Origin: Bacteroidia bacterium
GTDB lineage: Bacteria; Bacteroidota; Bacteroidia; Flavobacteriales; Flavobacteriaceae
Direction: 5' to 3'
Assembly: GCA_030425285.1 (NCBI GenBank)
Contig: JAUIAY010000001.1
Span: 792,963-856,962 of the forward strand
DNA: 64,000 nucleotides
The translations under genes and the position numbers were made by a program. The notes under the pieces were generated by a model. The model saw only the letters and a list, made by a program, of their open reading frames with translations. It had not been told where the DNA came from and ran no database searches. This document shows, piece by piece, positions 1-64,000 of the stretch (positions are counted from its first letter, which is position 1; each line of letters begins with the position of its first letter).

Positions 1-678
1 GGCAACCGGATATTCCGGATTGGCTTCAACAAAATGCTTCATTAATTGGGCGTTGCCTTGGTTGGTTTCAATAAGCATATAACTTGGGCCACCACTGCCA
101 CGGGCTTCAAAATTGAGAACCACTCCCACATCTTTAGACCAAGGGTGTTTGTTCACAAAAATATCGGCACCATTAAGGCCCAATTCCTCACCATCAGAAA
201 TAAGGATGATGATATCATTTTTAGGTTTTTTGCCATCTTCTAAAAAAGCGCGAATCCCTTCGAGAATGGCTACAACACCTGAACCAGCATCACTAGCTCC
301 CAATGATGAGTGTGGATTGCTGTCATAATGGGTGAGCAGTAACAATGCTTTTCCAGAATCACTGCCTTTTATTCTGGAAAGTATGTTTTTTGGTTTAGAC
401 AGGTTTCCCCATTGACTCATAGAGTACCCTTCTTGAACTTGGGTTTCCAAACCCATTTTTTCCAGTTGGGAAATAATATAATCACGAACACGTGTGTGCT
501 CATCGTTACCAAGAAAATGAGGTGCTTTGGAAATTTCCTTTAGATGGACTAAAGCCCGCTCGGTTGAAAATTGAGTATCAGGAGTGTCAATATTTGAAAT
601 TTGGGTTGGGAGTAAAGCCCTAAAACTCCAATAAACAGCTAATACAATAAGGGAAAACGCTAGTATTTTTTTAAGCAT
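1..678 (-). CDS. M28 family zinc aminopeptidase (partial, C-terminus off left edge)
   Basis: The reading frame starts at the ATG at 676-678 and is still open at base 1, so only the first ~226 residues are visible. It opens with a hydrophobic segment (MLKKILAFSLIVLAV) that is a signal anchor or signal peptide. A THYDSNPH stretch supplies the first zinc-binding His, SDAGSG the bridging Asp, and DGEELGLNGA the catalytic Glu pair typical of M28 peptidases (Fxna/aminopeptidase Y-like). These families remove N-terminal residues from peptides with two co-catalytic zincs, here probably in the periplasm or at the inner membrane. The gene is divergent from the CBS gene at 801. The family is clear; the exact substrate is not. 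Confidence 0.85.
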   Translation of the reverse strand, partial: MLKKILAFSLIVLAVYWSFRALLPTQISNIDTPDTQFSTERALVHLKEISKAPHFLGNDEHTRVRDYIISQLEKMGLETQVQEGYSMSQWGNLSKPKNILSRIKGSDSGKALLLLTHYDSNPHSSLGASDAGSGVVAILEGIRAFLEDGKKPKNDIIILISDGEELGLNGADIFVNKHPWSKDVGVVLNFEARGSGGPSYMLIETNQGNAQLMKHFVEANPEYPVA

Positions 679-800
679 CTGGCTTGAAAGTTAGTTTGTT
701 TATAAATGTACATAATTTTAAAGGGATTATAAACTTGTCTTAAGGCTTTAGGATTAAAGCCATAAATTAAGTATATTTAGTACACTAAAAAGGGAATATC

Positions 801-1268
801 ATGGGTATAAAAAGTTTTCAAGGCGCTAGAAAGCAACAGCAAAATTCTACAGTAGAAGCGCCATTTAAGGTAAGTGATTATATGACACGCGACTTAATAA
901 CGTTTAAACCTGAACAATCAGTGGAACAGGTTATAGAATCGCTTATAAACAACAGAATATCTGGAGGACCTGTAGTTAATGAAAATAATGAGTTGGTTGG
1001 TATTATTTCAGAAGGCGACTGTCTAAAACAAATAAGCGATAGCCGTTATTACAATATGCCCATGGAACAAGATACGGTTGAAAAACGCATGATAAAAAAC
1101 GTTGAAACCATAGATGGTAATATGAACGTATTTGATGCTGCCAAAAAGTTCTTGGATTCAAAAATTAGACGCTTTCCAATAGTTGAAGATGGTAAGCTGG
1201 TAGGACAGATTAGTCAAAAGGACATCCTTAAAGCTGCTATAAAACTTAAAGGGCAAAACTGGAAATAA
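801..1268 (+). CDS. Tandem CBS-domain protein
   Basis: This 155-residue protein consists almost entirely of two CBS motifs, roughly residues 24-80 (VSDYMTRDLITF ... GIISEGDCLK) and 90-150 (VEKRMIKNVETI ... GQISQKDILKA), each with the usual beta-alpha-beta pattern and a closing G-x-I-S/D-x-x-D. Paired CBS domains (Bateman modules) bind adenosine nucleotides and act as energy sensors. There is no attached catalytic or transport domain, so its partner is unknown. The first ~23 residues are basic and Gln-rich and may be disordered. It is transcribed alone, divergent from the M28 peptidase gene and convergent with the zinc-ribbon gene at 1270 (one-base gap). Confidence 0.85.
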   Translation: MGIKSFQGARKQQQNSTVEAPFKVSDYMTRDLITFKPEQSVEQVIESLINNRISGGPVVNENNELVGIISEGDCLKQISDSRYYNMPMEQDTVEKRMIKNVETIDGNMNVFDAAKKFLDSKIRRFPIVEDGKLVGQISQKDILKAAIKLKGQNWK

Positions 1269-1269
1269 A

Positions 1270-1620
1270 TCAATCTTCACGCTTAACCAAAGCGTAATAA
1301 TCATTTTCTAAAGGAAGATATCCTTGGTCGTAAACAAAGTAATACACAGTACCCACTTTGGTGGTGTAGATGCTTGTGAAATAATTAAAGTCAAAACCTT
1401 TTTCAATGAGTTTTGCCCGCGAAGTCCTGGTTTTCTTGTCAGGATTGAGTTCTTCTAAAATTCGGTAGTTTTTTCGAAGTCGGTTATTAGTATTCCTGAT
1501 GAGGTTTTTGCTATCCTTATTGATACGGTTGTTATAGGAATTACGGCAGGCGTCACTACAGAATTTTTTATCAATTCTACCAACTATTTTTTCACCACAT
1601 TCTGGACATTGTTTTTGCAT
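1270..1620 (-). CDS. Small N-terminal zinc-ribbon protein
   Basis: A 116-residue protein whose first 25 residues hold a four-Cys zinc site (CPEC at 5-8, then C21 and C25 in FCSDAC), followed by the RNSYNN stretch seen in DUF2116-like zinc ribbons. The rest is basic and helical (NRLRKNYRILEELNPDKKTRTSRAKLIEKGF), with a YxxxYxxKxGxxYYFVYDQGY segment near the C-terminus. This pattern recurs in hypothetical proteins of flavobacteria. Nucleic-acid binding is plausible from the zinc site and positive charge but unproven. It directly follows the DUF6265-like gene at 1622 with a 1-bp gap, suggesting cotranscription. Confidence 0.7.
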   Translation of the reverse strand: MQKQCPECGEKIVGRIDKKFCSDACRNSYNNRINKDSKNLIRNTNNRLRKNYRILEELNPDKKTRTSRAKLIEKGFDFNYFTSIYTTKVGTVYYFVYDQGYLPLENDYYALVKRED

Positions 1621-1621
1621 A

Positions 1622-2116
1622 TTACAATTTAGTATAGTTGAATTTTACTTCTTCTTTTTTCCCATTTTCGTCTATTACAACATAAATGTTTATTTCATTG
1701 TCATTTACTTTTTCAAATGTCATACCATCAAAATAGACAGCATCTTTTTCAATTTTTACTAGCTTAAAATCTACCGTTTCATTTTTCTCTTCCCAGCCTT
1801 TAAAATCTTTACCGAAGTGTTTGAGCTGCAATAGTAGTGTATTACCAACTTGACGTATTCCACCCACCTCATAGAAAACGGTTTTGTTGTCAACTGATAA
1901 TTTAAAAACGAACATCATAGAATCTCCAGAAGGTGGACTCCATATCTCTTCAGTTTTACCTCCAAAAGCTTCACCAAAATAATGCCCTTGAATCCAAGCG
2001 ACTTGATTTAATGTAGCTTGAGGGGAAGCTTCATTTTCAGGCAATGATATTGTCTTTTGTTGTGCAATAATTACACTCGATGACAATACTAATAAGAGTA
2101 AAAAAAGACGTTTCAT
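1622..2116 (-). CDS. Secreted DUF6265-like protein
   Basis: 164 residues with a clear signal peptide (MKRLFLLLLVLSSSVIIAQQ). The mature part begins around NQVAWIQGHYFGEAFGGKTEEIWSPP and continues with MMFVFKLS and FDGMTFEKV, resembling the DUF6265 lipocalin-like beta-barrel family found in Bacteroidota and Proteobacteria, whose function is unknown. It sits 6 bp downstream of the serine hydrolase gene and 1 bp upstream of the zinc-ribbon gene, so the three probably form one minus-strand transcript. Export to the periplasm is inferred from the signal peptide. No catalytic residues can be assigned. Confidence 0.7.
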   Translation of the reverse strand: MKRLFLLLLVLSSSVIIAQQKTISLPENEASPQATLNQVAWIQGHYFGEAFGGKTEEIWSPPSGDSMMFVFKLSVDNKTVFYEVGGIRQVGNTLLLQLKHFGKDFKGWEEKNETVDFKLVKIEKDAVYFDGMTFEKVNDNEINIYVVIDENGKKEEVKFNYTKL

Positions 2117-2122
2117 AGCTGT

Positions 2123-3277
2123 TTATTTTGAGATAGACAAACTAATTAAGTTATCCATTATGTCGTTTAAATTTAAAACACCAACAGCATAATCACAATT
2201 TATCTGTAGGGCAGCAGCCATACCATATTTTGGATAATAGATAAAAATAGAATTGAAACCAGGCATAAAACCCGTATGTCCATAAGCCTCACCATGAGCT
2301 GTTTGGTAAATAAAGCTTCCCATACCATAGGAACTTGTACCTTCAACATGTTTACCATTTGGATTGGCTGTTGTTATTAAGCTCAAGATTTCATCGGAAA
2401 CTAGTTGGCCTTCATAATAGATTTTTGCCCATTTTGCTAAATCTTCTGTAGTCGAAGCCATACCACCACCAGTCCATTCAACCTGTGGATTCATAAAATA
2501 TAATTTTTTGTCAAGGGTTTTGTTGGGAACATGAAAAGCTGGTGGTAAACGGGAATAACCAACCGATAGATTTTCTATATTACGTTTAAGGGAAGGGTAG
2601 GTATGATCAAGGCTTTTGGGCTCTAAAATTTCTGATTGAACCAAATCGTAGTAACTCTTGTTTGTTACTTTTTCAATAAGCATACCCAACAAGATGTAAT
2701 TAGTATCCGAATAGGCCCAACCTTTACCAGCTTCGTGAACGGGTTCGTCTTCAAAAATTACTTTTAAACGTTCTTCATACGTCCAAACCTTATCTGGATC
2801 TTCATGTAATTGATTCCATATTTCGGGCTTAAGCACATAACGTGGTAAACCAGATGTATGTTGTAATAGCATTTCAACAGTAATGTCATTTATGTTAGGT
2901 AATTGTAATAACCAAGGTGTATCAGGAAAGTACGATAATAACTTATTGTGTAGTTTAATATCACCGCTTTCTACCAACCTAAATACTAGAGTTGCTGCGT
3001 AAGTCTTACCAATACTGCCAGAGAAAAATGTATGTCCAGTATTTAAATGTTCATTGCTTTCAACATCAGAATAACCAGCAGTATAATTTTCAATTGTACC
3101 TCGACGATCTATAACCGAAAAATTTATACCAGGTATTTTTTTTATTTCTACGGTTTTAGCAAGAACCTTATTAATGGTGTCGCGAACTTGATTTTTGGCC
3201 ACAAACTTTTTAAGTGATTGTGATTGACCAAAAACTATACAAAAGAGAAGGGCTAGAGTTAGGAGTTGTTTTTTCAT
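2123..3277 (-). CDS. Beta-lactamase-family serine hydrolase (class C/penicillin-binding fold)
   Basis: 384 residues, signal peptide at 1-20. The active-site tetrad SxxK is S88-I-G-K91 in FFSGSIGKTYAAT. The second motif is Y189-S-D, where class C enzymes usually have Y-x-N, and the KTG-like motif is H334-T-G (GHTGFMPG). This pattern fits the large Beta-lactamase family of esterases and D-aminopeptidases (EstB/AmpC-like, Pfam PF00144) rather than a dedicated antibiotic-resistance enzyme. Likely periplasmic. First gene of a probable three-gene minus-strand unit; divergent from ssb, with the shared 183-bp spacer holding a 13-bp direct repeat. Substrate unknown; antibiotic hydrolysis should not be assumed. 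Confidence 0.85.
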   Translation of the reverse strand: MKKQLLTLALLFCIVFGQSQSLKKFVAKNQVRDTINKVLAKTVEIKKIPGINFSVIDRRGTIENYTAGYSDVESNEHLNTGHTFFSGSIGKTYAATLVFRLVESGDIKLHNKLLSYFPDTPWLLQLPNINDITVEMLLQHTSGLPRYVLKPEIWNQLHEDPDKVWTYEERLKVIFEDEPVHEAGKGWAYSDTNYILLGMLIEKVTNKSYYDLVQSEILEPKSLDHTYPSLKRNIENLSVGYSRLPPAFHVPNKTLDKKLYFMNPQVEWTGGGMASTTEDLAKWAKIYYEGQLVSDEILSLITTANPNGKHVEGTSSYGMGSFIYQTAHGEAYGHTGFMPGFNSIFIYYPKYGMAAALQINCDYAVGVLNLNDIMDNLISLSISK

Positions 3278-3320
3278 GTTTTTTGAATAAATCGGATGCC
3301 TAAATATATAACAAAATATT

Positions 3321-3353
3321 CATTTACAAACGACAACAAACATTTACAAACGA
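3321..3353. repeat. 13-bp direct repeat with 20-bp period upstream of ssb
   Basis: The sequence CATTTACAAACGA occurs exactly at 3321-3333 and again at 3341-3353, a 20-bp start-to-start distance, about two turns of the helix. It lies between the divergent serine hydrolase and ssb genes. The spacing suits two protein dimers binding on the same DNA face. A putative -7 element CATCTTTG (3395-3402; consensus TAnnTTTG) lies downstream toward ssb. A regulatory role is inference. Confidence 0.5.
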
Positions 3354-3460
3354 ATTTAAATAGGTAACAACCGAATAATCTTTTTGTGCTGTTGCATCTT
3401 TGCATTGTCGAAACATAGGAACTCGATAGTATTAACTGTTTAACATTAAAAATTTAAATT

Positions 3461-3793
3461 ATGAACACACTTAGAAACAAAGTACAGTTGATTGGTAGAT
3501 TGGGACAAGACCCAGAAATCGTAAATTTTGAAGATGGTAACAAAATGGCCAAATTCTCACTAGCTACAGACGATAGCTATAAGGATAAAAACGGTCAAAA
3601 AGTGGAGCGCGCTTACTGGCACAATATCGTTGTGAAAGGTGGGTTGGTAAAAGTGGTTGAAAACTATATTACCAAAGGTCAGGAGATAGCCGTTGAAGGA
3701 AAATTGACTAACCGTTCTTGGGAAGATAAAGATGGTAACAAGCGCTACATGACCGAAATAATTTGTAACGAACTATTGATGTTAGGAAAGTAA
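3461..3793 (+). CDS. ssb: Single-stranded DNA-binding protein
   Basis: 110 residues forming a single OB fold: it starts MNTLRNKVQLIGRLGQDPE, with the family features LATDDSYKDKNG, RAYWHNIVVKG, and EGKLTNRSWEDKDGNKRYMTEI. It coats single-stranded DNA during replication, recombination and repair as a tetramer. It is shorter than canonical SSB and lacks the acidic C-terminal tail (DDDIPF type) that recruits partners, ending ICNELLMLGK. Flavobacteria commonly carry several SSB paralogues, so this may be a short accessory copy and not the replicative one. Monocistronic, followed by a strong terminator. Confidence 0.92.
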   Translation: MNTLRNKVQLIGRLGQDPEIVNFEDGNKMAKFSLATDDSYKDKNGQKVERAYWHNIVVKGGLVKVVENYITKGQEIAVEGKLTNRSWEDKDGNKRYMTEIICNELLMLGK

Positions 3794-3811
3794 TACGCCT
3801 AAAACATTCAG

Positions 3812-3845
3812 AAAAAAAGAGCCTTGTCAAGGCTCTTTTTTTATT
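3812..3845 (+). terminator. Intrinsic terminator of ssb
   Basis: GAGCC and GGCTC pair around a TTGTCAA loop, flanked by an A-run and a seven-T run, 19 bp after the ssb stop codon. Confidence 0.85.
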
Positions 3846-3935
3846 TAAACTGACAATTGGTTGAATTATTCGTAAATATTACCAAGGGTCTTACTTTTTT
3901 GGACATGCTTTAGTATTTTTATAAAAAACTAGGTT

Positions 3936-6521
3936 ATGCCAACATCTCCAAAATTAGTCCGGTTTAAGCAAAATGTACTGTCTAAATACCAAATTTACAA
4001 CAGTATATTTATGACACTTCCGTTTGACTCTATCACAAAAACAGGAGTGCTTTTGCCACTTTTCCATGAAACCTGTGAATTGGGTTTTAAAAATGGCGAT
4101 AATCCAACAACCATAGTTGAAACCTTTTTTAAAAAATACCAAGCTAGACGATCGGATAAAAGTCAGATCAATTTATTGTTTCGATTTATTCAATATATAG
4201 AAAGGCAAGTGGTTTTGTTCGATGCCATTGAAGATGCCGCTTTTCCGGTTGTGAATAACATGGATGGTATTGGAACCTTACGCAGTCTAAAGGAAACAGC
4301 TGCTTCCGAAGGTAAAATGGAAGATTTAAGAACCTATTTGGAGGCCTTTAAAGTGCGTATTGTTTTAACTGCCCATCCAACTCAATTTTATCCAGGTGCT
4401 GTTTTGGGCATTATTACCGATTTGGATAATGCCATAAAAACCAATGACCTTCTTAAAATTAACGATCTTTTGGCCCAGTTGGGAAAAACACCGTTTTTCA
4501 AACATAAAAAACCAACGCCTTATGATGAAGCTGTGAGTTTAATTTGGTATTTGGAAAATGTATTCTACAAGTCCTTTGGAAGCATTTTTGACTACATCCA
4601 ACAAAATATTTTTGACGATGAAAACATTGAAAACGACATTATAAACATCGGCTTTTGGCCTGGGGGCGATCGTGATGGTAATCCATTTGTAACACCAGAT
4701 ATCACGTTAAAGGTTGCCATGCGATTAAAGCAAACCATTTTAAAGAACTACTATCGTGATATCCGGAAATTAAAGAGACGTTTGACTTTTGAGGGAATCG
4801 ATAATAGAATTGCCCTATTGGAACAAAAACTATATGCCAAAAGTTTTGGTTCTCATATAGATAGCGCGTTGACACTTTCGGAATTCAAGGAAGAGTTACA
4901 AAGTATAAAAGCAGAGCTGATTGACAAGCATCAGTCATTATTTGTTTCTGATGTCTCCAGTTTGATAAATAAGGTACATTTATTTGGATTTCATTTTGCA
5001 GCATTGGACATTAGGCAAGATAGTCGCGCACATGATGCCGTATTTACTAGCATGGTTGATAGTTTAATTGCTCATGGTAGTGATATTTTTCCGAAAAATT
5101 ACCACGATCTTACCCAAAAAGAACAAGTTGCAGTGCTATCCAAAATTCAAGGCGAAATAGACCTAAACCTTTTTGAAGATGACGATGTTTTAAAAACTTT
5201 ACAAACCATTAAAGTTATAAAAACCATTCAAGATGCCAACGGTGAGCGTGCTGCTAACCGCTATATTATTAGTAATAATCAAACGACTTTAAATGTCATG
5301 CAATTGTTTGCCATGCTTAAGTTAGTGGCCTTTCATGATAAGTTAACCGTGGATATTGCGCCATTATTTGAAACCATTGAAGATTTGGAAAACGCGCCTC
5401 AAGTTATGGAAGAATTGTACACAAATCCAAATTATGCAACTCATTTAAAGAAGCGTGGTAACAAACAAACTATCATGTTAGGATTTTCGGACGGTACCAA
5501 AGATGGTGGTTATCTTATGGCTAATTGGGGTATTTATCGAGCTAAAGAACGCCTGACCGAAGTATCCAGAAAATATGATGTAACGGTTATTTTCTTCGAT
5601 GGTCGTGGAGGACCACCAGCTCGTGGTGGTGGTAAGACACATCAGTTTTATGCATCACTAGGTCCTACGATTGAAGATAAGGAGGTGCAGTTAACCATTC
5701 AGGGGCAAACCATTAGTTCTAATTTTGGCACGTTGGATTCCTCACAATACAATTTGGAGCAATTAATTAGTTCCGGTATTTACAATCGCCTGAACGAAAG
5801 TAATTTGGCCATGTCATCTGAAAACCGAGAAATAATTAATGATTTAGCTGAAAGAAGCTACAAGGCTTATTCAGATTTCAAAAGTCATAGTATGTTCTTG
5901 CCTTATTTAGAGCGTATGAGTACTTTGAAGTATTACGCTAAAACCAATATTGGAAGTCGTCCATCAAAACGGGGAAAATCGTCTGAATTGGTATTTTCAG
6001 ATTTGAGAGCCATACCGTTTGTCGGAAGCTGGAGCCAGTTAAAACAAAACGTCCCCGGATTTTTCGGCGTTGGTACAGCACTGAAACACTACGAAGATTC
6101 GGGCGAATTTGATAAAGTAAAGCAACTGTATCAGAGTTCCAGTTTTTTCAAAACCTTAATTGAAAATAGTATGATGTCCTTATCCAAATCCTTTTTTGAT
6201 TTAACCAAGTATATGGCTGATGATTCAGAATTTGGGGAGTTTTGGAAAATTATATACGCTGAATATGAAACATCAAAACGGCTCATACTAAAATTGACAG
6301 GTTATAAAGAACTTATGGAAGAAGAGCCAGCAGGAAAAGCGTCAATTGATGTTCGCGAGTCTATTGTGCTACCGTTGTTAACTATTCAACAATATGCTCT
6401 TAAGAAAATTCAGGAACTTCAAAAAGCAAAACCAGAAGCCAAAGAAGAGATCGAGGTTTTTGAAAAATTAGTAACCCGTTCTCTATTTGGAAATATTAAT
6501 GCCAGTAGGAATTCAGCGTAA
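3936..6521 (+). CDS. ppc: Phosphoenolpyruvate carboxylase
   Basis: 861 residues, close to the usual ~880 of bacterial PEPC. It carboxylates PEP with bicarbonate to oxaloacetate, replenishing the TCA cycle. Catalytic signatures are intact: LTAHPTQ with catalytic His147, FWPGGDRDGNPFVTP around 240-254, GFSDGTKDGGY, the glycine-rich mobile loop FFDGRGGPPARGGGKTH near 553-569, and RAIPFVGSWSQ. The C-terminus ends RNSA where most bacterial enzymes end RNTG; the Asn that lines the aspartate inhibitor site in E. coli is retained. The chosen ATG at 3936 gives MPTSPKLVRF. Monocistronic on the plus strand; its likely terminator is at 6736. Confidence 0.95.
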   Translation: MPTSPKLVRFKQNVLSKYQIYNSIFMTLPFDSITKTGVLLPLFHETCELGFKNGDNPTTIVETFFKKYQARRSDKSQINLLFRFIQYIERQVVLFDAIEDAAFPVVNNMDGIGTLRSLKETAASEGKMEDLRTYLEAFKVRIVLTAHPTQFYPGAVLGIITDLDNAIKTNDLLKINDLLAQLGKTPFFKHKKPTPYDEAVSLIWYLENVFYKSFGSIFDYIQQNIFDDENIENDIINIGFWPGGDRDGNPFVTPDITLKVAMRLKQTILKNYYRDIRKLKRRLTFEGIDNRIALLEQKLYAKSFGSHIDSALTLSEFKEELQSIKAELIDKHQSLFVSDVSSLINKVHLFGFHFAALDIRQDSRAHDAVFTSMVDSLIAHGSDIFPKNYHDLTQKEQVAVLSKIQGEIDLNLFEDDDVLKTLQTIKVIKTIQDANGERAANRYIISNNQTTLNVMQLFAMLKLVAFHDKLTVDIAPLFETIEDLENAPQVMEELYTNPNYATHLKKRGNKQTIMLGFSDGTKDGGYLMANWGIYRAKERLTEVSRKYDVTVIFFDGRGGPPARGGGKTHQFYASLGPTIEDKEVQLTIQGQTISSNFGTLDSSQYNLEQLISSGIYNRLNESNLAMSSENREIINDLAERSYKAYSDFKSHSMFLPYLERMSTLKYYAKTNIGSRPSKRGKSSELVFSDLRAIPFVGSWSQLKQNVPGFFGVGTALKHYEDSGEFDKVKQLYQSSSFFKTLIENSMMSLSKSFFDLTKYMADDSEFGEFWKIIYAEYETSKRLILKLTGYKELMEEEPAGKASIDVRESIVLPLLTIQQYALKKIQELQKAKPEAKEEIEVFEKLVTRSLFGNINASRNSA

Positions 6522-6735
6522 ATTTTAGGCAATTCGTTTGGATTATTAACTCATAAAATGGCATATTTGTAACATAAATGAGAAAAACAATAGTACATAA
6601 AGCACCTTGGTCACTGTTAAGTCAGTGCGATTATCGTGGAATTGAAATGAAAAATCTATTTCCAAAAAGGACGTTTATTGCTATTTTTAACCTAATTTAA
6701 GTGTGAATTAAATCAACTAAATATATAATAACAGT

Positions 6736-6764
6736 AAGCGTCCAAGAAATTGGGCGCTTTTTTT
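6736..6764 (+). terminator. Intrinsic terminator, probably for ppc or an upstream small RNA
   Basis: AAGCGTCC (6736-6743) pairs with GGGCGCTT (6752-6759) over an 8-nt loop and is followed by a run of T. It lies 215 bp after the ppc stop, so either ppc has a long 3' UTR or a small RNA ends here. Confidence 0.75.
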
Positions 6765-6937
6765 ATGAAAAAAACAATTTTTTTGAACAAAATTTTAAAA
6801 AACTAAAATAAAAGTCATTGAAGATTAAGCGATTGAGAGACAGTCTATTGCATGAAATCTAGAGTATCTGAAGTAATTCGGACAGGAATAATCATGACCT
6901 AAATTACTGAAAATCAAATAGTTGAATTAAAATTTTA

Positions 6938-6969
6938 TTTGCATAATAGAAAAATCCATTTCATATTTG
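6938..6969 (+). promoter_or_regulatory. Bacteroidota-type promoter for the TPR/RNA cassette
   Basis: TTTG at 6938-6941, a 20-nt spacer, then CATATTTG at 6962-6969, one base off the TAnnTTTG -7 consensus. Transcription would begin near 6975, about 270 nt before the TPR start codon, giving an unusually long leader. Confidence 0.6.
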
Positions 6970-7027
6970 CACCGCAGAATTGAACAATCCATCTGCTCAC
7001 AATTTTTAAAAACAAGAAGCCATGCTA

Positions 7028-7147
7028 ATACATAACATGTATCAAAATGAGAGTTGCGAGTTTAAATCGCAAAAAGGGCTTCGGTCATTTCTGTAAAATT
7101 CTTTCCAGAAATCAATCCGAAGCAAATCAAACTGTTTCGGATTTTTT
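7028..7147 (+). promoter_or_regulatory. Structured leader with mutually exclusive antiterminator and terminator hairpins
   Basis: Four stems follow one another: ATACAT/ATGTAT (7028-7042, 3-nt loop); TTGCGA/TCGCAA (7054-7072) closing a 7-nt GTTTAAA loop that resembles a tRNA T-arm; a two-part stem GCTTCGG (7078-7084)/CCGAAGC (7117-7123) with inner ATTTCTG (7087-7093)/CAGAAAT (7106-7112); and a terminator AATCCGAA (7114-7121)/TTCGGATT (7136-7143) followed by T-rich sequence. The third and fourth stems share bases 7114-7123, so only one can form at a time. This is the architecture of a transcription attenuator or riboswitch expression platform ahead of the TPR gene. The ligand or trigger cannot be read from the sequence. 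The alternative is a free-standing small RNA ending at ~7147. Confidence 0.6.
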
Positions 7148-7242
7148 ATTTCACAAAAAATCAAGAAAACTAAATCTAAACAGTTTTTGCATTCGCATAT
7201 GTTATGCGAAGCATTAAACAATTAAAATTTTAGAAAGAAATC

Positions 7243-7824
7243 ATGGAAAATAATTTACATAACGTCTATTTGTTTCGAGCAATAGAAGCTTACCCTTGGG
7301 AACTTGAAAAGGCTATTGAGGCATTAAATTACGCTTTGTCTTATGATCCTGAAAATGTAAAAGCTTTAGGTCTCATGGCTACGATACAAATAGAACAGCT
7401 AGGAAACTATGAGTTGGCAAAAAGCTATTATCAAAAAGCTTTGTCTGTGAGTTTGGAAGTTCCGTTCATATATCCTGAATATATCAGGCTATTGATTAAC
7501 TATGGAGACTATGAAGAGGCTCAAAACTTAATTGAATTTGCTGTAACTGTCAAAGGTATTGATAAAGCTGGTATTATGTTGAATCAAGGTTTGTTGTATG
7601 AAGTACAGGAACAATTTGATTTGGCAGAAAACACTCTAAAAGAGGCAAAGCAATTAGCTATGAATAATGACTTCATTAGTTATGCTGACGAGATATTATC
7701 TAGAGTAAGTAAAAAGCATAAGTTCCAAAAAAATAAGGAACGAAAACTTGAAAACTTACAAAAGAAGGTAGAAGAAGAAACCAAAACAACCTGGTTTCAG
7801 AATAGGTTGAATAGTTTATTATAA
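7243..7824 (+). CDS. TPR-repeat protein with basic C-terminal helix, in an RNA-rich cassette
   Basis: 193 residues. Residues ~15-160 form about four helical-pair repeats of TPR type (AIEALNYALSYDPENVKALG, ELAKSYYQKALSV, YEEAQNLIEFAV, FDLAENTLKEAKQLA; each shows small residues at TPR positions). The last ~40 residues are highly basic and probably helical (KKHKFQKNKERKLENLQKKV), ending WFQNRLNSLL. There is no signal peptide, so it is cytoplasmic. I do not recognise a named family. It is preceded by a switch-like leader and followed by a 13-bp hairpin and a tRNA-like fold, all between opposing ppc and nrdA genes. The basic tail would suit RNA binding, but this is inference. Confidence 0.75.
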   Translation: MENNLHNVYLFRAIEAYPWELEKAIEALNYALSYDPENVKALGLMATIQIEQLGNYELAKSYYQKALSVSLEVPFIYPEYIRLLINYGDYEEAQNLIEFAVTVKGIDKAGIMLNQGLLYEVQEQFDLAENTLKEAKQLAMNNDFISYADEILSRVSKKHKFQKNKERKLENLQKKVEEETKTTWFQNRLNSLL

Positions 7825-7839
7825 AAAAAGGAGGTTTTA

Positions 7840-7871
7840 ATAATCGGCAAACGTAATTGTTTGCCGATTAT
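7840..7871 (+). repeat. Perfect 13-bp hairpin just after the TPR gene
   Basis: ATAATCGGCAAAC (7840-7852) and GTTTGCCGATTAT (7859-7871) are exact reverse complements around a 6-nt GTAATT loop, beginning 16 bp after the stop codon. No T-run follows, so it does not look like an intrinsic terminator. It may stabilise the mRNA end, serve as a processing site, or be an operator. An AAAAAAAGGAGG sequence lies immediately upstream. Confidence 0.7.
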
Positions 7872-8020
7872 CAAGGGAATTCGTCAGCGTGGGAGAGCTG
7901 AAGCAGTCTGAAATGAACTTATTCATTCAACGAAACCTATTTATCAAAATAGTTATGGTTGAGTTAAACACTGTTGTTTAATAACTGAGTAGGTTCGAAT
8001 CTCATTCTTGTCTCACAATC

Positions 8021-8092
8021 GATATTGTAGCTCAATGGTAGAGCAAGTAGCTGTTAACTACTAGGTTGAACGTTAATATTACGTTGTTGAAT
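8021..8092 (+). other. tRNA-Asn(GUU)-like structure lacking an acceptor stem
   Basis: Bases 8028-8062 match the 5' half of a tRNA: T8, A9, D-stem GCTC/GAGC (8030-8033, 8041-8044) around AATGGTA, and an anticodon arm AGTAG/CTACT (8046-8050, 8058-8062) with loop CTGTTAA giving anticodon GTT. A 6-nt variable region follows, then a perfect 5-bp arm AACGT/ACGTT (8069-8073, 8081-8085) with a 7-nt loop TAATATT in place of the canonical TTCRANY. The expected acceptor strands (GATATTG at 8021-8027 and GTTGAAT at 8086-8092) do not pair, so it should not be chargeable. It could be a decayed tRNA gene or a tRNA mimic at the 3' end of the TPR transcript. Confidence 0.5.
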
Positions 8093-8098
8093 TAATCA

Positions 8099-8131
8099 AA
8101 AAACCCATCTAAATATTCTAGATGGGTTTAA
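8099..8131 (-). terminator. Intrinsic terminator of nrdBA (possibly bidirectional)
   Basis: AAACCCATCTA (8101-8111) and TAGATGGGTTT (8119-8129) form an 11-bp stem. Read on the minus strand it is followed by six T, placing the strong tail downstream of nrdA. On the plus strand the tail TTTAATTT is weaker but could also end the TPR/tRNA-like transcript. Confidence 0.8.
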
Positions 8132-8153
8132 TTTAATGCTTATTTATTACTTT

Positions 8154-9935
8154 TTAAGCCTCACAGCTTGTACACTCTTTTTTCTGTTTGAATTTTTGTG
8201 CAGCATTCATACTGTGCTGATAATACAACGATTTTAAACCAAGTTTCCAAGCTGTAATATGAATGTTGTTTATTTCTTTTACAGGCATTTCAGGATGCAC
8301 AATAATGTTTACAGACTGTCCTTGATCTATAAATTCTTGTCTTGCTGATGCTTGATAAACTACATCTAATTGGTCAATTTCAGAGTACGTTTTAAACACA
8401 TTTTTCTCTTGCTCTGTTAAAAACTCTAAATGTTGTACAGAACCATCCATATCTCTAATGCTTCTCCAAACTTCAGTTGTGTTTTGTCCTTTTTCTTCTA
8501 ATAAATTTTCCAAGAAAGGATTCTTTATTGTTGTTTTTATTTTAGCAATATCTTTTACATAAATATTTGACCATATTGGCTCAATACCTTGAGATACTTG
8601 TCCTAAAATAAACGCAGAAGATGTTGTAGGCGCTACAGCGTTTAATGTTGTGTTTCTACGACCGTAACCTTTTAATACTTTAGGCTCTCCAAATTTTACA
8701 GCCAATTCTTCTGAAGCTTTGTATGAACGCTCTTTTATAGTTTTAAAGATTTCACGGTTTAAGTTAAATGCTTCTTGACTATCAAAGGCATGCATTCTAG
8801 ACTGTAATAACGAGTGCCATCCTAAAACACCTAATCCTAAAGCACGGTTTTCTTTTGCGAAATTATAAGCACGCTCCATAAACAAGAATGTTTGACGGTC
8901 GTCTCTGTTATCAGAATCACGATATACTTCTAGTTTTTCAATGAATTCTGTTATTACAGCATCCAAGAAGTAAATCATAGTCTCTACTGCGTCTGTGCTT
9001 TTCCACTTATCGTAGTGTAATACATTTATACTAGAAAGTACACATACAAACGACCAATCATCGTTTGATGGTAACATAATTTCTGTACATAAGTTACTTG
9101 CGTGTATGCTGTGGTTTTTATCTTTATAAACTTCTGGTTTACCATTGTTAGCATTGTCTGTAAAGAATACATAAGGGTAACCCATTTCACCACGACTTTG
9201 TAATACTTTTGCCCAAATAGTACGTTTTTCAACATCACCAGCAATCATTTCTTCCATCCACTTATTGGTAACTGTTACACCATGTGTTAATTGCTGTATT
9301 GGGTTACCTTCAGTACCTATTTCTAAAAACTCTTTAATATCTGGATGCTCAATTGGTAAATATGGAGAAAAACGACCACGACGTACAGAACCTTGACTAA
9401 CCACATCAACCATAGACTCAAACAACTGCATAATATGAACTGCACCAGATGCTTGCCCATTGTTTTTTACAGGAGCTCCTCTATGACGAATTTTACCAAA
9501 AAACCCAGAAGTACCACCACCTAATTTTGACATCATACCTACTTCTGACTGTGTGTAAAGAATATTACCCATGTCATCATCAATATGAGAACCAAAACAG
9601 CTTATTGGTAAACCACGTTCTTTACCAAAGTTAGACCAAACTGGAGACGCTAAAGAGAAAAACCCTTCAGACATATAGTGATAAAACTTATCTGCATATC
9701 CAGGAATTTGAAGAATATGTTCTGCGCGTTCAGCAATTTCTCTAATACGTTGCTTGGGCGTTACACCTTCGGTTAAGTATCCTGATTCTAAAAACTGTTG
9801 ACTGTATTCATTTAACCACTCAAATCCTTCCTCCTTTTTCGTGTTGGTTAAAAATTCTTTTCGGGCATTTACTAGTTCATCAGTTGTGTTTTTTTGATCT
9901 TGTAGTTGCGGCTGGTGTATTGTTTTGTTCTCCAT
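8154..9935 (-). CDS. nrdA: Class I ribonucleotide reductase large subunit, no ATP-cone
   Basis: 593 residues, short for NrdA (E. coli 761) because it lacks the N-terminal ATP-cone and begins directly with the ten-stranded barrel region. It reduces ribonucleoside diphosphates. Active-site features: LPISCFGSH (first redox Cys), SNLCTEIMLPS (radical Cys with flanking Asn and Glu), NAVAPTTSSAFILGQ (phosphate-binding loop), LYYQHSMN (the paired Tyr of the radical path) and a C-terminal KKECTSCEA tail whose CxxC accepts electrons from thioredoxin. It follows nrdB by 21 bp on the minus strand. Overall activity control must come from the partner NrdB, which carries the cone. Confidence 0.95.
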   Translation of the reverse strand: MENKTIHQPQLQDQKNTTDELVNARKEFLTNTKKEEGFEWLNEYSQQFLESGYLTEGVTPKQRIREIAERAEHILQIPGYADKFYHYMSEGFFSLASPVWSNFGKERGLPISCFGSHIDDDMGNILYTQSEVGMMSKLGGGTSGFFGKIRHRGAPVKNNGQASGAVHIMQLFESMVDVVSQGSVRRGRFSPYLPIEHPDIKEFLEIGTEGNPIQQLTHGVTVTNKWMEEMIAGDVEKRTIWAKVLQSRGEMGYPYVFFTDNANNGKPEVYKDKNHSIHASNLCTEIMLPSNDDWSFVCVLSSINVLHYDKWKSTDAVETMIYFLDAVITEFIEKLEVYRDSDNRDDRQTFLFMERAYNFAKENRALGLGVLGWHSLLQSRMHAFDSQEAFNLNREIFKTIKERSYKASEELAVKFGEPKVLKGYGRRNTTLNAVAPTTSSAFILGQVSQGIEPIWSNIYVKDIAKIKTTIKNPFLENLLEEKGQNTTEVWRSIRDMDGSVQHLEFLTEQEKNVFKTYSEIDQLDVVYQASARQEFIDQGQSVNIIVHPEMPVKEINNIHITAWKLGLKSLYYQHSMNAAQKFKQKKECTSCEA

Positions 9936-9956
9936 AGGTTATAAAAAATAGTCTGG

Positions 9957-11231
9957 TTAAAATAAGTCGTCGCTTGTTATACTTTGTGTTCTTTTACTGT
10001 AATTGATAGAGCGTTTTACAAAGAAATCGCCATGTTTTGTACCAATAATCTCGTCATCAAACCATTCGGTTTGTGTAAGTAGTGTTTCGTCTATATCAAA
10101 TACTTTTTCAATACCAATGCTTTCTAAAGATTTGTTGAAACGGTTTTTAATAAACTCGTTTACAACTGTTTTTGGTAAGAAATCTAATTCGCCTTCTTCA
10201 AAAATCCAATCTACAATCTTGCTTTCAGCAACATAGGCTTCTTTACACATATCTTGGATCATGGTATTGTAGCTTGCATCAAACCACTCTGGGTGCTCAT
10301 CTTTGATAATATTGATGATATCTATACCGAAATCTCCATGAATTTGCTCTTCTTTTGATGTTGCTTCAACTACGTTAGAGATACCTTTAAGCATATTTTT
10401 ATGCTTGTTGAATGCCATAATGATTAAGAATTGAGAGAATAAAGACACGTGCTCAATAAATAATGAGAACAATAATACAGACTCTGCATATTCTTGATTG
10501 TTTTCACTTTTAGCGTTTTTTAATGCAGTTTCTAAATACTGCACACGCTTCATAATTACTGGTTTTTTCTTTAGCTCTTCAAATTCTTTGTTTAGTCCTA
10601 AAATTTCAAGAAGGTGCGAGTATGCATCAGCATGTCTTACTTCACTTTCTGCAAATGTTGAACCTACAGATCCTATTTCAGGCTTTGGCATTCTGTGGTA
10701 AATATCTCCCCAAAACGTTTTTACTGCAATCTCAATTTGAGAAATTGCCAGCATCGTATTTTTTATAGCAGATTTTTCTACTTCAGAAAGATTTGATTTG
10801 AAATCTTGTATATCACTTGTGAAATTAAACTCGGTATGTATCCAGTATGAATGACGAATTGCTGGAACATATTCGTATAATTGAGGATACTCATAAGGTT
10901 TTAAGTTTACACGTTTTTCAAAAATGTTACTCTTACGACTTAAAGCTTGTTTGTTTCTGTATAAAATGTAAGCTTTTGCAACATCGTGAAAAGAACTTTC
11001 CATTAATTTATCTTCTACAACATCTTGCACTTCCTCAACCGTAGGCAAATAATCTTTATCCTGATTTTTCCTTTGTAACAATACGTCATAAACGTTATTT
11101 GCTATAAGTTGAGCGTCTCCAAATTCTCCATTTTCAACCGCTTTCATTGCCTTTAAAATAGCGTTTGTGATTTTGCTTAACTCAAAAGGTTTTTTGCTAA
11201 AATTTCTTTTAGTGATATATAATAATTCCAT
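9957..11231 (-). CDS. nrdB: Class I ribonucleotide reductase small subunit with N-terminal ATP-cone
   Basis: 424 residues, ~100 longer than ordinary NrdB. Residues 1-~97 are an ATP-cone (ITKRNFSKKPFELSKITNAI ... DKLMESSFHDVAKAYILYR). The ferritin-like core follows, with probable metal ligands E167, E197, H200, E260, E295 and H298 and a Tyr at 204 (ESEVRHADAY). NrdB-fused ATP-cones are known from Leeuwenhoekiella blandensis, where dATP drives NrdB into inactive oligomers. Related flavobacterial subunits use a dimanganese centre (subclass Id). Which metal this one uses cannot be read from sequence. First gene of the nrdBA unit. Confidence 0.95.
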   Translation of the reverse strand: MELLYITKRNFSKKPFELSKITNAILKAMKAVENGEFGDAQLIANNVYDVLLQRKNQDKDYLPTVEEVQDVVEDKLMESSFHDVAKAYILYRNKQALSRKSNIFEKRVNLKPYEYPQLYEYVPAIRHSYWIHTEFNFTSDIQDFKSNLSEVEKSAIKNTMLAISQIEIAVKTFWGDIYHRMPKPEIGSVGSTFAESEVRHADAYSHLLEILGLNKEFEELKKKPVIMKRVQYLETALKNAKSENNQEYAESVLLFSLFIEHVSLFSQFLIIMAFNKHKNMLKGISNVVEATSKEEQIHGDFGIDIINIIKDEHPEWFDASYNTMIQDMCKEAYVAESKIVDWIFEEGELDFLPKTVVNEFIKNRFNKSLESIGIEKVFDIDETLLTQTEWFDDEIIGTKHGDFFVKRSINYSKRTQSITSDDLF

Positions 11232-11450
11232 AGATAATAAAGGTTAGAATGAATCTAAATAAGATAATGTAAAAGTGATGATTTATTTTAAATGATGAGA
11301 AAAGTCTAAAATATTGTTCTTAACATTTTATCAACATAGATCGTTGAATTTTAACAGTTATTAAAAACAGGCAATAAGACTGTTCATAAAAATGATATTA
11401 GAACAGCTTTTGTTTAGACTAGTAAATTTTAAAGAATTTCTTCAAGAATA
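11232..11450. other. Probable upstream regulatory region of nrdBA number 1
   Basis: About 220 bp of AT-rich non-coding sequence. CAACATA at 11331-11337 would read TATGTTG on the minus strand, a poor match to the TAnnTTTG promoter element. No convincing pair of NrdR boxes was found by eye. No gene is visible. Confidence 0.35.
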
Positions 11451-11485
11451 AAAAAATGCGTTAGAAATTTCTAACGCATTTTTTA
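11451..11485 (-). terminator. Intrinsic terminator of the small Cys-rich gene
   Basis: AAAAAATGCGTTAGA and its exact reverse complement form a fully self-complementary hairpin with T-runs on either strand. It overlaps the stop codon of the small gene at 11483-11659. Confidence 0.85.
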
Positions 11486-11659
11486 TGCAACTTTCTGAAG
11501 TAAATCGAAGCAAGGGCATTTGCCACAACGCTTGTTTTCACCTTTTTTATATTTTTCACAACACTTGCTTTTTACCTTGTTCGCATTAATAATACCTGCT
11601 TTATGTAAGGTTTTTAAAGCTTTTTTCTGTTGTTTCTTTTCTTTTTTCTTCTTGCCCAA
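11483..11659 (-). CDS. Small lysine- and cysteine-rich protein with TTG start
   Basis: A 58-residue reading frame that must start at TTG (11657-11659), because an in-frame TAG lies three codons upstream and no ATG is present. The N-terminal ~20 residues are almost all Lys, Glu and Gln (GKKKKEKKQQKKALKTLHKAG). The C-terminal half carries a Cys cluster: KCCEKYKKGENKRCGKCPCF, in other words CC, then C-x2-C-x-C. This could hold a zinc or iron-sulfur centre. Support for a real gene comes from the composition, the Cys spacing and the terminator at its stop codon. I do not recognise a named family; I believe similar short proteins occur in other flavobacteria, but did not check. Confidence 0.65.
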   Translation of the reverse strand: MGKKKKEKKQQKKALKTLHKAGIINANKVKSKCCEKYKKGENKRCGKCPCFDLLQKVA

Positions 11660-11732
11660 CGGATACTAACTTGTAGAATATGAGGCAAAAATAATTATTT
11701 TTATTAATTCTAAATAAACTTAATTGTTAAAA

Positions 11733-12251
11733 TTATTCAGGACTTTCAGAAGCAGCAGTACTAATCGTCAATTGCTGAATATCTCTATCGAATAAATACA
11801 AACCACCTTTATCGTTTCCAATCATATTTATTTTATCAAGAATGGTACGAGCCATAGCTTCTTCCTCAATTTGTTCGGCAACATACCATTGTAGGAAGTT
11901 ATGCGTAGAATAGTCTTTTTCCTGTAGTGCTATATGAACCAGTTCATTAATACTTTCTGATACAAATACTTCGTGTTCAAATAGTTTTTCAAACATTTCC
12001 TTAAACGATTTAAAGGTCACATTTGGGGCTTTTAAGGCTGATACATGAGCATGTCCACCACGTTCGTTTACATATCTAACTAGTTTAAGCATGTGCGCTC
12101 GTTCTTCATCAGATTGAGAGTACATAAAACCAGCAACACCTTCAAGTCCTTTTACTTCAGCCCAACAAGCCATAGCTAAATAGATTTGAGAGGATTCGGC
12201 TTCAACTCTAATTTGATCATTTAACGCTTTTTCTATTTTTTTTGATAACAT
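11733..12251 (-). CDS. ftnA: Ferritin (non-haem iron storage)
   Basis: 172 residues, standard length for bacterial ferritin. Ferroxidase-centre residues fall at the same positions as in E. coli FtnA: E17, Y24, E50 and H53 (VEAESSQIYL, SDEERAHM), with EQIEEEAMA supplying the second-site glutamates. It oxidises Fe(II) and stores ferric iron in a 24-subunit shell in the cytoplasm. The extra C-terminal tail STAASESPE is Ser/Glu-rich. It lies between the small Cys-rich gene and tex on the same strand, with 64 bp separating it from tex. Confidence 0.94.
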   Translation of the reverse strand: MLSKKIEKALNDQIRVEAESSQIYLAMACWAEVKGLEGVAGFMYSQSDEERAHMLKLVRYVNERGGHAHVSALKAPNVTFKSFKEMFEKLFEHEVFVSESINELVHIALQEKDYSTHNFLQWYVAEQIEEEAMARTILDKINMIGNDKGGLYLFDRDIQQLTISTAASESPE

Positions 12252-12315
12252 AATGTCTTTCTTTTTTACGTAAAGTTAAGCAATTAAGCCATTAGAATAA
12301 TTTTAAATTAGACCA

Positions 12316-14439
12316 CTATTTATGTAGTTTTAATTGAATGCGCTTACGCGGAATATCAACCTCCAAGACTTTTACAATGACCTGTTCGTGCAAACTAATA
12401 TGTGCACTAACATCACTTACAAAACCATCTGATAAGTTTGAAATATGAATTAAGCCGCTTTCTTTAATTCCAATATCAACAAAAGCTCCAAAATTGGTTA
12501 CATTATTGACAATTCCCGGAAGCAATTGACCTTCTTGCACATCATTGATGGTTTTTATGTTTTGATTAAAGGTAAACACTTTGGCTTGTTCTCTAATATC
12601 TAATCCTGGTTTTTCAAGTTCTTTTACGATGTCTTTAAGTGTTGGCAAACCAACGGTATCTGTACAATAGGATTTTAAATCAATACCATTTAAAACAGCA
12701 GAATTCCCTATAAGTTCAGAAACTCGTTTTCCTTCATTTTTTGCAATAGCTTTTACAATACTATAGCTTTCAGGATGCACAGCAGAATCGTCTAACGGAT
12801 TTTTTGCATCTTTAATTCTTAAGAATGCTGATCCCTGCTCAAAAGCTTTATCACCTAAACGTGGTACGTTTTTTAAATCGGTTCTTGATGAAAATGCACC
12901 ATGTTCATCACGATAACTAACAATGTTTTCGGCTAATTTAGGGCCAATTCCAGAGACATAACTCAACAAACTTTTACTTGCGGTATTTAGATTAACACCA
13001 ACAGCATTCACGCAACTTTCTACAACAGTATCTAGTTCGGTTTTCAACTTGGTTTGATCAACATCATGCTGATATTGACCAACACCAATAGATTTTGCAT
13101 CAATCTTAACCAACTCTGCCAACGGATCTTGCAAACGACGACCAATAGAAACAGCGCCTCTTACTGTAACATCGTAATTAGGGAATTCTTCACGCGCAAT
13201 TTTTGAAGCCGAATAAATACTAGCTCCTGCTTCACTTACCACAAATACTTGAATATCATTTTTAAAACGAATACGTCTGATAAGTGATTCTGTTTCGCGC
13301 GAAGCGGTTCCGTTTCCAATAGCAATAGCTTCAATATTATATGCTTCGGCAAGTGTGCTTATTTTTTTTATTGCGCCTGTGCTATCGTTTTTAGGTGCAT
13401 GCGGATAAATGGTTTCATTGTGTTTAAGTTGCCCTTGAGCATCTAAACACACTACCTTACAACCAGTTCTAAAACCAGGATCGATGGCTAAAACACGCTT
13501 TTCGCCTAATGGTGAACCCAACAACAATTGTTTTAGGTTTTTGGCAAAAACAGTTATCGCTGCTTCATCAGCTTTTTCTTTAGCCTTTTGTAACGCTTCA
13601 TTGCTCAATGATGGTAACAACAATCGTTTGTACGCATCTTTTATAGCGATCTCAATTTGATCAGAACACGCATTATCAGATTTTATAATACGCTGCGCCA
13701 TTTTATCTAAAGCACGTTCATCATCAATTTCAATTTTCACACGAATAAAGCCTTCGTTTTCAGCACGTAAAATGGCTAACAAACGATGTGAAGGAATACG
13801 ACTCAACGACTCGCTCCAATCAAAATAATCACGAAATTTTTGAGCGTCTTCTTCATTGGCTTTCTTTTTAACAACTTTAGTTGCAATGGTTGCAAAACGT
13901 TCTAATTGATAACGAATATTGTTTCTTAAATCAGTACGTTCATTAATCCATTCGGCAATAATATGTCGAGCGCCTTCCAAAGCATCATCAACTGAATTAA
14001 CAGCATCTTTTACATATTTATAAGCAATGCTTTCAATATCGTGAGCGTTTTGACTCATTATGATTTTAGCTAAAGGTTCTAATCCGTTAGCTTTAGCAGT
14101 ATCAGCTTTTGTTTTTCGGCTTTTTTTGTATGGCAAGTAAATGTCTTCAAGTGTTGTAATATCTTGAGCGTCGTTTACTTTTTGCTCTAATTCTGACGTT
14201 AAAACATCTTGTTCTTCAAGTACTTTTAAAATGGCTGTTTTACGTTTTTCAAGCGCCTCAAAGAGTTCTTTGTATTTTACAATATCACCTATTTGAACTT
14301 CGTCCAGATTTCCTGTAGCTTCTTTTCTGTAACGTGAAATAAACGGAACAGTACACGCATCATTAAGTAGTTGTATGGTATTTTTCACACCAACTTTTGG
14401 CAAGTTGGTGTTTTTGATAATATAATCAAGCATCGGCAT
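12316..14439 (-). CDS. tex: Tex-family RNA-binding transcription accessory protein
   Basis: 707 residues. The order of domains matches Tex/YhgF: N-terminal helical region (CTVPFISRYRKEATGNLDE), YqgF-like RNase H fold (KRVLAIDPGFRTGCKVVCLD), helix-hairpin-helix (NTASKSLLSYVSGIGPKLAENIV), and a C-terminal S1 RNA-binding domain (GQLLPGIVNNVTNFGAFVDIGIKESGL). Tex proteins bind nucleic acid and influence transcription elongation and stress tolerance; the prokaryotic relative of Spt6. The start codon at 14439 shares one base with the metG stop codon, so the two are cotranscribed. Confidence 0.93.
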   Translation of the reverse strand: MPMLDYIIKNTNLPKVGVKNTIQLLNDACTVPFISRYRKEATGNLDEVQIGDIVKYKELFEALEKRKTAILKVLEEQDVLTSELEQKVNDAQDITTLEDIYLPYKKSRKTKADTAKANGLEPLAKIIMSQNAHDIESIAYKYVKDAVNSVDDALEGARHIIAEWINERTDLRNNIRYQLERFATIATKVVKKKANEEDAQKFRDYFDWSESLSRIPSHRLLAILRAENEGFIRVKIEIDDERALDKMAQRIIKSDNACSDQIEIAIKDAYKRLLLPSLSNEALQKAKEKADEAAITVFAKNLKQLLLGSPLGEKRVLAIDPGFRTGCKVVCLDAQGQLKHNETIYPHAPKNDSTGAIKKISTLAEAYNIEAIAIGNGTASRETESLIRRIRFKNDIQVFVVSEAGASIYSASKIAREEFPNYDVTVRGAVSIGRRLQDPLAELVKIDAKSIGVGQYQHDVDQTKLKTELDTVVESCVNAVGVNLNTASKSLLSYVSGIGPKLAENIVSYRDEHGAFSSRTDLKNVPRLGDKAFEQGSAFLRIKDAKNPLDDSAVHPESYSIVKAIAKNEGKRVSELIGNSAVLNGIDLKSYCTDTVGLPTLKDIVKELEKPGLDIREQAKVFTFNQNIKTINDVQEGQLLPGIVNNVTNFGAFVDIGIKESGLIHISNLSDGFVSDVSAHISLHEQVIVKVLEVDIPRKRIQLKLHK

Positions 14440-16508
14440 TAACTTATCTGTAAACCGTTCGCAACATCTTGGTTGGCATCAGGGTTTACAAACACCAATT
14501 TACCTTCAGGACTTTCGGTCATTAAAATCATACCTTCGCTTTCAACACCACGTAATGCTCTTGGTGCCAAATTCACTAAAACAGTTACTTTTTTGCCTAC
14601 AACTTCTTCAGCAGTAAAGCTTTCAGCAATACCAGAAACTATGGTTCTGGTGTCAATACCTGTATCAACCTTTAAAACTAAAAGTTTTTTAGCTTTCGGC
14701 ATTTTTTCGGCTTCAATAATAGTTCCTACACGTAAATCTAACTTTGTAAAATCATCAAAAGTGATTTCTTCTTTTTGTGGTTCAGCTGCTTTATTGGCAG
14801 CTTCATTAGCCTTTTTACTCGCTTCTAGTTTATCTAATTGCGCTTGAATGTCTTTATCTTCAATTTTATTGAATAACAATTCAGCTTTTCCTATTTGATG
14901 TCCTGCAGGAAGCAAAATATCTTTAGTTGAAATGTCTTCCCAAGAAGATTCCGTATCAAGTGTGGAATGACAAAGGATAGATTTCAATTTTTCAGAAGTA
15001 AACGGTAAAAACGGTTCGCTTATAGTTGCTAAAGCAGAAGCTATTTGTAGTGCTACAAACATAATTGTTTTTGTACGTGCTTCATCTTCTTTAATAACTT
15101 TCCAAGGTTCTTCATCAGCTAAATACTTATTACCCAATCGTGCAAGATTCATCAATTCTTGACTTGCCTCACGAAAACGGTAACGCTCAATAGAACTTGC
15201 TATAACATCTGGATAAGCTTTTACAGCAGCAAGTGTTTCTTCGTCAACTTGAGAATACTCGCTTGGTTCTGGAACAATACCATTGTAATATTTGTTGGTT
15301 AAAACAACAACACGGTTTATAAAGTTTCCAAAAATGGCTACCAACTCGTTATTGTTTCTTGCCTGAAAATCTTTCCAAGTAAAATCGTTGTCTTTGGTTT
15401 CTGGTGCATTGGCTGTTAATGCATAACGTAAAACATCTTGCTTATCAGGAAAATCCTCTAAATATTCTGGCAACCAAACTGCCCAGTTTTTAGATGTAGA
15501 TAATTTATTGCCTTCTAAATTTAAAAATTCGTTAGCAGGTACATTATCTGGTAAAATATATGAGCCTTCTGCTTTTAGCATACTTGGGAAAATGATACAG
15601 TGAAACACAATATTATCTTTTCCTATAAAGTGAACCAATTTGGTGTTTTCGTCTTTCCAATATGGTTCCCAATCTTTTCCTTCGCGTTCAGCCCATTCTT
15701 TGGTTGCCGAAATGTAACCAATTGGCGCATCAAACCATACATAAAGCACTTTGCCTTCGCCACCTTCAACTGGAACAGGAATTCCCCAATCTAAATCACG
15801 TGTTACAGCACGAGGTCGTAAACCATCGTCAATCCAAGATTTTACTTGTCCGTAAACATTAGGTTTCCAATCTTTTTTATGACCTTTTAAAATCCATTCT
15901 TTTAAAAACTCTTCGTGCTTATCTAAAGGCAAAAACCAGTGTTTTGTTTCTTTTAGGGTTGGAGCATTGCCAGTAATAGCCGATTTTGGGTTAATTAAAT
16001 CGGTCGCATTATGGCTAGTTCCACATTTTTCACATTGATCGCCATAAGCTTCTTCATTACCACATTTTGGACAAGTTCCAATCACAAAACGGTCTGCCAA
16101 GAACTGTTTAGCTTCTTCATCATATAACTGCTCGGTAACTTCTTCAATAAATTCACCTTTTTTATACAACTCCAAGAAAAACTCTGAAGCCGTTTCATGG
16201 TGAATTTGCGCTGATGTTCTTGAGTAATTATCAAAGGTAATTCCAAAATCTTCAAAAGATTTTTTAATAATGGCATGATATTTATCAACGACATCTTGAG
16301 GTGATACACCTTCTTTTTTTGCTTTTATAGTAATAGGAACACCATGCTCATCGCTACCGCAAACAAAGGCCACATCGTTTCCTGTTAAACGTAAGTAACG
16401 CGCATAAATATCAGCAGGAACATAAACACCAGCTAAATGCCCAATATGAATTGGGCCGTTTGTGTAAGGTAATGCTGCAGTAATTGTATATCGTCGTGAA
16501 TTATTCAT
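14439..16508 (-). CDS. metG: Methionyl-tRNA synthetase with C-terminal tRNA-binding domain
   Basis: 689 residues, class Ia synthetase charging tRNA-Met. HIGH motif at 21-24 (PIHIGHLAG), zinc-knuckle [18 protein letters not shown] around 150, KMSKS as KLSTSK near 336, an anticodon-binding helical domain, then an EMAP/Arc1p-type tRNA-binding domain in the last ~100 residues ([11 protein letters not shown] ... GMILMTES). Around residues 512-522 the chain contains [13 protein letters not shown], encoded by a palindromic stretch at 14947-14972 that looks like a dispersed repeat inserted in frame between the helical and tRNA-binding regions. Cotranscribed with tex. Upstream lies a larger palindromic repeat. 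Confidence 0.95.
14947..14972. repeat. Short palindromic repeat inside metG
   Basis: ATTCC at 14948-14952 and GGAAT at 14964-14968 bracket an imperfect palindrome reading GATTCCGTATCAAG then TGTGGAATGACA. From memory, similar strings occur as dispersed repeats in flavobacterial genomes, usually between genes. Here it is translated as part of MetG ([10 protein letters not shown]). Confidence 0.45.
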
Positions 16509-16520
16509 TGTCTAATTTCA

Positions 16521-16583
16521 TGTCTGGTCGAGCGCAGTCGAGACCTTTAGCTAAAAAACCTCTCGACTGCGCTCGAGGGGACA
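16521..16583. repeat. Large dispersed palindromic repeat, intergenic copy
   Basis: Arm 1 (16521-16543) and arm 2 (16561-16583) pair over 16 bp (TCGAGCGCAGTCGAGA) plus an outer 4 bp TGTC/GACA, with a 3-nt internal mismatch (TGG opposite GGG) between. The GC content contrasts with the flanking DNA. A second copy with the same design lies at 32104-32162 inside a coding gene. Confidence 0.85.
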
Positions 16584-16674
16584 AATAGATGTCATAAGTG
16601 TTTTCAAAATGGTTTTGAAGCCACAAAAGTACGCAATTTAAGAGCGTTTCTGAAAAAAAATGTACATTTACAAT

Positions 16675-17691
16675 ATGTCGAAAACAGCACTATTAATCGT
16701 ATTATTTTTTTGTGCCCTTCCTTATGGAAACTTTAAAGGTTTTGCGCAAAACGATACTACTAAAAAAGCGGATATATTGATACAACCAGAATATCTTAAA
16801 GCAGGCGATACCGTTGCTATTGTAGCGCCTTCAGGAATATTAAAAAATCGCCAAGGCGAAGTACAACAAGCTGTTGATTTACTTAAAAGTTGGTGCTTGC
16901 ATGCTGTTATTGGCAAACATGTTTTTAGTCAAGACAATCATTTTGCTGGAACTGATGATGAGCGTTGTGAAGATTTTCAAAACGCGATGGACGACCCAAC
17001 TATAAGTGCTATTTGGTGTGCTCGTGGTGGTTATGGTGCTGTTAGAATTTTAGATAAGCTCGATTTCACCAAATTTAAAGCAAAACCCAAATGGCTTATA
17101 GGTTATAGTGATATTACTGCCTTACATAGTTTGTTTCATAACCAAGGGTTTGAAAGTATCCATGCCTTAATGTGTACCAGTTTGACAGAAGATTTAAACG
17201 ATATTTCAGAGTCTATTGAGACTTTTAAAAAGGCCGTTTTTGGAGAACGATTAGAGTATACTTTAGAAGGATCAAGTTATAATCGAAAAGGAGAAGCATC
17301 AGGGCCTTTGGTTGGCGGAAACCTAACGATGTTGCATACCATGTTGGGTTCAAAAACCAGTATAGATACATCTGGGAAAATCTTATTTATTGAAGAAATA
17401 GGCGAGTATAAATATCATATTGACCGTATGTTACAAAGCTTGAAACGCGCAGGCTATTTTGATAATTGTCAAGGGGTTTTGGTAGGAGATATGAGTAAAC
17501 TTCGTAAAAATACGACCCTTTGGGGAAGTTCTGTAGAACAATTGATTTTAGATGCTTTATCTGAATACGATTTTCCTATTGCATTTAATATGCCAGCTGG
17601 CCATGAAAAGGATAATCGCGCTATGATTTTGGGAAGGACAGTACAACTATCGGTAAGTGCTGAGCAGTCTACAGTGGTTTTTGAAGATTGA
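16675..17691 (+). CDS. S66 family LD-carboxypeptidase
   Basis: The frame opens at 16660, but the ATG at 16675 is preferred: it begins a clean signal peptide (MSKTALLIVLFFCALPYGN), and a -7-like TACATTTA lies just ahead. The mature protein (~310 residues) matches the LdcA/MccF fold: KAGDTVAIVAPSG, WCARGGYGAVRILD, the nucleophile-elbow segment WLIGYSDITALH, PLVGGNLTML, and FIEEIGEYKYHIDRML with the catalytic-triad Glu region; NMPAGHEKDN supplies the His. These enzymes cut L,D bonds in tetrapeptides of peptidoglycan recycling, usually in the cytoplasm, so the signal peptide is notable. Followed by yraN. Confidence 0.88.
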   Translation: MSKTALLIVLFFCALPYGNFKGFAQNDTTKKADILIQPEYLKAGDTVAIVAPSGILKNRQGEVQQAVDLLKSWCLHAVIGKHVFSQDNHFAGTDDERCEDFQNAMDDPTISAIWCARGGYGAVRILDKLDFTKFKAKPKWLIGYSDITALHSLFHNQGFESIHALMCTSLTEDLNDISESIETFKKAVFGERLEYTLEGSSYNRKGEASGPLVGGNLTMLHTMLGSKTSIDTSGKILFIEEIGEYKYHIDRMLQSLKRAGYFDNCQGVLVGDMSKLRKNTTLWGSSVEQLILDALSEYDFPIAFNMPAGHEKDNRAMILGRTVQLSVSAEQSTVVFED

Positions 17692-17737
17692 AACGATTTT
17701 AAATTGAAGCAGGGATTCCCGCTTTCGTAAGATTAGG

Positions 17738-18097
17738 ATGGCACAACACAACGAACTTGGTAAGAAAGGTGAACAGATGGCTGTTGACTTTCTTATTAAT
17801 AAAGGGTATGACATTATCGAACGAAATTACCGTTTTGATAAAGCCGAAGTAGATATTATCGCACAAAAACAAAATACATTAGCCATTATTGAAGTAAAGG
17901 CACGATCTACTGCAGACTTTGGAGACCCTCAAGATTTTGTAAAGCCCAAGCAAATAAAAAATCTTGTAAAAGCCGTTGATGAATATGTTACCGTAAATGA
18001 TTTAGATGTGGAAGTACGCTTTGATATTATTGCGATTGTAAGGGAAGGTAAAACCTTCAATATTGAACATCTAAAAGATGCGTTTTACCATTTTTAA
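17738..18097 (+). CDS. YraN family (UPF0102) putative endonuclease
   Basis: 119 residues with the restriction-nuclease-like core: GKKGEQMAVDFLINKGY at the N-terminus, the catalytic E-x-D-I-I-A (AEVDIIAQ), and IEVKARS, that is the D...ExK pattern of the PD-(D/E)XK fold. The family is universal in bacteria but its role is not settled; a Holliday-junction or repair nuclease has been suggested. It lies 46 bp after the LD-carboxypeptidase gene and overlaps the convergent thioredoxin-like gene by 4 bp. Confidence 0.9.
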   Translation: MAQHNELGKKGEQMAVDFLINKGYDIIERNYRFDKAEVDIIAQKQNTLAIIEVKARSTADFGDPQDFVKPKQIKNLVKAVDEYVTVNDLDVEVRFDIIAIVREGKTFNIEHLKDAFYHF

Positions 18098-19398
18098 TTC
18101 TCTAAAAACTCCTGTAATTCTTCAACATCATCAGGTTTAGCCATTATGGTTTTGTTCTTATCTAAAATAAAATAACTTGGTGTGGCATGAACGCCATAGT
18201 CTTTTACTACAGGACTTTCCCATTGATCCAAATCATAAGTATTTAGAAAGTTAGGAAATTCAGTGATGGTTTTTTTCCAGTTCCTCACACTATTTTCCAG
18301 ACCATAAGCAATGACCATAATCTCTGGATATTGATTCATGAGCGTTTTTACCTTTGGTAATTCTTCCAAACAATGGCTACAGGTACTGCTCCAAAAAATA
18401 AGCAAATACCTGTCCGATTTATCTAATGAATGTAAGCTGGTTTTAACAGGTTTGTCATCAAGTAAATAGGTGAAATCAAAGTCAATGGCTTTATTGCCTA
18501 TAGCCGTATTTTTATATTCCTGCAAAACTTCTATAAGAAGCTCGTTATTATTCTCTTTGGCTAAAGCCAATAAGTAGTTATCACTTATGTAATTAGCCAC
18601 AGTATCTTGACCAGCACCTAACATGTGAGTCCAGACAACTTCCAGTAGGTTCATCTTGGTCAAGCTGTTATCTCCAATGGCATTGGCTAAATCGTCAATA
18701 GCTTGATTATAGGATTCAGTATTTGGAGGCATGGCATATATGTAGGCCAAAACACGTTCTGACAAAAACTCAGAGGATTGCAATAGTGTATTATCAAACT
18801 CTATATTATCAAAATAATGTGTTTTTAAATTTTTGGAATAAGTATTGATATCTTCAAAGGATTCAGGAATATAGGTTCTGTTACTTTTTATAAAAGCTAA
18901 TACCTGCGAATTTTCAGCAGCTTTTTCATAAGAAGATTGTGTCTCTCTTAAATTTTTAAAAATGGATTCAATGGTTTTTTGATTGGTATTTTCAGAAGAA
19001 TAGTAGGTGCTAATTTGTCCGTTAATATTACTAATGTCTGATAAATAACTATCCCAAAGTATGTTGTCATTGGAGCTAATAAATGATAATCCAGTTTCTA
19101 AATCAAAATTTAGAACGACATCTTCTTTACCATCATAGAAAAAATTAAAATTATTGTCTTCGGGTGGTGTGGCATATACAATCTTATAAATACCAGGCAC
19201 TGCGTCCTCTTCCATTTCTATAGTGAAGGAACCATCTGATTTTAACTTGGCTCGATCGATATAATCGGCTCCGGAAGGTGTATTCTTATATAGAAAGGCA
19301 TAGGTGAACTCTTCAGCGGGAGAAAAATTACCTCTAATACTGTGTTGTGATAAAAGGAACTGTGGAAGAACAGAAAGAAGTAAAAGCCATTTTTTCAT
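18094..19398 (-). CDS. Secreted TlpA-like thioredoxin-fold protein
   Basis: 434 residues. Signal peptide at 1-17 (MKKWLLLLSVLPQFLLS). Residues ~20-105 resemble a DUF4369-type beta domain found before many Bacteroidota thioredoxins. Residues ~300-434 form a thioredoxin/AhpC-TSA domain with redox motif C340-S-H-C343 (FWSSTCSHCLEELP) and a cis-Pro site (GVHATPSYFI). Likely a periplasmic disulfide reductase or oxidase. The long middle segment (110-300) is helical and rich in Asn and Ser, of unknown role. Downstream of mfd with a 44-bp gap. Confidence 0.85.
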   Translation of the reverse strand: MKKWLLLLSVLPQFLLSQHSIRGNFSPAEEFTYAFLYKNTPSGADYIDRAKLKSDGSFTIEMEEDAVPGIYKIVYATPPEDNNFNFFYDGKEDVVLNFDLETGLSFISSNDNILWDSYLSDISNINGQISTYYSSENTNQKTIESIFKNLRETQSSYEKAAENSQVLAFIKSNRTYIPESFEDINTYSKNLKTHYFDNIEFDNTLLQSSEFLSERVLAYIYAMPPNTESYNQAIDDLANAIGDNSLTKMNLLEVVWTHMLGAGQDTVANYISDNYLLALAKENNNELLIEVLQEYKNTAIGNKAIDFDFTYLLDDKPVKTSLHSLDKSDRYLLIFWSSTCSHCLEELPKVKTLMNQYPEIMVIAYGLENSVRNWKKTITEFPNFLNTYDLDQWESPVVKDYGVHATPSYFILDKNKTIMAKPDDVEELQEFLEN

Positions 19399-19442
19399 AA
19401 TGCCAGATGTTTCATTTAGACGTTAAACGAATGTAACAAAAA

Positions 19443-22400
19443 CTAATCCATAATCGGTTTTAAAGCCGTTAAAGCTTTCTTAACTGATGGAATATTTTCA
19501 AAAGTCAATAATAATCGAAGGCCATTTCTGGTTTGTTTTTCCTTCATTTTACAAGCATTAGGATGTGTTTGCACAAATTGAAGCACCTTGGTGAACTGCG
19601 GACTTTGATAAAAAGCACTTTTTTGGTCATTAATAAAATAACCAATGAGTTTGTTTTTTTTCATGACTACTTTTTCTAGTCCCATTTTTGTAGCTAGCCA
19701 TTTTATACGGACACTGTTCAATAAATCTACTACCTGTGTTGGCAATTCTCCAAAACGATCTATAATTTCAGATTCGAACTTTTGTAATTCTTCTTCAGTT
19801 TTAATGTTATTGAGTTGGGTATAGAGATTTAATCGTTCAGTAATATTATTGACGTAATCATCAGGGAACAACAATTCAAAGTCAGTATCTATGGTAATGT
19901 CTTTTACATAGGTTTTTGGTTTGCCATCATCTTTATACAAATCCTTAAATTCATTTTCCTTAAGCTCTTCAATAGCCTCATTTAGTATTTTTTGATAGGT
20001 GTCAAAGCCAATATCATTGATGAAGCCACTTTGCTCACCACCAAGAAGATCACCTGCGCCACGAATTTCCAAATCTTTCATAGCTATGTTAAAGCCACTG
20101 CCCAATTCGGTAAACTGTTCCAAGGCAGTAATACGTTTTCTGGCATCATTGGTCATGGCTGAATATTCTGGAGTTATAAAATAACAAAAGGCTTTCTTGT
20201 TACTTCTACCAACACGACCGCGCATTTGGTGTAAGTCACTTAATCCAAAATTATTGGCATTGTTGATAAAGATGGTGTTGGCATTTGGAACATCTAATCC
20301 GCTTTCAACGATGGTTGTGCTAACTAAAACATCAAATTCCCCATTAATAAATGCTAACATCAAATGCTCTAGCTTTCTACCTTCCATTTGACCATGACCT
20401 ATACCAATTTTAGCATCTGGAACCAATCGCTGAATCATGCCAGCAACTTCCTTAATGTTTTCAATACGGTTATGAATAAAGAACACTTGTCCACCACGTT
20501 GAATCTCATAAGTAATGGCATCTCGAATGGTTTCCTCACTAAAGCGAATCACATGACTTTCAATAGGGTAGCGGTTTGGTGGAGGTGTGGTAATGACCGA
20601 AAGGTCTCTGGCTGCCATAAGGCTGAACTGTAAAGTCCTTGGAATTGGTGTGGCTGTTAAGGTTAGAACATCCACATTTTCTTTTATGGTCTTGAGTTTT
20701 TCTTTTACTGCTACACCAAATTTTTGTTCTTCATCAACAATTAATAAGCCCAAATCCTTAAACTTCACATTTTTGTTCACCAATTGATGGGTTCCAATTA
20801 TAATATCAATAGCTCCTTTTTCAAGGTTCTCAAGAACAAGTCGTTTTTCTTTGGCTGTTCTAAATCGGTTTAGGTAATCAACCGTTACTGGAAAATCCTT
20901 CAACCGCTCTTTGAAGGTTCTTGAGTGCTGATATGCCAAAATAGTTGTCGGTACTAAAACAGCTACTTGTTTACCATTATCCACTGCCTTAAATGCAGCA
21001 CGAATAGCTACTTCAGTCTTGCCAAAACCTACATCGCCACAAACGAGCCTGTCCATTGGGCGTTCACTTTCCATATCGGCTTTAATATCTGCCGTAGACG
21101 TTATTTGATCAGGAGTATCTTCGTATAAAAATGATGCCTCCAATTCATGTTGCATATAACTATCAGGATTGTATTGATAGCCTTTTTTCAATTTTCTTTT
21201 GGCATAAACTTTTATCAGGTTAAAGGCAATTTCTTTAACTCTTGATTTGGTTTTTTGTTTAAGTGTTTTCCAAGCCTTGCTACCTAATTTGTATACTTTT
21301 GGGGGCTTACCATCCTTACCATTAAACTTGGTAATTTTATGAAGCGAGTGAATACTTAAATACAAAATATCCCGTTCTCCATAAACCAATTTAATAGCTT
21401 CCTGTTTTTTGCCTTCAACATCAATTTTTTGAAGTCCACCAAACTTACCGATTCCATGATCGATATGTGTAACATAATCACCAATCTCTAAATTGGTCAA
21501 TTCACGAAGCGTGATGGCCTGCTTTTTAGCATAACCGTTTTTAAGATGGAATTTATGGTAACGTTCAAATATTTGATGGTCTGTATAACAGATTATTTTG
21601 TTATCATGATCCACGAATCCCTGGAAAAGTGATAGGACAATAGTTTGGTAATGGACCTCTTCCTCAACATCATTAAAAATATCATAAAATCGTTTGGCTT
21701 GCTGCTCACTGACGCAAGCAATATAATTGGTGAATCCTTTGTTATGATTGGTATTAAGATTCTCAATTAATAGACTGAATTGCTTATTAAAAGCAGGTTG
21801 TGGCGTTGTATTGAATACAATTGGTTGACTGTTTGCAGCATTTGTGAGCACACTTGAAGAACCAAATTCAACAAGGTTGAAATCCAAAAGTTGTTGTTTT
21901 AATAAGGCAGAATTACAAAATAATTCAGATGGCACTGCATGCTTGATTTCAGTGGAAAGACTTTTAAAGGTTTCTTCTGCTTTTCCAAAAAAATCATCAA
22001 TTCTTGAAAATAGCAACTCGGCATTTTTTGTAAAGACTACTGTTTTTTGGGCAATATATTTTAGGAAGCTTTGTCGGCTTTCCTCTAAAAATTTATTGGC
22101 GACGTTGGGAATGATGCTGATTTTCTTGATTTGATTGGTTGATAGTTGCGACTCTACATCAAATGTTCGAATGCTATCCACTTCATCTCCAAAAAACTCA
22201 ATACGATAAGGTTCGTCATGTGAAAAAGAAAACACATCAACAATCCCACCTCTAACTGAAAACTCACCTGGCTCTGTTACAAAATCTACACGTTTAAATT
22301 TATATTCAAAAAGGACTTCATTAACAAAATCAATAGATAGATTATCATTAACAGAAATTTTTAAGGTGTTCCTTTCAAGCTCTCGTCTGGTGACAACTTT

Positions 22401-22790
22401 TTCAAAAAGCGCATCTGGATAGGTAACAATAAGGGCTGGCTTTTTTCTGGAATTAATACGATTTAACACTTCAGCACGAAGCAACACATTGGCATTATCG
22501 GTTTCTTCTATCTGATAAGGCCGCCTGTAGCTTCCTGGGTAAAAAAGTACATCTTTATCATTAAGCAGTAATTCAAAATCATTGAGATAAAAAGCGGCCT
22601 CTTCTTTATCATTAAAAATGAGTAAGAAAGGTTTGTCAGCTTGTTTGAAAAGTTCTGTAAACACGAAAGATAAAGCAGAACCAACAAGGCCTTTAACATG
22701 GGTTCTACCTTGATTTTCAGCAATAGCAACTTGCAGATTTTGCGTTTGCAAAGCCTGTGCATATGTTTGCGAGAGGTTGGATTTACTCAA
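19443..22790 (-). CDS. mfd: Transcription-repair coupling factor Mfd
   Basis: 1115 residues. It removes RNA polymerase stalled at DNA damage and recruits the UvrA-UvrB excision complex. Domains in order: UvrB-homology region (LIFNDKEEAAFYLNDFELLL; GEFSVRGGIVDVFSF), RNAP-interacting domain (LEIGDYVTHIDHGIGKFGGL), the RecG-like translocase with Walker A GDVGFGKTEVA, DEEQ box (IVDEEQKFG), TATPIPRTL motif and QMRGRVGRS motif VI, then the TRCF C-terminal domain (LPTQVVDLLNSVRIKWLA). An exact TAnnTTTG promoter element lies 17-24 bp upstream of its ATG. Confidence 0.96.
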   Translation of the reverse strand: MSKSNLSQTYAQALQTQNLQVAIAENQGRTHVKGLVGSALSFVFTELFKQADKPFLLIFNDKEEAAFYLNDFELLLNDKDVLFYPGSYRRPYQIEETDNANVLLRAEVLNRINSRKKPALIVTYPDALFEKVVTRRELERNTLKISVNDNLSIDFVNEVLFEYKFKRVDFVTEPGEFSVRGGIVDVFSFSHDEPYRIEFFGDEVDSIRTFDVESQLSTNQIKKISIIPNVANKFLEESRQSFLKYIAQKTVVFTKNAELLFSRIDDFFGKAEETFKSLSTEIKHAVPSELFCNSALLKQQLLDFNLVEFGSSSVLTNAANSQPIVFNTTPQPAFNKQFSLLIENLNTNHNKGFTNYIACVSEQQAKRFYDIFNDVEEEVHYQTIVLSLFQGFVDHDNKIICYTDHQIFERYHKFHLKNGYAKKQAITLRELTNLEIGDYVTHIDHGIGKFGGLQKIDVEGKKQEAIKLVYGERDILYLSIHSLHKITKFNGKDGKPPKVYKLGSKAWKTLKQKTKSRVKEIAFNLIKVYAKRKLKKGYQYNPDSYMQHELEASFLYEDTPDQITSTADIKADMESERPMDRLVCGDVGFGKTEVAIRAAFKAVDNGKQVAVLVPTTILAYQHSRTFKERLKDFPVTVDYLNRFRTAKEKRLVLENLEKGAIDIIIGTHQLVNKNVKFKDLGLLIVDEEQKFGVAVKEKLKTIKENVDVLTLTATPIPRTLQFSLMAARDLSVITTPPPNRYPIESHVIRFSEETIRDAITYEIQRGGQVFFIHNRIENIKEVAGMIQRLVPDAKIGIGHGQMEGRKLEHLMLAFINGEFDVLVSTTIVESGLDVPNANTIFINNANNFGLSDLHQMRGRVGRSNKKAFCYFITPEYSAMTNDARKRITALEQFTELGSGFNIAMKDLEIRGAGDLLGGEQSGFINDIGFDTYQKILNEAIEELKENEFKDLYKDDGKPKTYVKDITIDTDFELLFPDDYVNNITERLNLYTQLNNIKTEEELQKFESEIIDRFGELPTQVVDLLNSVRIKWLATKMGLEKVVMKKNKLIGYFINDQKSAFYQSPQFTKVLQFVQTHPNACKMKEKQTRNGLRLLLTFENIPSVKKALTALKPIMD

Positions 22791-22806
22791 GACAAGTTAT
22801 TTTGTG

Positions 22807-22814
22807 CAAATATA
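22807..22814 (-). promoter_or_regulatory. Promoter -7 element of mfd
   Basis: On the minus strand this reads TATATTTG, an exact match to TAnnTTTG, and is followed by CACAAAAT before the mfd start codon at 22790, which implies a very short leader. Confidence 0.6.
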
Positions 22815-22948
22815 AAGTTTTGTTCAAGAGTTTAAGAAATAAAACTATTATTAAAATAATATTTACAATGAGGATAACAATTTTTAAAAACTGATAAAGC
22901 GAACATATTTTAAGGGCTTTTTCTTATTAAAAAAAAAGAAAAAATATG

Positions 22949-22956
22949 TAAGTTTG
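22949..22956 (+). promoter_or_regulatory. Promoter -7 element of the TerB-like gene
   Basis: TAAGTTTG is an exact TAnnTTTG match. Because transcription would begin near 22962, the ATG at 22954 lies upstream of the RNA start and cannot be used; this decides the start codon at 22981. Confidence 0.65.
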
Positions 22957-22980
22957 CACCACTTTATAAAACAAGATTAT

Positions 22981-23412
22981 ATGTCAATTTTAGATTTATT
23001 TGATAGCGGGTTTAAAAAACGAAATGAAGACCATTTTGCAGCTATAGTAAGAGTAGCTATGGATGATGGTATTATTACCGATGAAGAGAAAGCTTTTTTA
23101 GATCGTTTAGCTAGAAATTTGGATATTAATGAAACCACATACAAGGAAATTTTAAAGGATTATCAATCACATCCTATTAATCCACCAACATCTTATGATA
23201 GACGTTTGGAGCGTTTGTATGACCTTGCAAGAATGGTTCATGTAGATCATATTCAAGGAGACCACGAAGAATTGGTTTTACGTAAAATAGGAATAGGGTT
23301 AGGATTTTCTCCTGATAACGTTAAGTATATTGTTGACAAGGCTCTAACACTAGTAGCTAATGGTGTTGATTTAGATACTTTTACTGAAGAAATGAGAAAT
23401 ATGAACAGATAG
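22981..23412 (+). CDS. TerB-like tellurite-resistance/stress domain protein
   Basis: The ATG at 22981 gives a 143-residue protein (MSILDLFDSGF). Residues ~12-75 follow the all-helical TerB fold: FAAIVRVAMDDGIITDEEKAFLDRLARNLDI, with the acidic D-G-x-I-T-x-E-E metal-binding-like loop. A second helical half (DRRLERLYDLARMVHVDHI) repeats a related pattern. TerB domains also occur as co-chaperone or membrane-associated calcium-binding modules and do not by themselves confer tellurite resistance. Convergent with fbp, separated by a shared terminator. Confidence 0.8.
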   Translation: MSILDLFDSGFKKRNEDHFAAIVRVAMDDGIITDEEKAFLDRLARNLDINETTYKEILKDYQSHPINPPTSYDRRLERLYDLARMVHVDHIQGDHEELVLRKIGIGLGFSPDNVKYIVDKALTLVANGVDLDTFTEEMRNMNR

Positions 23413-23436
23413 GTCGCCTGTGAGTAAAAATATTTA

Positions 23437-23467
23437 AAATGCGAATCAACTGATTCGCATTTTTTTA
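23437..23467. terminator. Bidirectional terminator between the TerB-like gene and fbp
   Basis: AAAATGCGAATCA and TGATTCGCATTTT form a near-perfect hairpin with T-runs on both strands, between two convergent genes. Confidence 0.85.
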
Positions 23468-24472
23468 TGTTGCCAATCTCATAAATTCTTCGGCTTTTTC
23501 CACCATGTTTTTACTGCCGCAGATAAAAGGCACCCGTTGGTGTAGCTCTGTGGGTTGGATGTCTAAAATCCTATTGAAACCATCACTCGCCTTACCATTG
23601 GCCTGTTCAGCTAAAAAAGCCATAGGGTTGCATTCATATAACAAGCGAAGTTTACCGTTAGAGTTTTTAGAGCTTTTCGGGTACAAATAAATACCACCTT
23701 TTATCATGTTTCTGTGAAAGTCAGATACCAAAGAACCAATGTATCTAGAAGTATAAGGTCTATCACCCTCTTCCATTTGGCAATACTTTATGTAGTTTTT
23801 AATGCCTTGAGGAAAGTGAATATAGTTTCCTTCATTTACTGAATAAATCTTACCGTCTTCAGGGAATTTCATTTCAGGATGCGATAAATAAAATGTTCCA
23901 ATAGCAGGGTTTAATGTAAAACCGTTAACACCTGCACCTGTTGTATAAACTAACATAGTTGAAGTTCCGTAAACCACATAACCTGCAGCGACTTGCTGAT
24001 TGCCTTTTTGTAAAAAGTCTTCCATTTTAACAGGAGTACCAACAGGAGTCACACGTCTATAAACCGAAAAAATGGTTCCAACAGATACGTTTACATCAAT
24101 GTTAGATGAACCATCTAATGGGTCAATTAAAACAACATACTTGTTATTATTGTTTTCATCTTGACTATTAATAGATACAAAATGATCTTCTTCTTCACTT
24201 GCAATACCACAAACAATATTTCGGTTTGTTAGGGTTTGAATGAATTTTTCGTTGGCATAAACATCTAACTTTTGTTGATCTTCACCTTGAATATTGGTGT
24301 CTCCAGCTGCACCAATTATATCTACCAAACCAGCTTTGTTCACTTCATGGTTGACAACTTTAGCAGCTAAACGAATGGAGTTAATTAAACGGGAAAGCTC
24401 ACCAGAAGTGTATTTAAATGAAGCTTGATTTTCAATAATAAATTCACCTAGAGTTTGATTTTTTTGAGACAT
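23465..24472 (-). CDS. fbp: Fructose-1,6-bisphosphatase class I
   Basis: 335 residues, full length for class I FBPase. It hydrolyses fructose 1,6-bisphosphate to fructose 6-phosphate, the committed step of gluconeogenesis. Metal and substrate motifs: [32 protein letters not shown] (signature), [26 protein letters not shown], and [23 protein letters not shown]. The N-terminal [18 protein letters not shown] helix corresponds to the AMP-site region. Together with PEPC this fits growth on amino acids and organic acids. Divergent from the GNAT-lysC-olsF operon. Confidence 0.95.
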
Positions 24473-24560
24473 AAATATGCGAGATATAATAGTTTGTACA
24501 AATATCGTTTTTTTTAATAAACTACAACGTTTTCGAAAATTTAAATATCAGATAAAAGGC

Positions 24561-24568
24561 TATCTTTG
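24561..24568 (+). promoter_or_regulatory. Promoter -7 element of the GNAT-lysC-olsF operon
   Basis: TATCTTTG is an exact TAnnTTTG match, 16 bp before the start codon at 24585. Confidence 0.6.
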
Positions 24569-24584
24569 GCACTAAAATCACATC

Positions 24585-25064
24585 ATGAGTTTTAATGTAA
24601 GAAAGGCTGTAAAGAGAGATATGTCCAGAGTTTTGGAGCTTATCAAGGAATTGGCAATTTTTGAAAAGGAACCTCATGAAGTGGAAGTTACATTAAAGGA
24701 TTTGGAAAACGATGGGTTTGGAGAACAAACCCTTTTCCAATGTTTTGTTGTTGAGGTTGAAAATGTGATCGAAGGGATGGCCTTGGTTTACACAAGATAT
24801 TCCACCTGGAAAGGCAATATTTTACATTTAGAGGATTTGATTGTTAGTGAAAAAATGAGAGGCAAAGGAATAGGTTCGCTTCTTTTGGACGAAGTTGTAA
24901 AATATGGAGATGAATTGGGTGTCAAACGAATTAGTTGGGAAGTGTTGGATTGGAATGAACCCGCTATAACATTTTATGAAGAAAAAGGAGCCGATGTAAA
25001 AAGGGATTGGGATGTGGTACATTTAAACGAGTCTGCAATTAAAGCTTATTTATCAAACATATAG
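24585..25064 (+). CDS. GNAT N-acetyltransferase (diamine/spermidine acetyltransferase-like)
   Basis: 159 residues with the complete GNAT fold. The acetyl-CoA loop R-x-x-G-x-G appears as KMRGKGIGSLLLDEV, motif B as WEVLDWNEPAITFYEEKGA, and the beta4 strand as HLEDLIVSEKM. Overall order and the E-K-E-P-H-E-V segment resemble eukaryotic-type diamine acetyltransferases, so a small amine substrate is plausible but unproven. It is the first gene of an operon: one base separates its stop from the aspartate kinase start. Confidence 0.85.
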   Translation: MSFNVRKAVKRDMSRVLELIKELAIFEKEPHEVEVTLKDLENDGFGEQTLFQCFVVEVENVIEGMALVYTRYSTWKGNILHLEDLIVSEKMRGKGIGSLLLDEVVKYGDELGVKRISWEVLDWNEPAITFYEEKGADVKRDWDVVHLNESAIKAYLSNI

Positions 25065-25065
25065 T

Positions 25066-26316
25066 ATGCGTGTATTTAAATTTGGAGGAGCATCGGTAAA
25101 AGATGCTGATGGTGTAAAAAACTTATTAAATGTTCTGAATGAAACCGGTCATTCAAAAACACTGATTGTGGTTTCGGCTATGGGAAAAACGACCAATGCC
25201 ATTGAAACAGTTATTGATAATTATTTTAACAATAAAACGGCATTACAGAGCTCCATACAGGATGTCAAAAAATATCATAATGCCATTTTACTGGATTTGT
25301 TTGATAACGAAAATCATCCTGTTTTTAAAAAGGTATCTAACTTATTTGATGAATTAGCTTCTTTTTTTGACCGTAATAAATCACCAGATTACAACTATGT
25401 CTATGACCAAACCATAGGTTTTGGTGAGTTGGTTTCCACAACCATTGTCAGTGAGTTTTTAAATGAAATGGGATTAAAAAACAATTGGTTGGATGTTCGT
25501 GAGTTTATTAAAACAGATAATTATTATCGAAGAGCCAATGTAGATTGGGAAAAGACACAAACACTTATCACAGAAAATTTCAAGAAAAGTAGTTTGAACA
25601 TAACTCAAGGGTTCCTAGGAAGTGATCCAAATAACTTTACCACGACTTTAGGTAGGGAAGGTAGTGATTACACAGCTGCTATTTTTGCTTATTGCCTTAA
25701 TGCAGAAAGCGTGACTATTTGGAAGGATGTTCCTGGTGTCCTTAATGCGGATCCTCGATACTTTGAAAATGCGCAATTACTAAATAAAATATCTTATAGA
25801 GAAGCTATTGAGTTGGCTTTTTATGGTGCTTCGGTTATTCACCCAAAAACCTTGCAGCCTTTACAGCGTAAAGAAATACCATTGTATGTTAAATCTTTTT
25901 TGAACCCTAAAGGAAGTGGTACTAAAGTTGGAAAGGGACATGGTATAGAACCGGAAACACCCTGTTTTATTTTGAAGAAAAACCAGGTTTTGGTTTCATT
26001 GTCATCTTTGGATTTTTCATATATCGTTGAGGATAACATCAGTGAGATTTTCAACTTGCTGCACATGTATAAAATGAAGGTAGATGTCATTCAAAATTCG
26101 GCCATTAGTTTTTCAGTGTGTTTTGATAACGGATACAATAATTTGGAGAAACTGCTCCAACACCTAAAAGCAAAATTTAAGGTCACTTGTTTTGAAAATG
26201 TATCACTGTATACCATTAGACATTACAATCAAGGCGCTATTAATGAGTTGGAGAAAGACAAAGAAGTGTTATTGAAGCAGTTAACCCAAGAGACCATGCA
26301 AATGGTAACTAAATAA
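25066..26316 (+). CDS. lysC: Aspartate kinase
   Basis: 416 residues. It phosphorylates aspartate at the start of the lysine, threonine and methionine pathway. The N-terminal amino-acid kinase domain shows FKFGGASVKDADGVKNL, VVSAMGKTTNAI, TQGFLGSDPN, TTLGREGSDYTAA and WKDVPGVLNADPR. A C-terminal regulatory region (~320-416) has one recognisable ACT-like unit (VDVIQNSAISFSVCFDN). It is shorter than bifunctional ThrA and so monofunctional. Monofunctional copies near an OlsF-type acyltransferase are common in flavobacteria. Flanked at 1 bp and 23 bp by GNAT and olsF genes. Confidence 0.94.
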   Translation: MRVFKFGGASVKDADGVKNLLNVLNETGHSKTLIVVSAMGKTTNAIETVIDNYFNNKTALQSSIQDVKKYHNAILLDLFDNENHPVFKKVSNLFDELASFFDRNKSPDYNYVYDQTIGFGELVSTTIVSEFLNEMGLKNNWLDVREFIKTDNYYRRANVDWEKTQTLITENFKKSSLNITQGFLGSDPNNFTTTLGREGSDYTAAIFAYCLNAESVTIWKDVPGVLNADPRYFENAQLLNKISYREAIELAFYGASVIHPKTLQPLQRKEIPLYVKSFLNPKGSGTKVGKGHGIEPETPCFILKKNQVLVSLSSLDFSYIVEDNISEIFNLLHMYKMKVDVIQNSAISFSVCFDNGYNNLEKLLQHLKAKFKVTCFENVSLYTIRHYNQGAINELEKDKEVLLKQLTQETMQMVTK

Positions 26317-26339
26317 ACAAATTAACTACATTTGTATTC

Positions 26340-28169
26340 ATGACAAGTCAGCCCAAAAAAGGATTAGTTACTGCAAAGGAAGTTGCTGCTGCCATTCAAA
26401 TGGACAAGTATGGCTTTGTGGGAACTTTTTTTGGATGGATTTTAATGAAGGTCTTAAAGATTTCAACGCTTAATTCCATTTACAACCGAAATAAGCATTT
26501 AACCGAACTGGAGTTTTTGGATGCTATTTTAGATGAGTTTCAAATTAAATTTGAAATTCCTGAAGAAGACTTAAAACGATTACCCAAAGATGGTGCTTAT
26601 ATAACGGTTTCAAATCATCCGTTGGGAGGAATTGATGGTATTTTACTATTGAAATTGATGTTGGAGCAGCGAAAGGACTTTAAAATAATAGCCAATTTCC
26701 TCTTGCACAGAATAGAACCCTTAAAGCCCTACATCATGCCTGTGAATCCTTTTGAAGATCGCAAAGATGTCAAATCCAGTATTGCAGGTTTTAAGAATGC
26801 CATTTTACATTTGCGAGAAGGTCATCCACTTGGTATTTTCCCAGCAGGTGAGGTTTCAACCTATAAAGACGGAAAATTGTTGGTTGATAGACCATGGGAA
26901 GAAGCTGCTATGAAACTGGCTCATAAGGCAGAAGTTCCCATTGTCCCAATATATTTTCATGGTAAGAACAGTCAGTTGTTTTACAAACTATCTAAAATTA
27001 GTGATACGTTCCGTACAGCTAAACTACCTTCCGAATTGCTAACGCAAAAACGCAGAACCATTAAGGTAAGAATTGGGAGACCCATTTCTGTAGCCGATCA
27101 GAAAGAACATGATTCATTGGAGTCGTTTTCAGAGTTTTTAAGAAAGAAAACTTATATGTTGTCCAATTCTTTTGATGAGAAAGGCAACGTTTTGAGCAAC
27201 ATATCTTCTACATTAAAATTGCCAAAGCCTCCCAAACGAATTGTTGGGCAAGTTGACCAAACTTTAATGGTAAAAGAAGTTGAAGCCTTGCGCGAAGGCG
27301 ATTTTCGTTTATTGCAAAGTAAAAATTATGAGGTGTTTTTGGCTCCAGCCAAAGAAATCCCAAACATCATACATGAAATTGGCCGCTTGCGAGAAATTAC
27401 CTTTAGGGAAGTAGGTGAGGGGACTAATGAAGCTATTGATTTGGATGCTTTTGACACCTATTATCACCACATGTTTTTATGGGATGGTGATCACAATCTT
27501 ATTGCAGGAGCCTACAGAATGGGATTGGGTTCCGAAATATTCTCAAAGTATGGAATTGACGGTTTTTATTTGCAGGATTTATTCCGTTTTGAAACCGAGT
27601 TGTATAAAATGATGAGTCAGTCCATAGAAATGGGACGTGCTTTTATCATTAAAGATTACCAACAAAAACCCATGCCATTGTTTTTACTTTGGAAAGGCAT
27701 AGTACACACTACCCTTCGCTACCCAGAGCATAAATACTTAATTGGTGGTGTGAGTATCAGCAATCAGTTTACCAATTTCTCAAAGTCCTTGATGATTGAA
27801 TTTATGAAGTCGCATTATTACGACCCCTATGTGGCGCAATATGTTCACCCTAAAAAGGAGTTTAAGGTCAAGCTAAAGGATGCCGACAAAGATTTTGTTT
27901 TTGATGAGGCTGAAGCCGACCTGAATAAGTTTGACAAAATCATTGATGAAGTAGAGCCAGGAGCATTACGATTACCGGTTCTTTTAAAGAAGTATATTAA
28001 ACAAAATGCCAAATTGGTGGCCTTTAATGTTGATCCGTTATTCAATAATTCGGTTGACGGACTGATGTATATCAAAATAGCCGATTTGCCTGAAAGTACC
28101 GTAAAACCTGTTATGGAAGAATTCCAAGCCGAATTGGAACGCAAGCTATCTGAATCTAATGAAGATTAA
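26340..28169 (+). CDS. olsF: Bifunctional ornithine-lipid acyltransferase (PlsC + GNAT-like fusion)
   Basis: 609 residues fusing two acyltransferases. Residues ~50-270 are a PlsC-like O-acyltransferase: SNHPLGGIDGI (catalytic His and Asp) and IFPAGEVSTYK. Residues ~300-480 are an OlsB/hemolysin-type GNAT N-acyltransferase: RLREITFREVGEGTNEAIDLD, followed by DTYYHHMFLWDGDHNLIAGAYRMG. The same fusion, OlsF, makes ornithine lipid from ornithine and two acyl donors in Serratia and Flavobacterium, and related Bacteroidota enzymes make glycine lipids. Which amino acid this one uses is not visible. It overlaps the next gene by 11 bp. Acts at the inner membrane face. Confidence 0.85.
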   Translation: MTSQPKKGLVTAKEVAAAIQMDKYGFVGTFFGWILMKVLKISTLNSIYNRNKHLTELEFLDAILDEFQIKFEIPEEDLKRLPKDGAYITVSNHPLGGIDGILLLKLMLEQRKDFKIIANFLLHRIEPLKPYIMPVNPFEDRKDVKSSIAGFKNAILHLREGHPLGIFPAGEVSTYKDGKLLVDRPWEEAAMKLAHKAEVPIVPIYFHGKNSQLFYKLSKISDTFRTAKLPSELLTQKRRTIKVRIGRPISVADQKEHDSLESFSEFLRKKTYMLSNSFDEKGNVLSNISSTLKLPKPPKRIVGQVDQTLMVKEVEALREGDFRLLQSKNYEVFLAPAKEIPNIIHEIGRLREITFREVGEGTNEAIDLDAFDTYYHHMFLWDGDHNLIAGAYRMGLGSEIFSKYGIDGFYLQDLFRFETELYKMMSQSIEMGRAFIIKDYQQKPMPLFLLWKGIVHTTLRYPEHKYLIGGVSISNQFTNFSKSLMIEFMKSHYYDPYVAQYVHPKKEFKVKLKDADKDFVFDEAEADLNKFDKIIDEVEPGALRLPVLLKKYIKQNAKLVAFNVDPLFNNSVDGLMYIKIADLPESTVKPVMEEFQAELERKLSESNED

Positions 28170-29172
28170 TGTTCTAGGTGTTTTTTTGGTTTTATTATCA
28201 GTTAATATAACCATTGCCCAAAGTATTAAAGGTTCAATTACTGATTCCAAAACGGGTGAAATAATAGAAGGTGCTTCTGTTTATTTTGACAATACCACAA
28301 TAGGAGTCATATCAAACTCTGAAGGACATTTTGAAATTCCATATAGTGAATCCTTAAATACACCTTTGGTTTTTTCTTTTCTAGGTTATAAAAAACAAGT
28401 AGTCCAAAATTACTCTCCTGAAACTGCCCTCAATATTAAACTTGAAGAAGATGTAAGTGCTTTGAATGAAGTAACTCTTACGTCCAAGGATTCCTGGTCA
28501 AGACAAAAAAAATTAGAACAGTTTAGACTTCAGTTTTTGGGCTTCTCTAAAAACAGTCGGTCTTGTAAGATATTGAATGAAGACGATATCATTCTGCGCT
28601 ATTTGGAAGATAAGCAAATGCTTGTTGCGTCTATAAAGAGGCCTTTGCAGATAAAAAACAAAGAGCTTGGATATATAATTAATTACGATTTGCAGGATTT
28701 TGAAATTCAGTACGGCACATCTGATGGCTCATTGAAAATAACAACTGTGTCAGCCGTTTTTTATGCGGGAACTTCTTATTATAGATCGGTTAGTGATAAA
28801 AAACAAGTTCTAAAAGAACGCGAGAAAACATATCAAGGGTCCATTGTACATTTTATGAGATCGCTATTGTTAGGTAAGCTAGAAGAAAATAAATTTTCAC
28901 TTTTATATGATAAAAAAGTAGTTCCAGCCAAAAACTTTATTAGCGTTTATGCCACTGAAGCTCAAGATGTTTTCAAGGTTCGAATTTTTAAACCACTTAC
29001 TGTGGTATATGATAAAAATGTAGCGAGGCAATCAACTATTTCCCCAAAAGAGGAGTACTTTTATTTAGACAGAAATGGCAATCATTCGCCAATTGATGCT
29101 TTGGTTTTTACAGGTGAATTTGGTCTTCAAAGAATAGGTGATACATTACCTTTGGACTATACCTCAGAATAG
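28159..29172 (+). CDS. Secreted protein with carboxypeptidase-regulatory-like domain
   Basis: 337 residues. Signal peptide at 1-20 (MKINVLGVFLVLLSVNITIAQ), then a CarboxypepD_reg-like beta sandwich at ~21-105 (IKGSITDSKTGEIIEGASVYFDNTTIGVISNSEGHFEI). This domain caps SusC-type TonB receptors, but no plug or barrel follows. The remaining ~230 residues are an unassigned domain also found in other flavobacterial proteins with this architecture (NEDDIILRYLEDKQMLVAS). Probably periplasmic or outer-membrane associated. Its 11-bp overlap with olsF indicates coupled translation. Confidence 0.75.
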   Translation: MKINVLGVFLVLLSVNITIAQSIKGSITDSKTGEIIEGASVYFDNTTIGVISNSEGHFEIPYSESLNTPLVFSFLGYKKQVVQNYSPETALNIKLEEDVSALNEVTLTSKDSWSRQKKLEQFRLQFLGFSKNSRSCKILNEDDIILRYLEDKQMLVASIKRPLQIKNKELGYIINYDLQDFEIQYGTSDGSLKITTVSAVFYAGTSYYRSVSDKKQVLKEREKTYQGSIVHFMRSLLLGKLEENKFSLLYDKKVVPAKNFISVYATEAQDVFKVRIFKPLTVVYDKNVARQSTISPKEEYFYLDRNGNHSPIDALVFTGEFGLQRIGDTLPLDYTSE

Positions 29173-29182
29173 TTACAGAGTT

Positions 29183-29632
29183 TTAAAACCAAGGTTTGTT
29201 TCCAACCTGATAGGTATTATAAAACTCCTCATCAGATTTTGTTAAGTAGATAATGCCTTCTATCAATCCGATTATACCGGAAATCCCCGAAGTAATACCG
29301 CAAGTGAAAAAACCAAGGAGTCCTAAAACCAAAAGAATAATGCCTTCTTTACTGTAACCTAATAAAAATTTATGGATACCAATCCAGCCAAATAAAATGG
29401 CGATGATTCCAGCGAGTACTTTCTTATTTTCACCAGACACTTCATTGAAAGTTTCTTGGGCACTATCGGAAAATTCTTTAGCAGATTGTTTTGCTTCATC
29501 AGCAAACTCTCGAGCTTTTTCTTTGGCTTCGTTAGCAAATTCTTCGGCCTTGTCGGCTGCTTTTTTAGCACCTTCTTTGGCATCACCTAACATGTCGTTT
29601 AGGTCGTCACTAAAGTTTTTTTCGTCGGACAT
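29183..29632 (-). CDS. TM2-domain membrane protein with amphipathic N-terminal helix
   Basis: 149 residues. The first ~65 form a long charged helix of near 11-residue repeats (AKKAADKAEEFANEAKEKA) like LEA/apolipophorin or YtxH-type stress proteins. Residues ~70-135 are the TM2 domain: KVLAGIIAILFGWIGIHKFLLGY, two membrane helices with the G-x-x-G-x-H-K/R-F-Y/L signature. The C-terminus is KSDEEFYNTYQVGNKPWF. Function unknown. The helix could lie along the membrane or coat protein partners; this is inference. Confidence 0.8.
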   Translation of the reverse strand: MSDEKNFSDDLNDMLGDAKEGAKKAADKAEEFANEAKEKAREFADEAKQSAKEFSDSAQETFNEVSGENKKVLAGIIAILFGWIGIHKFLLGYSKEGIILLVLGLLGFFTCGITSGISGIIGLIEGIIYLTKSDEEFYNTYQVGNKPWF

Positions 29633-29684
29633 GTGATACGGATTTAGTATTGATAATTAAAGATACGAAAAAACATAATTGAAT

Positions 29685-30071
29685 TTATTGAAATGCTGAA
29701 TCAACAGGTTCCCATAACTCAATTTTGTTACCGTCATTATCTAATATCCATCCAAATTTACCGTAGCTATATTCTTCTACTTCGCCTACTATAGTTACAC
29801 CTTCCTCTTTAAGAGCAGCCAATAGTTCGTGTAAATTTTCAACCCGATAGTTGAACATAAAATCTTTTTTGGAAGGCTCGTAGTATTTGGTGTCTTCAGA
29901 AAAAGGACTCCATTGCGTAGAGCAGTCATTACCTTCAGTGTCTTTCCACCAAAACGTACAGCCGTAGTCATCTGTATTGAATCCTAAATGTTTTTTATAC
30001 CAATCTTTTGTGGCTTTTGGGTCTTTTGTTTTGAAAAACAAGCCGCCTATTCCCGTTACACGTTTTTTCAT
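29685..30071 (-). CDS. VOC family (glyoxalase-like) protein
   Basis: 128 residues with two beta-alpha-beta-beta-beta halves of the vicinal-oxygen-chelate fold: GIGGLFFKTKDPKATKDWYKKHLGF and MFNYRVENLHELLAALKEEGV, ending GNKIELWEP where the metal-ligand Glu (IELWE) sits. Members range from glyoxalases to antibiotic-binding proteins; substrate not predictable. It starts 6 bp downstream of the DUF1801 gene and belongs to a run of small minus-strand cytoplasmic genes (30910 to 29685). Confidence 0.85.
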   Translation of the reverse strand: MKKRVTGIGGLFFKTKDPKATKDWYKKHLGFNTDDYGCTFWWKDTEGNDCSTQWSPFSEDTKYYEPSKKDFMFNYRVENLHELLAALKEEGVTIVGEVEEYSYGKFGWILDNDGNKIELWEPVDSAFQ

Positions 30072-30077
30072 CTGTTA

Positions 30078-30536
30078 TTATTTTTTCTTAAGAGCTGTTT
30101 CATAAATATCTATCCACTCATCACAAGCCATTTTTTTGGTGAGTTCACCAATGAGCTCATAAGGGATTTCGTCCATTTTTTTAAACCTGATGCAACTTTT
30201 TCCCATATCCAGTTTTCGTTTACAATACTTTGGGTATTCAGTTACAAACCAGTCGTGTAATTCCTTTTTGGCATAAATTCCACTGTGATAAAGATTAACC
30301 GAGTTTTTTTGGGACGCAAAACTCATAAAAGGTAATGGTGTTTTGGGGTCACAATGATAACCATCAGGATACACAGAATGTGGCACATAATAACCAATCA
30401 TTTTATATTGTATGCCTTCTTCAAAACCTTTTGGCAAATTATCTTTAATGGTTTTTCGTAATTTTTTTAGTGCTTCTTGTCTCTCTTCAGGCACTTGACT
30501 AATATAGTCTTCCGGTGATGTTGCTTCGTATTGCAT
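30078..30536 (-). CDS. DUF1801 protein
   Basis: 152 residues. SPEDYISQVPEERQEALKKLRKTIKDNLPKGFEEGIQYKMIGYYVP matches the N-terminal part of the DUF1801 (SRPBCC-unrelated, YdhG/Fra-like) family, followed by MSFASQKNSVNLYHSGIYA and a C-terminal RKLDMGKSCIRFKKMDEIP, the family's K-x-C/S-I-R-F-K signature. Some members were proposed as iron chaperones; that role is not established here. Flanked by two VOC proteins with 2-6 bp gaps, so probably cotranscribed. Confidence 0.8.
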   Translation of the reverse strand: MQYEATSPEDYISQVPEERQEALKKLRKTIKDNLPKGFEEGIQYKMIGYYVPHSVYPDGYHCDPKTPLPFMSFASQKNSVNLYHSGIYAKKELHDWFVTEYPKYCKRKLDMGKSCIRFKKMDEIPYELIGELTKKMACDEWIDIYETALKKK

Positions 30537-30538
30537 AA

Positions 30539-30910
30539 TTATACGTGTTGATCTATTAATATAGTATTTCCATCAGGGTCAAACATAACAATGCTTGCAG
30601 GGCCAGTGGTGTTTTCTTCAGTTTCCCGTTCCAATTTTATACTATTTTCCTTGAGATGTTTTTGAATGTCTCTAACATCATCAAAAGAATCTAACTTACT
30701 GGCGTTTTCATCCCAACCAGGATTGAAGGTCAAAATATTTTGTTCAAACATACCTTGGAATAATCCCACCAAGGCATTGCCGTTTTTCATAATAAGATAA
30801 TTCTTTTCGATATCTCCTGCAAAAACAGAAAATCCTAGATGTTCATAAAATGTTTTTGAAGCGTGAATGTCTTTGACGCTTAAACTAATTGAAAAAGCTC
30901 CTAATGTCAT
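30539..30910 (-). CDS. VOC family (glyoxalase-like) protein
   Basis: 123 residues, VOC fold: [25 protein letters not shown] at the start, and a C-terminal half with [21 protein letters not shown]. The metal-ligand position in the last strand is ILID instead of the usual LELYE, so bound metal may be absent or different. It shares an operon with the DUF1801 gene (2-bp gap) and the other VOC gene. Substrate unknown. Confidence 0.8.
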
Positions 30911-30920
30911 TTTTATAATT

Positions 30921-31430
30921 TTATTGTTTACGTTGAAGAATCAGTCCAGAAATTAAAGATATTACAAATCCAATCATGACAACGGTTATAAACATGATAA
31001 ATGCCATGAAACCAGAGCCACCATAGGCTTCCATTTGTTCTGTAAGCTTGGCTTTTTCAACCTCAAATGCTTCTGGTGATAATGTTTCCTTCATGGTTGC
31101 CAGAGTTTTGTCTAAATATTCTGTTGCAAAATCAGGATTAATAACAGTTGTGTAGATGTAGTCAATAATGGCTACACCTATACCAACAAAAATTGAAATA
31201 AGCAATCCTATTATAATAGCTTTCCCTAAACTTACAAGGCCGTTGTTAACATTATCGCGATAATGCTTAATGCCAAAATAAATGAAGGATAGTGATGCTA
31301 CCATTGATGTATAACCAATGATTTCCTGAACGGAATAGGAAAGGTTGTCACCAAATAAAAAGGCTAAAAGGAAAACCGTGATTCCTACTAGAAAACCATA
31401 ACTTCCGTATTTTAAAACTGTTTTTTTCAT
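30921..31430 (-). CDS. DUF4199 integral membrane protein
   Basis: 169 residues with four predicted membrane helices ([58 protein letters not shown]-like segment; [22 protein letters not shown]) and a charged loop [18 protein letters not shown] between the last two. This pattern is the DUF4199 family, abundant in Bacteroidota and of unknown function. It follows a membrane-anchored LuxR-type gene and precedes the VOC/DUF1801 cluster by 10 bp. Confidence 0.8.
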
Positions 31431-31537
31431 TGTATTGTTTTTTAATTAAAATGATAGTTCAAAATTAATGGGATAACACAAAATGTAGGTCATACTTAAG
31501 TACCAAAAGCCTCATACTTTTGTCTAAAATAGTGAAT

Positions 31538-31948
31538 TTAAATAATTTTCAGCTGCTTGGCAATTTTGACTGCCTGGGTTCTTCTTTTTGCATTTAGCTT
31601 TACCAAAATACTGGACACATGAGTTTTAATAGTGCTTTCAGAAACGAATAGCTTATCGCCAATTTCTTTGTTTGATAGTCCTTCTGAAATAAATTTCAAT
31701 ACTTCATATTCTCTATTGGTTATTTCCAACTGTTTAATCTTTGAAGTATCAATTTCAATGGTTTCAGAACTGTTTTTATTGAGACTTTTTTTGTGAATAT
31801 AAACACCAACAAAAAAGAAAACGATTGCTATGACCGCAATAACGGTTTCAATTTTTAAATCGCCAGTAAGCACTGAATATTTACTTAATTGAAACAAAAA
31901 AAGCAAAGCCAAAATGAGCAAGCCAAAAACAAGGATTGTTTTTTTCAT
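31538..31948 (-). CDS. Membrane-anchored LuxR-type transcription factor
   Basis: 136 residues. Two N-terminal membrane helices (ILVFGLLILALLFLFQL; ETVIAVIAIVFFFVGVYIH), a short linker, then a GerE/LuxR helix-turn-helix at ~70-130: LEITNREYEVLKFISEGLSNKEIG, FVSESTIKTHVSSILVKLNAKRRTQAV. No receiver or ligand domain is present. DNA-binding domains tethered to the membrane are unusual for LuxR regulators, whose common form is a soluble response regulator. It begins 10 bp after the 2-hydroxyacid dehydrogenase... on the minus strand it precedes the DUF4199 gene by about 107 bp. Confidence 0.85.
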   Translation of the reverse strand: MKKTILVFGLLILALLFLFQLSKYSVLTGDLKIETVIAVIAIVFFFVGVYIHKKSLNKNSSETIEIDTSKIKQLEITNREYEVLKFISEGLSNKEIGDKLFVSESTIKTHVSSILVKLNAKRRTQAVKIAKQLKII

Positions 31949-31957
31949 GTTAGAAAG

Positions 31958-32965
31958 TTAGCAAAATTTGGCTATAATCTTATCAACAATAGTCTGTGCT
32001 AATTTTTTATGGCTTTCAACAGTCCACCCAGCCACATGTGGTGTAAGAATAACGTTTTCTGCTTCGATTAAATAATTAAATGCTTCTGGTAAATTATTCT
32101 GTTTGTCAGGTCGAGCGGAGTCGAGACCTAATTGAGACCTCTCGACTTCGCTCGAGGAGACATTAGAAATTTTAAATAAATTTTCAAAAGATGTTTTTTC
32201 ATATTCCAAAACATCTAATCCAGCACCAAGGATTTTACCAGATTTTAATGCTGAAACCAAATCTGCTGTGACGACACTTTTTCCTCGTGCGGTATTAAGA
32301 AACCAAAATGGTTTTGAAAATGCATTAATAAATTCTGTATTTATCATATTAGTGGTTAAAGCGGTTTGAGGTGTATGCAAGCTAACCACGTCCGATTGTT
32401 TTTGTAGTTTGGGTAGAGTTACTTGTTGGGCATTTTCATCACCTACATTGTCTTGAATATCGTAACATAAAACCGTTACATCAAAACCGCGTAGCTTTTT
32501 AGCAAAAGCTTTCCCCATATTACCATAACCAATAATGCCAACTGTTTTACCATTCAATTCAATTCCCCTGTTGTCTTCACGGAACCATTTACCGTCTTTA
32601 ACTTCTTTGTCGGCTTTATTCAATTTATTAAAGAGTGATAATAACATGCCCAATGCATGTTCTCCAACAGCATTTCGGTTGCCCTCAGGCGCTGAAATTA
32701 AAAAAACAGCTTTGTTTTCAGCATAGTCACAGTCTATGTTTTCCAAACCTGCACCAACACGGCCAATAAATTTCAAGTTAGTTGCCGCGTCTAAAAACGG
32801 TTTATCTATAGTAAAACGACTTCGAATGATGATGCCGTCATACGCGTGTATTTTTGCTTCAATTTCAGATTTTGATGAGGTGTAATCTTCATCATTTTGA
32901 AAGCCTAATGCATTAAGTTGTTCAATAAGGAGTGGATGATTAGTATCTAAATGAAGAATTTTCAT
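31958..32965 (-). CDS. D-isomer-specific 2-hydroxyacid dehydrogenase with repeat-derived insert
   Basis: 335 residues, NAD-dependent. Rossmann motif GIIGYGNMGKAFAKKLRG; catalytic Arg in NTARGKSVV, Glu in GLDVLEYE, His in LTPHVAGWT. Likely a 3-phosphoglycerate dehydrogenase-type enzyme without the C-terminal ACT domain. Residues ~268-288 (SSSEVERSQLGLDSARPDKQ) are encoded by the palindromic repeat at 32104-32162, inserted in frame in a surface region between the catalytic Glu and His segments; the flanking sequence aligns with the family on both sides. It is 3 bp downstream of mgtE. Confidence 0.85.
   Translation of the reverse strand: MKILHLDTNHPLLIEQLNALGFQNDEDYTSSKSEIEAKIHAYDGIIIRSRFTIDKPFLDAATNLKFIGRVGAGLENIDCDYAENKAVFLISAPEGNRNAVGEHALGMLLSLFNKLNKADKEVKDGKWFREDNRGIELNGKTVGIIGYGNMGKAFAKKLRGFDVTVLCYDIQDNVGDENAQQVTLPKLQKQSDVVSLHTPQTALTTNMINTEFINAFSKPFWFLNTARGKSVVTADLVSALKSGKILGAGLDVLEYEKTSFENLFKISNVSSSEVERSQLGLDSARPDKQNNLPEAFNYLIEAENVILTPHVAGWTVESHKKLAQTIVDKIIAKFC
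32104..32162. repeat. Large dispersed palindromic repeat, in-frame coding copy
   Basis: Arm 1 (32104-32126) and arm 2 (32140-32162) share the design of the intergenic copy at 16521-16583: outer TGTC/GACA, a 3-nt mismatch (AGG opposite GGA), and an inner 16-bp stem (TCGAGCG then A or G, then AGTCGAGA) with one mismatch. The whole element is translated in the dehydrogenase gene without breaking the frame. Confidence 0.85.
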
Positions 32966-32967
32966 AA

Positions 32968-34338
32968 CTAGAAACCTATTATCAAACCAGCGAGAACGAA
33001 AAACAGATAGATGCCTAAAATATCATTACTGGTTGTAATAAAAGGCCCTGTTGCTATGGCTGGGTCGATGCCGCGTTTATCTAAAACTATAGGGACAAAG
33101 GTTCCAATTAATGCCGCAACAACTATAACAGACATCATGGAAACAGCAATAGCAATGCTTTCTACTGTATCTTGACCAATAATAAACCCAAAAAGTATAA
33201 CCAATACAGCTAGTGCCAATCCATTGATGAGACTTAAGCCAATTTCCTTTAATAAACGATTTAATAAACTTCCTTTGACATTGTCATTAGCCAAACCTTG
33301 AACAATAATAGCACTTGACTGTACGCCAACATTTCCAGCCATAGCCGCAATAAGCGGTGTGTAGAAAAATAGTGATGGGACTGTGGACATGATGTGTTCA
33401 AATCCTTTCATGATGAATACACTGCCCAATCCACCAAAAAGACCTAAAACTAACCAAGGTAATCGTGCTTTGGTTAATTCTAGAATACTATCATCGGCTT
33501 CAACATCTTGCGAAATACCAGCTGCCAATTGGTAATCCTTATCGGCTTCCTCACGAATAACATCTACAATATCGTCGATGGTTATACGTCCCAAAAGCGT
33601 TTTGTTATCATCAAGAACAGGAATGGCTTCCAAATCGTATTTCTGCATGATTTTGGCCACATCTTCAACGTCGTCATTTACATTTACATAATCAACATTT
33701 GAATTAGAAATTTCAGCTATTTTTTGCTCGCTTTTAGCAGTAATTAAATCTTTTAATGAGAGTCTTCCAATGAGTTTATCTTCCTTATCAACCACATAAA
33801 TAGAGTGAACGCGTGTAACATCCTTGGCTTGGCCTCTAATGCGTCGCATACAACCAGCTACTGTCCAGGTTTCGTAAACCTTAACCAGCTCTTTGGCCAT
33901 AAGACCACCAGCAGAATCCTCATCATAAGCTAAAAGCTCCTTGATTTCTGCCTTGTGTTCGGCATCTTCAATATTTGAGATAACTTCCTCTTGACGCTCT
34001 TCGGGAAGTTCCGAAATCATATCGGCAGCATCATCGGTATCAAGTTCCTCAATTTCTTCGGCAATTTCTTTGGCAGAAAGATTTTTTAGGACTTTTTCCC
34101 GAATATCCTCATCCAATTCCATTAAGACATCCGAAGTGGTTTCGGAATCTAAAAGTTTGATGACATAGACCGCTTCATCCTGATTGAGTTCATCAAGAAT
34201 TTCTGCAATATCGGCATAGTGAAACTCTTTAAAAAGGGATTTTAATTCCTTATCGTCTTGTTCTTCGATAAGAATTTCAACCTTTTCAATGAGCTCATCT
34301 GTCAATTGAAATTGTATGTTTTCGTTTTCTTCTACCAA
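32968..34338 (-). CDS. mgtE: Magnesium transporter MgtE
   Basis: 456 residues. An acidic N-terminal superhelical domain (FHYADIAEILDELNQDEAVYVIKLL ... ELPEERQEEVISNIE), two CBS domains (RVHSIYVVDKEDKLIGRLSLKDL; LEAIPVLDDNKTLLGRITIDDI), then five membrane helices with the pore signature PLIAAMAGNVGVQSSAIIVQG. MgtE imports Mg2+ (and Co2+) at the inner membrane; the N- and CBS domains close the gate when internal Mg2+ is high. It is 5 bp downstream of rsmA and 3 bp upstream of the dehydrogenase gene, so all are likely cotranscribed. Confidence 0.95.
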   Translation of the reverse strand: MVEENENIQFQLTDELIEKVEILIEEQDDKELKSLFKEFHYADIAEILDELNQDEAVYVIKLLDSETTSDVLMELDEDIREKVLKNLSAKEIAEEIEELDTDDAADMISELPEERQEEVISNIEDAEHKAEIKELLAYDEDSAGGLMAKELVKVYETWTVAGCMRRIRGQAKDVTRVHSIYVVDKEDKLIGRLSLKDLITAKSEQKIAEISNSNVDYVNVNDDVEDVAKIMQKYDLEAIPVLDDNKTLLGRITIDDIVDVIREEADKDYQLAAGISQDVEADDSILELTKARLPWLVLGLFGGLGSVFIMKGFEHIMSTVPSLFFYTPLIAAMAGNVGVQSSAIIVQGLANDNVKGSLLNRLLKEIGLSLINGLALAVLVILFGFIIGQDTVESIAIAVSMMSVIVVAALIGTFVPIVLDKRGIDPAIATGPFITTSNDILGIYLFFVLAGLIIGF

Positions 34339-34343
34339 GGAAT

Positions 34344-35114
34344 TTAATCGTTTTCAATAAGCGAAGTCAGCTCAATAAACTCTGAAACGCTTAATTGTTC
34401 TGGTCTTTTGTCAAATATAACATTTGCTTTTAAATTATCTGACAAATTGAACGTTTTTAAACTGTTTCGGAGTGTTTTGCGACGTTGCTGAAAACTGGTT
34501 TTAACGACTTTGAAAAATAAATTTTCATCACAAGGAAGGTTGAAATTTTCTTTTCGTTTTAATAGTAGTACACCTGAATCAACTTTTGGCGGCGGATTAA
34601 AAACCGATGGCGGAACCGTGAATAGGTAAGTGGCATCATAAAAAGCTTGTGTTAAAACCGAAAGGATGCCATATACTTTACTGCCTTCTTTAGAGCAAAT
34701 CCTTAAGGCTACTTCCTTTTGGAACATACCCGAAAATTCAGGGATTTGCTCGCGCATATCCAGTAATTTGAAAACAATTTGGGATGAGATGTTGTAGGGA
34801 AAATTTCCAGTTATGGCAAAAGGGTCATCATTAAAAACCTGTTTGAGATCATACTTTAGGAAATCCTGCTCTATAATGCGATTGGCAAGGTTTAAATAGT
34901 TAGCTTTAAGATATTCAACAGATTCGGTATCTATTTCTATAACATGGGTCGTAATGTCCTTTTCAAGCAAATATTTGGTTAAAACACCCATTCCAGGACC
35001 GATTTCTAGAACATGTTTATAGCCTTCAAAAGACAATGTATTGGCAATTTTTTGAGCAATATTTTCATCTTTCAAAAAGTGCTGACCCAGATGTTTCTTT
35101 GCTTTTACGGACAT
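34344..35114 (-). CDS. rsmA: 16S rRNA (adenine1518/1519-N6) dimethyltransferase
   Basis: 256 residues, usual KsgA length. Signatures: [22 protein letters not shown] loop [16 protein letters not shown], the substrate motif [15 protein letters not shown] (N-F-P-Y), and [16 protein letters not shown]. It dimethylates two adjacent adenines near the 3' end of 16S rRNA as a late 30S assembly checkpoint. Its stop is 5 bp before mgtE; its start codon overlaps the end of the DUF4286 gene by one base. Confidence 0.95.
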
Positions 35115-35440
35115 TACTTGAAGTTTACTGTGAATTCGTCAATGATTTCTAATTCGGTTCTGAAGGCCAACATTTTATCTGCAAATCGTTTTAAACCATC
35201 ATTACGCAATGCTTCGGCATCATATTTATAATAGTCGTCCAATGATTCTCTGGATAAGGCTCTATATTGTGTTGAGTAAGTTACGCCGCCTTTTTCTTCG
35301 TCAACCAAAACGCGTGTTAACTTGGCTTCTTTAAACTTACCAGTAGCCAATACTTGCGGTATGTGTTCGGTTTTCATCCATTCCAGCCACTCGTCGTTAA
35401 AACTTTCGTCAATATTGATGGTAACGTTATAAATAATCAT
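35114..35440 (-). CDS. DUF4286 protein
   Basis: 108 residues: [59 protein letters not shown], a small alpha-beta (dimeric ferredoxin-like) protein typical of DUF4286, which is common immediately next to rsmA in flavobacteria. Function unknown. The gene order GNAT, DUF4286, rsmA, mgtE on the minus strand has overlaps or gaps below 10 bp, pointing to one transcript. Confidence 0.8.
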
Positions 35441-35448
35441 AGCTTATA

Positions 35449-35961
35449 TTAATTTAATTCTTTTGCAAATAACAGGAGTTCCTCATCATCTTCAAAAGGT
35501 TTTATTCTTTTTTCAAATTCAAGACCAAGTTTTTCTAAAAGTTTGATAGAGTTGCTATTATGCTCTAGAGTGATGCCTAATACTTTTTTTAAATTGAATT
35601 TTGATTGAGCTAGCTCTAAAATGGCAATTGATGACTCATAACCATACCCTTTTGATTCAAATTCAGGGAGTAACGCAAAGCCTATATCTGGAAAATCTAA
35701 ACGCGGTCTTGAAACTAAACCAGCCGTGCCAATAGCAACACCATTATCTTTGAGAACCAGTTTATAAAAGCCAAATCCCTGTTTGCTATATGCTGGAATT
35801 ATTTTGTCAAGGAGATAGTTTTTGGCATCCTCAATTGTGTTTATGTTTCTATCGCCTATATATTCAATCCATTTGGGTGTATTGAGAAGTTGATAAAAAA
35901 AAGGAGCATCCTCAACTTTAAATTCTAAAATAATAAGCCGTTTTGTTTTGGCTACAATCAT
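35449..35961 (-). CDS. RimJ/RimL-type GNAT acetyltransferase
   Basis: 170 residues. The pattern MIVAKTKRLIILEFKVEDAPFFYQLLNTP at the start, AIGTAGLVSRP strand 4, DIGFALLPEFESKGYGYESSIAIL (acetyl-CoA loop E-S-K-G-Y-G-Y), and HNSNSIKLLEKLGLEFEKRI is that of Acetyltransf_3 (RimJ/RimL/SpeG). These often acetylate ribosomal protein N-termini or antibiotics and amines; the exact substrate is unknown. Part of the minus-strand cluster with DUF4286 and rsmA. Confidence 0.85.
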   Translation of the reverse strand: MIVAKTKRLIILEFKVEDAPFFYQLLNTPKWIEYIGDRNINTIEDAKNYLLDKIIPAYSKQGFGFYKLVLKDNGVAIGTAGLVSRPRLDFPDIGFALLPEFESKGYGYESSIAILELAQSKFNLKKVLGITLEHNSNSIKLLEKLGLEFEKRIKPFEDDEELLLFAKELN

Positions 35962-35967
35962 AATAAT

Positions 35968-37737
35968 TTAATTGATGGCATCACCACGCAACATTCTATA
36001 TTTTTTACGAGCTTCAACGAAGTAAATACTGTCTTCATAATTAAAAATGATTTGCTCGTAATATTCTTTGGCTTTCTCTGGTTGTTGGAGCTGCTTTTCA
36101 TAAAGTTCAGCAAGAGCAAAATAAGCGTCGTCAGCCAAAAGGTCTTCTTTATAATTTGTGATAATGTTTAAATAATTTGTTTCCGCTTTTGAGAATTCAT
36201 TTTTAGACTCCAATAATTTCCCTTGCTTATATAAAGCTTGATCTTCTATGGTTGTCCCCTTATGTTCAAGTAATACCTTATCCAAAACTTGAATGGCTTC
36301 ATCTGTTTTATTTTGAAAAGCCAGCAAATCGGCTTTAGCGTAAAGCTTTAAAGCTGTTTGGGTTGAATCTTCAAATTTGTTATCAGTAATAAGCAGCATA
36401 AGATCTAAAGCATCGTTGGCTATCAGCTGCGATGTTGATGACTTTAAAATTTTCAATTGGGATTCAGCCCAATTAAAATCGCCTTTGAAATAACTGGTTC
36501 TAGCTACCTTATAACGTGCTTCTTGTGATAAAGTACTATTCTTTAAATTTCTTTGAATTTGGGAATAGTAAATTAAAGCTTCATTGAATTTTTCTTCAAA
36601 AACCAAAATATCGGCCAATTCCAACTTGACGGTTCCTTCCTGTAATCCCGTTAAGGGCAAATCTAAAGTTGATTTTAAAAAGGCGCTCGCTTTTTGTGGC
36701 TCATGCTTGTAAAAGGCCAAGAAATGGGCATAAGAAATTTGCAGACTTAATGTACGAATTGATTCCCCATAGGTATCAAAAAGAGCTAGATAGTCTTTTT
36801 CAATACTATTTAAGTCGGTGCTTGTTTTAACAGCAATTTGAAGTAAATTGTCATGTGCAGCAATTTGTGTTTCAGGGTCTTGTGCTGTTTCAGTTATGTA
36901 AATAAAAATTTCCTGTGCTACCTCATATTCCTTATCGTTAACAGCAATAAAAGCCAATTCTTCAACTCTGTTGAGGCTTTCAGGTTTTCGGTTAAAAATG
37001 GCTTTTTCTTGTGTAAAGGCTTTTTTGTAATCTTTCTGCTGAATGAATAACCAACTCAATAGCTCATTCCACATTAAATCGGGCTTCTGTTGGATTTTTT
37101 TTAGTAATATTTTTTTGAGAATCAGGTTGCTTTCATTCTCGCTGTCTTCTGAAATAAATTCGTTAAAGGCACGTTTGATGGAGTTAATATAGGTATCATT
37201 GAATTCTATAAAGTTTAGGTAGCTTTCAAACATTTTTTCCACGTTCCCTTGTTCGCCGTAAATTTTGGCCAACTGGGAGTTGAAGTTTAAATCAGGTTTG
37301 AGTACCATAGCTTTTTCATAGGTTGAAACGGCTCGATCCAAAAGTGATCTATCTTCAAAATATTTGCCTATTGAAAAGGCGTAATTGGGGTTGTCATCAA
37401 CAAAAGAAATAGCCTTGTCATAATTGGCATTGGCTTGCTCCATATCGTTTTTGAGCTCATAATTATAACCAAGTTCAACATACAGTGCTGGGTAGGTAAT
37501 TCGGGATATTTGGTTTTTTAACAAGGCTTCGGCTTCATCCAATTGTTCCAATTGCTGGTGAGACTTAACCAATGCTACAAAGTAGTTATTGTTGTTGGGC
37601 GTTTTTTTGTGCAATGCCTGATAAGAAGTCAAGGCTTTTTCAAACTCCCCGTTTTTAAAATACTCCTTGGCCAATAAATCCTCCTGGGAAAACAGACTAG
37701 TGGATATCAAAAAAAACAAAACGAATAGGGCTCTCAT
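35968..37737 (-). CDS. Large periplasmic TPR protein
   Basis: 589 residues. Signal peptide at 1-17 (MRALFVLFFLISTSLFS). The rest is about a dozen TPR-like helical pairs (EYFKNGEFEKALTSYQALHKKTP; DRAVSTYEKAMVLKPD; KQLYQ-type Y-Y-x-x-I/A units such as FSKAETNYLNIITNYKEDLLADDAYFALAELYE). The C-terminal repeats (DDAYFALAELYEKQLQQPEKAKEYYEQII) resemble the periplasmic scaffold BamD/YbgF class. Likely a periplasmic scaffold protein; partners unknown. Upstream of the GNAT/DUF4286/rsmA genes. Confidence 0.8.
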   Translation of the reverse strand: MRALFVLFFLISTSLFSQEDLLAKEYFKNGEFEKALTSYQALHKKTPNNNNYFVALVKSHQQLEQLDEAEALLKNQISRITYPALYVELGYNYELKNDMEQANANYDKAISFVDDNPNYAFSIGKYFEDRSLLDRAVSTYEKAMVLKPDLNFNSQLAKIYGEQGNVEKMFESYLNFIEFNDTYINSIKRAFNEFISEDSENESNLILKKILLKKIQQKPDLMWNELLSWLFIQQKDYKKAFTQEKAIFNRKPESLNRVEELAFIAVNDKEYEVAQEIFIYITETAQDPETQIAAHDNLLQIAVKTSTDLNSIEKDYLALFDTYGESIRTLSLQISYAHFLAFYKHEPQKASAFLKSTLDLPLTGLQEGTVKLELADILVFEEKFNEALIYYSQIQRNLKNSTLSQEARYKVARTSYFKGDFNWAESQLKILKSSTSQLIANDALDLMLLITDNKFEDSTQTALKLYAKADLLAFQNKTDEAIQVLDKVLLEHKGTTIEDQALYKQGKLLESKNEFSKAETNYLNIITNYKEDLLADDAYFALAELYEKQLQQPEKAKEYYEQIIFNYEDSIYFVEARKKYRMLRGDAIN

Positions 37738-37798
37738 GCACTTACTTTTTGTAAATATAACAAAACTGCCTGCTAGTTATTGTGAATGTTATTATAAA

Positions 37799-37826
37799 AA
37801 ATGCCTGAAGGGTTTTCAGGCATTTA
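37799..37826 (-). terminator. Intrinsic terminator of the 42-residue gene
   Basis: AAATGCCTGAA (37799-37809) pairs with TTCAGGCATTT (37815-37825); on the minus strand the stem is followed by TTTTTTATAA. It lies 88 bp after the stop of the short gene at 37914-38042. Confidence 0.75.
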
Positions 37827-37913
37827 CCAACCAGATAAACGTGCTATTAATCATTGTTAAGTTTATAACATGATTCAATTACTTGATTGGGGCAATCTTT
37901 ATATTGTTTAATG

Positions 37914-38042
37914 CTATTTTGAAGCTACGGAAGCAATAGGATTTATTGTCGTTTTTTGAGAAAAGTCAAAATCTGAAAATAAAACTTTACTTGCTATAAA
38001 GGCTAGCGCCAATAGAAGAAAAATTCGTTTTAGATTTTTCAT
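37914..38042 (-). CDS. Short membrane-anchored or exported peptide (42 residues)
   Basis: ATG at 38040-38042, stop at 37914-37916. It translates to a basic start (MKNLKR), a hydrophobic helix (IFLLLALAFIASKVLF), and a Ser/Thr-rich tail ending NPIASVASK. It sits alone in the 462-bp gap between serS and the TPR gene, with its own downstream terminator. Length is the only argument against it. No family recognised. Export or membrane anchoring is inferred from the hydrophobic stretch. Confidence 0.5.
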   Translation of the reverse strand: MKNLKRIFLLLALAFIASKVLFSDFDFSQKTTINPIASVASK

Positions 38043-38199
38043 GGTTAAGTAGGTTTTTTAGTTTAGGGGCTACTAACATCTAAATTATTTTCTAATAAAC
38101 AAAGAAAATCTATAAAAAATCGTCAAACAGCATGATTTTTTTGCGTTTCAACGATTAAAATAAAAAATATTGTACAAAAAAGAAAGAAAAAGATTACGA

Positions 38200-39483
38200 T
38201 TAATCAATTATTGAAAACCCTGTGTAAGGAATCAAAACTTCAGGAACTTTAATGCCTTTTTCAGTTTGATAGTTTTCTAAAATACCAGCTAAAACCCTTG
38301 GAAGCGCTAAAGCACTACCATTAAGTGTATGAGCCAATTCCTTTTTACCTTCAGAATTTTTAAAGCGTAATTTTAATCTATTGGCTTGAAAAGTTTCAAA
38401 ATTTGAAACAGAAGAGATTTCCAACCAACGATCTTGCGCAGTCGAAAATACTTCGAAGTCATAAGTTAAAGCCGAAGTAAAGCCTAAATCGCCGCCACAC
38501 AAACGTAAAATACGATAAGGTAATTTTAGTTCTTTTAAAATGCTTTTCACGTGATTAACCATTTCGTCTAAAGCCTGATAAGAATCCTCGGGCTTTTCTA
38601 CACGAACTATTTCAACTTTTTCAAACTGATGCAATCTATTCAATCCTCTTACATCTTTACCATAACTTCCTGCTTCACGTCTGAAACAAGGTGAATAGGC
38701 TGTATGTTTTATAGGTAATTGTGTATCGCTCAACATGGCATCTCTGTAGATATTGGTAACAGGAACCTCGGATGTTGGAATAAGATATAATGTCTCATTC
38801 GAAACGTTATTGGCAATCTCATACATTTGACCTTCTTTGTCTGGCAATTGTCCAGTTCCAAAACCTGAATCGGTATTAATTAAAAAAGGCGGAATGATTT
38901 CTTCATAACCAACTTCTGAATTTCTATCTAAAAAATACTGAATTAACGCACGTTGTAGTCTTGCACCTTTACCTTTGTAAACTGGAAATCCAGCACCAGT
39001 GATTTTAGAGCCCAATTCAAAATCTATGATATCATATTTTTTTGTCAATTCCCAGTGCGGTAAAGCATCTTGATTAAGCTCCGGAATGTCACCTTCTCTA
39101 AAAACTTCTTCATTTTCTTCTTCTGAATTTCCACTCGGCACAGATTCGTGAGGAATATTAGGGATTTTGTACAAAAGCTCATTTAGTGCATCGGTTTTAG
39201 TAGTCAATTGTTCCGATAAACTTTTAGAAGCCTCTTTTAAATCGGTAGTTTTGGCTTTTAGCGCATTGGCTTGATCAACTTCCCCTTTTTTAAAGAGCAT
39301 GCCAATTTCCTTGGAAATGGTATTTGATTCGGCTAGTGTATTATCTAATTGCGTTTGAATACTTCTACGGTCCTCATCCAATTCAATGACGTTAGCAATC
39401 ATTTGCGAAGCATCCATATTTCGTTTTGCCAAACGTTCAATAACCAATTCTTTGTTCTCTCTAATAAAAGGTACTTGTAACAT
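38200..39483 (-). CDS. serS: Seryl-tRNA synthetase
   Basis: 427 residues, class II synthetase. N-terminal long coiled-coil arm (residues ~25-110, LDEDRRSIQTQLDNTLAESNTISKE) that grips the long variable arm of tRNA-Ser. Catalytic domain shows motif 2 (FRREAGSYGKDVRGLNRLHQFEKVEIV) and motif 3 (NGSALALPRVLAGILENYQ). Full length for the family. Its minus-strand neighbour upstream is the HTTM gene (44 bp away). Confidence 0.96.
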   Translation of the reverse strand: MLQVPFIRENKELVIERLAKRNMDASQMIANVIELDEDRRSIQTQLDNTLAESNTISKEIGMLFKKGEVDQANALKAKTTDLKEASKSLSEQLTTKTDALNELLYKIPNIPHESVPSGNSEEENEEVFREGDIPELNQDALPHWELTKKYDIIDFELGSKITGAGFPVYKGKGARLQRALIQYFLDRNSEVGYEEIIPPFLINTDSGFGTGQLPDKEGQMYEIANNVSNETLYLIPTSEVPVTNIYRDAMLSDTQLPIKHTAYSPCFRREAGSYGKDVRGLNRLHQFEKVEIVRVEKPEDSYQALDEMVNHVKSILKELKLPYRILRLCGGDLGFTSALTYDFEVFSTAQDRWLEISSVSNFETFQANRLKLRFKNSEGKKELAHTLNGSALALPRVLAGILENYQTEKGIKVPEVLIPYTGFSIID

Positions 39484-39527
39484 GCACTAAAAATTTAAGG
39501 CACAAATTTAAGGAATTGCCTAAAGAT

Positions 39528-40847
39528 TTAATCGAGTTTTGATGGTAAAATCCACTTACTATGTGAGAATACTGGCCATTTTTCGGCAGCTAGGTCAACC
39601 TTTTTGTCAATAAGGGGTTTAAAGGGACGACCGTTGACACTTATTTTACCATCAACAAACACCGAAATATCCTGACCTTTTTTAGCATACTCCTTTTTTA
39701 ATCGTTGCGAAAATTGCCATATAAAATCGGGTTTGGATGCCACATGGCGCTGTTGTTTTTTAGTAAGGTAGTCATCTAAATTTACTATGGTTGTTTCTTT
39801 TGTTTGCTTATCGTAAACATGATAAGTAGCATAACCATATTTGGTGCGCAGCATCATACGCCATGACATACGATGGGCTTCTTCGGTCCAAAGTACGTTA
39901 TCTTGAATAATATGGTGACGTAAAGGCAACAATATTTGAACAATAAAATAAATTGAAAGCACACCAATTAACGTGTTTTTGTTGTTGGGGACTACTACTT
40001 CGTTGCCATCATAAAAGGGTTTCTTTTTTAAGAACAGTCTGTTAATGGTTTTTGAATCAAAAAAGAATAATGTAAACGCCAATGACAAGTAGGGAAATAT
40101 ACCAACCTGAAACACAATAGAATTAAACAAATGGAAGAAAATAGAAGCTAAAAACGCCCATTTACGTGTTGGTTTATAAAGTAGTAATGGAATGACAAGA
40201 CCATCGTATAAAATACCGCCATAAGCTAATATATAATGCACCCAATTTTGTTGAAGAAAATCACCAACAATATAATAGTGTTGCTTACCCTTCATGAGTA
40301 TTTCCATGACGGTTAAATCTAACCAATCTGGGTAGAGTTTGGCAATAGAACCATAGGTATATACAATAAACATTTGAAGAATAACTATAGCCTTGCACCA
40401 ATTTGGCATGGAAATTCGTTTCTTTTCAGGATTGTTTTTGACATCTAGGGAAGCGTATTTATGAGCAGGCAAAAGAGCCATAATAGCACTCAATAAAATG
40501 AGCAAATAATAATGGTTATTGTACGATGATTTTTGCATTAAGTAAGTTGCCAACCACATAATGGTAAACATAATGGCACTAAATCGGTAGCGATAGCCTA
40601 GCATAATAAAAAGTCCAAAAACACCCATTATGATGTAATAAACATACATGCCAAACCCAGGTAATGGTTGCAACCACTCAAAACCAATAAATGTAAAAGT
40701 GAATTCAGGCTCAATAAGGGTTCTTTTTACCCAACCTGTAAGAATGGCACCAACTGATTCTAAAAAGCACAGCAGTCCAAAAATGATCCTAAAGACAATT
40801 AATGGGCTGTTATCAACCTGCTTAAAAAGAAAATTATTAATGCTCAT
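39528..40847 (-). CDS. HTTM / vitamin-K-dependent carboxylase-like membrane protein
   Basis: 439 residues with about eight membrane helices in the first ~290 (SPLIVFRIIFGLLCFLESVGAI; YVYYIIMGVFGLFIMLGY; FIVYTYGSIAKLYPDWL), matching the HTTM domain that includes mammalian gamma-glutamyl carboxylase. The C-terminal ~150 residues form a soluble domain (WTEEAHRMSWRMMLRTKYGYATYHVYD). Bacterial VKGC-like proteins are widespread in flavobacteria and of uncertain role. It overlaps ribF by 11 bp, so translation may be coupled. Confidence 0.85.
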   Translation of the reverse strand: MSINNFLFKQVDNSPLIVFRIIFGLLCFLESVGAILTGWVKRTLIEPEFTFTFIGFEWLQPLPGFGMYVYYIIMGVFGLFIMLGYRYRFSAIMFTIMWLATYLMQKSSYNNHYYLLILLSAIMALLPAHKYASLDVKNNPEKKRISMPNWCKAIVILQMFIVYTYGSIAKLYPDWLDLTVMEILMKGKQHYYIVGDFLQQNWVHYILAYGGILYDGLVIPLLLYKPTRKWAFLASIFFHLFNSIVFQVGIFPYLSLAFTLFFFDSKTINRLFLKKKPFYDGNEVVVPNNKNTLIGVLSIYFIVQILLPLRHHIIQDNVLWTEEAHRMSWRMMLRTKYGYATYHVYDKQTKETTIVNLDDYLTKKQQRHVASKPDFIWQFSQRLKKEYAKKGQDISVFVDGKISVNGRPFKPLIDKKVDLAAEKWPVFSHSKWILPSKLD

Positions 40848-41775
40848 TTGATTTTAGAAAAGCTTCAGCTGTTTTTTTGTCAATGGCCAATTGATTTTTG
40901 AGCTCCAATAACGAGTCAAACTTTCTTTCATCTCTCAATCTGTGCAAGATATCCACTTGTATTACAGAATCATAAATTGACTTGTTGAAATCAAAAAAGT
41001 GAATTTCAATTGATTGACTTCCTGAATTATTAATAGTTGGATTAGTACCAATGTTCATCATGCCAAACAGACGTTTGCCTTCAAACAAAGAAGAAACAAC
41101 ATAAGCGCCCTGTTTAGGTATGAGTTTATAATCTTCTTTAATTTGAAGATTGGCAGTAGGGAATTTAAGTTCTTTGCCAATTCCTTTTCCTTTAACTACA
41201 CTTCCGGTAAGCATGTAATTATAGCCTAAATACTGATTGGCTGTTTTAATATCACCCTCTTGTATCGCTTTTCTAATTTTGGTTGAACTTACAGAAACAT
41301 CATCGATGTCTTGGGCTGAAATTTCTTCAACATCAAAATCATATTGTTCACCAAATACTTTCAAGTCGTCAATATTTGCAGATCGGTTTCTGCCAAAATG
41401 ATGATCGTAGCCAATAATAATTTTTTGTGCTTGAAGTTGGTCAACAAGGATGTCCTTCACAAAATCTTCAGCGGTTAATCTTGAAAATTCAACAGTAAAC
41501 TTTTTAATGACCAGTTTGTCCAATCCCAAATTTTCTAAAATAGTTTCACGTTCTTCCAAAGTATTCAATAATTTAATATTGGCGTCTTTTTGGATCACCA
41601 TTCTAGGATGTGGAAAAAAGGTAAGGATTACAGATTCTAAATCATGGCTTTTGGCAGTATTAATAAGCCTTTTTATGATTTTTTGATGGCCAATATGAAC
41701 ACCATCAAATGTACCAATAGTCACAACTGATTTATGTTTTGGTTCGCTCTTTTCAAGCGATGTGATTACTTTCAA
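40837..41775 (-). CDS. ribF: Bifunctional riboflavin kinase / FAD synthetase
   Basis: 312 residues. N-terminal adenylyltransferase (FAD synthase) with the H-x-G-H motif in GTFDGVHIGHQKII and GYDHHFGRNRSANIDDL. C-terminal riboflavin kinase with the substrate loop VVKGKGIGKELKFPTANLQI and EIHFFDFNKSIYDSVIQV. It makes FMN then FAD from riboflavin. It is upstream of and overlapping the HTTM gene. A strong terminator separates it from the metalloprotease gene that lies upstream on the same strand. Confidence 0.95.
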   Translation of the reverse strand: MKVITSLEKSEPKHKSVVTIGTFDGVHIGHQKIIKRLINTAKSHDLESVILTFFPHPRMVIQKDANIKLLNTLEERETILENLGLDKLVIKKFTVEFSRLTAEDFVKDILVDQLQAQKIIIGYDHHFGRNRSANIDDLKVFGEQYDFDVEEISAQDIDDVSVSSTKIRKAIQEGDIKTANQYLGYNYMLTGSVVKGKGIGKELKFPTANLQIKEDYKLIPKQGAYVVSSLFEGKRLFGMMNIGTNPTINNSGSQSIEIHFFDFNKSIYDSVIQVDILHRLRDERKFDSLLELKNQLAIDKKTAEAFLKSNEH

Positions 41776-41801
41776 AATCTAAAATTTGTTTCTACAAAAT
41801 T

Positions 41802-41840
41802 AAAAAAGAGGATTGATTAAAGTACCAATCCTCTTTTATT
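41802..41840 (-). terminator. Intrinsic terminator of the M43 metalloprotease gene
   Basis: AAAAGAGGATTG (41804-41815) pairs with CAATCCTCTTTT (41826-41837). On the minus strand it follows the protease stop codon at 41861 and ends in T-rich sequence before ribF. Confidence 0.8.
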
Positions 41841-41860
41841 TATTATTAACTATTCTGTTC

Positions 41861-43768
41861 TTACTCCTTTATAAAAGGTAAAGTTACAGAAGATCCTTCT
41901 TTAATAATTTTAACAAAGTACATACCGTTGCTTAATTGTGATGAATTAATGCTCAAGTCTGCATTTGATGAAATTTGTTTAGTTGCAATAGTTTGACCCA
42001 ACATATTATAAATACTATAAGAATCAGGTAATTCATTATTGCTAACAGAAATATTTAGTACACTATTTGTTGGATTCGGATATAAAACAATATTATCAAG
42101 CACAAATTCTTCAACACTTAAAGAAGAAACATTAATAGATGTGTCTTCTACAGATGCAAATACACCGCCACTAAAAATAATAGCATCATCATCAGTTCTC
42201 AACTCATACGAGCCATTTCCCCATTCGCAACAGATACCATCTCCAAAACTATCGTTAATTGTAAATGTATAACATCCAGAAGCACTTAAAGGAAAAACTT
42301 CATTAACTGGAGTAGAGTCATCATCAGTATACGGTCCTCCAGAAAATAAAACGGTGTCGTTTTCATCCTTAAATTGCCATGTGGTTTCAGAGCCATAGTC
42401 ATCTGGCACAAGGGTTAATCTTACTTCAGTTGTAGAGAATGAGCCAGATGCTGAAAAAGATTTAGAATCAGTATTGTTACAAGTTCTCCCATCGGCAGCA
42501 CCATTAGCGTTAGTTACAGCTACATTTAAAGTTTGGTTTCCACCACTTGCTGTAATAGTTGGAAGAGTAACCAAATCATATTCACCATAACCTAACGAAC
42601 CTGTCCAATTATAATTTGCAGCACCATTTCCATCAATATCATAACTAATGGTAGCGGATGTTAATGTTGTAGATCCCCAGTTTTCAACTTTAATATTAGG
42701 GTTGATATCAGAAGAGCAGGGTATAGTTGTTAGACATTCTATACTTACTTGTGCATCGTTATCTACTGGAGAAAGTGGGGTCGCACCGTTTGAAGTAGCC
42801 AATCCTGATCTGAAAGTAGACAAAACGCTTTGAACACGAGCTTTTTGACCATTTGTAAAAATGTTCATACACGTATCATCAGTATAATCCATATAATTTT
42901 CTATCATATCAGTTGTGCCACATGATACATGGCCCGTTGGGCAACCATAATTAGCACTGTCAACAGCTGGTGTGTCGTCTACGTCATCACCACCACCACA
43001 TCCACCTTGGAATGTATGGTATAGCCCTAAATAGTGCCCAACTTCGTGAGTCATAGTGCGACCTCTATCATAAGGTGGGCTTAATTGAAAAGAGCCATCA
43101 TCATAGTCTGAACTACCAAAAAAGGTATGGCCAGCACTTACACCATCAGTTGCTGCAGGACCACCAGGAAATTGTGCGAAACCTAAAATACCTGCTAAAT
43201 CACCAACATATTTTGATGACCACATGTTCATATACAGGTCACGATTCCAAACGGTTTGTGATTTCCAAAACTGTACATCGGCTTGGTTAGTGCCATCTTG
43301 ACAAATATTAACACGGTTTATGCCATTTGTCGGGCAACCATCAGGAGTACGTTGAGCCATTACAAATTCTACCTCCACATCAGCACCATCAGCATGTGTG
43401 TTATAACCTGGTGTTCCTATCATACGTCTAAAATCTTCATTCATTACTGTTATTTGAGAAAGCACCTGTGCATCCGAAATGTTAGCACCAGTTCCAATAG
43501 GCTCTCCATTGTGTAATACATGAACAACTAGGGGTATTTCAACTACAACTCTTCTTTGAGGAGAGTTGGCAAGCTCTTGAATTTTGGAGTTTAGTTGTTG
43601 TCTGAATGATTCTGATCCCATCATATTTGGGTGTTCTTCAAGTAGCTCAGCATTGTAAGTGTCCGTCAAACACTTCGTGAATTCTTGAGAAGCTTTTTGT
43701 TGAGCAACTAAAAAACTAGGTATACAGAACAGTATAAAAAGTAATTTAGTCAAAGTAATTTTTTTCAT
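41861..43768 (-). CDS. Secreted M43 (pappalysin-like) zinc metalloprotease with type IX sorting domain
   Basis: 635 residues. Signal peptide 1-22 (MKKITLTKLLFILFCIPSFLVA). Zinc site H241-E-V-G-H-x5-H251 (THEVGHYLGLYHTF) with a downstream Met-turn region (MIENYMDYTDDTCMNIFTNGQ), both typical of M43 pappalysins. Middle region holds Ig/CARDB-like repeats (NPNIKVENWGSTTLTSATISY). The C-terminus ends with a Por/T9SS sorting domain (VLYPNPTNSVLNISV ... GMYFVKIIKE), so it is secreted or surface-attached. It is divergent from a second secreted protease at 43981. Confidence 0.92.
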   Translation of the reverse strand: MKKITLTKLLFILFCIPSFLVAQQKASQEFTKCLTDTYNAELLEEHPNMMGSESFRQQLNSKIQELANSPQRRVVVEIPLVVHVLHNGEPIGTGANISDAQVLSQITVMNEDFRRMIGTPGYNTHADGADVEVEFVMAQRTPDGCPTNGINRVNICQDGTNQADVQFWKSQTVWNRDLYMNMWSSKYVGDLAGILGFAQFPGGPAATDGVSAGHTFFGSSDYDDGSFQLSPPYDRGRTMTHEVGHYLGLYHTFQGGCGGGDDVDDTPAVDSANYGCPTGHVSCGTTDMIENYMDYTDDTCMNIFTNGQKARVQSVLSTFRSGLATSNGATPLSPVDNDAQVSIECLTTIPCSSDINPNIKVENWGSTTLTSATISYDIDGNGAANYNWTGSLGYGEYDLVTLPTITASGGNQTLNVAVTNANGAADGRTCNNTDSKSFSASGSFSTTEVRLTLVPDDYGSETTWQFKDENDTVLFSGGPYTDDDSTPVNEVFPLSASGCYTFTINDSFGDGICCEWGNGSYELRTDDDAIIFSGGVFASVEDTSINVSSLSVEEFVLDNIVLYPNPTNSVLNISVSNNELPDSYSIYNMLGQTIATKQISSNADLSINSSQLSNGMYFVKIIKEGSSVTLPFIKE

Positions 43769-43980
43769 AATTCAGTTTGTTATTAATTTCAGGATAAATT
43801 TAGCGATAAAATTACAAAAAAAGTTAATGAATATTTAGTCTTAAAGCCTTATTTTTAGAGAATTATTCAATTTTTTTGACAAAAAATATCTTTTTTTTAA
43901 AAAAATGATTTTAATGGATATTTATACTATTAATTTTATTAACTTCATTATCAGAAAATTAACTTAACACAATTCTCAAC
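43769..43980. promoter_or_regulatory. Divergent control region between two secreted metalloproteases
   Basis: 212 bp of very AT-rich DNA with long A and T runs and no gene. TATTTAT and TATACTATT stretches lie near 43919-43930, but none match TAnnTTTG exactly. The head-to-head arrangement allows shared control of both proteases; this is inference. Confidence 0.4.
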
Positions 43981-46743
43981 ATGCAAACAACTACAATTTT
44001 ATTTAAAAAATGTAAGAATTATCTTTATTTTTTTTCTATTCTATTTTTTTGCCATCAGGCAACTTATGCTCAAAAGCCTATGTCTCAAAGATCTATTGAG
44101 ATAAGTCTTGAGGATGATGAGAAAATTGAAACAGAAACAAAGCTTACGGGACGCTATGACTTGAATACAGGGCTTCCGGTTGCGCTTTACGGTTTGAATT
44201 TCCAAGTACCACAAGGCTCTCCAGAGTCTATGGCCATGTATTATTTACAACATGAATCCAAAAAATTGGGTATTCCAACGAATGAGCTGTCCAATTTACG
44301 CCATCATGCTACTAGAACAACTGAAGCAGGCTCGGTGGTTAGATATAGACAGTATTTAGGCGAATTTCCTGTGAACAAAAATGAGGTGACAATAACAATC
44401 TCACCTGAAAACAAGGTGGTTTATGTTATGAACAGTTACCAAAGTGGAGTCAATTCATCAGCTTTGCAAGCAGGTGTTTCTGAAAGCCAAGCTTTTGCAA
44501 TTGCCAATGAATACTTGAATGTTCAAAGTGCTATTAGTTTTAGGGATAGCCATGTAATGATTTATAAAAACTCAAAGATTACAAAACTAGCCCATGAGGT
44601 TGTTATTTCTGCTACACAGCCTTTAGGTGAGTGGCACGTATTTGTTGATGCTGTTACAGGAGGCATTTTTAAGGTAGTTGACAATAACCATTATTACTGC
44701 AATCATGAAGGCCACGATGAAAACTGTGATGCAAATTGTGAACACAACGAAAATAGAAATTATAGAAGACGCGTAAATGGAACCGGAATGGTTTTTAATC
44801 CAGATCCTTTAACATCCAACACTGTAGCCTATGGTGGTCAATATGTTGATGGAAACGATGCTACCAATGCAGCATTGGATGCGGCTCGTTTTACAGTTAC
44901 TTTAAATGATATTACTCAAACAGGGAGCACTTATTCATTAGTAGGGCCACGAGCTGAAATTATTGATTTTGACGCACCTGCAACAGGATTGTTTACGCAA
45001 AATTCACCAGATTTTATTTTTAATAGACAAGACCAAGGTTTCGAACCTGTTAATGTCTATTATCATATTGATTATCTAATGGATTATATAAACAACACAC
45101 TTGGGTGTGATGTGATGCCTTATCAATATTCAGGAGGCGTGCAATATGATCCGCATGGGGCAGGAGGAGCTGATAATTCTTACTATACAGGTGGTGCTGG
45201 TAGATTGGCGTTTGGAGAAGGATGTGTGGATGATGCTGAAGATTCGGATGTTATTCATCATGAATTAGGGCATGGCCTTCACGATTGGGTAACCAATGGA
45301 GGTCTATCTCAAGTAGAAGGGTTGAGTGAAGGTTGCGGAGATTATGTGGCGCAATCCTACAACAGAGGGGTTAATATCGCCAATGGTTATTGGACATCTG
45401 CAGATCCAGCTTGGAATTATGTGTTTAACTGGGATGGCCATAACCCATGTTGGCCAGGTCGTACCACTGGTTATGGTGCTAGTTACCCAGGCGGATTGGT
45501 TGGGCAAATTCATACAGATGGTCAAATTTGGGCGACCTGCTTAATGACTGTTTGGGATGAGATTGGACAACAAGAAATGGACAAAATATTCTATGAAGGT
45601 TTGGGAATGACTAATGGCGGAACAAGCCAAAACGATGCTGCCAATGCAGTTTATCAAGCGGCTTTAAACTTAAATTATACAACTCCTCAAATAAATGCCA
45701 TCCATTCAGGTTTGACAGCTTGTGGCTATACATTACCAGCGTTGCCTGGGCCACCTGTTGCAGCATTTAGTTCAGATAGTACCACTATTTGTTTAGATAC
45801 AGAAAACACGGTTATGTTTTTTGATGATACAGTTCCAGCTGCAACGTCATGGACATGGACTTTTGAAGGAGGTTCTCCGGCGACATCGAGTGACCAAAAC
45901 CCTATAGTTACTTATAGTGGTGTTGGCACTTATGATGTAACTTTAGAAGTGAGTAATGAATTTGGGTCTGATACCATAACCATTACCGATTACATTTCGG
46001 TTGTTTCAGGAGAAGACTGTCCTTCTTGTATAACCTATGATTCTGCCACCAATTTGGGACTATCAATCCCTGACGGAGCTGGAGCTAATACTCCAGGATC
46101 ACCATTAACACATATTATAAATGTGCCTATGGGAGATGATACTGTTATAGATTATATTACTTTAAACACTGATATTTCACATACTTATATTAATGATTTA
46201 GAAATTACGCTAACTCACCCTAATGGGACTTCGGCTGTAATTGTTTGGGATAGAAATTGTGCCAATGAGAACGATTTAGATGTAACCTTTGAAGATGAAG
46301 CAGATCCTATTGTCTGTGCTGAACCAACAGTGGGAACCTATGATCCAGTCAATCCCCTTTCTATATTTTCTGGTTTAAACAGCGCTGGAGATTGGACTAT
46401 ATCTATTCGTGATTTTTGGAATGCAGATTTAGGAACTTTAAATGATTGGTCAATTTATATTTGTGGTGAAGCAGGGTTGTCAGTAGATGAATTTGGTGTT
46501 GATGAATTTGCTTTGTATCCTAACCCCAATAAAGGCGAATTTACGATTAGTCTTAATTCTCCCAATTCTGACATAAATGTATCAGTTTATGACATTCAAG
46601 GGCGTTCTGTGTTTAATAATTCATTTGATAATTCAGGGACATTTAAGCAAGTTATTAGTTTAAATAATGTGCAGTCGGGTATATATTTAGTTAAAGTCGT
46701 TGATGGCGAAAAACAAACTATTAAAAAGATTTTAGTCGAGTAA
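43981..46743 (+). CDS. Secreted M36 (fungalysin-like) metalloprotease with PKD, P-domain and type IX sorting domain
   Basis: 920 residues. Signal segment at ~11-31 (KNYLYFFSILFFCHQATYA), FTP/PepSY-like propeptide (~80-230), and the zinc site H427-E-L-G-H431 in VIHHELGHGLHDW with EGLSEGCGDYVAQS supplying the third ligand Glu region. This is M36 fungalysin pattern. C-terminal modules in order: a PKD domain (AAFSSDSTTICLDTENTVMFFDD), a proprotein-convertase P-domain (LEITLTHPNGTSAVIVWDRN), and a T9SS sorting domain (FALYPNPNKGEFTISL ... GIYLVKVVDGEKQTIKKILVE). It degrades extracellular protein. Divergent from the M43 gene. Confidence 0.93.
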   Translation: MQTTTILFKKCKNYLYFFSILFFCHQATYAQKPMSQRSIEISLEDDEKIETETKLTGRYDLNTGLPVALYGLNFQVPQGSPESMAMYYLQHESKKLGIPTNELSNLRHHATRTTEAGSVVRYRQYLGEFPVNKNEVTITISPENKVVYVMNSYQSGVNSSALQAGVSESQAFAIANEYLNVQSAISFRDSHVMIYKNSKITKLAHEVVISATQPLGEWHVFVDAVTGGIFKVVDNNHYYCNHEGHDENCDANCEHNENRNYRRRVNGTGMVFNPDPLTSNTVAYGGQYVDGNDATNAALDAARFTVTLNDITQTGSTYSLVGPRAEIIDFDAPATGLFTQNSPDFIFNRQDQGFEPVNVYYHIDYLMDYINNTLGCDVMPYQYSGGVQYDPHGAGGADNSYYTGGAGRLAFGEGCVDDAEDSDVIHHELGHGLHDWVTNGGLSQVEGLSEGCGDYVAQSYNRGVNIANGYWTSADPAWNYVFNWDGHNPCWPGRTTGYGASYPGGLVGQIHTDGQIWATCLMTVWDEIGQQEMDKIFYEGLGMTNGGTSQNDAANAVYQAALNLNYTTPQINAIHSGLTACGYTLPALPGPPVAAFSSDSTTICLDTENTVMFFDDTVPAATSWTWTFEGGSPATSSDQNPIVTYSGVGTYDVTLEVSNEFGSDTITITDYISVVSGEDCPSCITYDSATNLGLSIPDGAGANTPGSPLTHIINVPMGDDTVIDYITLNTDISHTYINDLEITLTHPNGTSAVIVWDRNCANENDLDVTFEDEADPIVCAEPTVGTYDPVNPLSIFSGLNSAGDWTISIRDFWNADLGTLNDWSIYICGEAGLSVDEFGVDEFALYPNPNKGEFTISLNSPNSDINVSVYDIQGRSVFNNSFDNSGTFKQVISLNNVQSGIYLVKVVDGEKQTIKKILVE

Positions 46744-46764
46744 ACATCTGCATTTAAGTATTTT

Positions 46765-46797
46765 AAAAAAGGAAGCTTTTGAGCTTCCTTTTTTATT
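46765..46797. terminator. Bidirectional terminator between M36 protease and pth
   Basis: AAAAAAGGAAGC (46765-46776) and GCTTCCTTTTTT (46783-46794) form a 12-bp stem with a TTTTGA loop. It ends the plus-strand protease and overlaps the pth stop codon on the opposite strand. Confidence 0.85.
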
Positions 46798-47359
46798 TTC
46801 CATTAAATGTATTCATAGTGTTATTTACGCCAGCTGTTCCGAAAGATCGAATGAGTTCAATCGATTTTTCAAGCCTTTCTGGTAAACCTTTGGATTCTTC
46901 GTCGTCCCATTCTCCTAAAACATAATCAATTTGTCGGCCTTTGCTAAAAGTATCGCTTATTCCAAATCTAAAACGGTTGTATTTGGTTGTTTGTAATTTG
47001 TCCTGAATGTCCTTTAATCCATTGTGACCACCATCACTCCCTTTGGTTTTTAATCTAATACTTCCAAAAGGAAGGTTTAAATCATCGGTAATGACCAATA
47101 AATTTTCTAAAGGTATTTTTTCTTTAGTCAACCAATACTGAACCGCTTTACCACTCAAGTTCATATACGTGCTTGGCTTCAGTAAAATAAAAGTACGTCC
47201 TTTAAATTTATAGGTCGCTATATCTCCTAATTTCTGGGTTTCGAATTTTAAATCTTCTTTTTCGGTCAAAAAATCCAAAATCTTAAAACCAATGTTGTGT
47301 CTCGTATTGGCATATTTTTCACCAATGTTTCCTAAACCAACAATCAAAAATTTTTTCAT
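46793..47359 (-). CDS. pth: Peptidyl-tRNA hydrolase
   Basis: The preferred start is the ATG at 47357-47359 (MKKFLIVGLGNIGEKY), giving 188 residues, the usual Pth length; a longer frame begins at 47428, but its extra 23 residues do not match the family. Catalytic His sits in NTRHNIGF; other signatures are KPSTYMNLSGKAV, VITDDLNLPFGSIRLK and GGHNGLKDI. It frees stalled tRNAs from peptidyl-tRNA. Downstream of rplY, separated by an intrinsic terminator. The order prs, rplY, pth is common across bacteria. Confidence 0.95.
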   Translation of the reverse strand: MKKFLIVGLGNIGEKYANTRHNIGFKILDFLTEKEDLKFETQKLGDIATYKFKGRTFILLKPSTYMNLSGKAVQYWLTKEKIPLENLLVITDDLNLPFGSIRLKTKGSDGGHNGLKDIQDKLQTTKYNRFRFGISDTFSKGRQIDYVLGEWDDEESKGLPERLEKSIELIRSFGTAGVNNTMNTFNGK

Positions 47360-47448
47360 AAGATCTGTTTCTTCAATTTTGAGGATATCTTTGTTTCTTC
47401 CAAAGAATCTTTTTATGAAATGACACATGAGGGTAATTTTTGTAAAAA

Positions 47449-47483
47449 TAAAAAAGCACCCTGAATAATCAGAATGCTTTTTG
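47449..47483 (-). terminator. Intrinsic terminator after rplY
   Basis: AAAAAGCA-CCCTGA and TCAG-AATGCTTTTT form an imperfect stem. On the minus strand it follows the rplY stop by ~20 bp and ends in TTTTTTATTTTT. Confidence 0.7.
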
Positions 47484-47503
47484 TCATTTCATGTGAGTTA
47501 AAT

Positions 47504-48172
47504 CTATTCTTGTGCTTCAGTAGCTTCTGCTGCTGGAGCTTCAGCCCCTTCAGCTGTTGCTTCAGTTCCTTCTGCACCTTCTTCAGTTTCGTCTTCATCA
47601 TCTTCTAACGATGCTAATGCCATAGCAGCTCTAGCTCGTTTGATTTGACAAACCACAGTATTATCAGTGTGCATAATTTTGTAAAGGTCGTTCTCTAAAG
47701 CAGTAACATATAATTTGTTACCAATTTTCATAGGAGTAATGTCTACTTCAATAAAATCTGGTAAGTTTTTAGGTAAAGCTTTAACACGTAATCTACGAGA
47801 GTTTTTACGTAAAACACCACCAGCTTTAACACCTTTAGAGTTCCCAACAAAGTGAACAGGAACTTCCATTGTAATTGGTTTTCCTTCGTGTAATTGGTAG
47901 AAATCTATGTGTAGAATTCTATCCGTTACAGGGTGGAATTGGAGATCCTGCATGATAGCGTTGTAGCTTTCGCCGTTATCCATAGTAATCACAACTGTAT
48001 GCGCGTTAGGCGTATAAACCAGTTTTGAAAATGCGATTTCATCAGCAGAGAAATGCACTGGCTTATCACCTCCGTATAATACGCAAGGTACCTGTCCAGC
48101 ATTACGTAAGGCTTTTGTTGACTTTTTGCCCACGCTTTCTCTTTGAGATCCGTTGATTGTAATTGACTTCAT
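47504..48172 (-). CDS. rplY: 50S ribosomal protein L25 / Ctc
   Basis: 222 residues. N-terminal 5S-rRNA-binding L25 domain ([35 protein letters not shown]) and C-terminal Ctc-type TL5 beta domain ([48 protein letters not shown]). The last ~35 residues are an acidic Glu/Ala/Thr-rich tail ([20 protein letters not shown]) seen in Bacteroidota L25. It binds 5S rRNA. Cotranscribed with prs (23-bp gap). Confidence 0.95.
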
Positions 48173-48195
48173 TTTTATTTATATTAATTATTAAA

Positions 48196-49137
48196 TTACA
48201 TAATAAATTTAGAACTAATAGACTTGTTGTAATGCACATTCTGCATCACTTCAGCAAATAGTTCAGCGCAGCTCAATACACGTATTTTGCTGCTTTCTTG
48301 TTTTAGAGGAATGGAATCGGTAACGATTAATTCCTCAAGTTTAGAGTTTTCCAAACGGTCATAGGCACTACCCGACAAAATAGGATGGGTACAAATGGCG
48401 CGAACGCTCAAAGCGCCTCTTTCCATCATTAAATCGGCAGCCTTAGTAAGCGTACCAGCCGTATCGACCATATCATCAACTAATACAACATTTTTACCAG
48501 TTACGTCGCCAATTAATTCCATGTGTGAAATAACATTGGCTTTAGCACGTTGCTTATAACAAATTACCACGTCACTTTCTAAAGCTTTAGAATAAGCATA
48601 AGCTCTTTTTGAACCACCCATATCTGGTGATGCAATAGTTAAATTATCTAGGTTTAAACTTCTTAAGTAAGGTAAAAAGATGGTTGATGCAAATAAGTGA
48701 TCAACAGGTTTTTCAAAGAAACCTTGAATTTGATCAGCATGCAAATCCATAGTGATAATTCTAGTTGCTCCAGCAGTTTCCAACATTTTGGCAACTAATT
48801 TGGCAGCAATAGGAACTCTTGGTTTGTCTTTACGATCCTGTCTAGCCCAACCAAAGTATGGCATAACAGCAGTAATGTGTCTGGCCGATGCACGTTTGGC
48901 AGCATCAATCATCAGCAACATTTCCATTAAATTTTCAGGGCCAGGATGTGTTGAACCTATTATAAAAATACGTGCCCCACGAATAGATTCCTCATATGAT
49001 GGTTGAAACTCACCATCACTATAGGTAGAAGTAATAACATTGCCCATGCTAATACCAAATGCATCGGCTATTTTTTTGGCCAATACCTTGCTTTGGGTAC
49101 AAGTAAATATTTTAGCTGGTGTACTTGCGCTTGACAT
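48196..49137 (-). CDS. prs: Ribose-phosphate pyrophosphokinase
   Basis: 313 residues. It makes PRPP from ribose 5-phosphate and ATP for nucleotide, His and Trp synthesis. Signatures: FTCTQSKVLAKKIADAFG, SDGEFQPSYEESIRGARIFIIGS, YFGWARQDRKDKPRVPIAAKLVA (ATP flexible region), DLHADQIQGFFEKPVDHL, and the PRPP-binding loop VLVDDMVDTAGTL. A TAAATTTG promoter element lies at 49190-49197 on the minus strand. Followed by rplY. The spacing supports a prs-rplY operon. Confidence 0.96.
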   Translation of the reverse strand: MSSASTPAKIFTCTQSKVLAKKIADAFGISMGNVITSTYSDGEFQPSYEESIRGARIFIIGSTHPGPENLMEMLLMIDAAKRASARHITAVMPYFGWARQDRKDKPRVPIAAKLVAKMLETAGATRIITMDLHADQIQGFFEKPVDHLFASTIFLPYLRSLNLDNLTIASPDMGGSKRAYAYSKALESDVVICYKQRAKANVISHMELIGDVTGKNVVLVDDMVDTAGTLTKAADLMMERGALSVRAICTHPILSGSAYDRLENSKLEELIVTDSIPLKQESSKIRVLSCAELFAEVMQNVHYNKSISSKFIM

Positions 49138-49189
49138 GTTTAATCTATTGTTTGGTAACGATTTAAAATCGGTTTTTCTAAACGAGGTG

Positions 49190-49197
49190 CAAATTTA
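49190..49197 (-). promoter_or_regulatory. Promoter -7 element of prs
   Basis: Reads TAAATTTG on the minus strand, an exact TAnnTTTG match, 53 bp upstream of the prs start codon; a TTTG lies 17 nt further upstream. Confidence 0.6.
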
Positions 49198-49241
49198 TGA
49201 ATTTATTTCAACTGCAAAAGCATAAAAGCTAGTAATTTTAA

Positions 49242-49271
49242 TTGTTAATACTATTTTATTTTATAATTTTG
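49242..49271 (+). promoter_or_regulatory. Promoter of tRNA-Leu
   Basis: TTG (49242-49244), exactly 19 nt, then TAATTTTG (49264-49271): the full Bacteroidota consensus TTG-N19-TAnnTTTG, about 12 bp before the mature tRNA. Confidence 0.75.
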
Positions 49272-49282
49272 CAGTCTCAATC

Positions 49283-49364
49283 GCTCAAGTGGCGGAATTG
49301 GTAGACGCGCTGGATTCAAAATCCAGTTCTTTCGGGAGTGTGGGTTCGATTCCCACCTTGAGTA
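49283..49364 (+). tRNA. tRNA-Leu, anticodon CAA
   Basis: 82 nt. The acceptor GCTCAAG pairs with CTTGAGT (one G-T pair at the end) with discriminator A; anticodon arm CTGGA/TCCAG encloses TTCAAAA, giving CAA, which reads UUG. A long variable arm (TTCTTTCGGGAG region) and a T-arm with GGTTCGATTCC confirm the class II leucine identity. No CCA is encoded after base 49364. It has its own promoter and terminator. Confidence 0.96.
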
Positions 49365-49365
49365 C

Positions 49366-49396
49366 AAAGGGAGCAATTTTTATTGCTCCCTTTTGT
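49366..49396 (+). terminator. Intrinsic terminator of tRNA-Leu (bidirectional shape)
   Basis: AAAGGGAGCAA (49366-49376) pairs with TTGCTCCCTTTT (49383-49394). It also lies just past the stop codon of the minus-strand gene at 49400. Confidence 0.85.
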
Positions 49397-49399
49397 GTT

Positions 49400-49936
49400 T
49401 TAAAACCGTTTTGCAATACCTATCCCTAGATTAATACTGTTATAGGCATCAAAAATAATATCATAATCAAATCCTAATAGGACTTCCATATTAAACTTGG
49501 GTATTTCAATGCCATATTCAGCGCCAATTCTGGCAAGACCAAAATTTTCATCTTTTTCAAATTCCATACCAGCACCTATTTCAATACCTAGTCCTTCAGT
49601 TATTTTATAAGTACCAACAATGAGTGAGGCAATTGGTGTACTTCTTTCAATAATTTCATCATCCTTTGTTTTTTCGATTACAAAATCTTCAATAATGATA
49701 TCGTTGTGAAGACCTATTGCCCATTTTTCATTAAAATTATAATTGTAATTCAAAGCCCATGAAGGTAACGAAACAGCAGTTTTTTCACCGTTTTCAACAC
49801 CTTCAAAAATTATGGAATGGCTCAATAGTACTGATATAGAATGATGTTTAAATTCTTTAGACTCTTCTTCTTGACCAAAACTATTTAGGCAAAATAAGAG
49901 TGCTATTGCAAATATGAGAGTGTTTAGAGTTTTCAT
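49400..49936 (-). CDS. Small outer-membrane beta-barrel-like protein
   Basis: The ATG at 49934-49936 starts a signal peptide (MKTLNTLIFAIALLFCLNSFGQ), preferred over the longer frame starting at 49999 whose first 21 residues do not fit export. The 178-residue product has alternating beta-strand patterns (AVSLPSWALNYNYNFNEKWAIGLHND; LIVGTYKITEGLGIEIGAGMEFE; FNMEVLLGFDYDIIFDAYNSINLGIG) and ends with a C-terminal Phe (AKRF), as in outer-membrane barrels. Function unknown. It is convergent with the tRNA-Leu unit. Confidence 0.75.
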   Translation of the reverse strand: MKTLNTLIFAIALLFCLNSFGQEEESKEFKHHSISVLLSHSIIFEGVENGEKTAVSLPSWALNYNYNFNEKWAIGLHNDIIIEDFVIEKTKDDEIIERSTPIASLIVGTYKITEGLGIEIGAGMEFEKDENFGLARIGAEYGIEIPKFNMEVLLGFDYDIIFDAYNSINLGIGIAKRF

Positions 49937-50010
49937 TTTTTGGTTGTTAAAGGAAATGCTGTTACTAATATATTCATTAATTGTTAATTGTTCAATCAAT
50001 TGGTTTAATG

Positions 50011-50056
50011 TTGTATATTTAGAAACACCCTAAAAACTAAATCAACCATGCTTGAA
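50011..50056 (+). repeat. Duplicated leader-and-start segment, upstream copy
   Basis: 46 bp that match 50586-50631 at 38 of 46 positions with no gaps: TTGTATATTT, then CACCCTAAAAACTA, then ATGCTTGAA. In this copy the ATG (50048) opens only a 13-codon frame ending TGA at 50084-50086. It looks like a degraded copy of the hupE promoter, leader and start codon. Confidence 0.75.
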
Positions 50057-50130
50057 GGTCTTTTGGTAGGTTTGTTTTTTTGCTGATTTTTTTTTTTAAC
50101 ATAAAGTATTTTTACAAGTAGTGAACTAAT

Positions 50131-50508
50131 ATGAGAATTCAAACTTTAGCTTTTATATTAATAGCTAGTAGTCTACTTATTTTTTTTATTTATCTGATGA
50201 CTAAATTCTTTTTTTGGTTATTATATGGAAAAGAAGTTATTCGTAAAATAGTCAAAAAGAAAATAGATAAAAATATTATTAATATCTATTTCTTAAGAGA
50301 TGATGATAAGAGAAATAAACCTCTTTATGTTGAAAGAAATTTTTTTAATCATATACCTGGGTTTAGTACAAGTCTTAAAAAGGAATATTATTTAAAAGTT
50401 GATTTTATGGAAAATGGAAAAATAGAAAGTCTAATTGCTAGAGTAGATTACAACAGAGTATATAAAAAAATTAAAGTCAATATACACAACCCAAAAAAGC
50501 AACAATAA
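50131..50508 (+). CDS. Orphan membrane-anchored protein between duplicated hupE leaders
   Basis: 125 residues. One N-terminal membrane helix (TLAFILIASSLLIFFIYLMTKFFFWLLYG), then a basic soluble domain (KKIDKNIINIYFLRDDDKRNKPLYVERNFFNHI, then YYLKVDFMENGKIESLIARVDY, KKIKVNIHNPKKQQ). Very AT-rich, as is the flanking DNA. I recognise no family. It lies between the two copies of the duplicated 46-bp hupE leader segment, so it may have arrived by insertion or by duplication. Whether it is expressed is unknown. Confidence 0.55.
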   Translation: MRIQTLAFILIASSLLIFFIYLMTKFFFWLLYGKEVIRKIVKKKIDKNIINIYFLRDDDKRNKPLYVERNFFNHIPGFSTSLKKEYYLKVDFMENGKIESLIARVDYNRVYKKIKVNIHNPKKQQ

Positions 50509-50585
50509 TGAGTGTTAAATTTTTAAATTCTCTTAATTATAAGCATAGAGATAAGACGTTCTAGTAGCTAACGTTTCGTATTTAA

Positions 50586-50631
50586 TTGTATATTTGATCG
50601 CACCCTAAAAACTACATAAACAATGCTTGAA
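50586..50631 (+). repeat. Duplicated leader-and-start segment, hupE copy
   Basis: The functional copy of the repeat at 50011: it includes an exact TAnnTTTG promoter element (TATATTTG, 50589-50596), the leader and the first three codons (MLE) of the HupE gene. Confidence 0.75.
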
Positions 50632-51213
50632 AATTTTTGGTTCAATGTGGAATATGGCATCAACCATGTGTTGGATATTAATGGTTATGACCATGTTCTG
50701 TTTCTTATCGTATTAACAGTTCCCTATTTGTTTAAAGACTGGAAGCGTGTATTGCTATTGGTGTCATTATTTACACTAGGACATACACTATCCTTGATTT
50801 TGGCTGCCTATGATGTAGTTAGCGTCAATGGAAAGTTGGTTGAATTCTTGATTCCAGTCACTATAATGATTGTGGCTTTGTTTAATGTGTTCACTGCTGG
50901 TAAAGGCGCACAAAAAGAACGTGTGGGTGTCTTGTTTTTTTCTACTTTATTTTTTGGATTGGTACATGGCCTTGGATTTGCAAGAGAATTCCAGATTCTA
51001 ATTGGCAGAGATGATAATAAACTAGCAACGCTTTTAGAGTTTGCTTTGGGTATTGAAATTGCCCAAATTATTATCGTATTTGTTGTGCTTTTTCTGGGTT
51101 ATATCATGCAAACTGTCTTCAGGTTTTCCAAACGCGATTGGATTATGGTAGTTTCGGCCATTGTGGTTGGATTGGTCATGCCCATGATTTTGGGCAGTGA
51201 TTTCTTGGCATAA
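50623..51213 (+). CDS. HupE/UreJ-family membrane protein
   Basis: 196 residues with five or six membrane helices. Signatures: GINHVLDINGYDHVLFLIVLT, FTLGHTLSLILAAYDVV, and FFGLVHGLGFAREF, the H-x4-D-H and H-G-L-G-F motifs of HupE/UreJ_2 proteins. Related proteins transport nickel or cobalt for hydrogenase or urease, but no such enzyme genes are near, and the flavobacterial subgroup is of unknown role. The gene directly follows the duplicated leader segment. Confidence 0.8.
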   Translation: MLENFWFNVEYGINHVLDINGYDHVLFLIVLTVPYLFKDWKRVLLLVSLFTLGHTLSLILAAYDVVSVNGKLVEFLIPVTIMIVALFNVFTAGKGAQKERVGVLFFSTLFFGLVHGLGFAREFQILIGRDDNKLATLLEFALGIEIAQIIIVFVVLFLGYIMQTVFRFSKRDWIMVVSAIVVGLVMPMILGSDFLA

Positions 51214-51288
51214 CCTAAAGTTTTCATAAATCTTTAATCTTCAGGTTGTAATTAAAATACGAACCAACTATATTCGTTATAAGGATTC

Positions 51289-51729
51289 ATGTATATGAAA
51301 GAAAAGAAACAACTTAAATATGATAGAGCATATTTAAGAATGGCTACAGAATGGGGAAAGCTTTCCTATTGTAAACGAAAACAGGTTGGCGCGATTATTG
51401 TCAAGGATAGAATGATAATATCTGATGGTTACAATGGTACACCGACAGGTTTTGAAAATTACTGTGAGGATGATGAAGGTTATACCAAGTGGTATGTGCT
51501 GCATGCAGAGGCTAATGCTATTTTGAAAGTGGCTGCATCAACACAATCTTGTAAAGGAGCTACGCTTTACATTACACTTTCACCTTGTAAGGAATGTAGT
51601 AAACTTATTCATCAAGCTGGTATTGTTCGTGTTGTTTATAGTGAAGCTTATAAAGATGATTCCGGATTGCGTTTTTTAAGAAAAGCAGGAGTTGAGTTGA
51701 CTTTAATAGAAAATTTGAAATCTGAATAA
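51289..51729 (+). CDS. Deoxycytidylate (dCMP) deaminase, ComEB-type
   Basis: 146 residues with the zinc-dependent cytidine/dCMP deaminase motifs: H-A-E in LHAEANAIL and P-C-x2-C in LSPCKECSKLI, plus QVGAIIVKDRMIISDGYNGTP and the C-terminal VEL-TLIE strand. It converts dCMP to dUMP, feeding thymidylate synthesis. A start at 51295 (MKEKKQ) is also possible. It overlaps the S41 protease gene start by one base (51729). Confidence 0.92.
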   Translation: MYMKEKKQLKYDRAYLRMATEWGKLSYCKRKQVGAIIVKDRMIISDGYNGTPTGFENYCEDDEGYTKWYVLHAEANAILKVAASTQSCKGATLYITLSPCKECSKLIHQAGIVRVVYSEAYKDDSGLRFLRKAGVELTLIENLKSE

Positions 51730-53318
51730 TGAAAATTCAAAGAAAATATTTACCACTGTTATTGGGTATCGGTATTGCTGCTGGTATCTTTATTGGTGGA
51801 AAATTGAATTTTTCAGATACATCAGATAGATTGTTTTCTTCCAATAGTAAAAAAGACAAACTCAATAGGTTAATTGATTACATAGACTATGAATATGTTG
51901 ATGATGTTAATACCGATAGTATTGTAGATGTAACCGTAAACGGCATCCTTGAAAATTTAGATCCGCATTCGGTTTATATTCCCAAGGAAGACATGCAACG
52001 TGTTTCCGAAAACATGAAAGGTGATTTTGTGGGTATTGGGATTAGCTTCTATACGTACAAGGATACTATTACTGTCATTAGGTCTATTGAAGGAAGTCCG
52101 AGCGATAAGGCGGGTATCAAAGGAGGTGATCGCATTATCACAGCCGATGGCGATTCAATTTTTGGGAAGGATTTAAGCAATAGTGATATCGTCAATAAAT
52201 TGAAAGGACCTATAGACTCTAAAGTAGAATTGGGTGTTATCAGAAAAGGCTCGCCTAAAGTATTGAAGTTTACTGTAAAGAGAGATCATATTCCCATAAG
52301 GAGCGTCGATGCAGCATATATGTTAACCGAAACATTGGGATATATCAAAATTAACAGATTTGCTGAATCTACATACAAGGAATTTTCCCAAGAGCTCAAG
52401 AAACTAAAAAAACAAGGGGTTGAGGATTTAGCAATAGATTTAAGAGGGAATCCTGGAGGTTTTTTAGGAATAGCTGAACAAATAGTTGATGAATTTTTGG
52501 AAGATGATAAACTCATTCTTTTTACCAAGAATAAACGTGGTAAAATAGAGAAGAGTTATGCTACCAAAAAAGGAGATTTTGAGAATGCCAAAGTGTATGT
52601 GCTAATTGACGAAAACTCTGCCTCGGCAAGCGAAATAGTTGCGGGAGCTTTACAGGATAACGACAAAGGTACTATAGTAGGTCGTCGTTCCTATGGAAAA
52701 GGATTGGTGCAACGTGAAATGGAATTGGGAGACGGAAGTGCTGTTCGACTAACGGTTTCCCGATATTACACGCCAACAGGTAGATCCATTCAACGATCGT
52801 ATGAAAACGGTAACAAGGATTATTATGACGATTATTTTGAAAGACTGAATAGAGGTGAGTTTTTGGATCCAGAAAAAATTCAAGTGGCCGATTCGTTAAA
52901 ATTTACAACACCAAAAGGAAAGGTTGTTTATGGTGGCGGAGGCATAATTCCAGATGTATTTGTGCCCTTGGATATGAGCATGCAAAACGAAACTTTGACG
53001 TTTTTACAGCGAAGAGGGTTTATCAGTAATTTTGTATTTGAGGAATTGGAAAAAGACCGTGAAGCCTACCAAGATATTTCAAGAACCGATTTTATTTCAT
53101 CGTTTGTGGTGAGTGATGATTTGGTTATGGCATTCCAGGACTATCTGAATTTTAAAACCAAAGCCAACATTACGTTTGTTGCCTACAATGATGAAGTCAA
53201 GCAATATATCAAGGCAACCTTGGCAGCACAATTATATGGCAACGGAGCCTTTGATGAAGTATTGAATCAAAGTGACATCATGATTGATGAAGTCATCAAA
53301 CTACACGAGGAAAACTAG
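51729..53318 (+). CDS. S41 family C-terminal processing peptidase
   Basis: 529 residues. A membrane anchor or signal (YLPLLLGIGIAAGIFIGG), a PDZ domain at ~80-170 (KGDFVGIGISFYTYKD; IIGEGSP-like AGIKGGDRIITADG), and the S41 catalytic core: LRGNPGGFLGIAEQIVD, the Ser in DENSASASEIVAG (~296-300) and the Lys in RRSYGKGLVQ (~323). It is a tail-specific protease (CtpA/Tsp type) of the periplasm. Overlaps the deaminase upstream by one base and the convergent flavoprotein gene by 4 bp. Confidence 0.94.
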   Translation: MKIQRKYLPLLLGIGIAAGIFIGGKLNFSDTSDRLFSSNSKKDKLNRLIDYIDYEYVDDVNTDSIVDVTVNGILENLDPHSVYIPKEDMQRVSENMKGDFVGIGISFYTYKDTITVIRSIEGSPSDKAGIKGGDRIITADGDSIFGKDLSNSDIVNKLKGPIDSKVELGVIRKGSPKVLKFTVKRDHIPIRSVDAAYMLTETLGYIKINRFAESTYKEFSQELKKLKKQGVEDLAIDLRGNPGGFLGIAEQIVDEFLEDDKLILFTKNKRGKIEKSYATKKGDFENAKVYVLIDENSASASEIVAGALQDNDKGTIVGRRSYGKGLVQREMELGDGSAVRLTVSRYYTPTGRSIQRSYENGNKDYYDDYFERLNRGEFLDPEKIQVADSLKFTTPKGKVVYGGGGIIPDVFVPLDMSMQNETLTFLQRRGFISNFVFEELEKDREAYQDISRTDFISSFVVSDDLVMAFQDYLNFKTKANITFVAYNDEVKQYIKATLAAQLYGNGAFDEVLNQSDIMIDEVIKLHEEN

Positions 53319-53923
53319 CTTGGAATTTTGTCGTGAATTTTAGTGTGCTCGCCATCATTCCAAAGTGTTAGAATATCTGTGGCTACATGTGCGCCACTTC
53401 CGCAAGCCATGGCAAATTGACTGCGCCAGCCAGCTAATGTTCCCGTTACATACAAACCTTCAGTAATCAGATGATCGTTGTTTTCCAACCAAATTCTGTT
53501 CTTATCGGCTTTTGCTCTTGGATGAGGTTTTATATAGGATTCTAAACCTTTAATACGAAGCAAATTGGTATAACCTGCGGCTACTACAACCAGTTTAGTT
53601 TGATATTGGTTTTTATTGGTTGTTACGAGAAAGTAACCTTCCATCTGTGCAATTTCAAGAACTTTTTCATCATTAATCTGGGTAACATGTGGATATAAGT
53701 CGCGTAATTGGGTTTTGCCACTTTGAAGTATGGATTCGCCGGTAGTTCCAGGAATTAATCCTAATACGTTGTTGAATAAGGCTGTTTGGAGATGTGAAGT
53801 TTTTTGATGCGTAACAATAGCTATTTTTTTGTTTTGGACAAAGGCTTTTTCTTTGGCCGAACCTAACACCAATGCACAGGACAGACCTGAAGCACCACCA
53901 CCTATAATTAAAACATCAAACAT
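53315..53923 (-). CDS. Short single-domain FAD/NAD(P)-binding oxidoreductase
   Basis: 202 residues, about two thirds of a thioredoxin reductase. The FAD-binding GxGxxG is IGGGASGLSCAL at the N-terminus, VVVAAGYTN closes the second segment, and GLYVTGTLAGWRSQFAMACGSGAHVATDIL is the C-terminal FAD motif. The NADPH domain and CxxC of thioredoxin reductase are absent. It may act on a quinone or partner flavoprotein; substrate unknown. It is one gene in a minus-strand set with the 67-residue membrane protein (1-bp overlap) and MarC. Confidence 0.8.
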   Translation of the reverse strand: MFDVLIIGGGASGLSCALVLGSAKEKAFVQNKKIAIVTHQKTSHLQTALFNNVLGLIPGTTGESILQSGKTQLRDLYPHVTQINDEKVLEIAQMEGYFLVTTNKNQYQTKLVVVAAGYTNLLRIKGLESYIKPHPRAKADKNRIWLENNDHLITEGLYVTGTLAGWRSQFAMACGSGAHVATDILTLWNDGEHTKIHDKIPS

Positions 53924-54126
53924 TATTTTTTGCTTTTTGATTTAGCCTCTATTTTTTTTGAAACCAATAATATTTGAAGTAAAAATATAGCGCATAAAGC
54001 TGCAAATATGGTTATCAGAGCAACTAAACTGTCACCTTCAAAAGGATTGTTTAGGTCAACCATTGTAGCATTGTAAATAATGAGTACAATAGCAAGAATG
54101 GAAACAATAATGGAAATAATTTTCAT
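53923..54126 (-). CDS. Small two-helix membrane protein
   Basis: 67 residues. Two hydrophobic helices (IISIIVSILAIVLIIYNATMV; SLVALITIFAALCAIFLLQILLVS) and a Lys/Ser-rich tail (KKIEAKSKSKK). No family assigned. Its start and stop touch its neighbours (2-bp gap to marC, 1-bp overlap with the flavoprotein), which argues for cotranscription of a small envelope operon. Confidence 0.7.
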   Translation of the reverse strand: MKIISIIVSILAIVLIIYNATMVDLNNPFEGDSLVALITIFAALCAIFLLQILLVSKKIEAKSKSKK

Positions 54127-54128
54127 AA

Positions 54129-54710
54129 TTAGGCAAGCAAGGCTTTAAAGTTATGTGCAAAAAGTTTTACGGCAATGGCCAGCAAGATTACACCAAATAT
54201 TTTACGGATGATGTTGATACCATTCTGGCCAATCAGTCGTTCAATTCTTGCCGATGTTTTCAAAACAATATATATAATGATCACATTTAATATAACGGCA
54301 ACAATAATATTCTCAACACGAAATTCTGCTCGTAAAGATAATAAAGTTGTCAAACTTCCTGGTCCAGCAATTAATGGAAATGCGAGCGGAAAAACAGTAG
54401 CTGTCATGGCAGTGCTCTCATCTTCCTTATAAAGAGTTATTCCCAAAATCATTTCTAAAGCGATAAAGAATAAAATAAAAGCACCTGCAACGGCAAAACT
54501 ATTAACACCAATACCAATTAGCTTTAAAATATTCTGACCCAAAAACAAAAATAGAATCAGAATAACACCAGCTATTATAGATGCTTTTTCACTTTGAATA
54601 TGTCCTGCTTTTTTTCTTAAATCTATGATAATTGGAATGTTTCCAATGATATCTATAACTGCAAAAAGAATCATGAAAGCCGTAAATATCTCTTTTATAT
54701 TTAGTTCCAT
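54129..54710 (-). CDS. MarC family integral membrane protein
   Basis: 193 residues with six membrane helices, including FTAFMILFAVIDIIGNIPIIIDL and the ATVFPLAFPLIAGPGSLTTLLSL P-I-A-G-P-G signature of MarC/UPF0056. The family was once linked to multiple antibiotic resistance through a genetic location; no drug role was confirmed, and its function is unknown. The last gene start in a three-gene minus-strand set, divergent from the DUF3109 gene. Confidence 0.9.
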   Translation of the reverse strand: MELNIKEIFTAFMILFAVIDIIGNIPIIIDLRKKAGHIQSEKASIIAGVILILFLFLGQNILKLIGIGVNSFAVAGAFILFFIALEMILGITLYKEDESTAMTATVFPLAFPLIAGPGSLTTLLSLRAEFRVENIIVAVILNVIIIYIVLKTSARIERLIGQNGINIIRKIFGVILLAIAVKLFAHNFKALLA

Positions 54711-54800
54711 TGTTTCTAGGTTTTAAATTTTCGGCAAAAGTAGTCTATTATATATGATTTTCAATAGTTTTTAAATGTAAACTTTAGCTATTTTTGCAAC

Positions 54801-55373
54801 ATGTTTCAATTAGGAAAAACAATCATTTCAGAGGATATTATTGAGAAGGACTTTGTATGTAATCTTTCGGCGTGCAAAGGTGCTTGTTGTATTGATGGTG
54901 ATGCTGGTGCGCCATTGGACAAAGCTGAAACTCACAAGTTACAGGAAGTATATCCTAAAGTTAAGCCGTTGCTTCGTAAGGAAGGCATTAAAGCTATTGA
55001 AGAACAAGGCGTTTTCATCACTACCGAGTTTGGTGATTTTGAAACACCGCTTATTGATGGTGCCGACTGTGCTTATGTTATTTTTGACGAGAAGAAAACA
55101 GCTTTGTGTGCCATTGAGGAAGCTTACAACCAAGGCACGATTGATTGGAAAAAACCTATTTCTTGCCATTTATACCCAATTCGTGTTAAGGAGTATTCCG
55201 AGTTTTCTGCTGTTAATTATGAAAAATGGCATATATGTGATGATGCCTGTACCTTAGGAAAAGAGCTGCAGGTTCCAGTCTATAAGTTTGTAAAACAAGC
55301 TTTAATTAGAAAATTTGGTGAAGACTGGTATGCAGAACTTGAAAAAACCGCCGAAAAACTTAAAAAAGGTTAA
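54801..55373 (+). CDS. DUF3109 protein, cysteine-rich
   Basis: 190 residues. N-terminal Cys pattern FVCNLSACKGACCIDGDAG, GADCAYVIFDEKKTALCAIE, PISCHLYPIRV and WHICDDACTLG: around eight conserved Cys that look like an Fe-S or zinc site, resembling YkgJ/CxxCxxCC-type proteins. Gene is typical of DUF3109 in Bacteroidota. Function unknown; a metal-cluster role is inference. It is monocistronic and overlaps the convergent histidine kinase gene by 4 bp. Confidence 0.88.
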   Translation: MFQLGKTIISEDIIEKDFVCNLSACKGACCIDGDAGAPLDKAETHKLQEVYPKVKPLLRKEGIKAIEEQGVFITTEFGDFETPLIDGADCAYVIFDEKKTALCAIEEAYNQGTIDWKKPISCHLYPIRVKEYSEFSAVNYEKWHICDDACTLGKELQVPVYKFVKQALIRKFGEDWYAELEKTAEKLKKG

Positions 55374-57337
55374 GCAATCTTTAAATTACTATGTCTTGTT
55401 GGGATGTTTAGAACTATAGTTGTTCCGGAGGGTTTTCCGTTATCGTACAAATCGATTATTTCCAATTTGTAATCATCATTAAAGTTCTTTGCAAAGTTTT
55501 CCAGTCTGGCTTTGGTGATGTCAATCCCAACCGACTGCCTTTTTAATTTTTTGTCGTTTTTAATTTTTTGAGAGGCATTCCGACCTATGCCGTTATCTGT
55601 AATGAAAATTGAAACATGATTGCTATCTTTTCTTTTGACTGTTAGGTGAATTTCCTTATTATCGGACTTGGTAGATAGGCCATGCCATATCGCATTTTCA
55701 AGAAATGGTTGTAGGATTAACGACGGTACTTTTATGATTGATGTATTAATTTCAGGAGCCACATCAACTCTGTATGCTATTTCATTGGAAAAACGAATGT
55801 TTTCAATATTCATGTAAAGAGCCATAGTTTCCAATTCGTCTTCAAGTGATATTTCTTTTTCTGTTGAAGCCACTAATATTTTTCTGATGAGTTTAGAAAA
55901 TTTGTTCAGGTAGTAAACCGCATTCTCTTTTTCATTATTTATAATGTACAGTTTTATAGAATTGAGAGAATTAAAAATGAAATGAGGGTTCATTTGATTC
56001 CGCAACATTTCCTGTTCTAAAGTAATAATCCGTTTTTCATTTCGTAGTTGACGTTGCCTATGCAAGACAAACAAGATAATGGCAACCAAAAAACCACCAA
56101 GCAAGCTTAAAATTAACGTTCTTTTGTTTTGAGCCAGTTTTAGCTTAACGATTTCATTTTCATTGGCCAGTTCCTTTATTTGGTTGTTCTTTTTCTCACT
56201 TTCATATTTAATAATCAGGTCGTTCACATATTGTAAATTACGCTCATTGGTCAAGGTTTCCTCAAGTTTAATATGATCTTTATAATAGGCGAGGGCTCCG
56301 TTCAGGTCGCCTGTTTTTTCATGAAGTTCCGATAAATATTCATAAGCTTCAATTTTTGAGGTTTTTAAGTTGTACTCCTCTGAAATAGTAAGTGCTTTTT
56401 CAAGATTTGTTTTGGATGTTTCCAGTTGGTTTTTCTTCAATTGAATGAGTCCTAAATTTAAATAAGATGAGGCAATGTAGTATTGGTCATTGACCTTTAT
56501 AGCTTTTTCAAGTGCTTGGTTTATTATTGGTAAAGCTGTTTCGTAGTCTTCTTGAATAATGTAAATCTTTCCAATACTATTGTAACAAATCACACGACCA
56601 ATATCAGAGTTGATTTCATTATTGTAGACCAAAGATTGTTGATAGTGTTCTAGAGCTTCATCTATAAGTCCTTTTTTCTCTTTGGCATAACCAATATTAT
56701 GGTTGTTTATGGCTAGCCCTAATCTATTGTCTAACCGGATTTCAACTTTTAAGGACTTCTGAAATTGCTCTAAAGCTAAATCATATTGCTTCAAGGCCAA
56801 GTAAATATTGCCCATACTGTTTTGAGAAACGGCAATACTCTTTTGAATTTCAAGAGATGGAGTTGATTGAGCATCAGCTAAATCTAATGCCTCCTTATGA
56901 TAGTCAAGTGCTGACCGAATAGCATCCATACGCCTGTAAACAACACCTAGCATGTTCAGACTTAAAATCTCCATTTCAATATCTTTCAGTTCTCTGGCTA
57001 ATCGTAAAGCCCTGGTGTGCATGGAAATGGCATCTTCGTAGTGGGAAATGTTTCTGAAAAAGGTTCCCAAGGCATTTAGGGCATAACATTCACCAACTTT
57101 ATAGTCTAATTCGGCACTTTTATGCACGAGGTAGGACATTTTTAGCGTATCTCTTTTTACAGGCATAAAAACAGAGTCCAAAGACGTAAAACTTTTGGGC
57201 TTTTTAGCTAGGATGCTATCAACCTGCTTGATAAAATTCGTGTCGAGAGTTTGCGACTGTGCCGAAATTAAAGAGCACCATACAAAACACAACAGAATTG
57301 GTAATTTAATGGCTAGTTTAAAATTCCTAATGCTCAT
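55370..57337 (-). CDS. TPR sensor histidine kinase of LytS type
   Basis: 655 residues. Signal peptide at ~1-27, a periplasmic stretch of about seven TPR repeats to ~380 (SMGNIYLALKQYDLALEQFQKSLKVE), a coiled coil, one membrane helix (LILSLLGGFLVAIILFVLH), then a His_kinase domain: QEMLRNQMNPHFIFNSLNSIKLYI with the phosphoacceptor His near residue 450, and a C-terminal ATPase ending FITDNGIGRNASQ. It lies 3 bp after the LytTR regulator gene. Likely sensing peptide or cell-envelope state through TPR; the signal is unknown. Confidence 0.93.
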   Translation of the reverse strand: MSIRNFKLAIKLPILLCFVWCSLISAQSQTLDTNFIKQVDSILAKKPKSFTSLDSVFMPVKRDTLKMSYLVHKSAELDYKVGECYALNALGTFFRNISHYEDAISMHTRALRLARELKDIEMEILSLNMLGVVYRRMDAIRSALDYHKEALDLADAQSTPSLEIQKSIAVSQNSMGNIYLALKQYDLALEQFQKSLKVEIRLDNRLGLAINNHNIGYAKEKKGLIDEALEHYQQSLVYNNEINSDIGRVICYNSIGKIYIIQEDYETALPIINQALEKAIKVNDQYYIASSYLNLGLIQLKKNQLETSKTNLEKALTISEEYNLKTSKIEAYEYLSELHEKTGDLNGALAYYKDHIKLEETLTNERNLQYVNDLIIKYESEKKNNQIKELANENEIVKLKLAQNKRTLILSLLGGFLVAIILFVLHRQRQLRNEKRIITLEQEMLRNQMNPHFIFNSLNSIKLYIINNEKENAVYYLNKFSKLIRKILVASTEKEISLEDELETMALYMNIENIRFSNEIAYRVDVAPEINTSIIKVPSLILQPFLENAIWHGLSTKSDNKEIHLTVKRKDSNHVSIFITDNGIGRNASQKIKNDKKLKRQSVGIDITKARLENFAKNFNDDYKLEIIDLYDNGKPSGTTIVLNIPTRHSNLKIA

Positions 57338-57340
57338 GTG

Positions 57341-58075
57341 TTATACTTTGTCTAAAAAATCTGATTTACGTTGTCTGGCAACTGGAATCTTGTCGTTGGA
57401 TTGCATGACCACATAACCATCATTCTTAATGAACTCTTTTATTTTGTTCAGATTAATGATGTAAGAATTGTGGATTCTAAAAAAATAGTTTTCAGGCAAT
57501 ATGGCGTTAACCTCCTTAAGCTTTTTGGTAACCACTATTTTTTGGTTGTCCTGCATAATAAATGTGCTGTAGTTGCCATCAGATTCTATGTAGATAATTT
57601 TGTCAGTCTCCAAAAAAATGAGTTTTCCATCAGTACTAATGGTAATTTTTTTCTGATTAAAATTCTGATTGAAGTTTAATAAGACTTCCTCAATTTTTGA
57701 AATGGGTAAATTGTTAGAATGGTGTTTTTTGATTTTTTTGATGGTTTCCTTTAAATCATCTGAATCTATAGGTTTCAACAAATAATCAATAGCTTCATGC
57801 TTTAAAGCCTTTAAGGCATATTCATTGTAAGCCGTTGTAATAACAATCGCAAAGTCTTTATTAACTAGTTTGTCCAAAAACTGGAAACCATCCATGGTAG
57901 GCATATTGATGTCCAAAAACAGGCAATCGGCCGATCTGGTGTTGAGAAATTGAATGGCTTCTTCGGGTTTGGTGAAGGTTTTAATGATATTTATTTCGGA
58001 ATTAAACTGTTTTAATTCCCATGAAAGACTATCTATAGCCTTTTGCTCGTCATCTACAATTACTGCTCTAATCAT
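57341..58075 (-). CDS. LytTR-family response regulator
   Basis: 244 residues. Receiver domain 1-~120 with D9/D10 acidic pair and phospho-accepting D55 (CLFLDINMPTMDGF), K-P pair in LLKPIDSDDL, and a C-terminal LytTR DNA-binding domain (~140-244) with KIIYIESDGNYSTF and YFFRIHNSYIINLNKI. It is the cognate partner of the adjacent TPR histidine kinase (gap of 3 bp). LytTR regulators bind imperfect direct repeats near promoters. The upstream 593-bp region probably holds its own promoter. Confidence 0.94.
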   Translation of the reverse strand: MIRAVIVDDEQKAIDSLSWELKQFNSEINIIKTFTKPEEAIQFLNTRSADCLFLDINMPTMDGFQFLDKLVNKDFAIVITTAYNEYALKALKHEAIDYLLKPIDSDDLKETIKKIKKHHSNNLPISKIEEVLLNFNQNFNQKKITISTDGKLIFLETDKIIYIESDGNYSTFIMQDNQKIVVTKKLKEVNAILPENYFFRIHNSYIINLNKIKEFIKNDGYVVMQSNDKIPVARQRKSDFLDKV

Positions 58076-58280
58076 AATTTCAAATATAATAATATAAATA
58101 AGTTACAAAGGAGTTTTTAGGGCAAAATTCAATACACAACTGCAACCACTTATACAATATTTAGTACCAACTATACAATTGGTGCCTGAAATTCGAAAAA
58201 TTTGTAGGAATTTAGTACTGCTATTAAATTATTATAAAAGGATTATACATTTATTAAAGGGTATTTGCTATTAATCTGTA

Positions 58281-58310
58281 AAAAGCTAGATTCGTCTAGC
58301 TTTTTATTTT
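58281..58310 (+). terminator. Orphan intrinsic terminator with TTCG loop
   Basis: AAAAGCTAGA (58281-58290) and TCTAGCTTTT (58295-58304) close a TTCG tetraloop, followed by a T-rich tail; no upstream plus-strand gene is seen in this spacer. Confidence 0.75.
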
Positions 58311-58345
58311 CAATTTCATTCAATTTATTAGTTAGTTAGTTAAAG

Positions 58346-58377
58346 AAAAAGAGCCGTTTATTAACGGCTCTTTTTTA
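58346..58377 (+). terminator. Orphan intrinsic terminator
   Basis: GAGCCGTT (58351-58358) and AACGGCTC (58363-58370) flanked by A5 and T6. A second plus-strand terminator 36 bp after the first, with no visible gene between. Confidence 0.75.
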
Positions 58378-58397
58378 TTTTTTGTGACTTGACTTTT

Positions 58398-58413
58398 ACT
58401 GTTTTAAAACAGT
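58398..58413. promoter_or_regulatory. Perfect palindrome, candidate operator upstream of nrdB number 2
   Basis: ACTGTTTTAAAACAGT is an exact 16-bp palindrome, 256 bp before the nrdB start codon, immediately followed by ACAGTATATG. Its length and symmetry suit a dimeric repressor. It does not match a canonical NrdR box. Confidence 0.4.
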
Positions 58414-58668
58414 ACAGTATATGGGGTTTTGAGGGTGTTTTAATAGGTAAAATCTTACCTTATAGTTTAAATCTATTTGTTTTTAATACACTGTTTATCA
58501 ATTAGTTATATTTATTTTTTTAATTTCACTGAAAATCCTTATAGTTAAAGACTTGTTAAAAACTTGTTGACAATGTTTATAACTTAACCTTTCATTTTAA
58601 AACACATTTTTCAATCTTTGTTAGTCCCAAATCACACCAAATTATTCATTAAATTTTAATAAAAAAAC

Positions 58669-59649
58669 ATGTCTCAGGCAACAGAACCCATTTTACAAGA
58701 AAACAAAGATAGATTTGTAATTTTTCCAATTCAACATCATGATATTTGGGAGTGGTACAAGAAGTCAGAAGCAAGTTTTTGGACAGCAGAAGAGATCGAT
58801 TTGCATCAGGATTTAACAGATTGGTCATCAAAACTTAATGATGACGAACGTTATTTTATTAAGCATATTTTGGCATTTTTTGCAGCCAGTGATGGTATTG
58901 TAAATGAAAATTTAGCCGAAAACTTTGTTAATGAAGTTCAATATAGCGAAGCAAAGTTTTTCTATGGTTTCCAAATTATGATGGAGAACATTCACAGTGA
59001 AACCTATTCTTTGTTGATTGATACTTATGTTAAAGATGAAAAGGAAAAGGACCAATTGTTTAATGCTATTGAAAATTTCCCTGCAATCAAGAAAAAAGCC
59101 GATTGGGCACTTAAATGGATTGAATCGCCAAGTTTTGCTGAACGATTGATAGCTTTTGCAGCTGTAGAAGGTATTTTCTTTTCAGGTGCTTTCTGTTCTA
59201 TCTTCTGGTTAAAGAAGCGTGGTTTAATGCCTGGATTGACATTCTCTAATGAATTAATCTCAAGAGATGAAGGTGTTCACTGTGATTTTGCGGTACACTT
59301 GCACAATAACCACCTGGTAAACAAAGTTCCTAAAGAGCGTATTAGAGAAATTCTTGTAGATGCCCTTAATATTGAGCGTGAATTCATTACAGAATCATTA
59401 CCAGTAAGTTTAATTGGTATGAATGCCAAATTGATGACTCAATATTTGGAATTTGTAACCGATAGATTGTTAGGTGAGCTTGGCTGTGAAAAAGAATACA
59501 ATGCGTCGAATCCTTTTGATTTTATGGATATGATTTCCTTACAAGGAAAAACTAATTTCTTTGAAAAACGTGTGTCAGAATACCAAAAGGCAGGTGTCCT
59601 TAATAAGGAAGAAGAAAAAGACAAATTCAGTTTTGACGCTGATTTTTAA
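58669..59649 (+). CDS. nrdB: Class I ribonucleotide reductase small subunit, no ATP-cone
   Basis: 326 residues, ordinary length. Ferritin-like fold with ligands D75 (FFAASDGIV), E106 and H109 ([10 protein letters not shown]), Tyr at 113 (four residues after H109), then [11 protein letters not shown] and [11 protein letters not shown], where Glu and His give the second set. This eukaryote-like NrdB assembles an Fe2-Tyr radical in characterised relatives. It lies 184 bp upstream of its nrdA, and that spacer holds three perfect hairpins. Contrast with the cone-bearing nrdB at 9957. Confidence 0.95.
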
Positions 59650-59691
59650 AATATAAGATACTTAAACCCTTAGAATAAGTTAATAGCTATC

Positions 59692-59815
59692 AATATGTGT
59701 GTCCTACACATATTACATTCCTATTACCTTATTTGTAAAACTAGCTCGTTTCAATAGCGGTATTGAAACAAATAAATCAACTAATTAACTCATTTTCTGA
59801 AGGTGTATCAGAAAA
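59692..59815 (+). repeat. Three perfect hairpins in the nrdB-nrdA spacer
   Basis: AATATGTGT (59692-59700)/ACACATATT (59706-59714), 9 bp with a 5-nt loop; GTTTCAATA (59748-59756)/TATTGAAAC (59761-59769), 9 bp with a GCGG loop; TTTTCTGA (59793-59800)/TCAGAAAA (59808-59815), 8 bp with a 7-nt loop. None is followed by a T-run. They may stabilise or process the mRNA between the two subunit genes. Confidence 0.7.
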
Positions 59816-59833
59816 CCTAAAAACGTGTAAAAT

Positions 59834-62305
59834 ATGTATGTAGTAAAAAGAGACGGCAGAAAAGAACCCATGATGTTCGACAAAATCACAGCTAGAGTTA
59901 GAAAGCTGTGCTATGGATTAAATGAACTTGTAGACCCTGTAAAAGTGGCCATGCGAGTTATTGAAGGTTTATATGATGGCGTGACAACCAGCGAATTAGA
60001 TAACCTTGCCGCCGAAATTGCTGCAACCATGACCACGGCTCATCCAGATTATGCACGATTGGCAGCTCGTATCTCTGTTTCCAACTTACACAAGAATACG
60101 AAAAAGTCATTTAGCGAAGTCATGTCAGACTTATACAATTACGTAAACCCAAGAACTGGGAAAAAAGCGCCATTGTTATCTGATGAGGTTTATAAAGTAA
60201 TCGAGGAAAATAAGGATGCTTTAGATTCAACCATTATTTATAACCGTGATTTTGGTTATGATTATTTTGGTTTTAAAACTTTAGAGCGTTCTTACTTGTT
60301 AAAGCTGAACGGACAAATAGCCGAACGGCCACAACACATGCTTATGCGTGTTTCCATTGGTATTCACCTAAATGATTTGGAAGCAGCTATTGAGACCTAT
60401 GAGTTAATGTCCAAAAAATATTTTACACACGCTACACCAACGTTGTTCAATTCAGGTACACCAAAACCACAAATGTCATCTTGTTTCCTATTGACAATGA
60501 AAGAAGATAGTATTGATGGCATTTACGATACATTAAAACAAACTGCTAAAATATCGCAATCGGCGGGAGGAATAGGTTTGGCTATTCACAACATTCGTGC
60601 AACAGGAAGTTATATTGCCGGAACCAATGGAACATCTAACGGTATTGTACCTATGTTAAAGGTATTCAATGATACAGCTAGATACGTAGATCAGGGAGGC
60701 GGCAAGCGCAAAGGGAGTTTTGCAATCTATTTGGAGACTTGGCATGCCGATATTTTTGACTTTTTAGATTTGAAGAAAAACCATGGTAAGGAAGAAATGC
60801 GTGCGCGTGATTTGTTTTATGCTATGTGGATTTCAGATTTATTCATGAAGCGTGTTCAAGAAGATGGGCAGTGGACTTTAATGTGCCCGAATGAATGCCC
60901 AGGATTGGATGAAACGCACAGTGAGGCTTTTGAAGAATTATATTTAAAATACGAATCTGAAGGTAAAGGGCGTAAGACTATAAAGGCTCGTGAACTTTGG
61001 GAGAAAATATTAGAATCGCAAATTGAAACAGGTACGCCTTACATGTTGTATAAAGACGCTGCCAACCGTAAATCGAACCAGCAGAATTTGGGAACCATCC
61101 GTTCTTCAAATTTATGTACTGAAATTTTAGAGTACACGTCACCAGATGAAGTAGCGGTTTGTAACCTGGCGTCTATAGCACTGCCAATGTTTATCAAAAA
61201 TGGTGAGTTTGATCATAAGGAGTTGTTCCGTATCACAAAACGTGTTACCAAAAACTTGAATAAAGTAATTGATAGAAATTACTATCCAGTTAAAGAAGCT
61301 GAAAATTCTAATTTCCGTCACAGACCAATTGGTTTGGGTGTTCAAGGATTGGCAGATGCCTTTATTAAATTACGTATGCCGTTTACCAGTGACGAAGCTA
61401 AAAAATTAAATCAAGAGATTTTTGAAACGCTTTATTTTGCTGCTGTAACAGCTAGTATGGAAGAAGCAAAAGCCGATGGTCCATACAAAACGTATAAGGG
61501 TTCACCTATTAGTAAAGGTGAATTCCAGCACAATCTTTGGAATATTAAAGATGAAGAATTAAGCGGTCGTTGGGACTGGGGCAAATTGCGTAAGGATGTT
61601 AAAAAACACGGTGTCAGAAACTCATTATTAGTAGCACCAATGCCAACTGCAAGTACATCACAAATTTTAGGTAACAACGAATGTTTTGAACCGTATACGT
61701 CAAACATTTACACGAGACGTGTATTGTCAGGAGAGTTTATTGTAGTGAACAAGCATTTATTGGAAGACTTGGTTGAGTTAGGCTTATGGAATGAAGGCTT
61801 AAAGCAAGACATTATGAGAGCCAATGGATCTATCCAAGATATCGATATCATTCCTCAAGACATCAAAGAGCTTTATAAGACGGTTTGGGAATTGAGTATG
61901 AAAGATATCATTGATATGTCTCGTCACAGAGGTTATTTCATTGATCAATCTCAATCCTTGAACTTGTTTATGGAAGGTGCAACAATGGCTAAATTAACTT
62001 CTATGCATTTCTATGCATGGAAGAGTGGTCTTAAGACAGGTATGTACTACTTAAGAACTAAAAGTGCTGTTGATGCCATTAAGTTTACTTTGGACAATAA
62101 AAAGAAAGAGGAACCAGTTGCTGAAACGGTTGAAGTTTCGGAAACTATTGTAGAACAACAAAAGCAGCAAGCAGCCAAAACAGCTGCGAAATTTGCCCAA
62201 AACCAAGCTGCTGAGGTAGAGCCTATGACAGCTGAAGAAATGAAAGCTTTAATTGCACAGGCTAAAGAATCGGAAGGCGATGATTGCCTGATGTGCGGTT
62301 CTTAA
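59834..62305 (+). CDS. nrdA: Class I ribonucleotide reductase large subunit with N-terminal ATP-cone
   Basis: 823 residues. Residues 1-~93 are an ATP-cone ([19 protein letters not shown] ... [17 protein letters not shown]). Catalytic core: [18 protein letters not shown], the radical Cys in [33 protein letters not shown] phosphate loop, GMYYLRTKS (Tyr pair) and a C-terminal DDCLMCGS redox tail. This eukaryote-like NrdA is activated by ATP and inhibited by dATP through its own cone, unlike RNR number 1. It ends at a strong terminator. Confidence 0.95.
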
Positions 62306-62325
62306 TTTTAATACGTGTTAATTAT

Positions 62326-62356
62326 AAAAAAGCACCTCTTATTGAGGTGCTTTTTT
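62326..62356. terminator. Bidirectional terminator between nrdA and the phosphate transporter
   Basis: AAAAAGCACCTC and GAGGTGCTTTTT pair around TTATT, with T-runs on both strands, between convergent genes. Confidence 0.85.
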
Positions 62357-62377
62357 ATTTAGTAATTATTCAAATAT

Positions 62378-64000
62378 TTATTCTTCAGAATCGGAATCTT
62401 CATTAATTCTAGCTGGTTCTACCGAACTGTCATGTGAATCGTGATATTCTTCTAATAGATTCATAGTGGCCTTTAATAGATCTTTAGTCTCTAACAATAA
62501 ACTAAAGTATAGTGTTGTGTTTTTTGGACTGGATTCCTCTGTTCTTGTACGTTCAACTTGTCTTTGTATTTTTTCATTAACCAGCCCGAAAATTTCCTGC
62601 TGATTTTTAAGAATATCACCAATTTGCTCAAACGACCTTGAGTCAAAGGCTTTTTTAGTGTCAACAAAGAACTGTTCCAAAGATTCATCAACCTGTTTAA
62701 GTTCTTTAATTTGATTGAACTTTAATTTTTTATGATTGTTGTTGATGTGTTTATGACTGACTTTAGAAATATACTCTAAAGATTGTGCCATATCCTGAAG
62801 ATAGCCTAAAACATTGATGTAGAAATTACTGGCGCCAACACTGGATTCATCTAAATTTTTAATAAAATAGAAAATATTGTCACGCAAGTCGTCTATCTCA
62901 GCAGCTAATTTATTTACTTGATTTTTGTTCTTTTTAAGCAATGGTAAATCTTGTTTAGAAAGACCATTTATAGCGTTAGTATAAATTTTATTACCACGCT
63001 TTACCACATTGGCAATATTGGTAGCACTTTCATGGATAACACCTTGAACTGAACTGCTTTCAGCTTTTTGCAAACGGTCTTCGGCTTTAGTTTCTTTAAC
63101 TTTCTTATTATGGGAAATATAGTTTCTTACTAAAAGTACTGTAGCCAAAAGTAATAGTACAGGAACCATGACTTTTACATTCCAGTTTAATAGAAAAGCG
63201 ATTATTGCAGCAGAAACAAATGCAATGAAAGCGGTGAAAAACCATCCGCCAATAACATTTAAAACACCAGCAACCCTATAAACGGCACTTTCTGCTCCCC
63301 AAGCTCTATCAGCCAAAGAGGTACCCATAGCGACCATGAACGTCACATAAGTTGTTGATAAAGGGAGCTTGTATGAAGTTGCAATAGATATCAAAACTGC
63401 AGCAACCATCAGGTTTACGGCAGCACGTACCATATCAAATGCAGGTAACTCGTAAGTTTTGTCCTTTTTTAATGCAATAACTGGTGTTTCAAACTGTTTG
63501 TCAATTTTTGCTTGCCAGGATTCAGGTAAGATATAAGATGACATTTGAGACATCAACATGGCAAATCTCACAAAACCACGTGATAAAAAGTTAGGTTGAA
63601 AACGCTCCTTTGTCTCACTTTGACTGGAAAGGTCTAGAGACGTTTTAACAACACCTTTGGCCTTGGTTGAAAACCATAAGGTTAAAACCATTATCATTCC
63701 AGCGATAAAAAGTAACCAGTTGTTGGTAGGCACTTTCTCAGCTAAAACATTCATAGGAAATTCTGTTGCAGCTAACCCTGATGCCGACCATTGTTCAAAA
63801 GCATTGTAGGCGGCAATGGGTACACCTATAAAGTTTACTAAATCGTTACCTGCAAAGGCTAAAGCTAAAGCAAATGTTCCTACTATGATTATCAGTTTGT
63901 AGATATTGGTTTTAAAAATTGTTATCAATAAAAATGATAGTATTGACCAAAAAACCATACTGATTGAAACTATTGAAAGCACTTGAGACTCAAGAAAATC
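62378..64000 (-). CDS. Inorganic phosphate transporter (PiT family), partial
   Basis: The frame is open past 64000, so the N-terminus lies outside the window; the GTG at 63980-63982 is only an internal codon. ~540 residues are visible. PiT signatures: ALAFAGNDLVNFIGVPIAAYNAF and, in the second half, TSYKLPLSTTYVTFMVAMGTSLADRAWG; SLDLSS-rich linker between. A C-terminal cytoplasmic domain (~330-534) is rich in charged helices resembling PhoU-like or DUF47 domains (LDESSVGASNFYINVLGYLQDMAQSLEYISKVSHKHI). It imports phosphate with a cation at the inner membrane. The long C-terminal domain is typical of flavobacterial PiT proteins. Confidence 0.88.
   Translation of the reverse strand, partial: DFLESQVLSIVSISMVFWSILSFLLITIFKTNIYKLIIIVGTFALALAFAGNDLVNFIGVPIAAYNAFEQWSASGLAATEFPMNVLAEKVPTNNWLLFIAGMIMVLTLWFSTKAKGVVKTSLDLSSQSETKERFQPNFLSRGFVRFAMLMSQMSSYILPESWQAKIDKQFETPVIALKKDKTYELPAFDMVRAAVNLMVAAVLISIATSYKLPLSTTYVTFMVAMGTSLADRAWGAESAVYRVAGVLNVIGGWFFTAFIAFVSAAIIAFLLNWNVKVMVPVLLLLATVLLVRNYISHNKKVKETKAEDRLQKAESSSVQGVIHESATNIANVVKRGNKIYTNAINGLSKQDLPLLKKNKNQVNKLAAEIDDLRDNIFYFIKNLDESSVGASNFYINVLGYLQDMAQSLEYISKVSHKHINNNHKKLKFNQIKELKQVDESLEQFFVDTKKAFDSRSFEQIGDILKNQQEIFGLVNEKIQRQVERTRTEESSPKNTTLYFSLLLETKDLLKATMNLLEEYHDSHDSSVEPARINEDSDSEE

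Follow-up and report, generated by a model that had tools for sequence, protein, structure and literature searches.

The window, a stretch of 64,000 nucleotides from a Flavobacteriaceae contig, encodes two class I RNRs. The class Ia enzyme appears to be native to the lineage, while the class Id enzyme looks recently acquired, as its genes have near-identical counterparts in Meridianimaribacter flavus. We put a probability of about 0.78 on the explanation that the two coexist because of a lag between the gain of one RNR and the loss of the other. The class Id locus comprises the following features:

8154..9935, minus strand: nrdA1, encoding the 593-aa catalytic subunit of class Id (NrdAi), which lacks an ATP-cone and carries CTSC at its C-terminus
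9957..11231, minus strand: nrdB1, encoding the 424-aa radical subunit of class Id (NrdBi), with an ATP-cone at its N-terminus (residues 5-95)
8101..8129, minus strand: terminator-like hairpin 3' of nrdA1 (consensus scan only)
11451..11484, minus strand: terminator-like hairpin (consensus scan and DNA comparison with genus mates)
11733..12251, minus strand: ferritin gene upstream of nrdB1, part of a metG-tex-ferritin locus that is present in genus mates too
7992..8074, plus strand: tRNA fragments where the class Id cassette has its left edge, namely the 3' part of tRNA-Cys (7992-8015) and the 5' part of tRNA-Asn (from about 8026)

Judged by its sequence, RNR 1 (8154-11231, minus strand) is a class Id enzyme. 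NrdA1 passes the TIGR02510 profile (759.5 bits, cut-off 602.25), and the nearest solved relatives of both subunits are class Id proteins: 6dqx for NrdA1 and 5olk, the cone-bearing NrdB of Leeuwenhoekiella blandensis, for NrdB1 (745 bits, aligned over residues 2-424). In the NCBIfam profile search of NrdB1 no model reached its cut-off. Its Glu167, Lys171, Trp174, Tyr204, Glu260 and Thr291 align with Glu170, Lys174, Trp177, Tyr207, Glu263 and Thr294 of L. blandensis. The Tyr/Glu pairing of the class Id metal site (a rule given in PMC8463856) and the loop lysine are thus present as Tyr204, Glu167 and Lys171, and by homology the enzyme would be of the Mn2(IV,III) type, which in class Id is activated by superoxide and does not require NrdI. 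The ATP-cone (PF03477) lies at residues 5-95 of NrdB1 (74.8 bits, cut-off 25.8), with PF00268 at 107-380, while NrdA1 matches PF02867 and PF00317 and has no cone.

The same layout, a coneless NrdA and a cone on NrdB, is found in the class Id NrdAi/NrdBi of L. blandensis (PDB 5olk, 6sf4; PMC5794259, PMC6754362). The last residues of the two NrdB proteins are identical, and of the six residues named for the cone-cone interface four are identical and two conservatively changed in NrdB1 (Asp76 to Glu, Ile93 to Leu). In L. blandensis, dATP drives NrdB into cone-to-cone beta4 tetramers, and by analogy NrdB1 would be shut off in this manner. The partner enzymes differ, however: according to PMC5794259, the other RNR of L. 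blandensis is a coneless class II enzyme, whereas here it is a class Ia enzyme with its own cone. This second locus, situated between LytTR and PHO4 genes, consists of:

58669..59649, plus strand: nrdB2, encoding the coneless, eukaryote-like radical subunit of class Ia (326 aa), with PF00268 as its only Pfam domain
59834..62305, plus strand: nrdA2, encoding the 823-aa catalytic subunit of class Ia, with an ATP-cone at its N-terminus (residues 1-87) and CLMC at its C-terminus

RNR 2 (58669-62305, plus strand) is, on the same type of evidence, a class Ia enzyme resembling those of eukaryotes: NrdA2 bears the cone, NrdB2 is of the Tyr/Asp type, and the kin are eukaryotic. In NrdA2 the cone (57.8 bits) is accompanied by PF00317 and PF02867, and the best PDB matches are 1zyz (over 1-771, 1204.5 bits) and 3hnc (over 1-774, 1196.3 bits), which we take to be the yeast and human proteins. 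NrdB2 aligns over residues 5-326 of 326 with 2uw2 (the best match) and 1h0n, presumably from human and mouse. It has E..H...Y at 106, and the Asp was read in the aligned FAASDGIV. By homology RNR 2 would be of the Fe type. Unlike the eukaryotic enzymes, RNR 2 is encoded in a bacterial operon with a tandem DnaA-box-like repeat upstream. Bacteroidetes class Ia copies are said to derive from eukaryotes (PMC3019208).

The initial annotation had placed the cone on NrdB in RNR 1 and on NrdA in RNR 2. The PF03477 search over all four proteins agrees, with a cone on NrdB1 and NrdA2 and none on NrdA1 or NrdB2, so that neither of the two findings named in advance as contradicting the annotation arose, and the reported gene order, nrdB then nrdA, holds for both operons. 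When dATP is high, each enzyme is predicted to be inhibited by way of its own cone, in the case of NrdA2 via large-subunit rings, by analogy with its eukaryotic relatives. The C-terminal tails differ between the two enzymes (..TSDDLF against ..FDADF), so cross-pairing seems unlikely. Both architectures could be compared within one cell. In contrast to NrdB1, the class Id beta chains of Flavobacterium johnsoniae (6cwo and related entries), with 344 aa, are too short for an ATP-cone. The presence of two such class I operons in one flavobacterium had already been noted for F. johnsoniae in 2010, one of eukaryotic type, as here, and one placed elsewhere, near archaeal sequences (PMC3019208).

The whole genome (3.118 Mb in 16 contigs, scored 99.99% complete and 0.06% contaminated) yielded exactly two ATP-cones, both in RNR subunits, two NrdB genes and two NrdA genes, one of the latter detected in three pieces. 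The whole-genome search revealed no NrdD, no further RNR and no further ATP-cone. NrdR, the ATP-cone repressor, was not detected, as the only two cones of the genome sit in RNR subunits. Across 120 Flavobacteriaceae genera, no frame of NrdR size was among the matches listed in an ATP-cone search.

The case for a recent gain is built on synonymous differences (pS). Towards M. flavus these amount to 0.070 for nrdA1 and 0.064 for nrdB1, compared to 0.504-0.862 for 15 orthologues outside the class Id locus. The neighboring genes of the locus show 0.145 (metG), 0.172 (tex) and 0.352 (ferritin); for metG, the 0.15 to M. flavus is set against 0.47-0.60 to the four genus mates. With dN values of 0.0007 and 0.0044, nrdA1 and nrdB1 are both under purifying selection. 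The genus survey points the same way: a cone-bearing NrdB occurs in one of five genomes (the present one), a cone-bearing NrdA in all five. When window positions 1-20000 were searched against the DNA of the four genus mates, 8154-11338 was covered by none of the matches listed, and one mate, G168, joins window position 6521 to 11482 with 32 bases between. The hairpin at 11451..11484 has near-identical copies in G166, G167 and G169, located about 2.1 kb from the ferritin-side homology. At the site of the tRNA fragments, G166 and G167 carry arrays of 14 and 12 tRNA genes, G168 and G169 none. The proteins of nrdB2 and nrdA2 are 96-99% identical to those of the genus mates at a pS of 0.54-0.69. 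In M. flavus, class Id is the only RNR detected, and the slot between LytTR and PHO4 lacks class Ia, which Subsaxibacter has there. A degraded class Ia remnant was sought in this gap of about 1 kb in M. flavus, and none was recognised bar short matches close to LytTR; an unrelated 163-aa frame lies in the gap. Together with M. flavus and the four genus mates, the present genome can be arranged as a series of before, during and after: class Id would be gained first, with the loss of class Ia to follow and both enzymes under shared, possibly DnaA-linked, control.

Some observations fit this course less well. Between the window and M. flavus the identity of the class Id promoter is only about 72%, against 97-100% for the coding DNA, so either the transfer was less simple than a single clean event or this promoter evolves fast. 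The pS of ferritin is not distinctive (0.31 to G166, 0.35 to G167, 0.35 to M. flavus) and that of tex is nearly equal for G166 (0.21) and M. flavus (0.17). The TPR gene at 7243 reaches 0.14 to G166; low values thus also arise within the genus at the metG-tex-ferritin locus, which counts against a gain. Ferritin was also considered as a functional partner of the class Id enzyme and rejected, because among 80 loci the window-type ferritin adjoins nrdB1 only here and in M. flavus. A different ferritin (54% identical) lies near nrdB in two more of these loci (the best 80 of 553; at most 8 kb of flank was covered, less where a contig ended).

Class Ia and cone-bearing class Id tend to exclude each other in Flavobacteriaceae. 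Among the matches listed for the 120 genera, 96 have class Ia (96 again when the list was rechecked against its search, without any difference), 23 have a cone-bearing NrdB and six have both (Fisher p = 1.2e-10, kinship ignored). Class Ia is nevertheless kept alongside the cone-bearing NrdB in 16 of 46 other genomes with this subunit, three of them Zobellia species, so the pair may be stable in some lineages, contrary to a gain followed by a loss. These 46 are the genomes examined out of 50 chosen from the 80 loci, and they overlap with the 120 genera in at least Subsaxibacter. Cone-bearing class Id is the only RNR detected, among the matches listed, in six Flavobacteriaceae genomes scored 99-100% complete. 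This fits poorly with a 2018 statement (PMC5794259) that every species with a cone-bearing NrdB encodes other RNRs too.

The initial annotation had suggested that the two enzymes divide the labor. In such a stable arrangement the Mn-type class Id would serve when iron is short or superoxide high, and the Fe-type class Ia otherwise. Its starting point, two dATP-brake architectures of the Mn and Fe types by homology in one genome, stands, and coexistence recurs in the six genera and 16 genomes named above. Both enzymes are intact, as would be expected of a useful pair but equally of a recent one. The proposed division of labor itself is not favored and we regard it as unlikely, given the recent-looking class Id genes, absent from the four other genomes of the genus, the exclusion across the family, the same operator-like repeat in both promoters and M. 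flavus living with class Id as its only detected RNR. It is more improbable still that the pair is ancestral, with class Id lost from four genus mates and the identity to M. flavus due to strong conservation. The metG-tex-ferritin locus is indeed common to the genus and M. flavus, with class Id near it in the window and in M. flavus. Protein conservation, however, cannot account for a synonymous difference of 0.06-0.07 against 0.50-0.86 outside the locus. The equally conserved nrdB2 and nrdA2 show 0.54-0.69 within the genus, and between the window and Subsaxibacter the synonymous sites of the class Id nrd genes are saturated, against the constraint that would be needed. Contamination or misassembly from Meridianimaribacter, which the 98% identity of the segment to M. 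flavus might suggest, is hardly credible: the contig that holds the segment is 1.33 Mb long and has genus-like sequence flanking it left and right, about 1.5% of the segment's coding bases differ from M. flavus, and the contamination score is low.

Both operons are preceded by a similar repeat:

11317..11336, minus strand: tandem 9-mer pair TGTTGATAA-AA-TGTTAAGAA, DnaA-box-like, 105 bases before the nrdB1 ATG
58554..58573, plus strand: tandem 9-mer pair TGTTAAAAA-CT-TGTTGACAA, 115 bases before the nrdB2 ATG

The layout is that of a DnaA-box pair, i.e. two 9-mers in the same orientation, 2 bp apart and upstream of nrd, with half-sites mostly one base off the consensus. The pair occurs three times in this genome, and also upstream of class Ia and cone-bearing class Id genes of other genomes. 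With T or G allowed at position 4, it was found in 11 of 13 cone-bearing class Id upstreams of the family sample and in one of six coneless ones. None of 20 class II upstreams (from 44 listed genomes) has the pair; as 16 of them have a lone half-site, half-sites alone are uninformative. The repeat is possibly an operator that links both RNRs to DnaA, and, in a family without detected NrdR, it is a specific candidate for the control of these enzymes. DnaA-type boxes likewise lie upstream of E. coli nrdAB, which DnaA controls (PMC8203912, PMC11317965); here the site is putative, known from sequence, and its usual half-site deviates from the E. coli consensus at one base.

That some transcription factor other than DnaA uses the repeat as its operator has odds only slightly below even. 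The commonest half-site, TGTTRANAA, departs at its fourth base from the DnaA box, TGTGNATAA in the same orientation. A paired box before dnaA, tried as support for DnaA, was not seen in five readable dnaA upstreams, each having a single conserved box (TTGTTCACA or TTATTCACA); the five genes were picked out at contig ends in a set of 10 genomes, with a sequence motif as the sole criterion. On the other side, boxes of the DnaA type TGTGNAWAA (e.g. TGTGGATAA in L069 and TGTGAATAA in G030) occur in 13 of 53 class Id upstreams (81 sequences before close copies were removed) and in five of 41 class Ia upstreams (the window and 40 others, drawn nearly in score order from the remaining 95 class Ia genomes), compared to a background of 0.018 per 250 bases. 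The half-site TGTGAACAA of G008 equals the dnaA-promoter box, and for E. coli DnaA the preferred spacing between paired boxes is 2-3 bp (PMC11317965). A wider proposal is offered tentatively, at somewhat less than even odds: Flavobacteriaceae, with no NrdR detected, would run their class I RNRs through an operator of tandem DnaA-type sites that couples them to the initiation of replication, and a cone-bearing class Id cassette with its own operator would travel between species, plug into the recipient's replication control and be able to replace class Ia, the present genome having been caught with both. A perfect palindrome upstream of nrdB2 (ACTGTTTTAAAACAGT) was rejected as a conserved operator, being absent from the genus mates. 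The tandem pair was also observed in a further genome (G028), where the R2 is of unclear class.

The ATP-cone (PF03477) is carried by opposite subunits in the two class I RNRs of the window. The initial annotation had assigned a cone to NrdB1 and NrdA2 and none to NrdA1 and NrdB2, and all four placements proved right in the Pfam domain search. The order nrdB before nrdA could be confirmed for both operons from gene coordinates and strands.

Class I RNR proteins of the window and their ATP-cones (Pfam domain search)
8154-9935, minus strand: NrdA1, class Id, no ATP-cone
9957-11231, minus strand: NrdB1, class Id, ATP-cone 5-95 and then the R2 domain
58669-59649, plus strand: NrdB2, eukaryote-like class Ia, no ATP-cone
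59834-62305, plus strand: NrdA2, eukaryote-like class Ia, ATP-cone 1-87

A search of the whole window genome yielded two ATP-cones, two NrdB and two NrdA genes and no more, and no NrdD. NrdR is described as a nucleotide sensor that acts via its ATP-cone (PMC9110341). Since NrdR carries this domain and both genomic cones are accounted for by the RNRs, no NrdR was detected by the genome-wide ATP-cone search. Cone-like frames of about 260-325 aa, weakly scoring (about 24-41 bits) and not RNR-sized, are found in many Flavobacteriaceae (e.g. G090:C7:7714-7905, and several copies in the sampled genome G135); the window genome has none.

The closest solved chains to NrdA2 and NrdB2 are 1zyz, 3hnc, 2uw2 and 1h0n, which represent class Ia RNR of yeast, human and mouse. 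It has been proposed that the Bacteroidetes obtained a class I RNR from eukaryotes (PMC3019208). Judged by sequence, the kinship of RNR 2 is in line with such an origin. NrdA1 exceeds the cut-off of TIGR02510. Its best solved relatives in the PDB comparison are 6dqx and 6dqw, class Id chains of Flavobacterium johnsoniae. NrdB1 aligns with 5olk, the cone-bearing NrdB of Leeuwenhoekiella blandensis, over residues 2-424 (745 bits), and all six metal-site residues named for that protein (Glu170, Lys174, Trp177, Tyr207, Glu263 and Thr294; PMC5794259) are matched. At the cone-cone interface, four of the six residues named in PMC5794259 and PMC6754362 are identical (Asp73, Met80, Lys89, Ile92), whereas Asp76 is replaced by Glu and Ile93 by Leu. 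Arg95, which takes part in the internal salt bridge, is unchanged.

In L. blandensis, dATP binding at the NrdB cone leads to β4 tetramers and through them to unproductive complexes, whereas enzymes with the cone on NrdA form α4 or α6 rings (PMC5794259). By homology with these enzymes, one dATP brake of each kind would operate in the same cell. The C-terminal tail of NrdB is its docking element on NrdA, and the C-terminal residues of the two NrdB proteins are unlike (TSDDLF and FDADF).

The initial description is accurate and its parts are of known kinds; F. johnsoniae had earlier been noted to carry both class I types (PMC3019208). According to the literature searches, four elements are new: the signs that class Id was acquired recently, the tendency of the two types to exclude each other, the genomes with a single RNR type, and a shared tandem site.

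Among five genomes compared from the window's genus, cone-NrdA is present in all and cone-NrdB in the window genome only. The synonymous difference (pS) between the window and Meridianimaribacter flavus is 0.070 for nrdA1 and 0.064 for nrdB1, 0.145, 0.172 and 0.352 for the neighbors metG, tex and ferritin, and 0.504-0.862 for 15 window genes outside the locus; the remaining genes tested had no orthologue in the parts of the M. flavus genome that were compared. In a sliding comparison with M. flavus, both nrd genes are 97-100% identical, and ferritin, tex and metG 87-100%; identity is 90% in the bin spanning the start of nrdB1, falls to 72% over the promoter, and is 78% in the bin containing the nrdA1 stop. 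For metG, pS to the four genus mates is 0.47-0.60. Ferritin, by comparison, is about as near to two of these mates, G166 (0.31) and G167 (0.35), as to M. flavus, the same holds for tex and G166 (0.21), and a TPR gene at 7243 differs by 0.14 and 0.19 from G166 and G167. The locus is therefore a mosaic, and the sequence link to M. flavus rests on nrdBA and metG. For nrdB2 and nrdA2, pS to the genus mates is 0.54-0.69, inside the range of the other genes compared there. Ferritin and tex show little or no extra closeness to M. flavus when set against a genus mate, which slightly lowers our confidence, to about 0.78, in the main reading of a native class Ia RNR joined by a recently acquired class Id RNR. 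The metal- or oxygen-based division of labor suggested initially is a possible explanation of the pair, but not the favored one.

The probable insertion site appears to be variable. The genus mates contain metG-tex-ferritin, and a DNA search with window 1-20000 listed no match in them over 8154-11338. G168 has only 32 bases separating its counterparts of window positions 6521 and 11482. For G166 and G167, left-side homology extends to 8074, the hairpin at 11451-11484 recurs about 3-3.5 kb beyond, and ferritin-side homology starts at 11484, about 2.1 kb past that copy; in G169, too, this hairpin and the ferritin side are about 2.1 kb apart. The site holds tRNA arrays of 14 genes in G166 and 12 in G167, with other genes in the gaps, and no tRNA gene was found within the stretches fetched from G168 and G169. 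Window 7992-8074 retains the 3' part of a tRNA-Cys gene and the 5' part of a tRNA-Asn gene, with no intact tRNA. The class Id cassette probably inserted into such an array and replaced it. Between ferritin and nrdB1, a small Lys/Cys-rich frame (11483-11659, minus strand, 58 aa, TTG start) was also seen, the DNA of which is kept in the four genus mates and M. flavus.

Among 120 Flavobacteriaceae genomes, one per genus and classed from the matches listed, 96 have class Ia, 23 cone-class Id and six both, compared with about 18 expected under independence (Fisher p = 1.2e-10, shared ancestry ignored). Without three genomes more than 5% contaminated, 6/21 cone-class Id genomes have both (p = 1.9e-9, likewise ignoring ancestry). 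Cone-NrdA also occurs in 16 of the 46 genomes holding the nearest cone-NrdB loci (from the best 80 of 553), a sample overlapping the 120 genera. A quickly built 47-row NrdB tree, in which 19 of 44 inner branches are weak, requires nine changes of this label, four of them forced by well-supported branches; shuffled labels gave a mean of 14.1 and never as few as nine (0/500), so that gain and loss look repeated yet clustered.

Among the matches listed, neither class Ia nor class II appears for nine of the 23 genomes with cone-class Id. One of the nine has class III (G027) and two are more than 5% contaminated (G051, G058); in the remaining six, M. flavus included, cone-class Id is the sole RNR detected among those matches, a count to be read with draft genomes in mind, which may miss genes. 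In M. flavus the slot was directly seen to be empty: the LytTR regulator and PHO4 transporter flanking class Ia in the window and in Subsaxibacter are neighbors there too, with class Ia missing between them. These six genomes do not fit the 2018 statement (PMC5794259) that every cone-NrdB species encodes further RNRs. In five genomes (G096, G034, G117, G093, G050), frames of 568-590 aa were noted whose listed match covers RNR barrel positions ~1-346 only; all five have class Ia NrdA too.

Upstream of both RNR types lies a tandem site. TGTTGATA is the commonest 8-mer in dereplicated class Id upstreams (33/53; maximum for any 8-mer in 20 simulations, 17) and TGTTAAAA occurs in 33/41 class Ia upstreams (simulated maximum 24); both are parts of the repeat TGTTRANAA-N2/3-TGTTRANAA. 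The exact repeat is present in 26/53 class Id and 25/41 class Ia upstreams and never on the opposite strand; the loci around them, with the sites themselves counted in, give a background of 0.0037 per 250 bases. Single half-sites occur in 51/53 and 40/41 (opposite strand: 3 and 12), and the first base of the repeat lies 105-120 (Id) or 108-131 (Ia) bases 5' of the ATG. If position 4 may be T or G, 35/53 class Id and 25/41 class Ia upstreams contain the pair, as do 11/13 cone-class Id upstreams of the family sample, 1/6 coneless class Id and 0/20 class II upstreams. With a fixed 2-base gap it has three matches in the window genome, two being the nrd promoters, and ten over the five genus genomes, compared with two (one in the window genome) for a backward-read control. 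Because these very promoters supplied the patterns, finding them before nrd genes adds no independent support. Such support does come from the class II control and from the rarity across the genome, and for the most part from the family sample.

In the orientation of the repeat, the E. coli DnaA box reads TGTGGATAA. TGTGNAWAA boxes occur in 13/53 class Id and 5/41 class Ia upstreams (background 0.018 per 250 bases), and at the place of the repeat TGTGGATAA is found in the locus L069 and TGTGAATAA in the genome G030. E. coli DnaA binds preferentially where two boxes lie 2 or 3 bp apart (PMC11317965) and regulates nrdAB (PMC8203912). DnaA is the leading but unproven candidate reader of the site, although most half-sites deviate at one base from the E. 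coli box and the five readable dnaA upstreams contain a single box and no pair. These come from ten genomes, in which five dnaA genes were recognized; each upstream (loci L260/L261, L264/L265, L274/L275, L276 and L278/L279) has one DnaA-box-like sequence, TTGTTCACA or TTATTCACA, located 74-89 bases 5' of dnaA. In the titles and opening abstract lines of the open-licence papers searched, no description of the tandem site was found.

A perfect 16-base palindrome, ACTGTTTTAAAACAGT (58398-58413, 5' of nrdB2), was discarded as not conserved in the genus mates. The third match of the pair in the window genome (G000:C9:120999-121018, locus L219) lies between ApbE-like and LysM-repeat genes, named by eye from translations; G168 and G169 also carry the repeat flanked by genes of these kinds.
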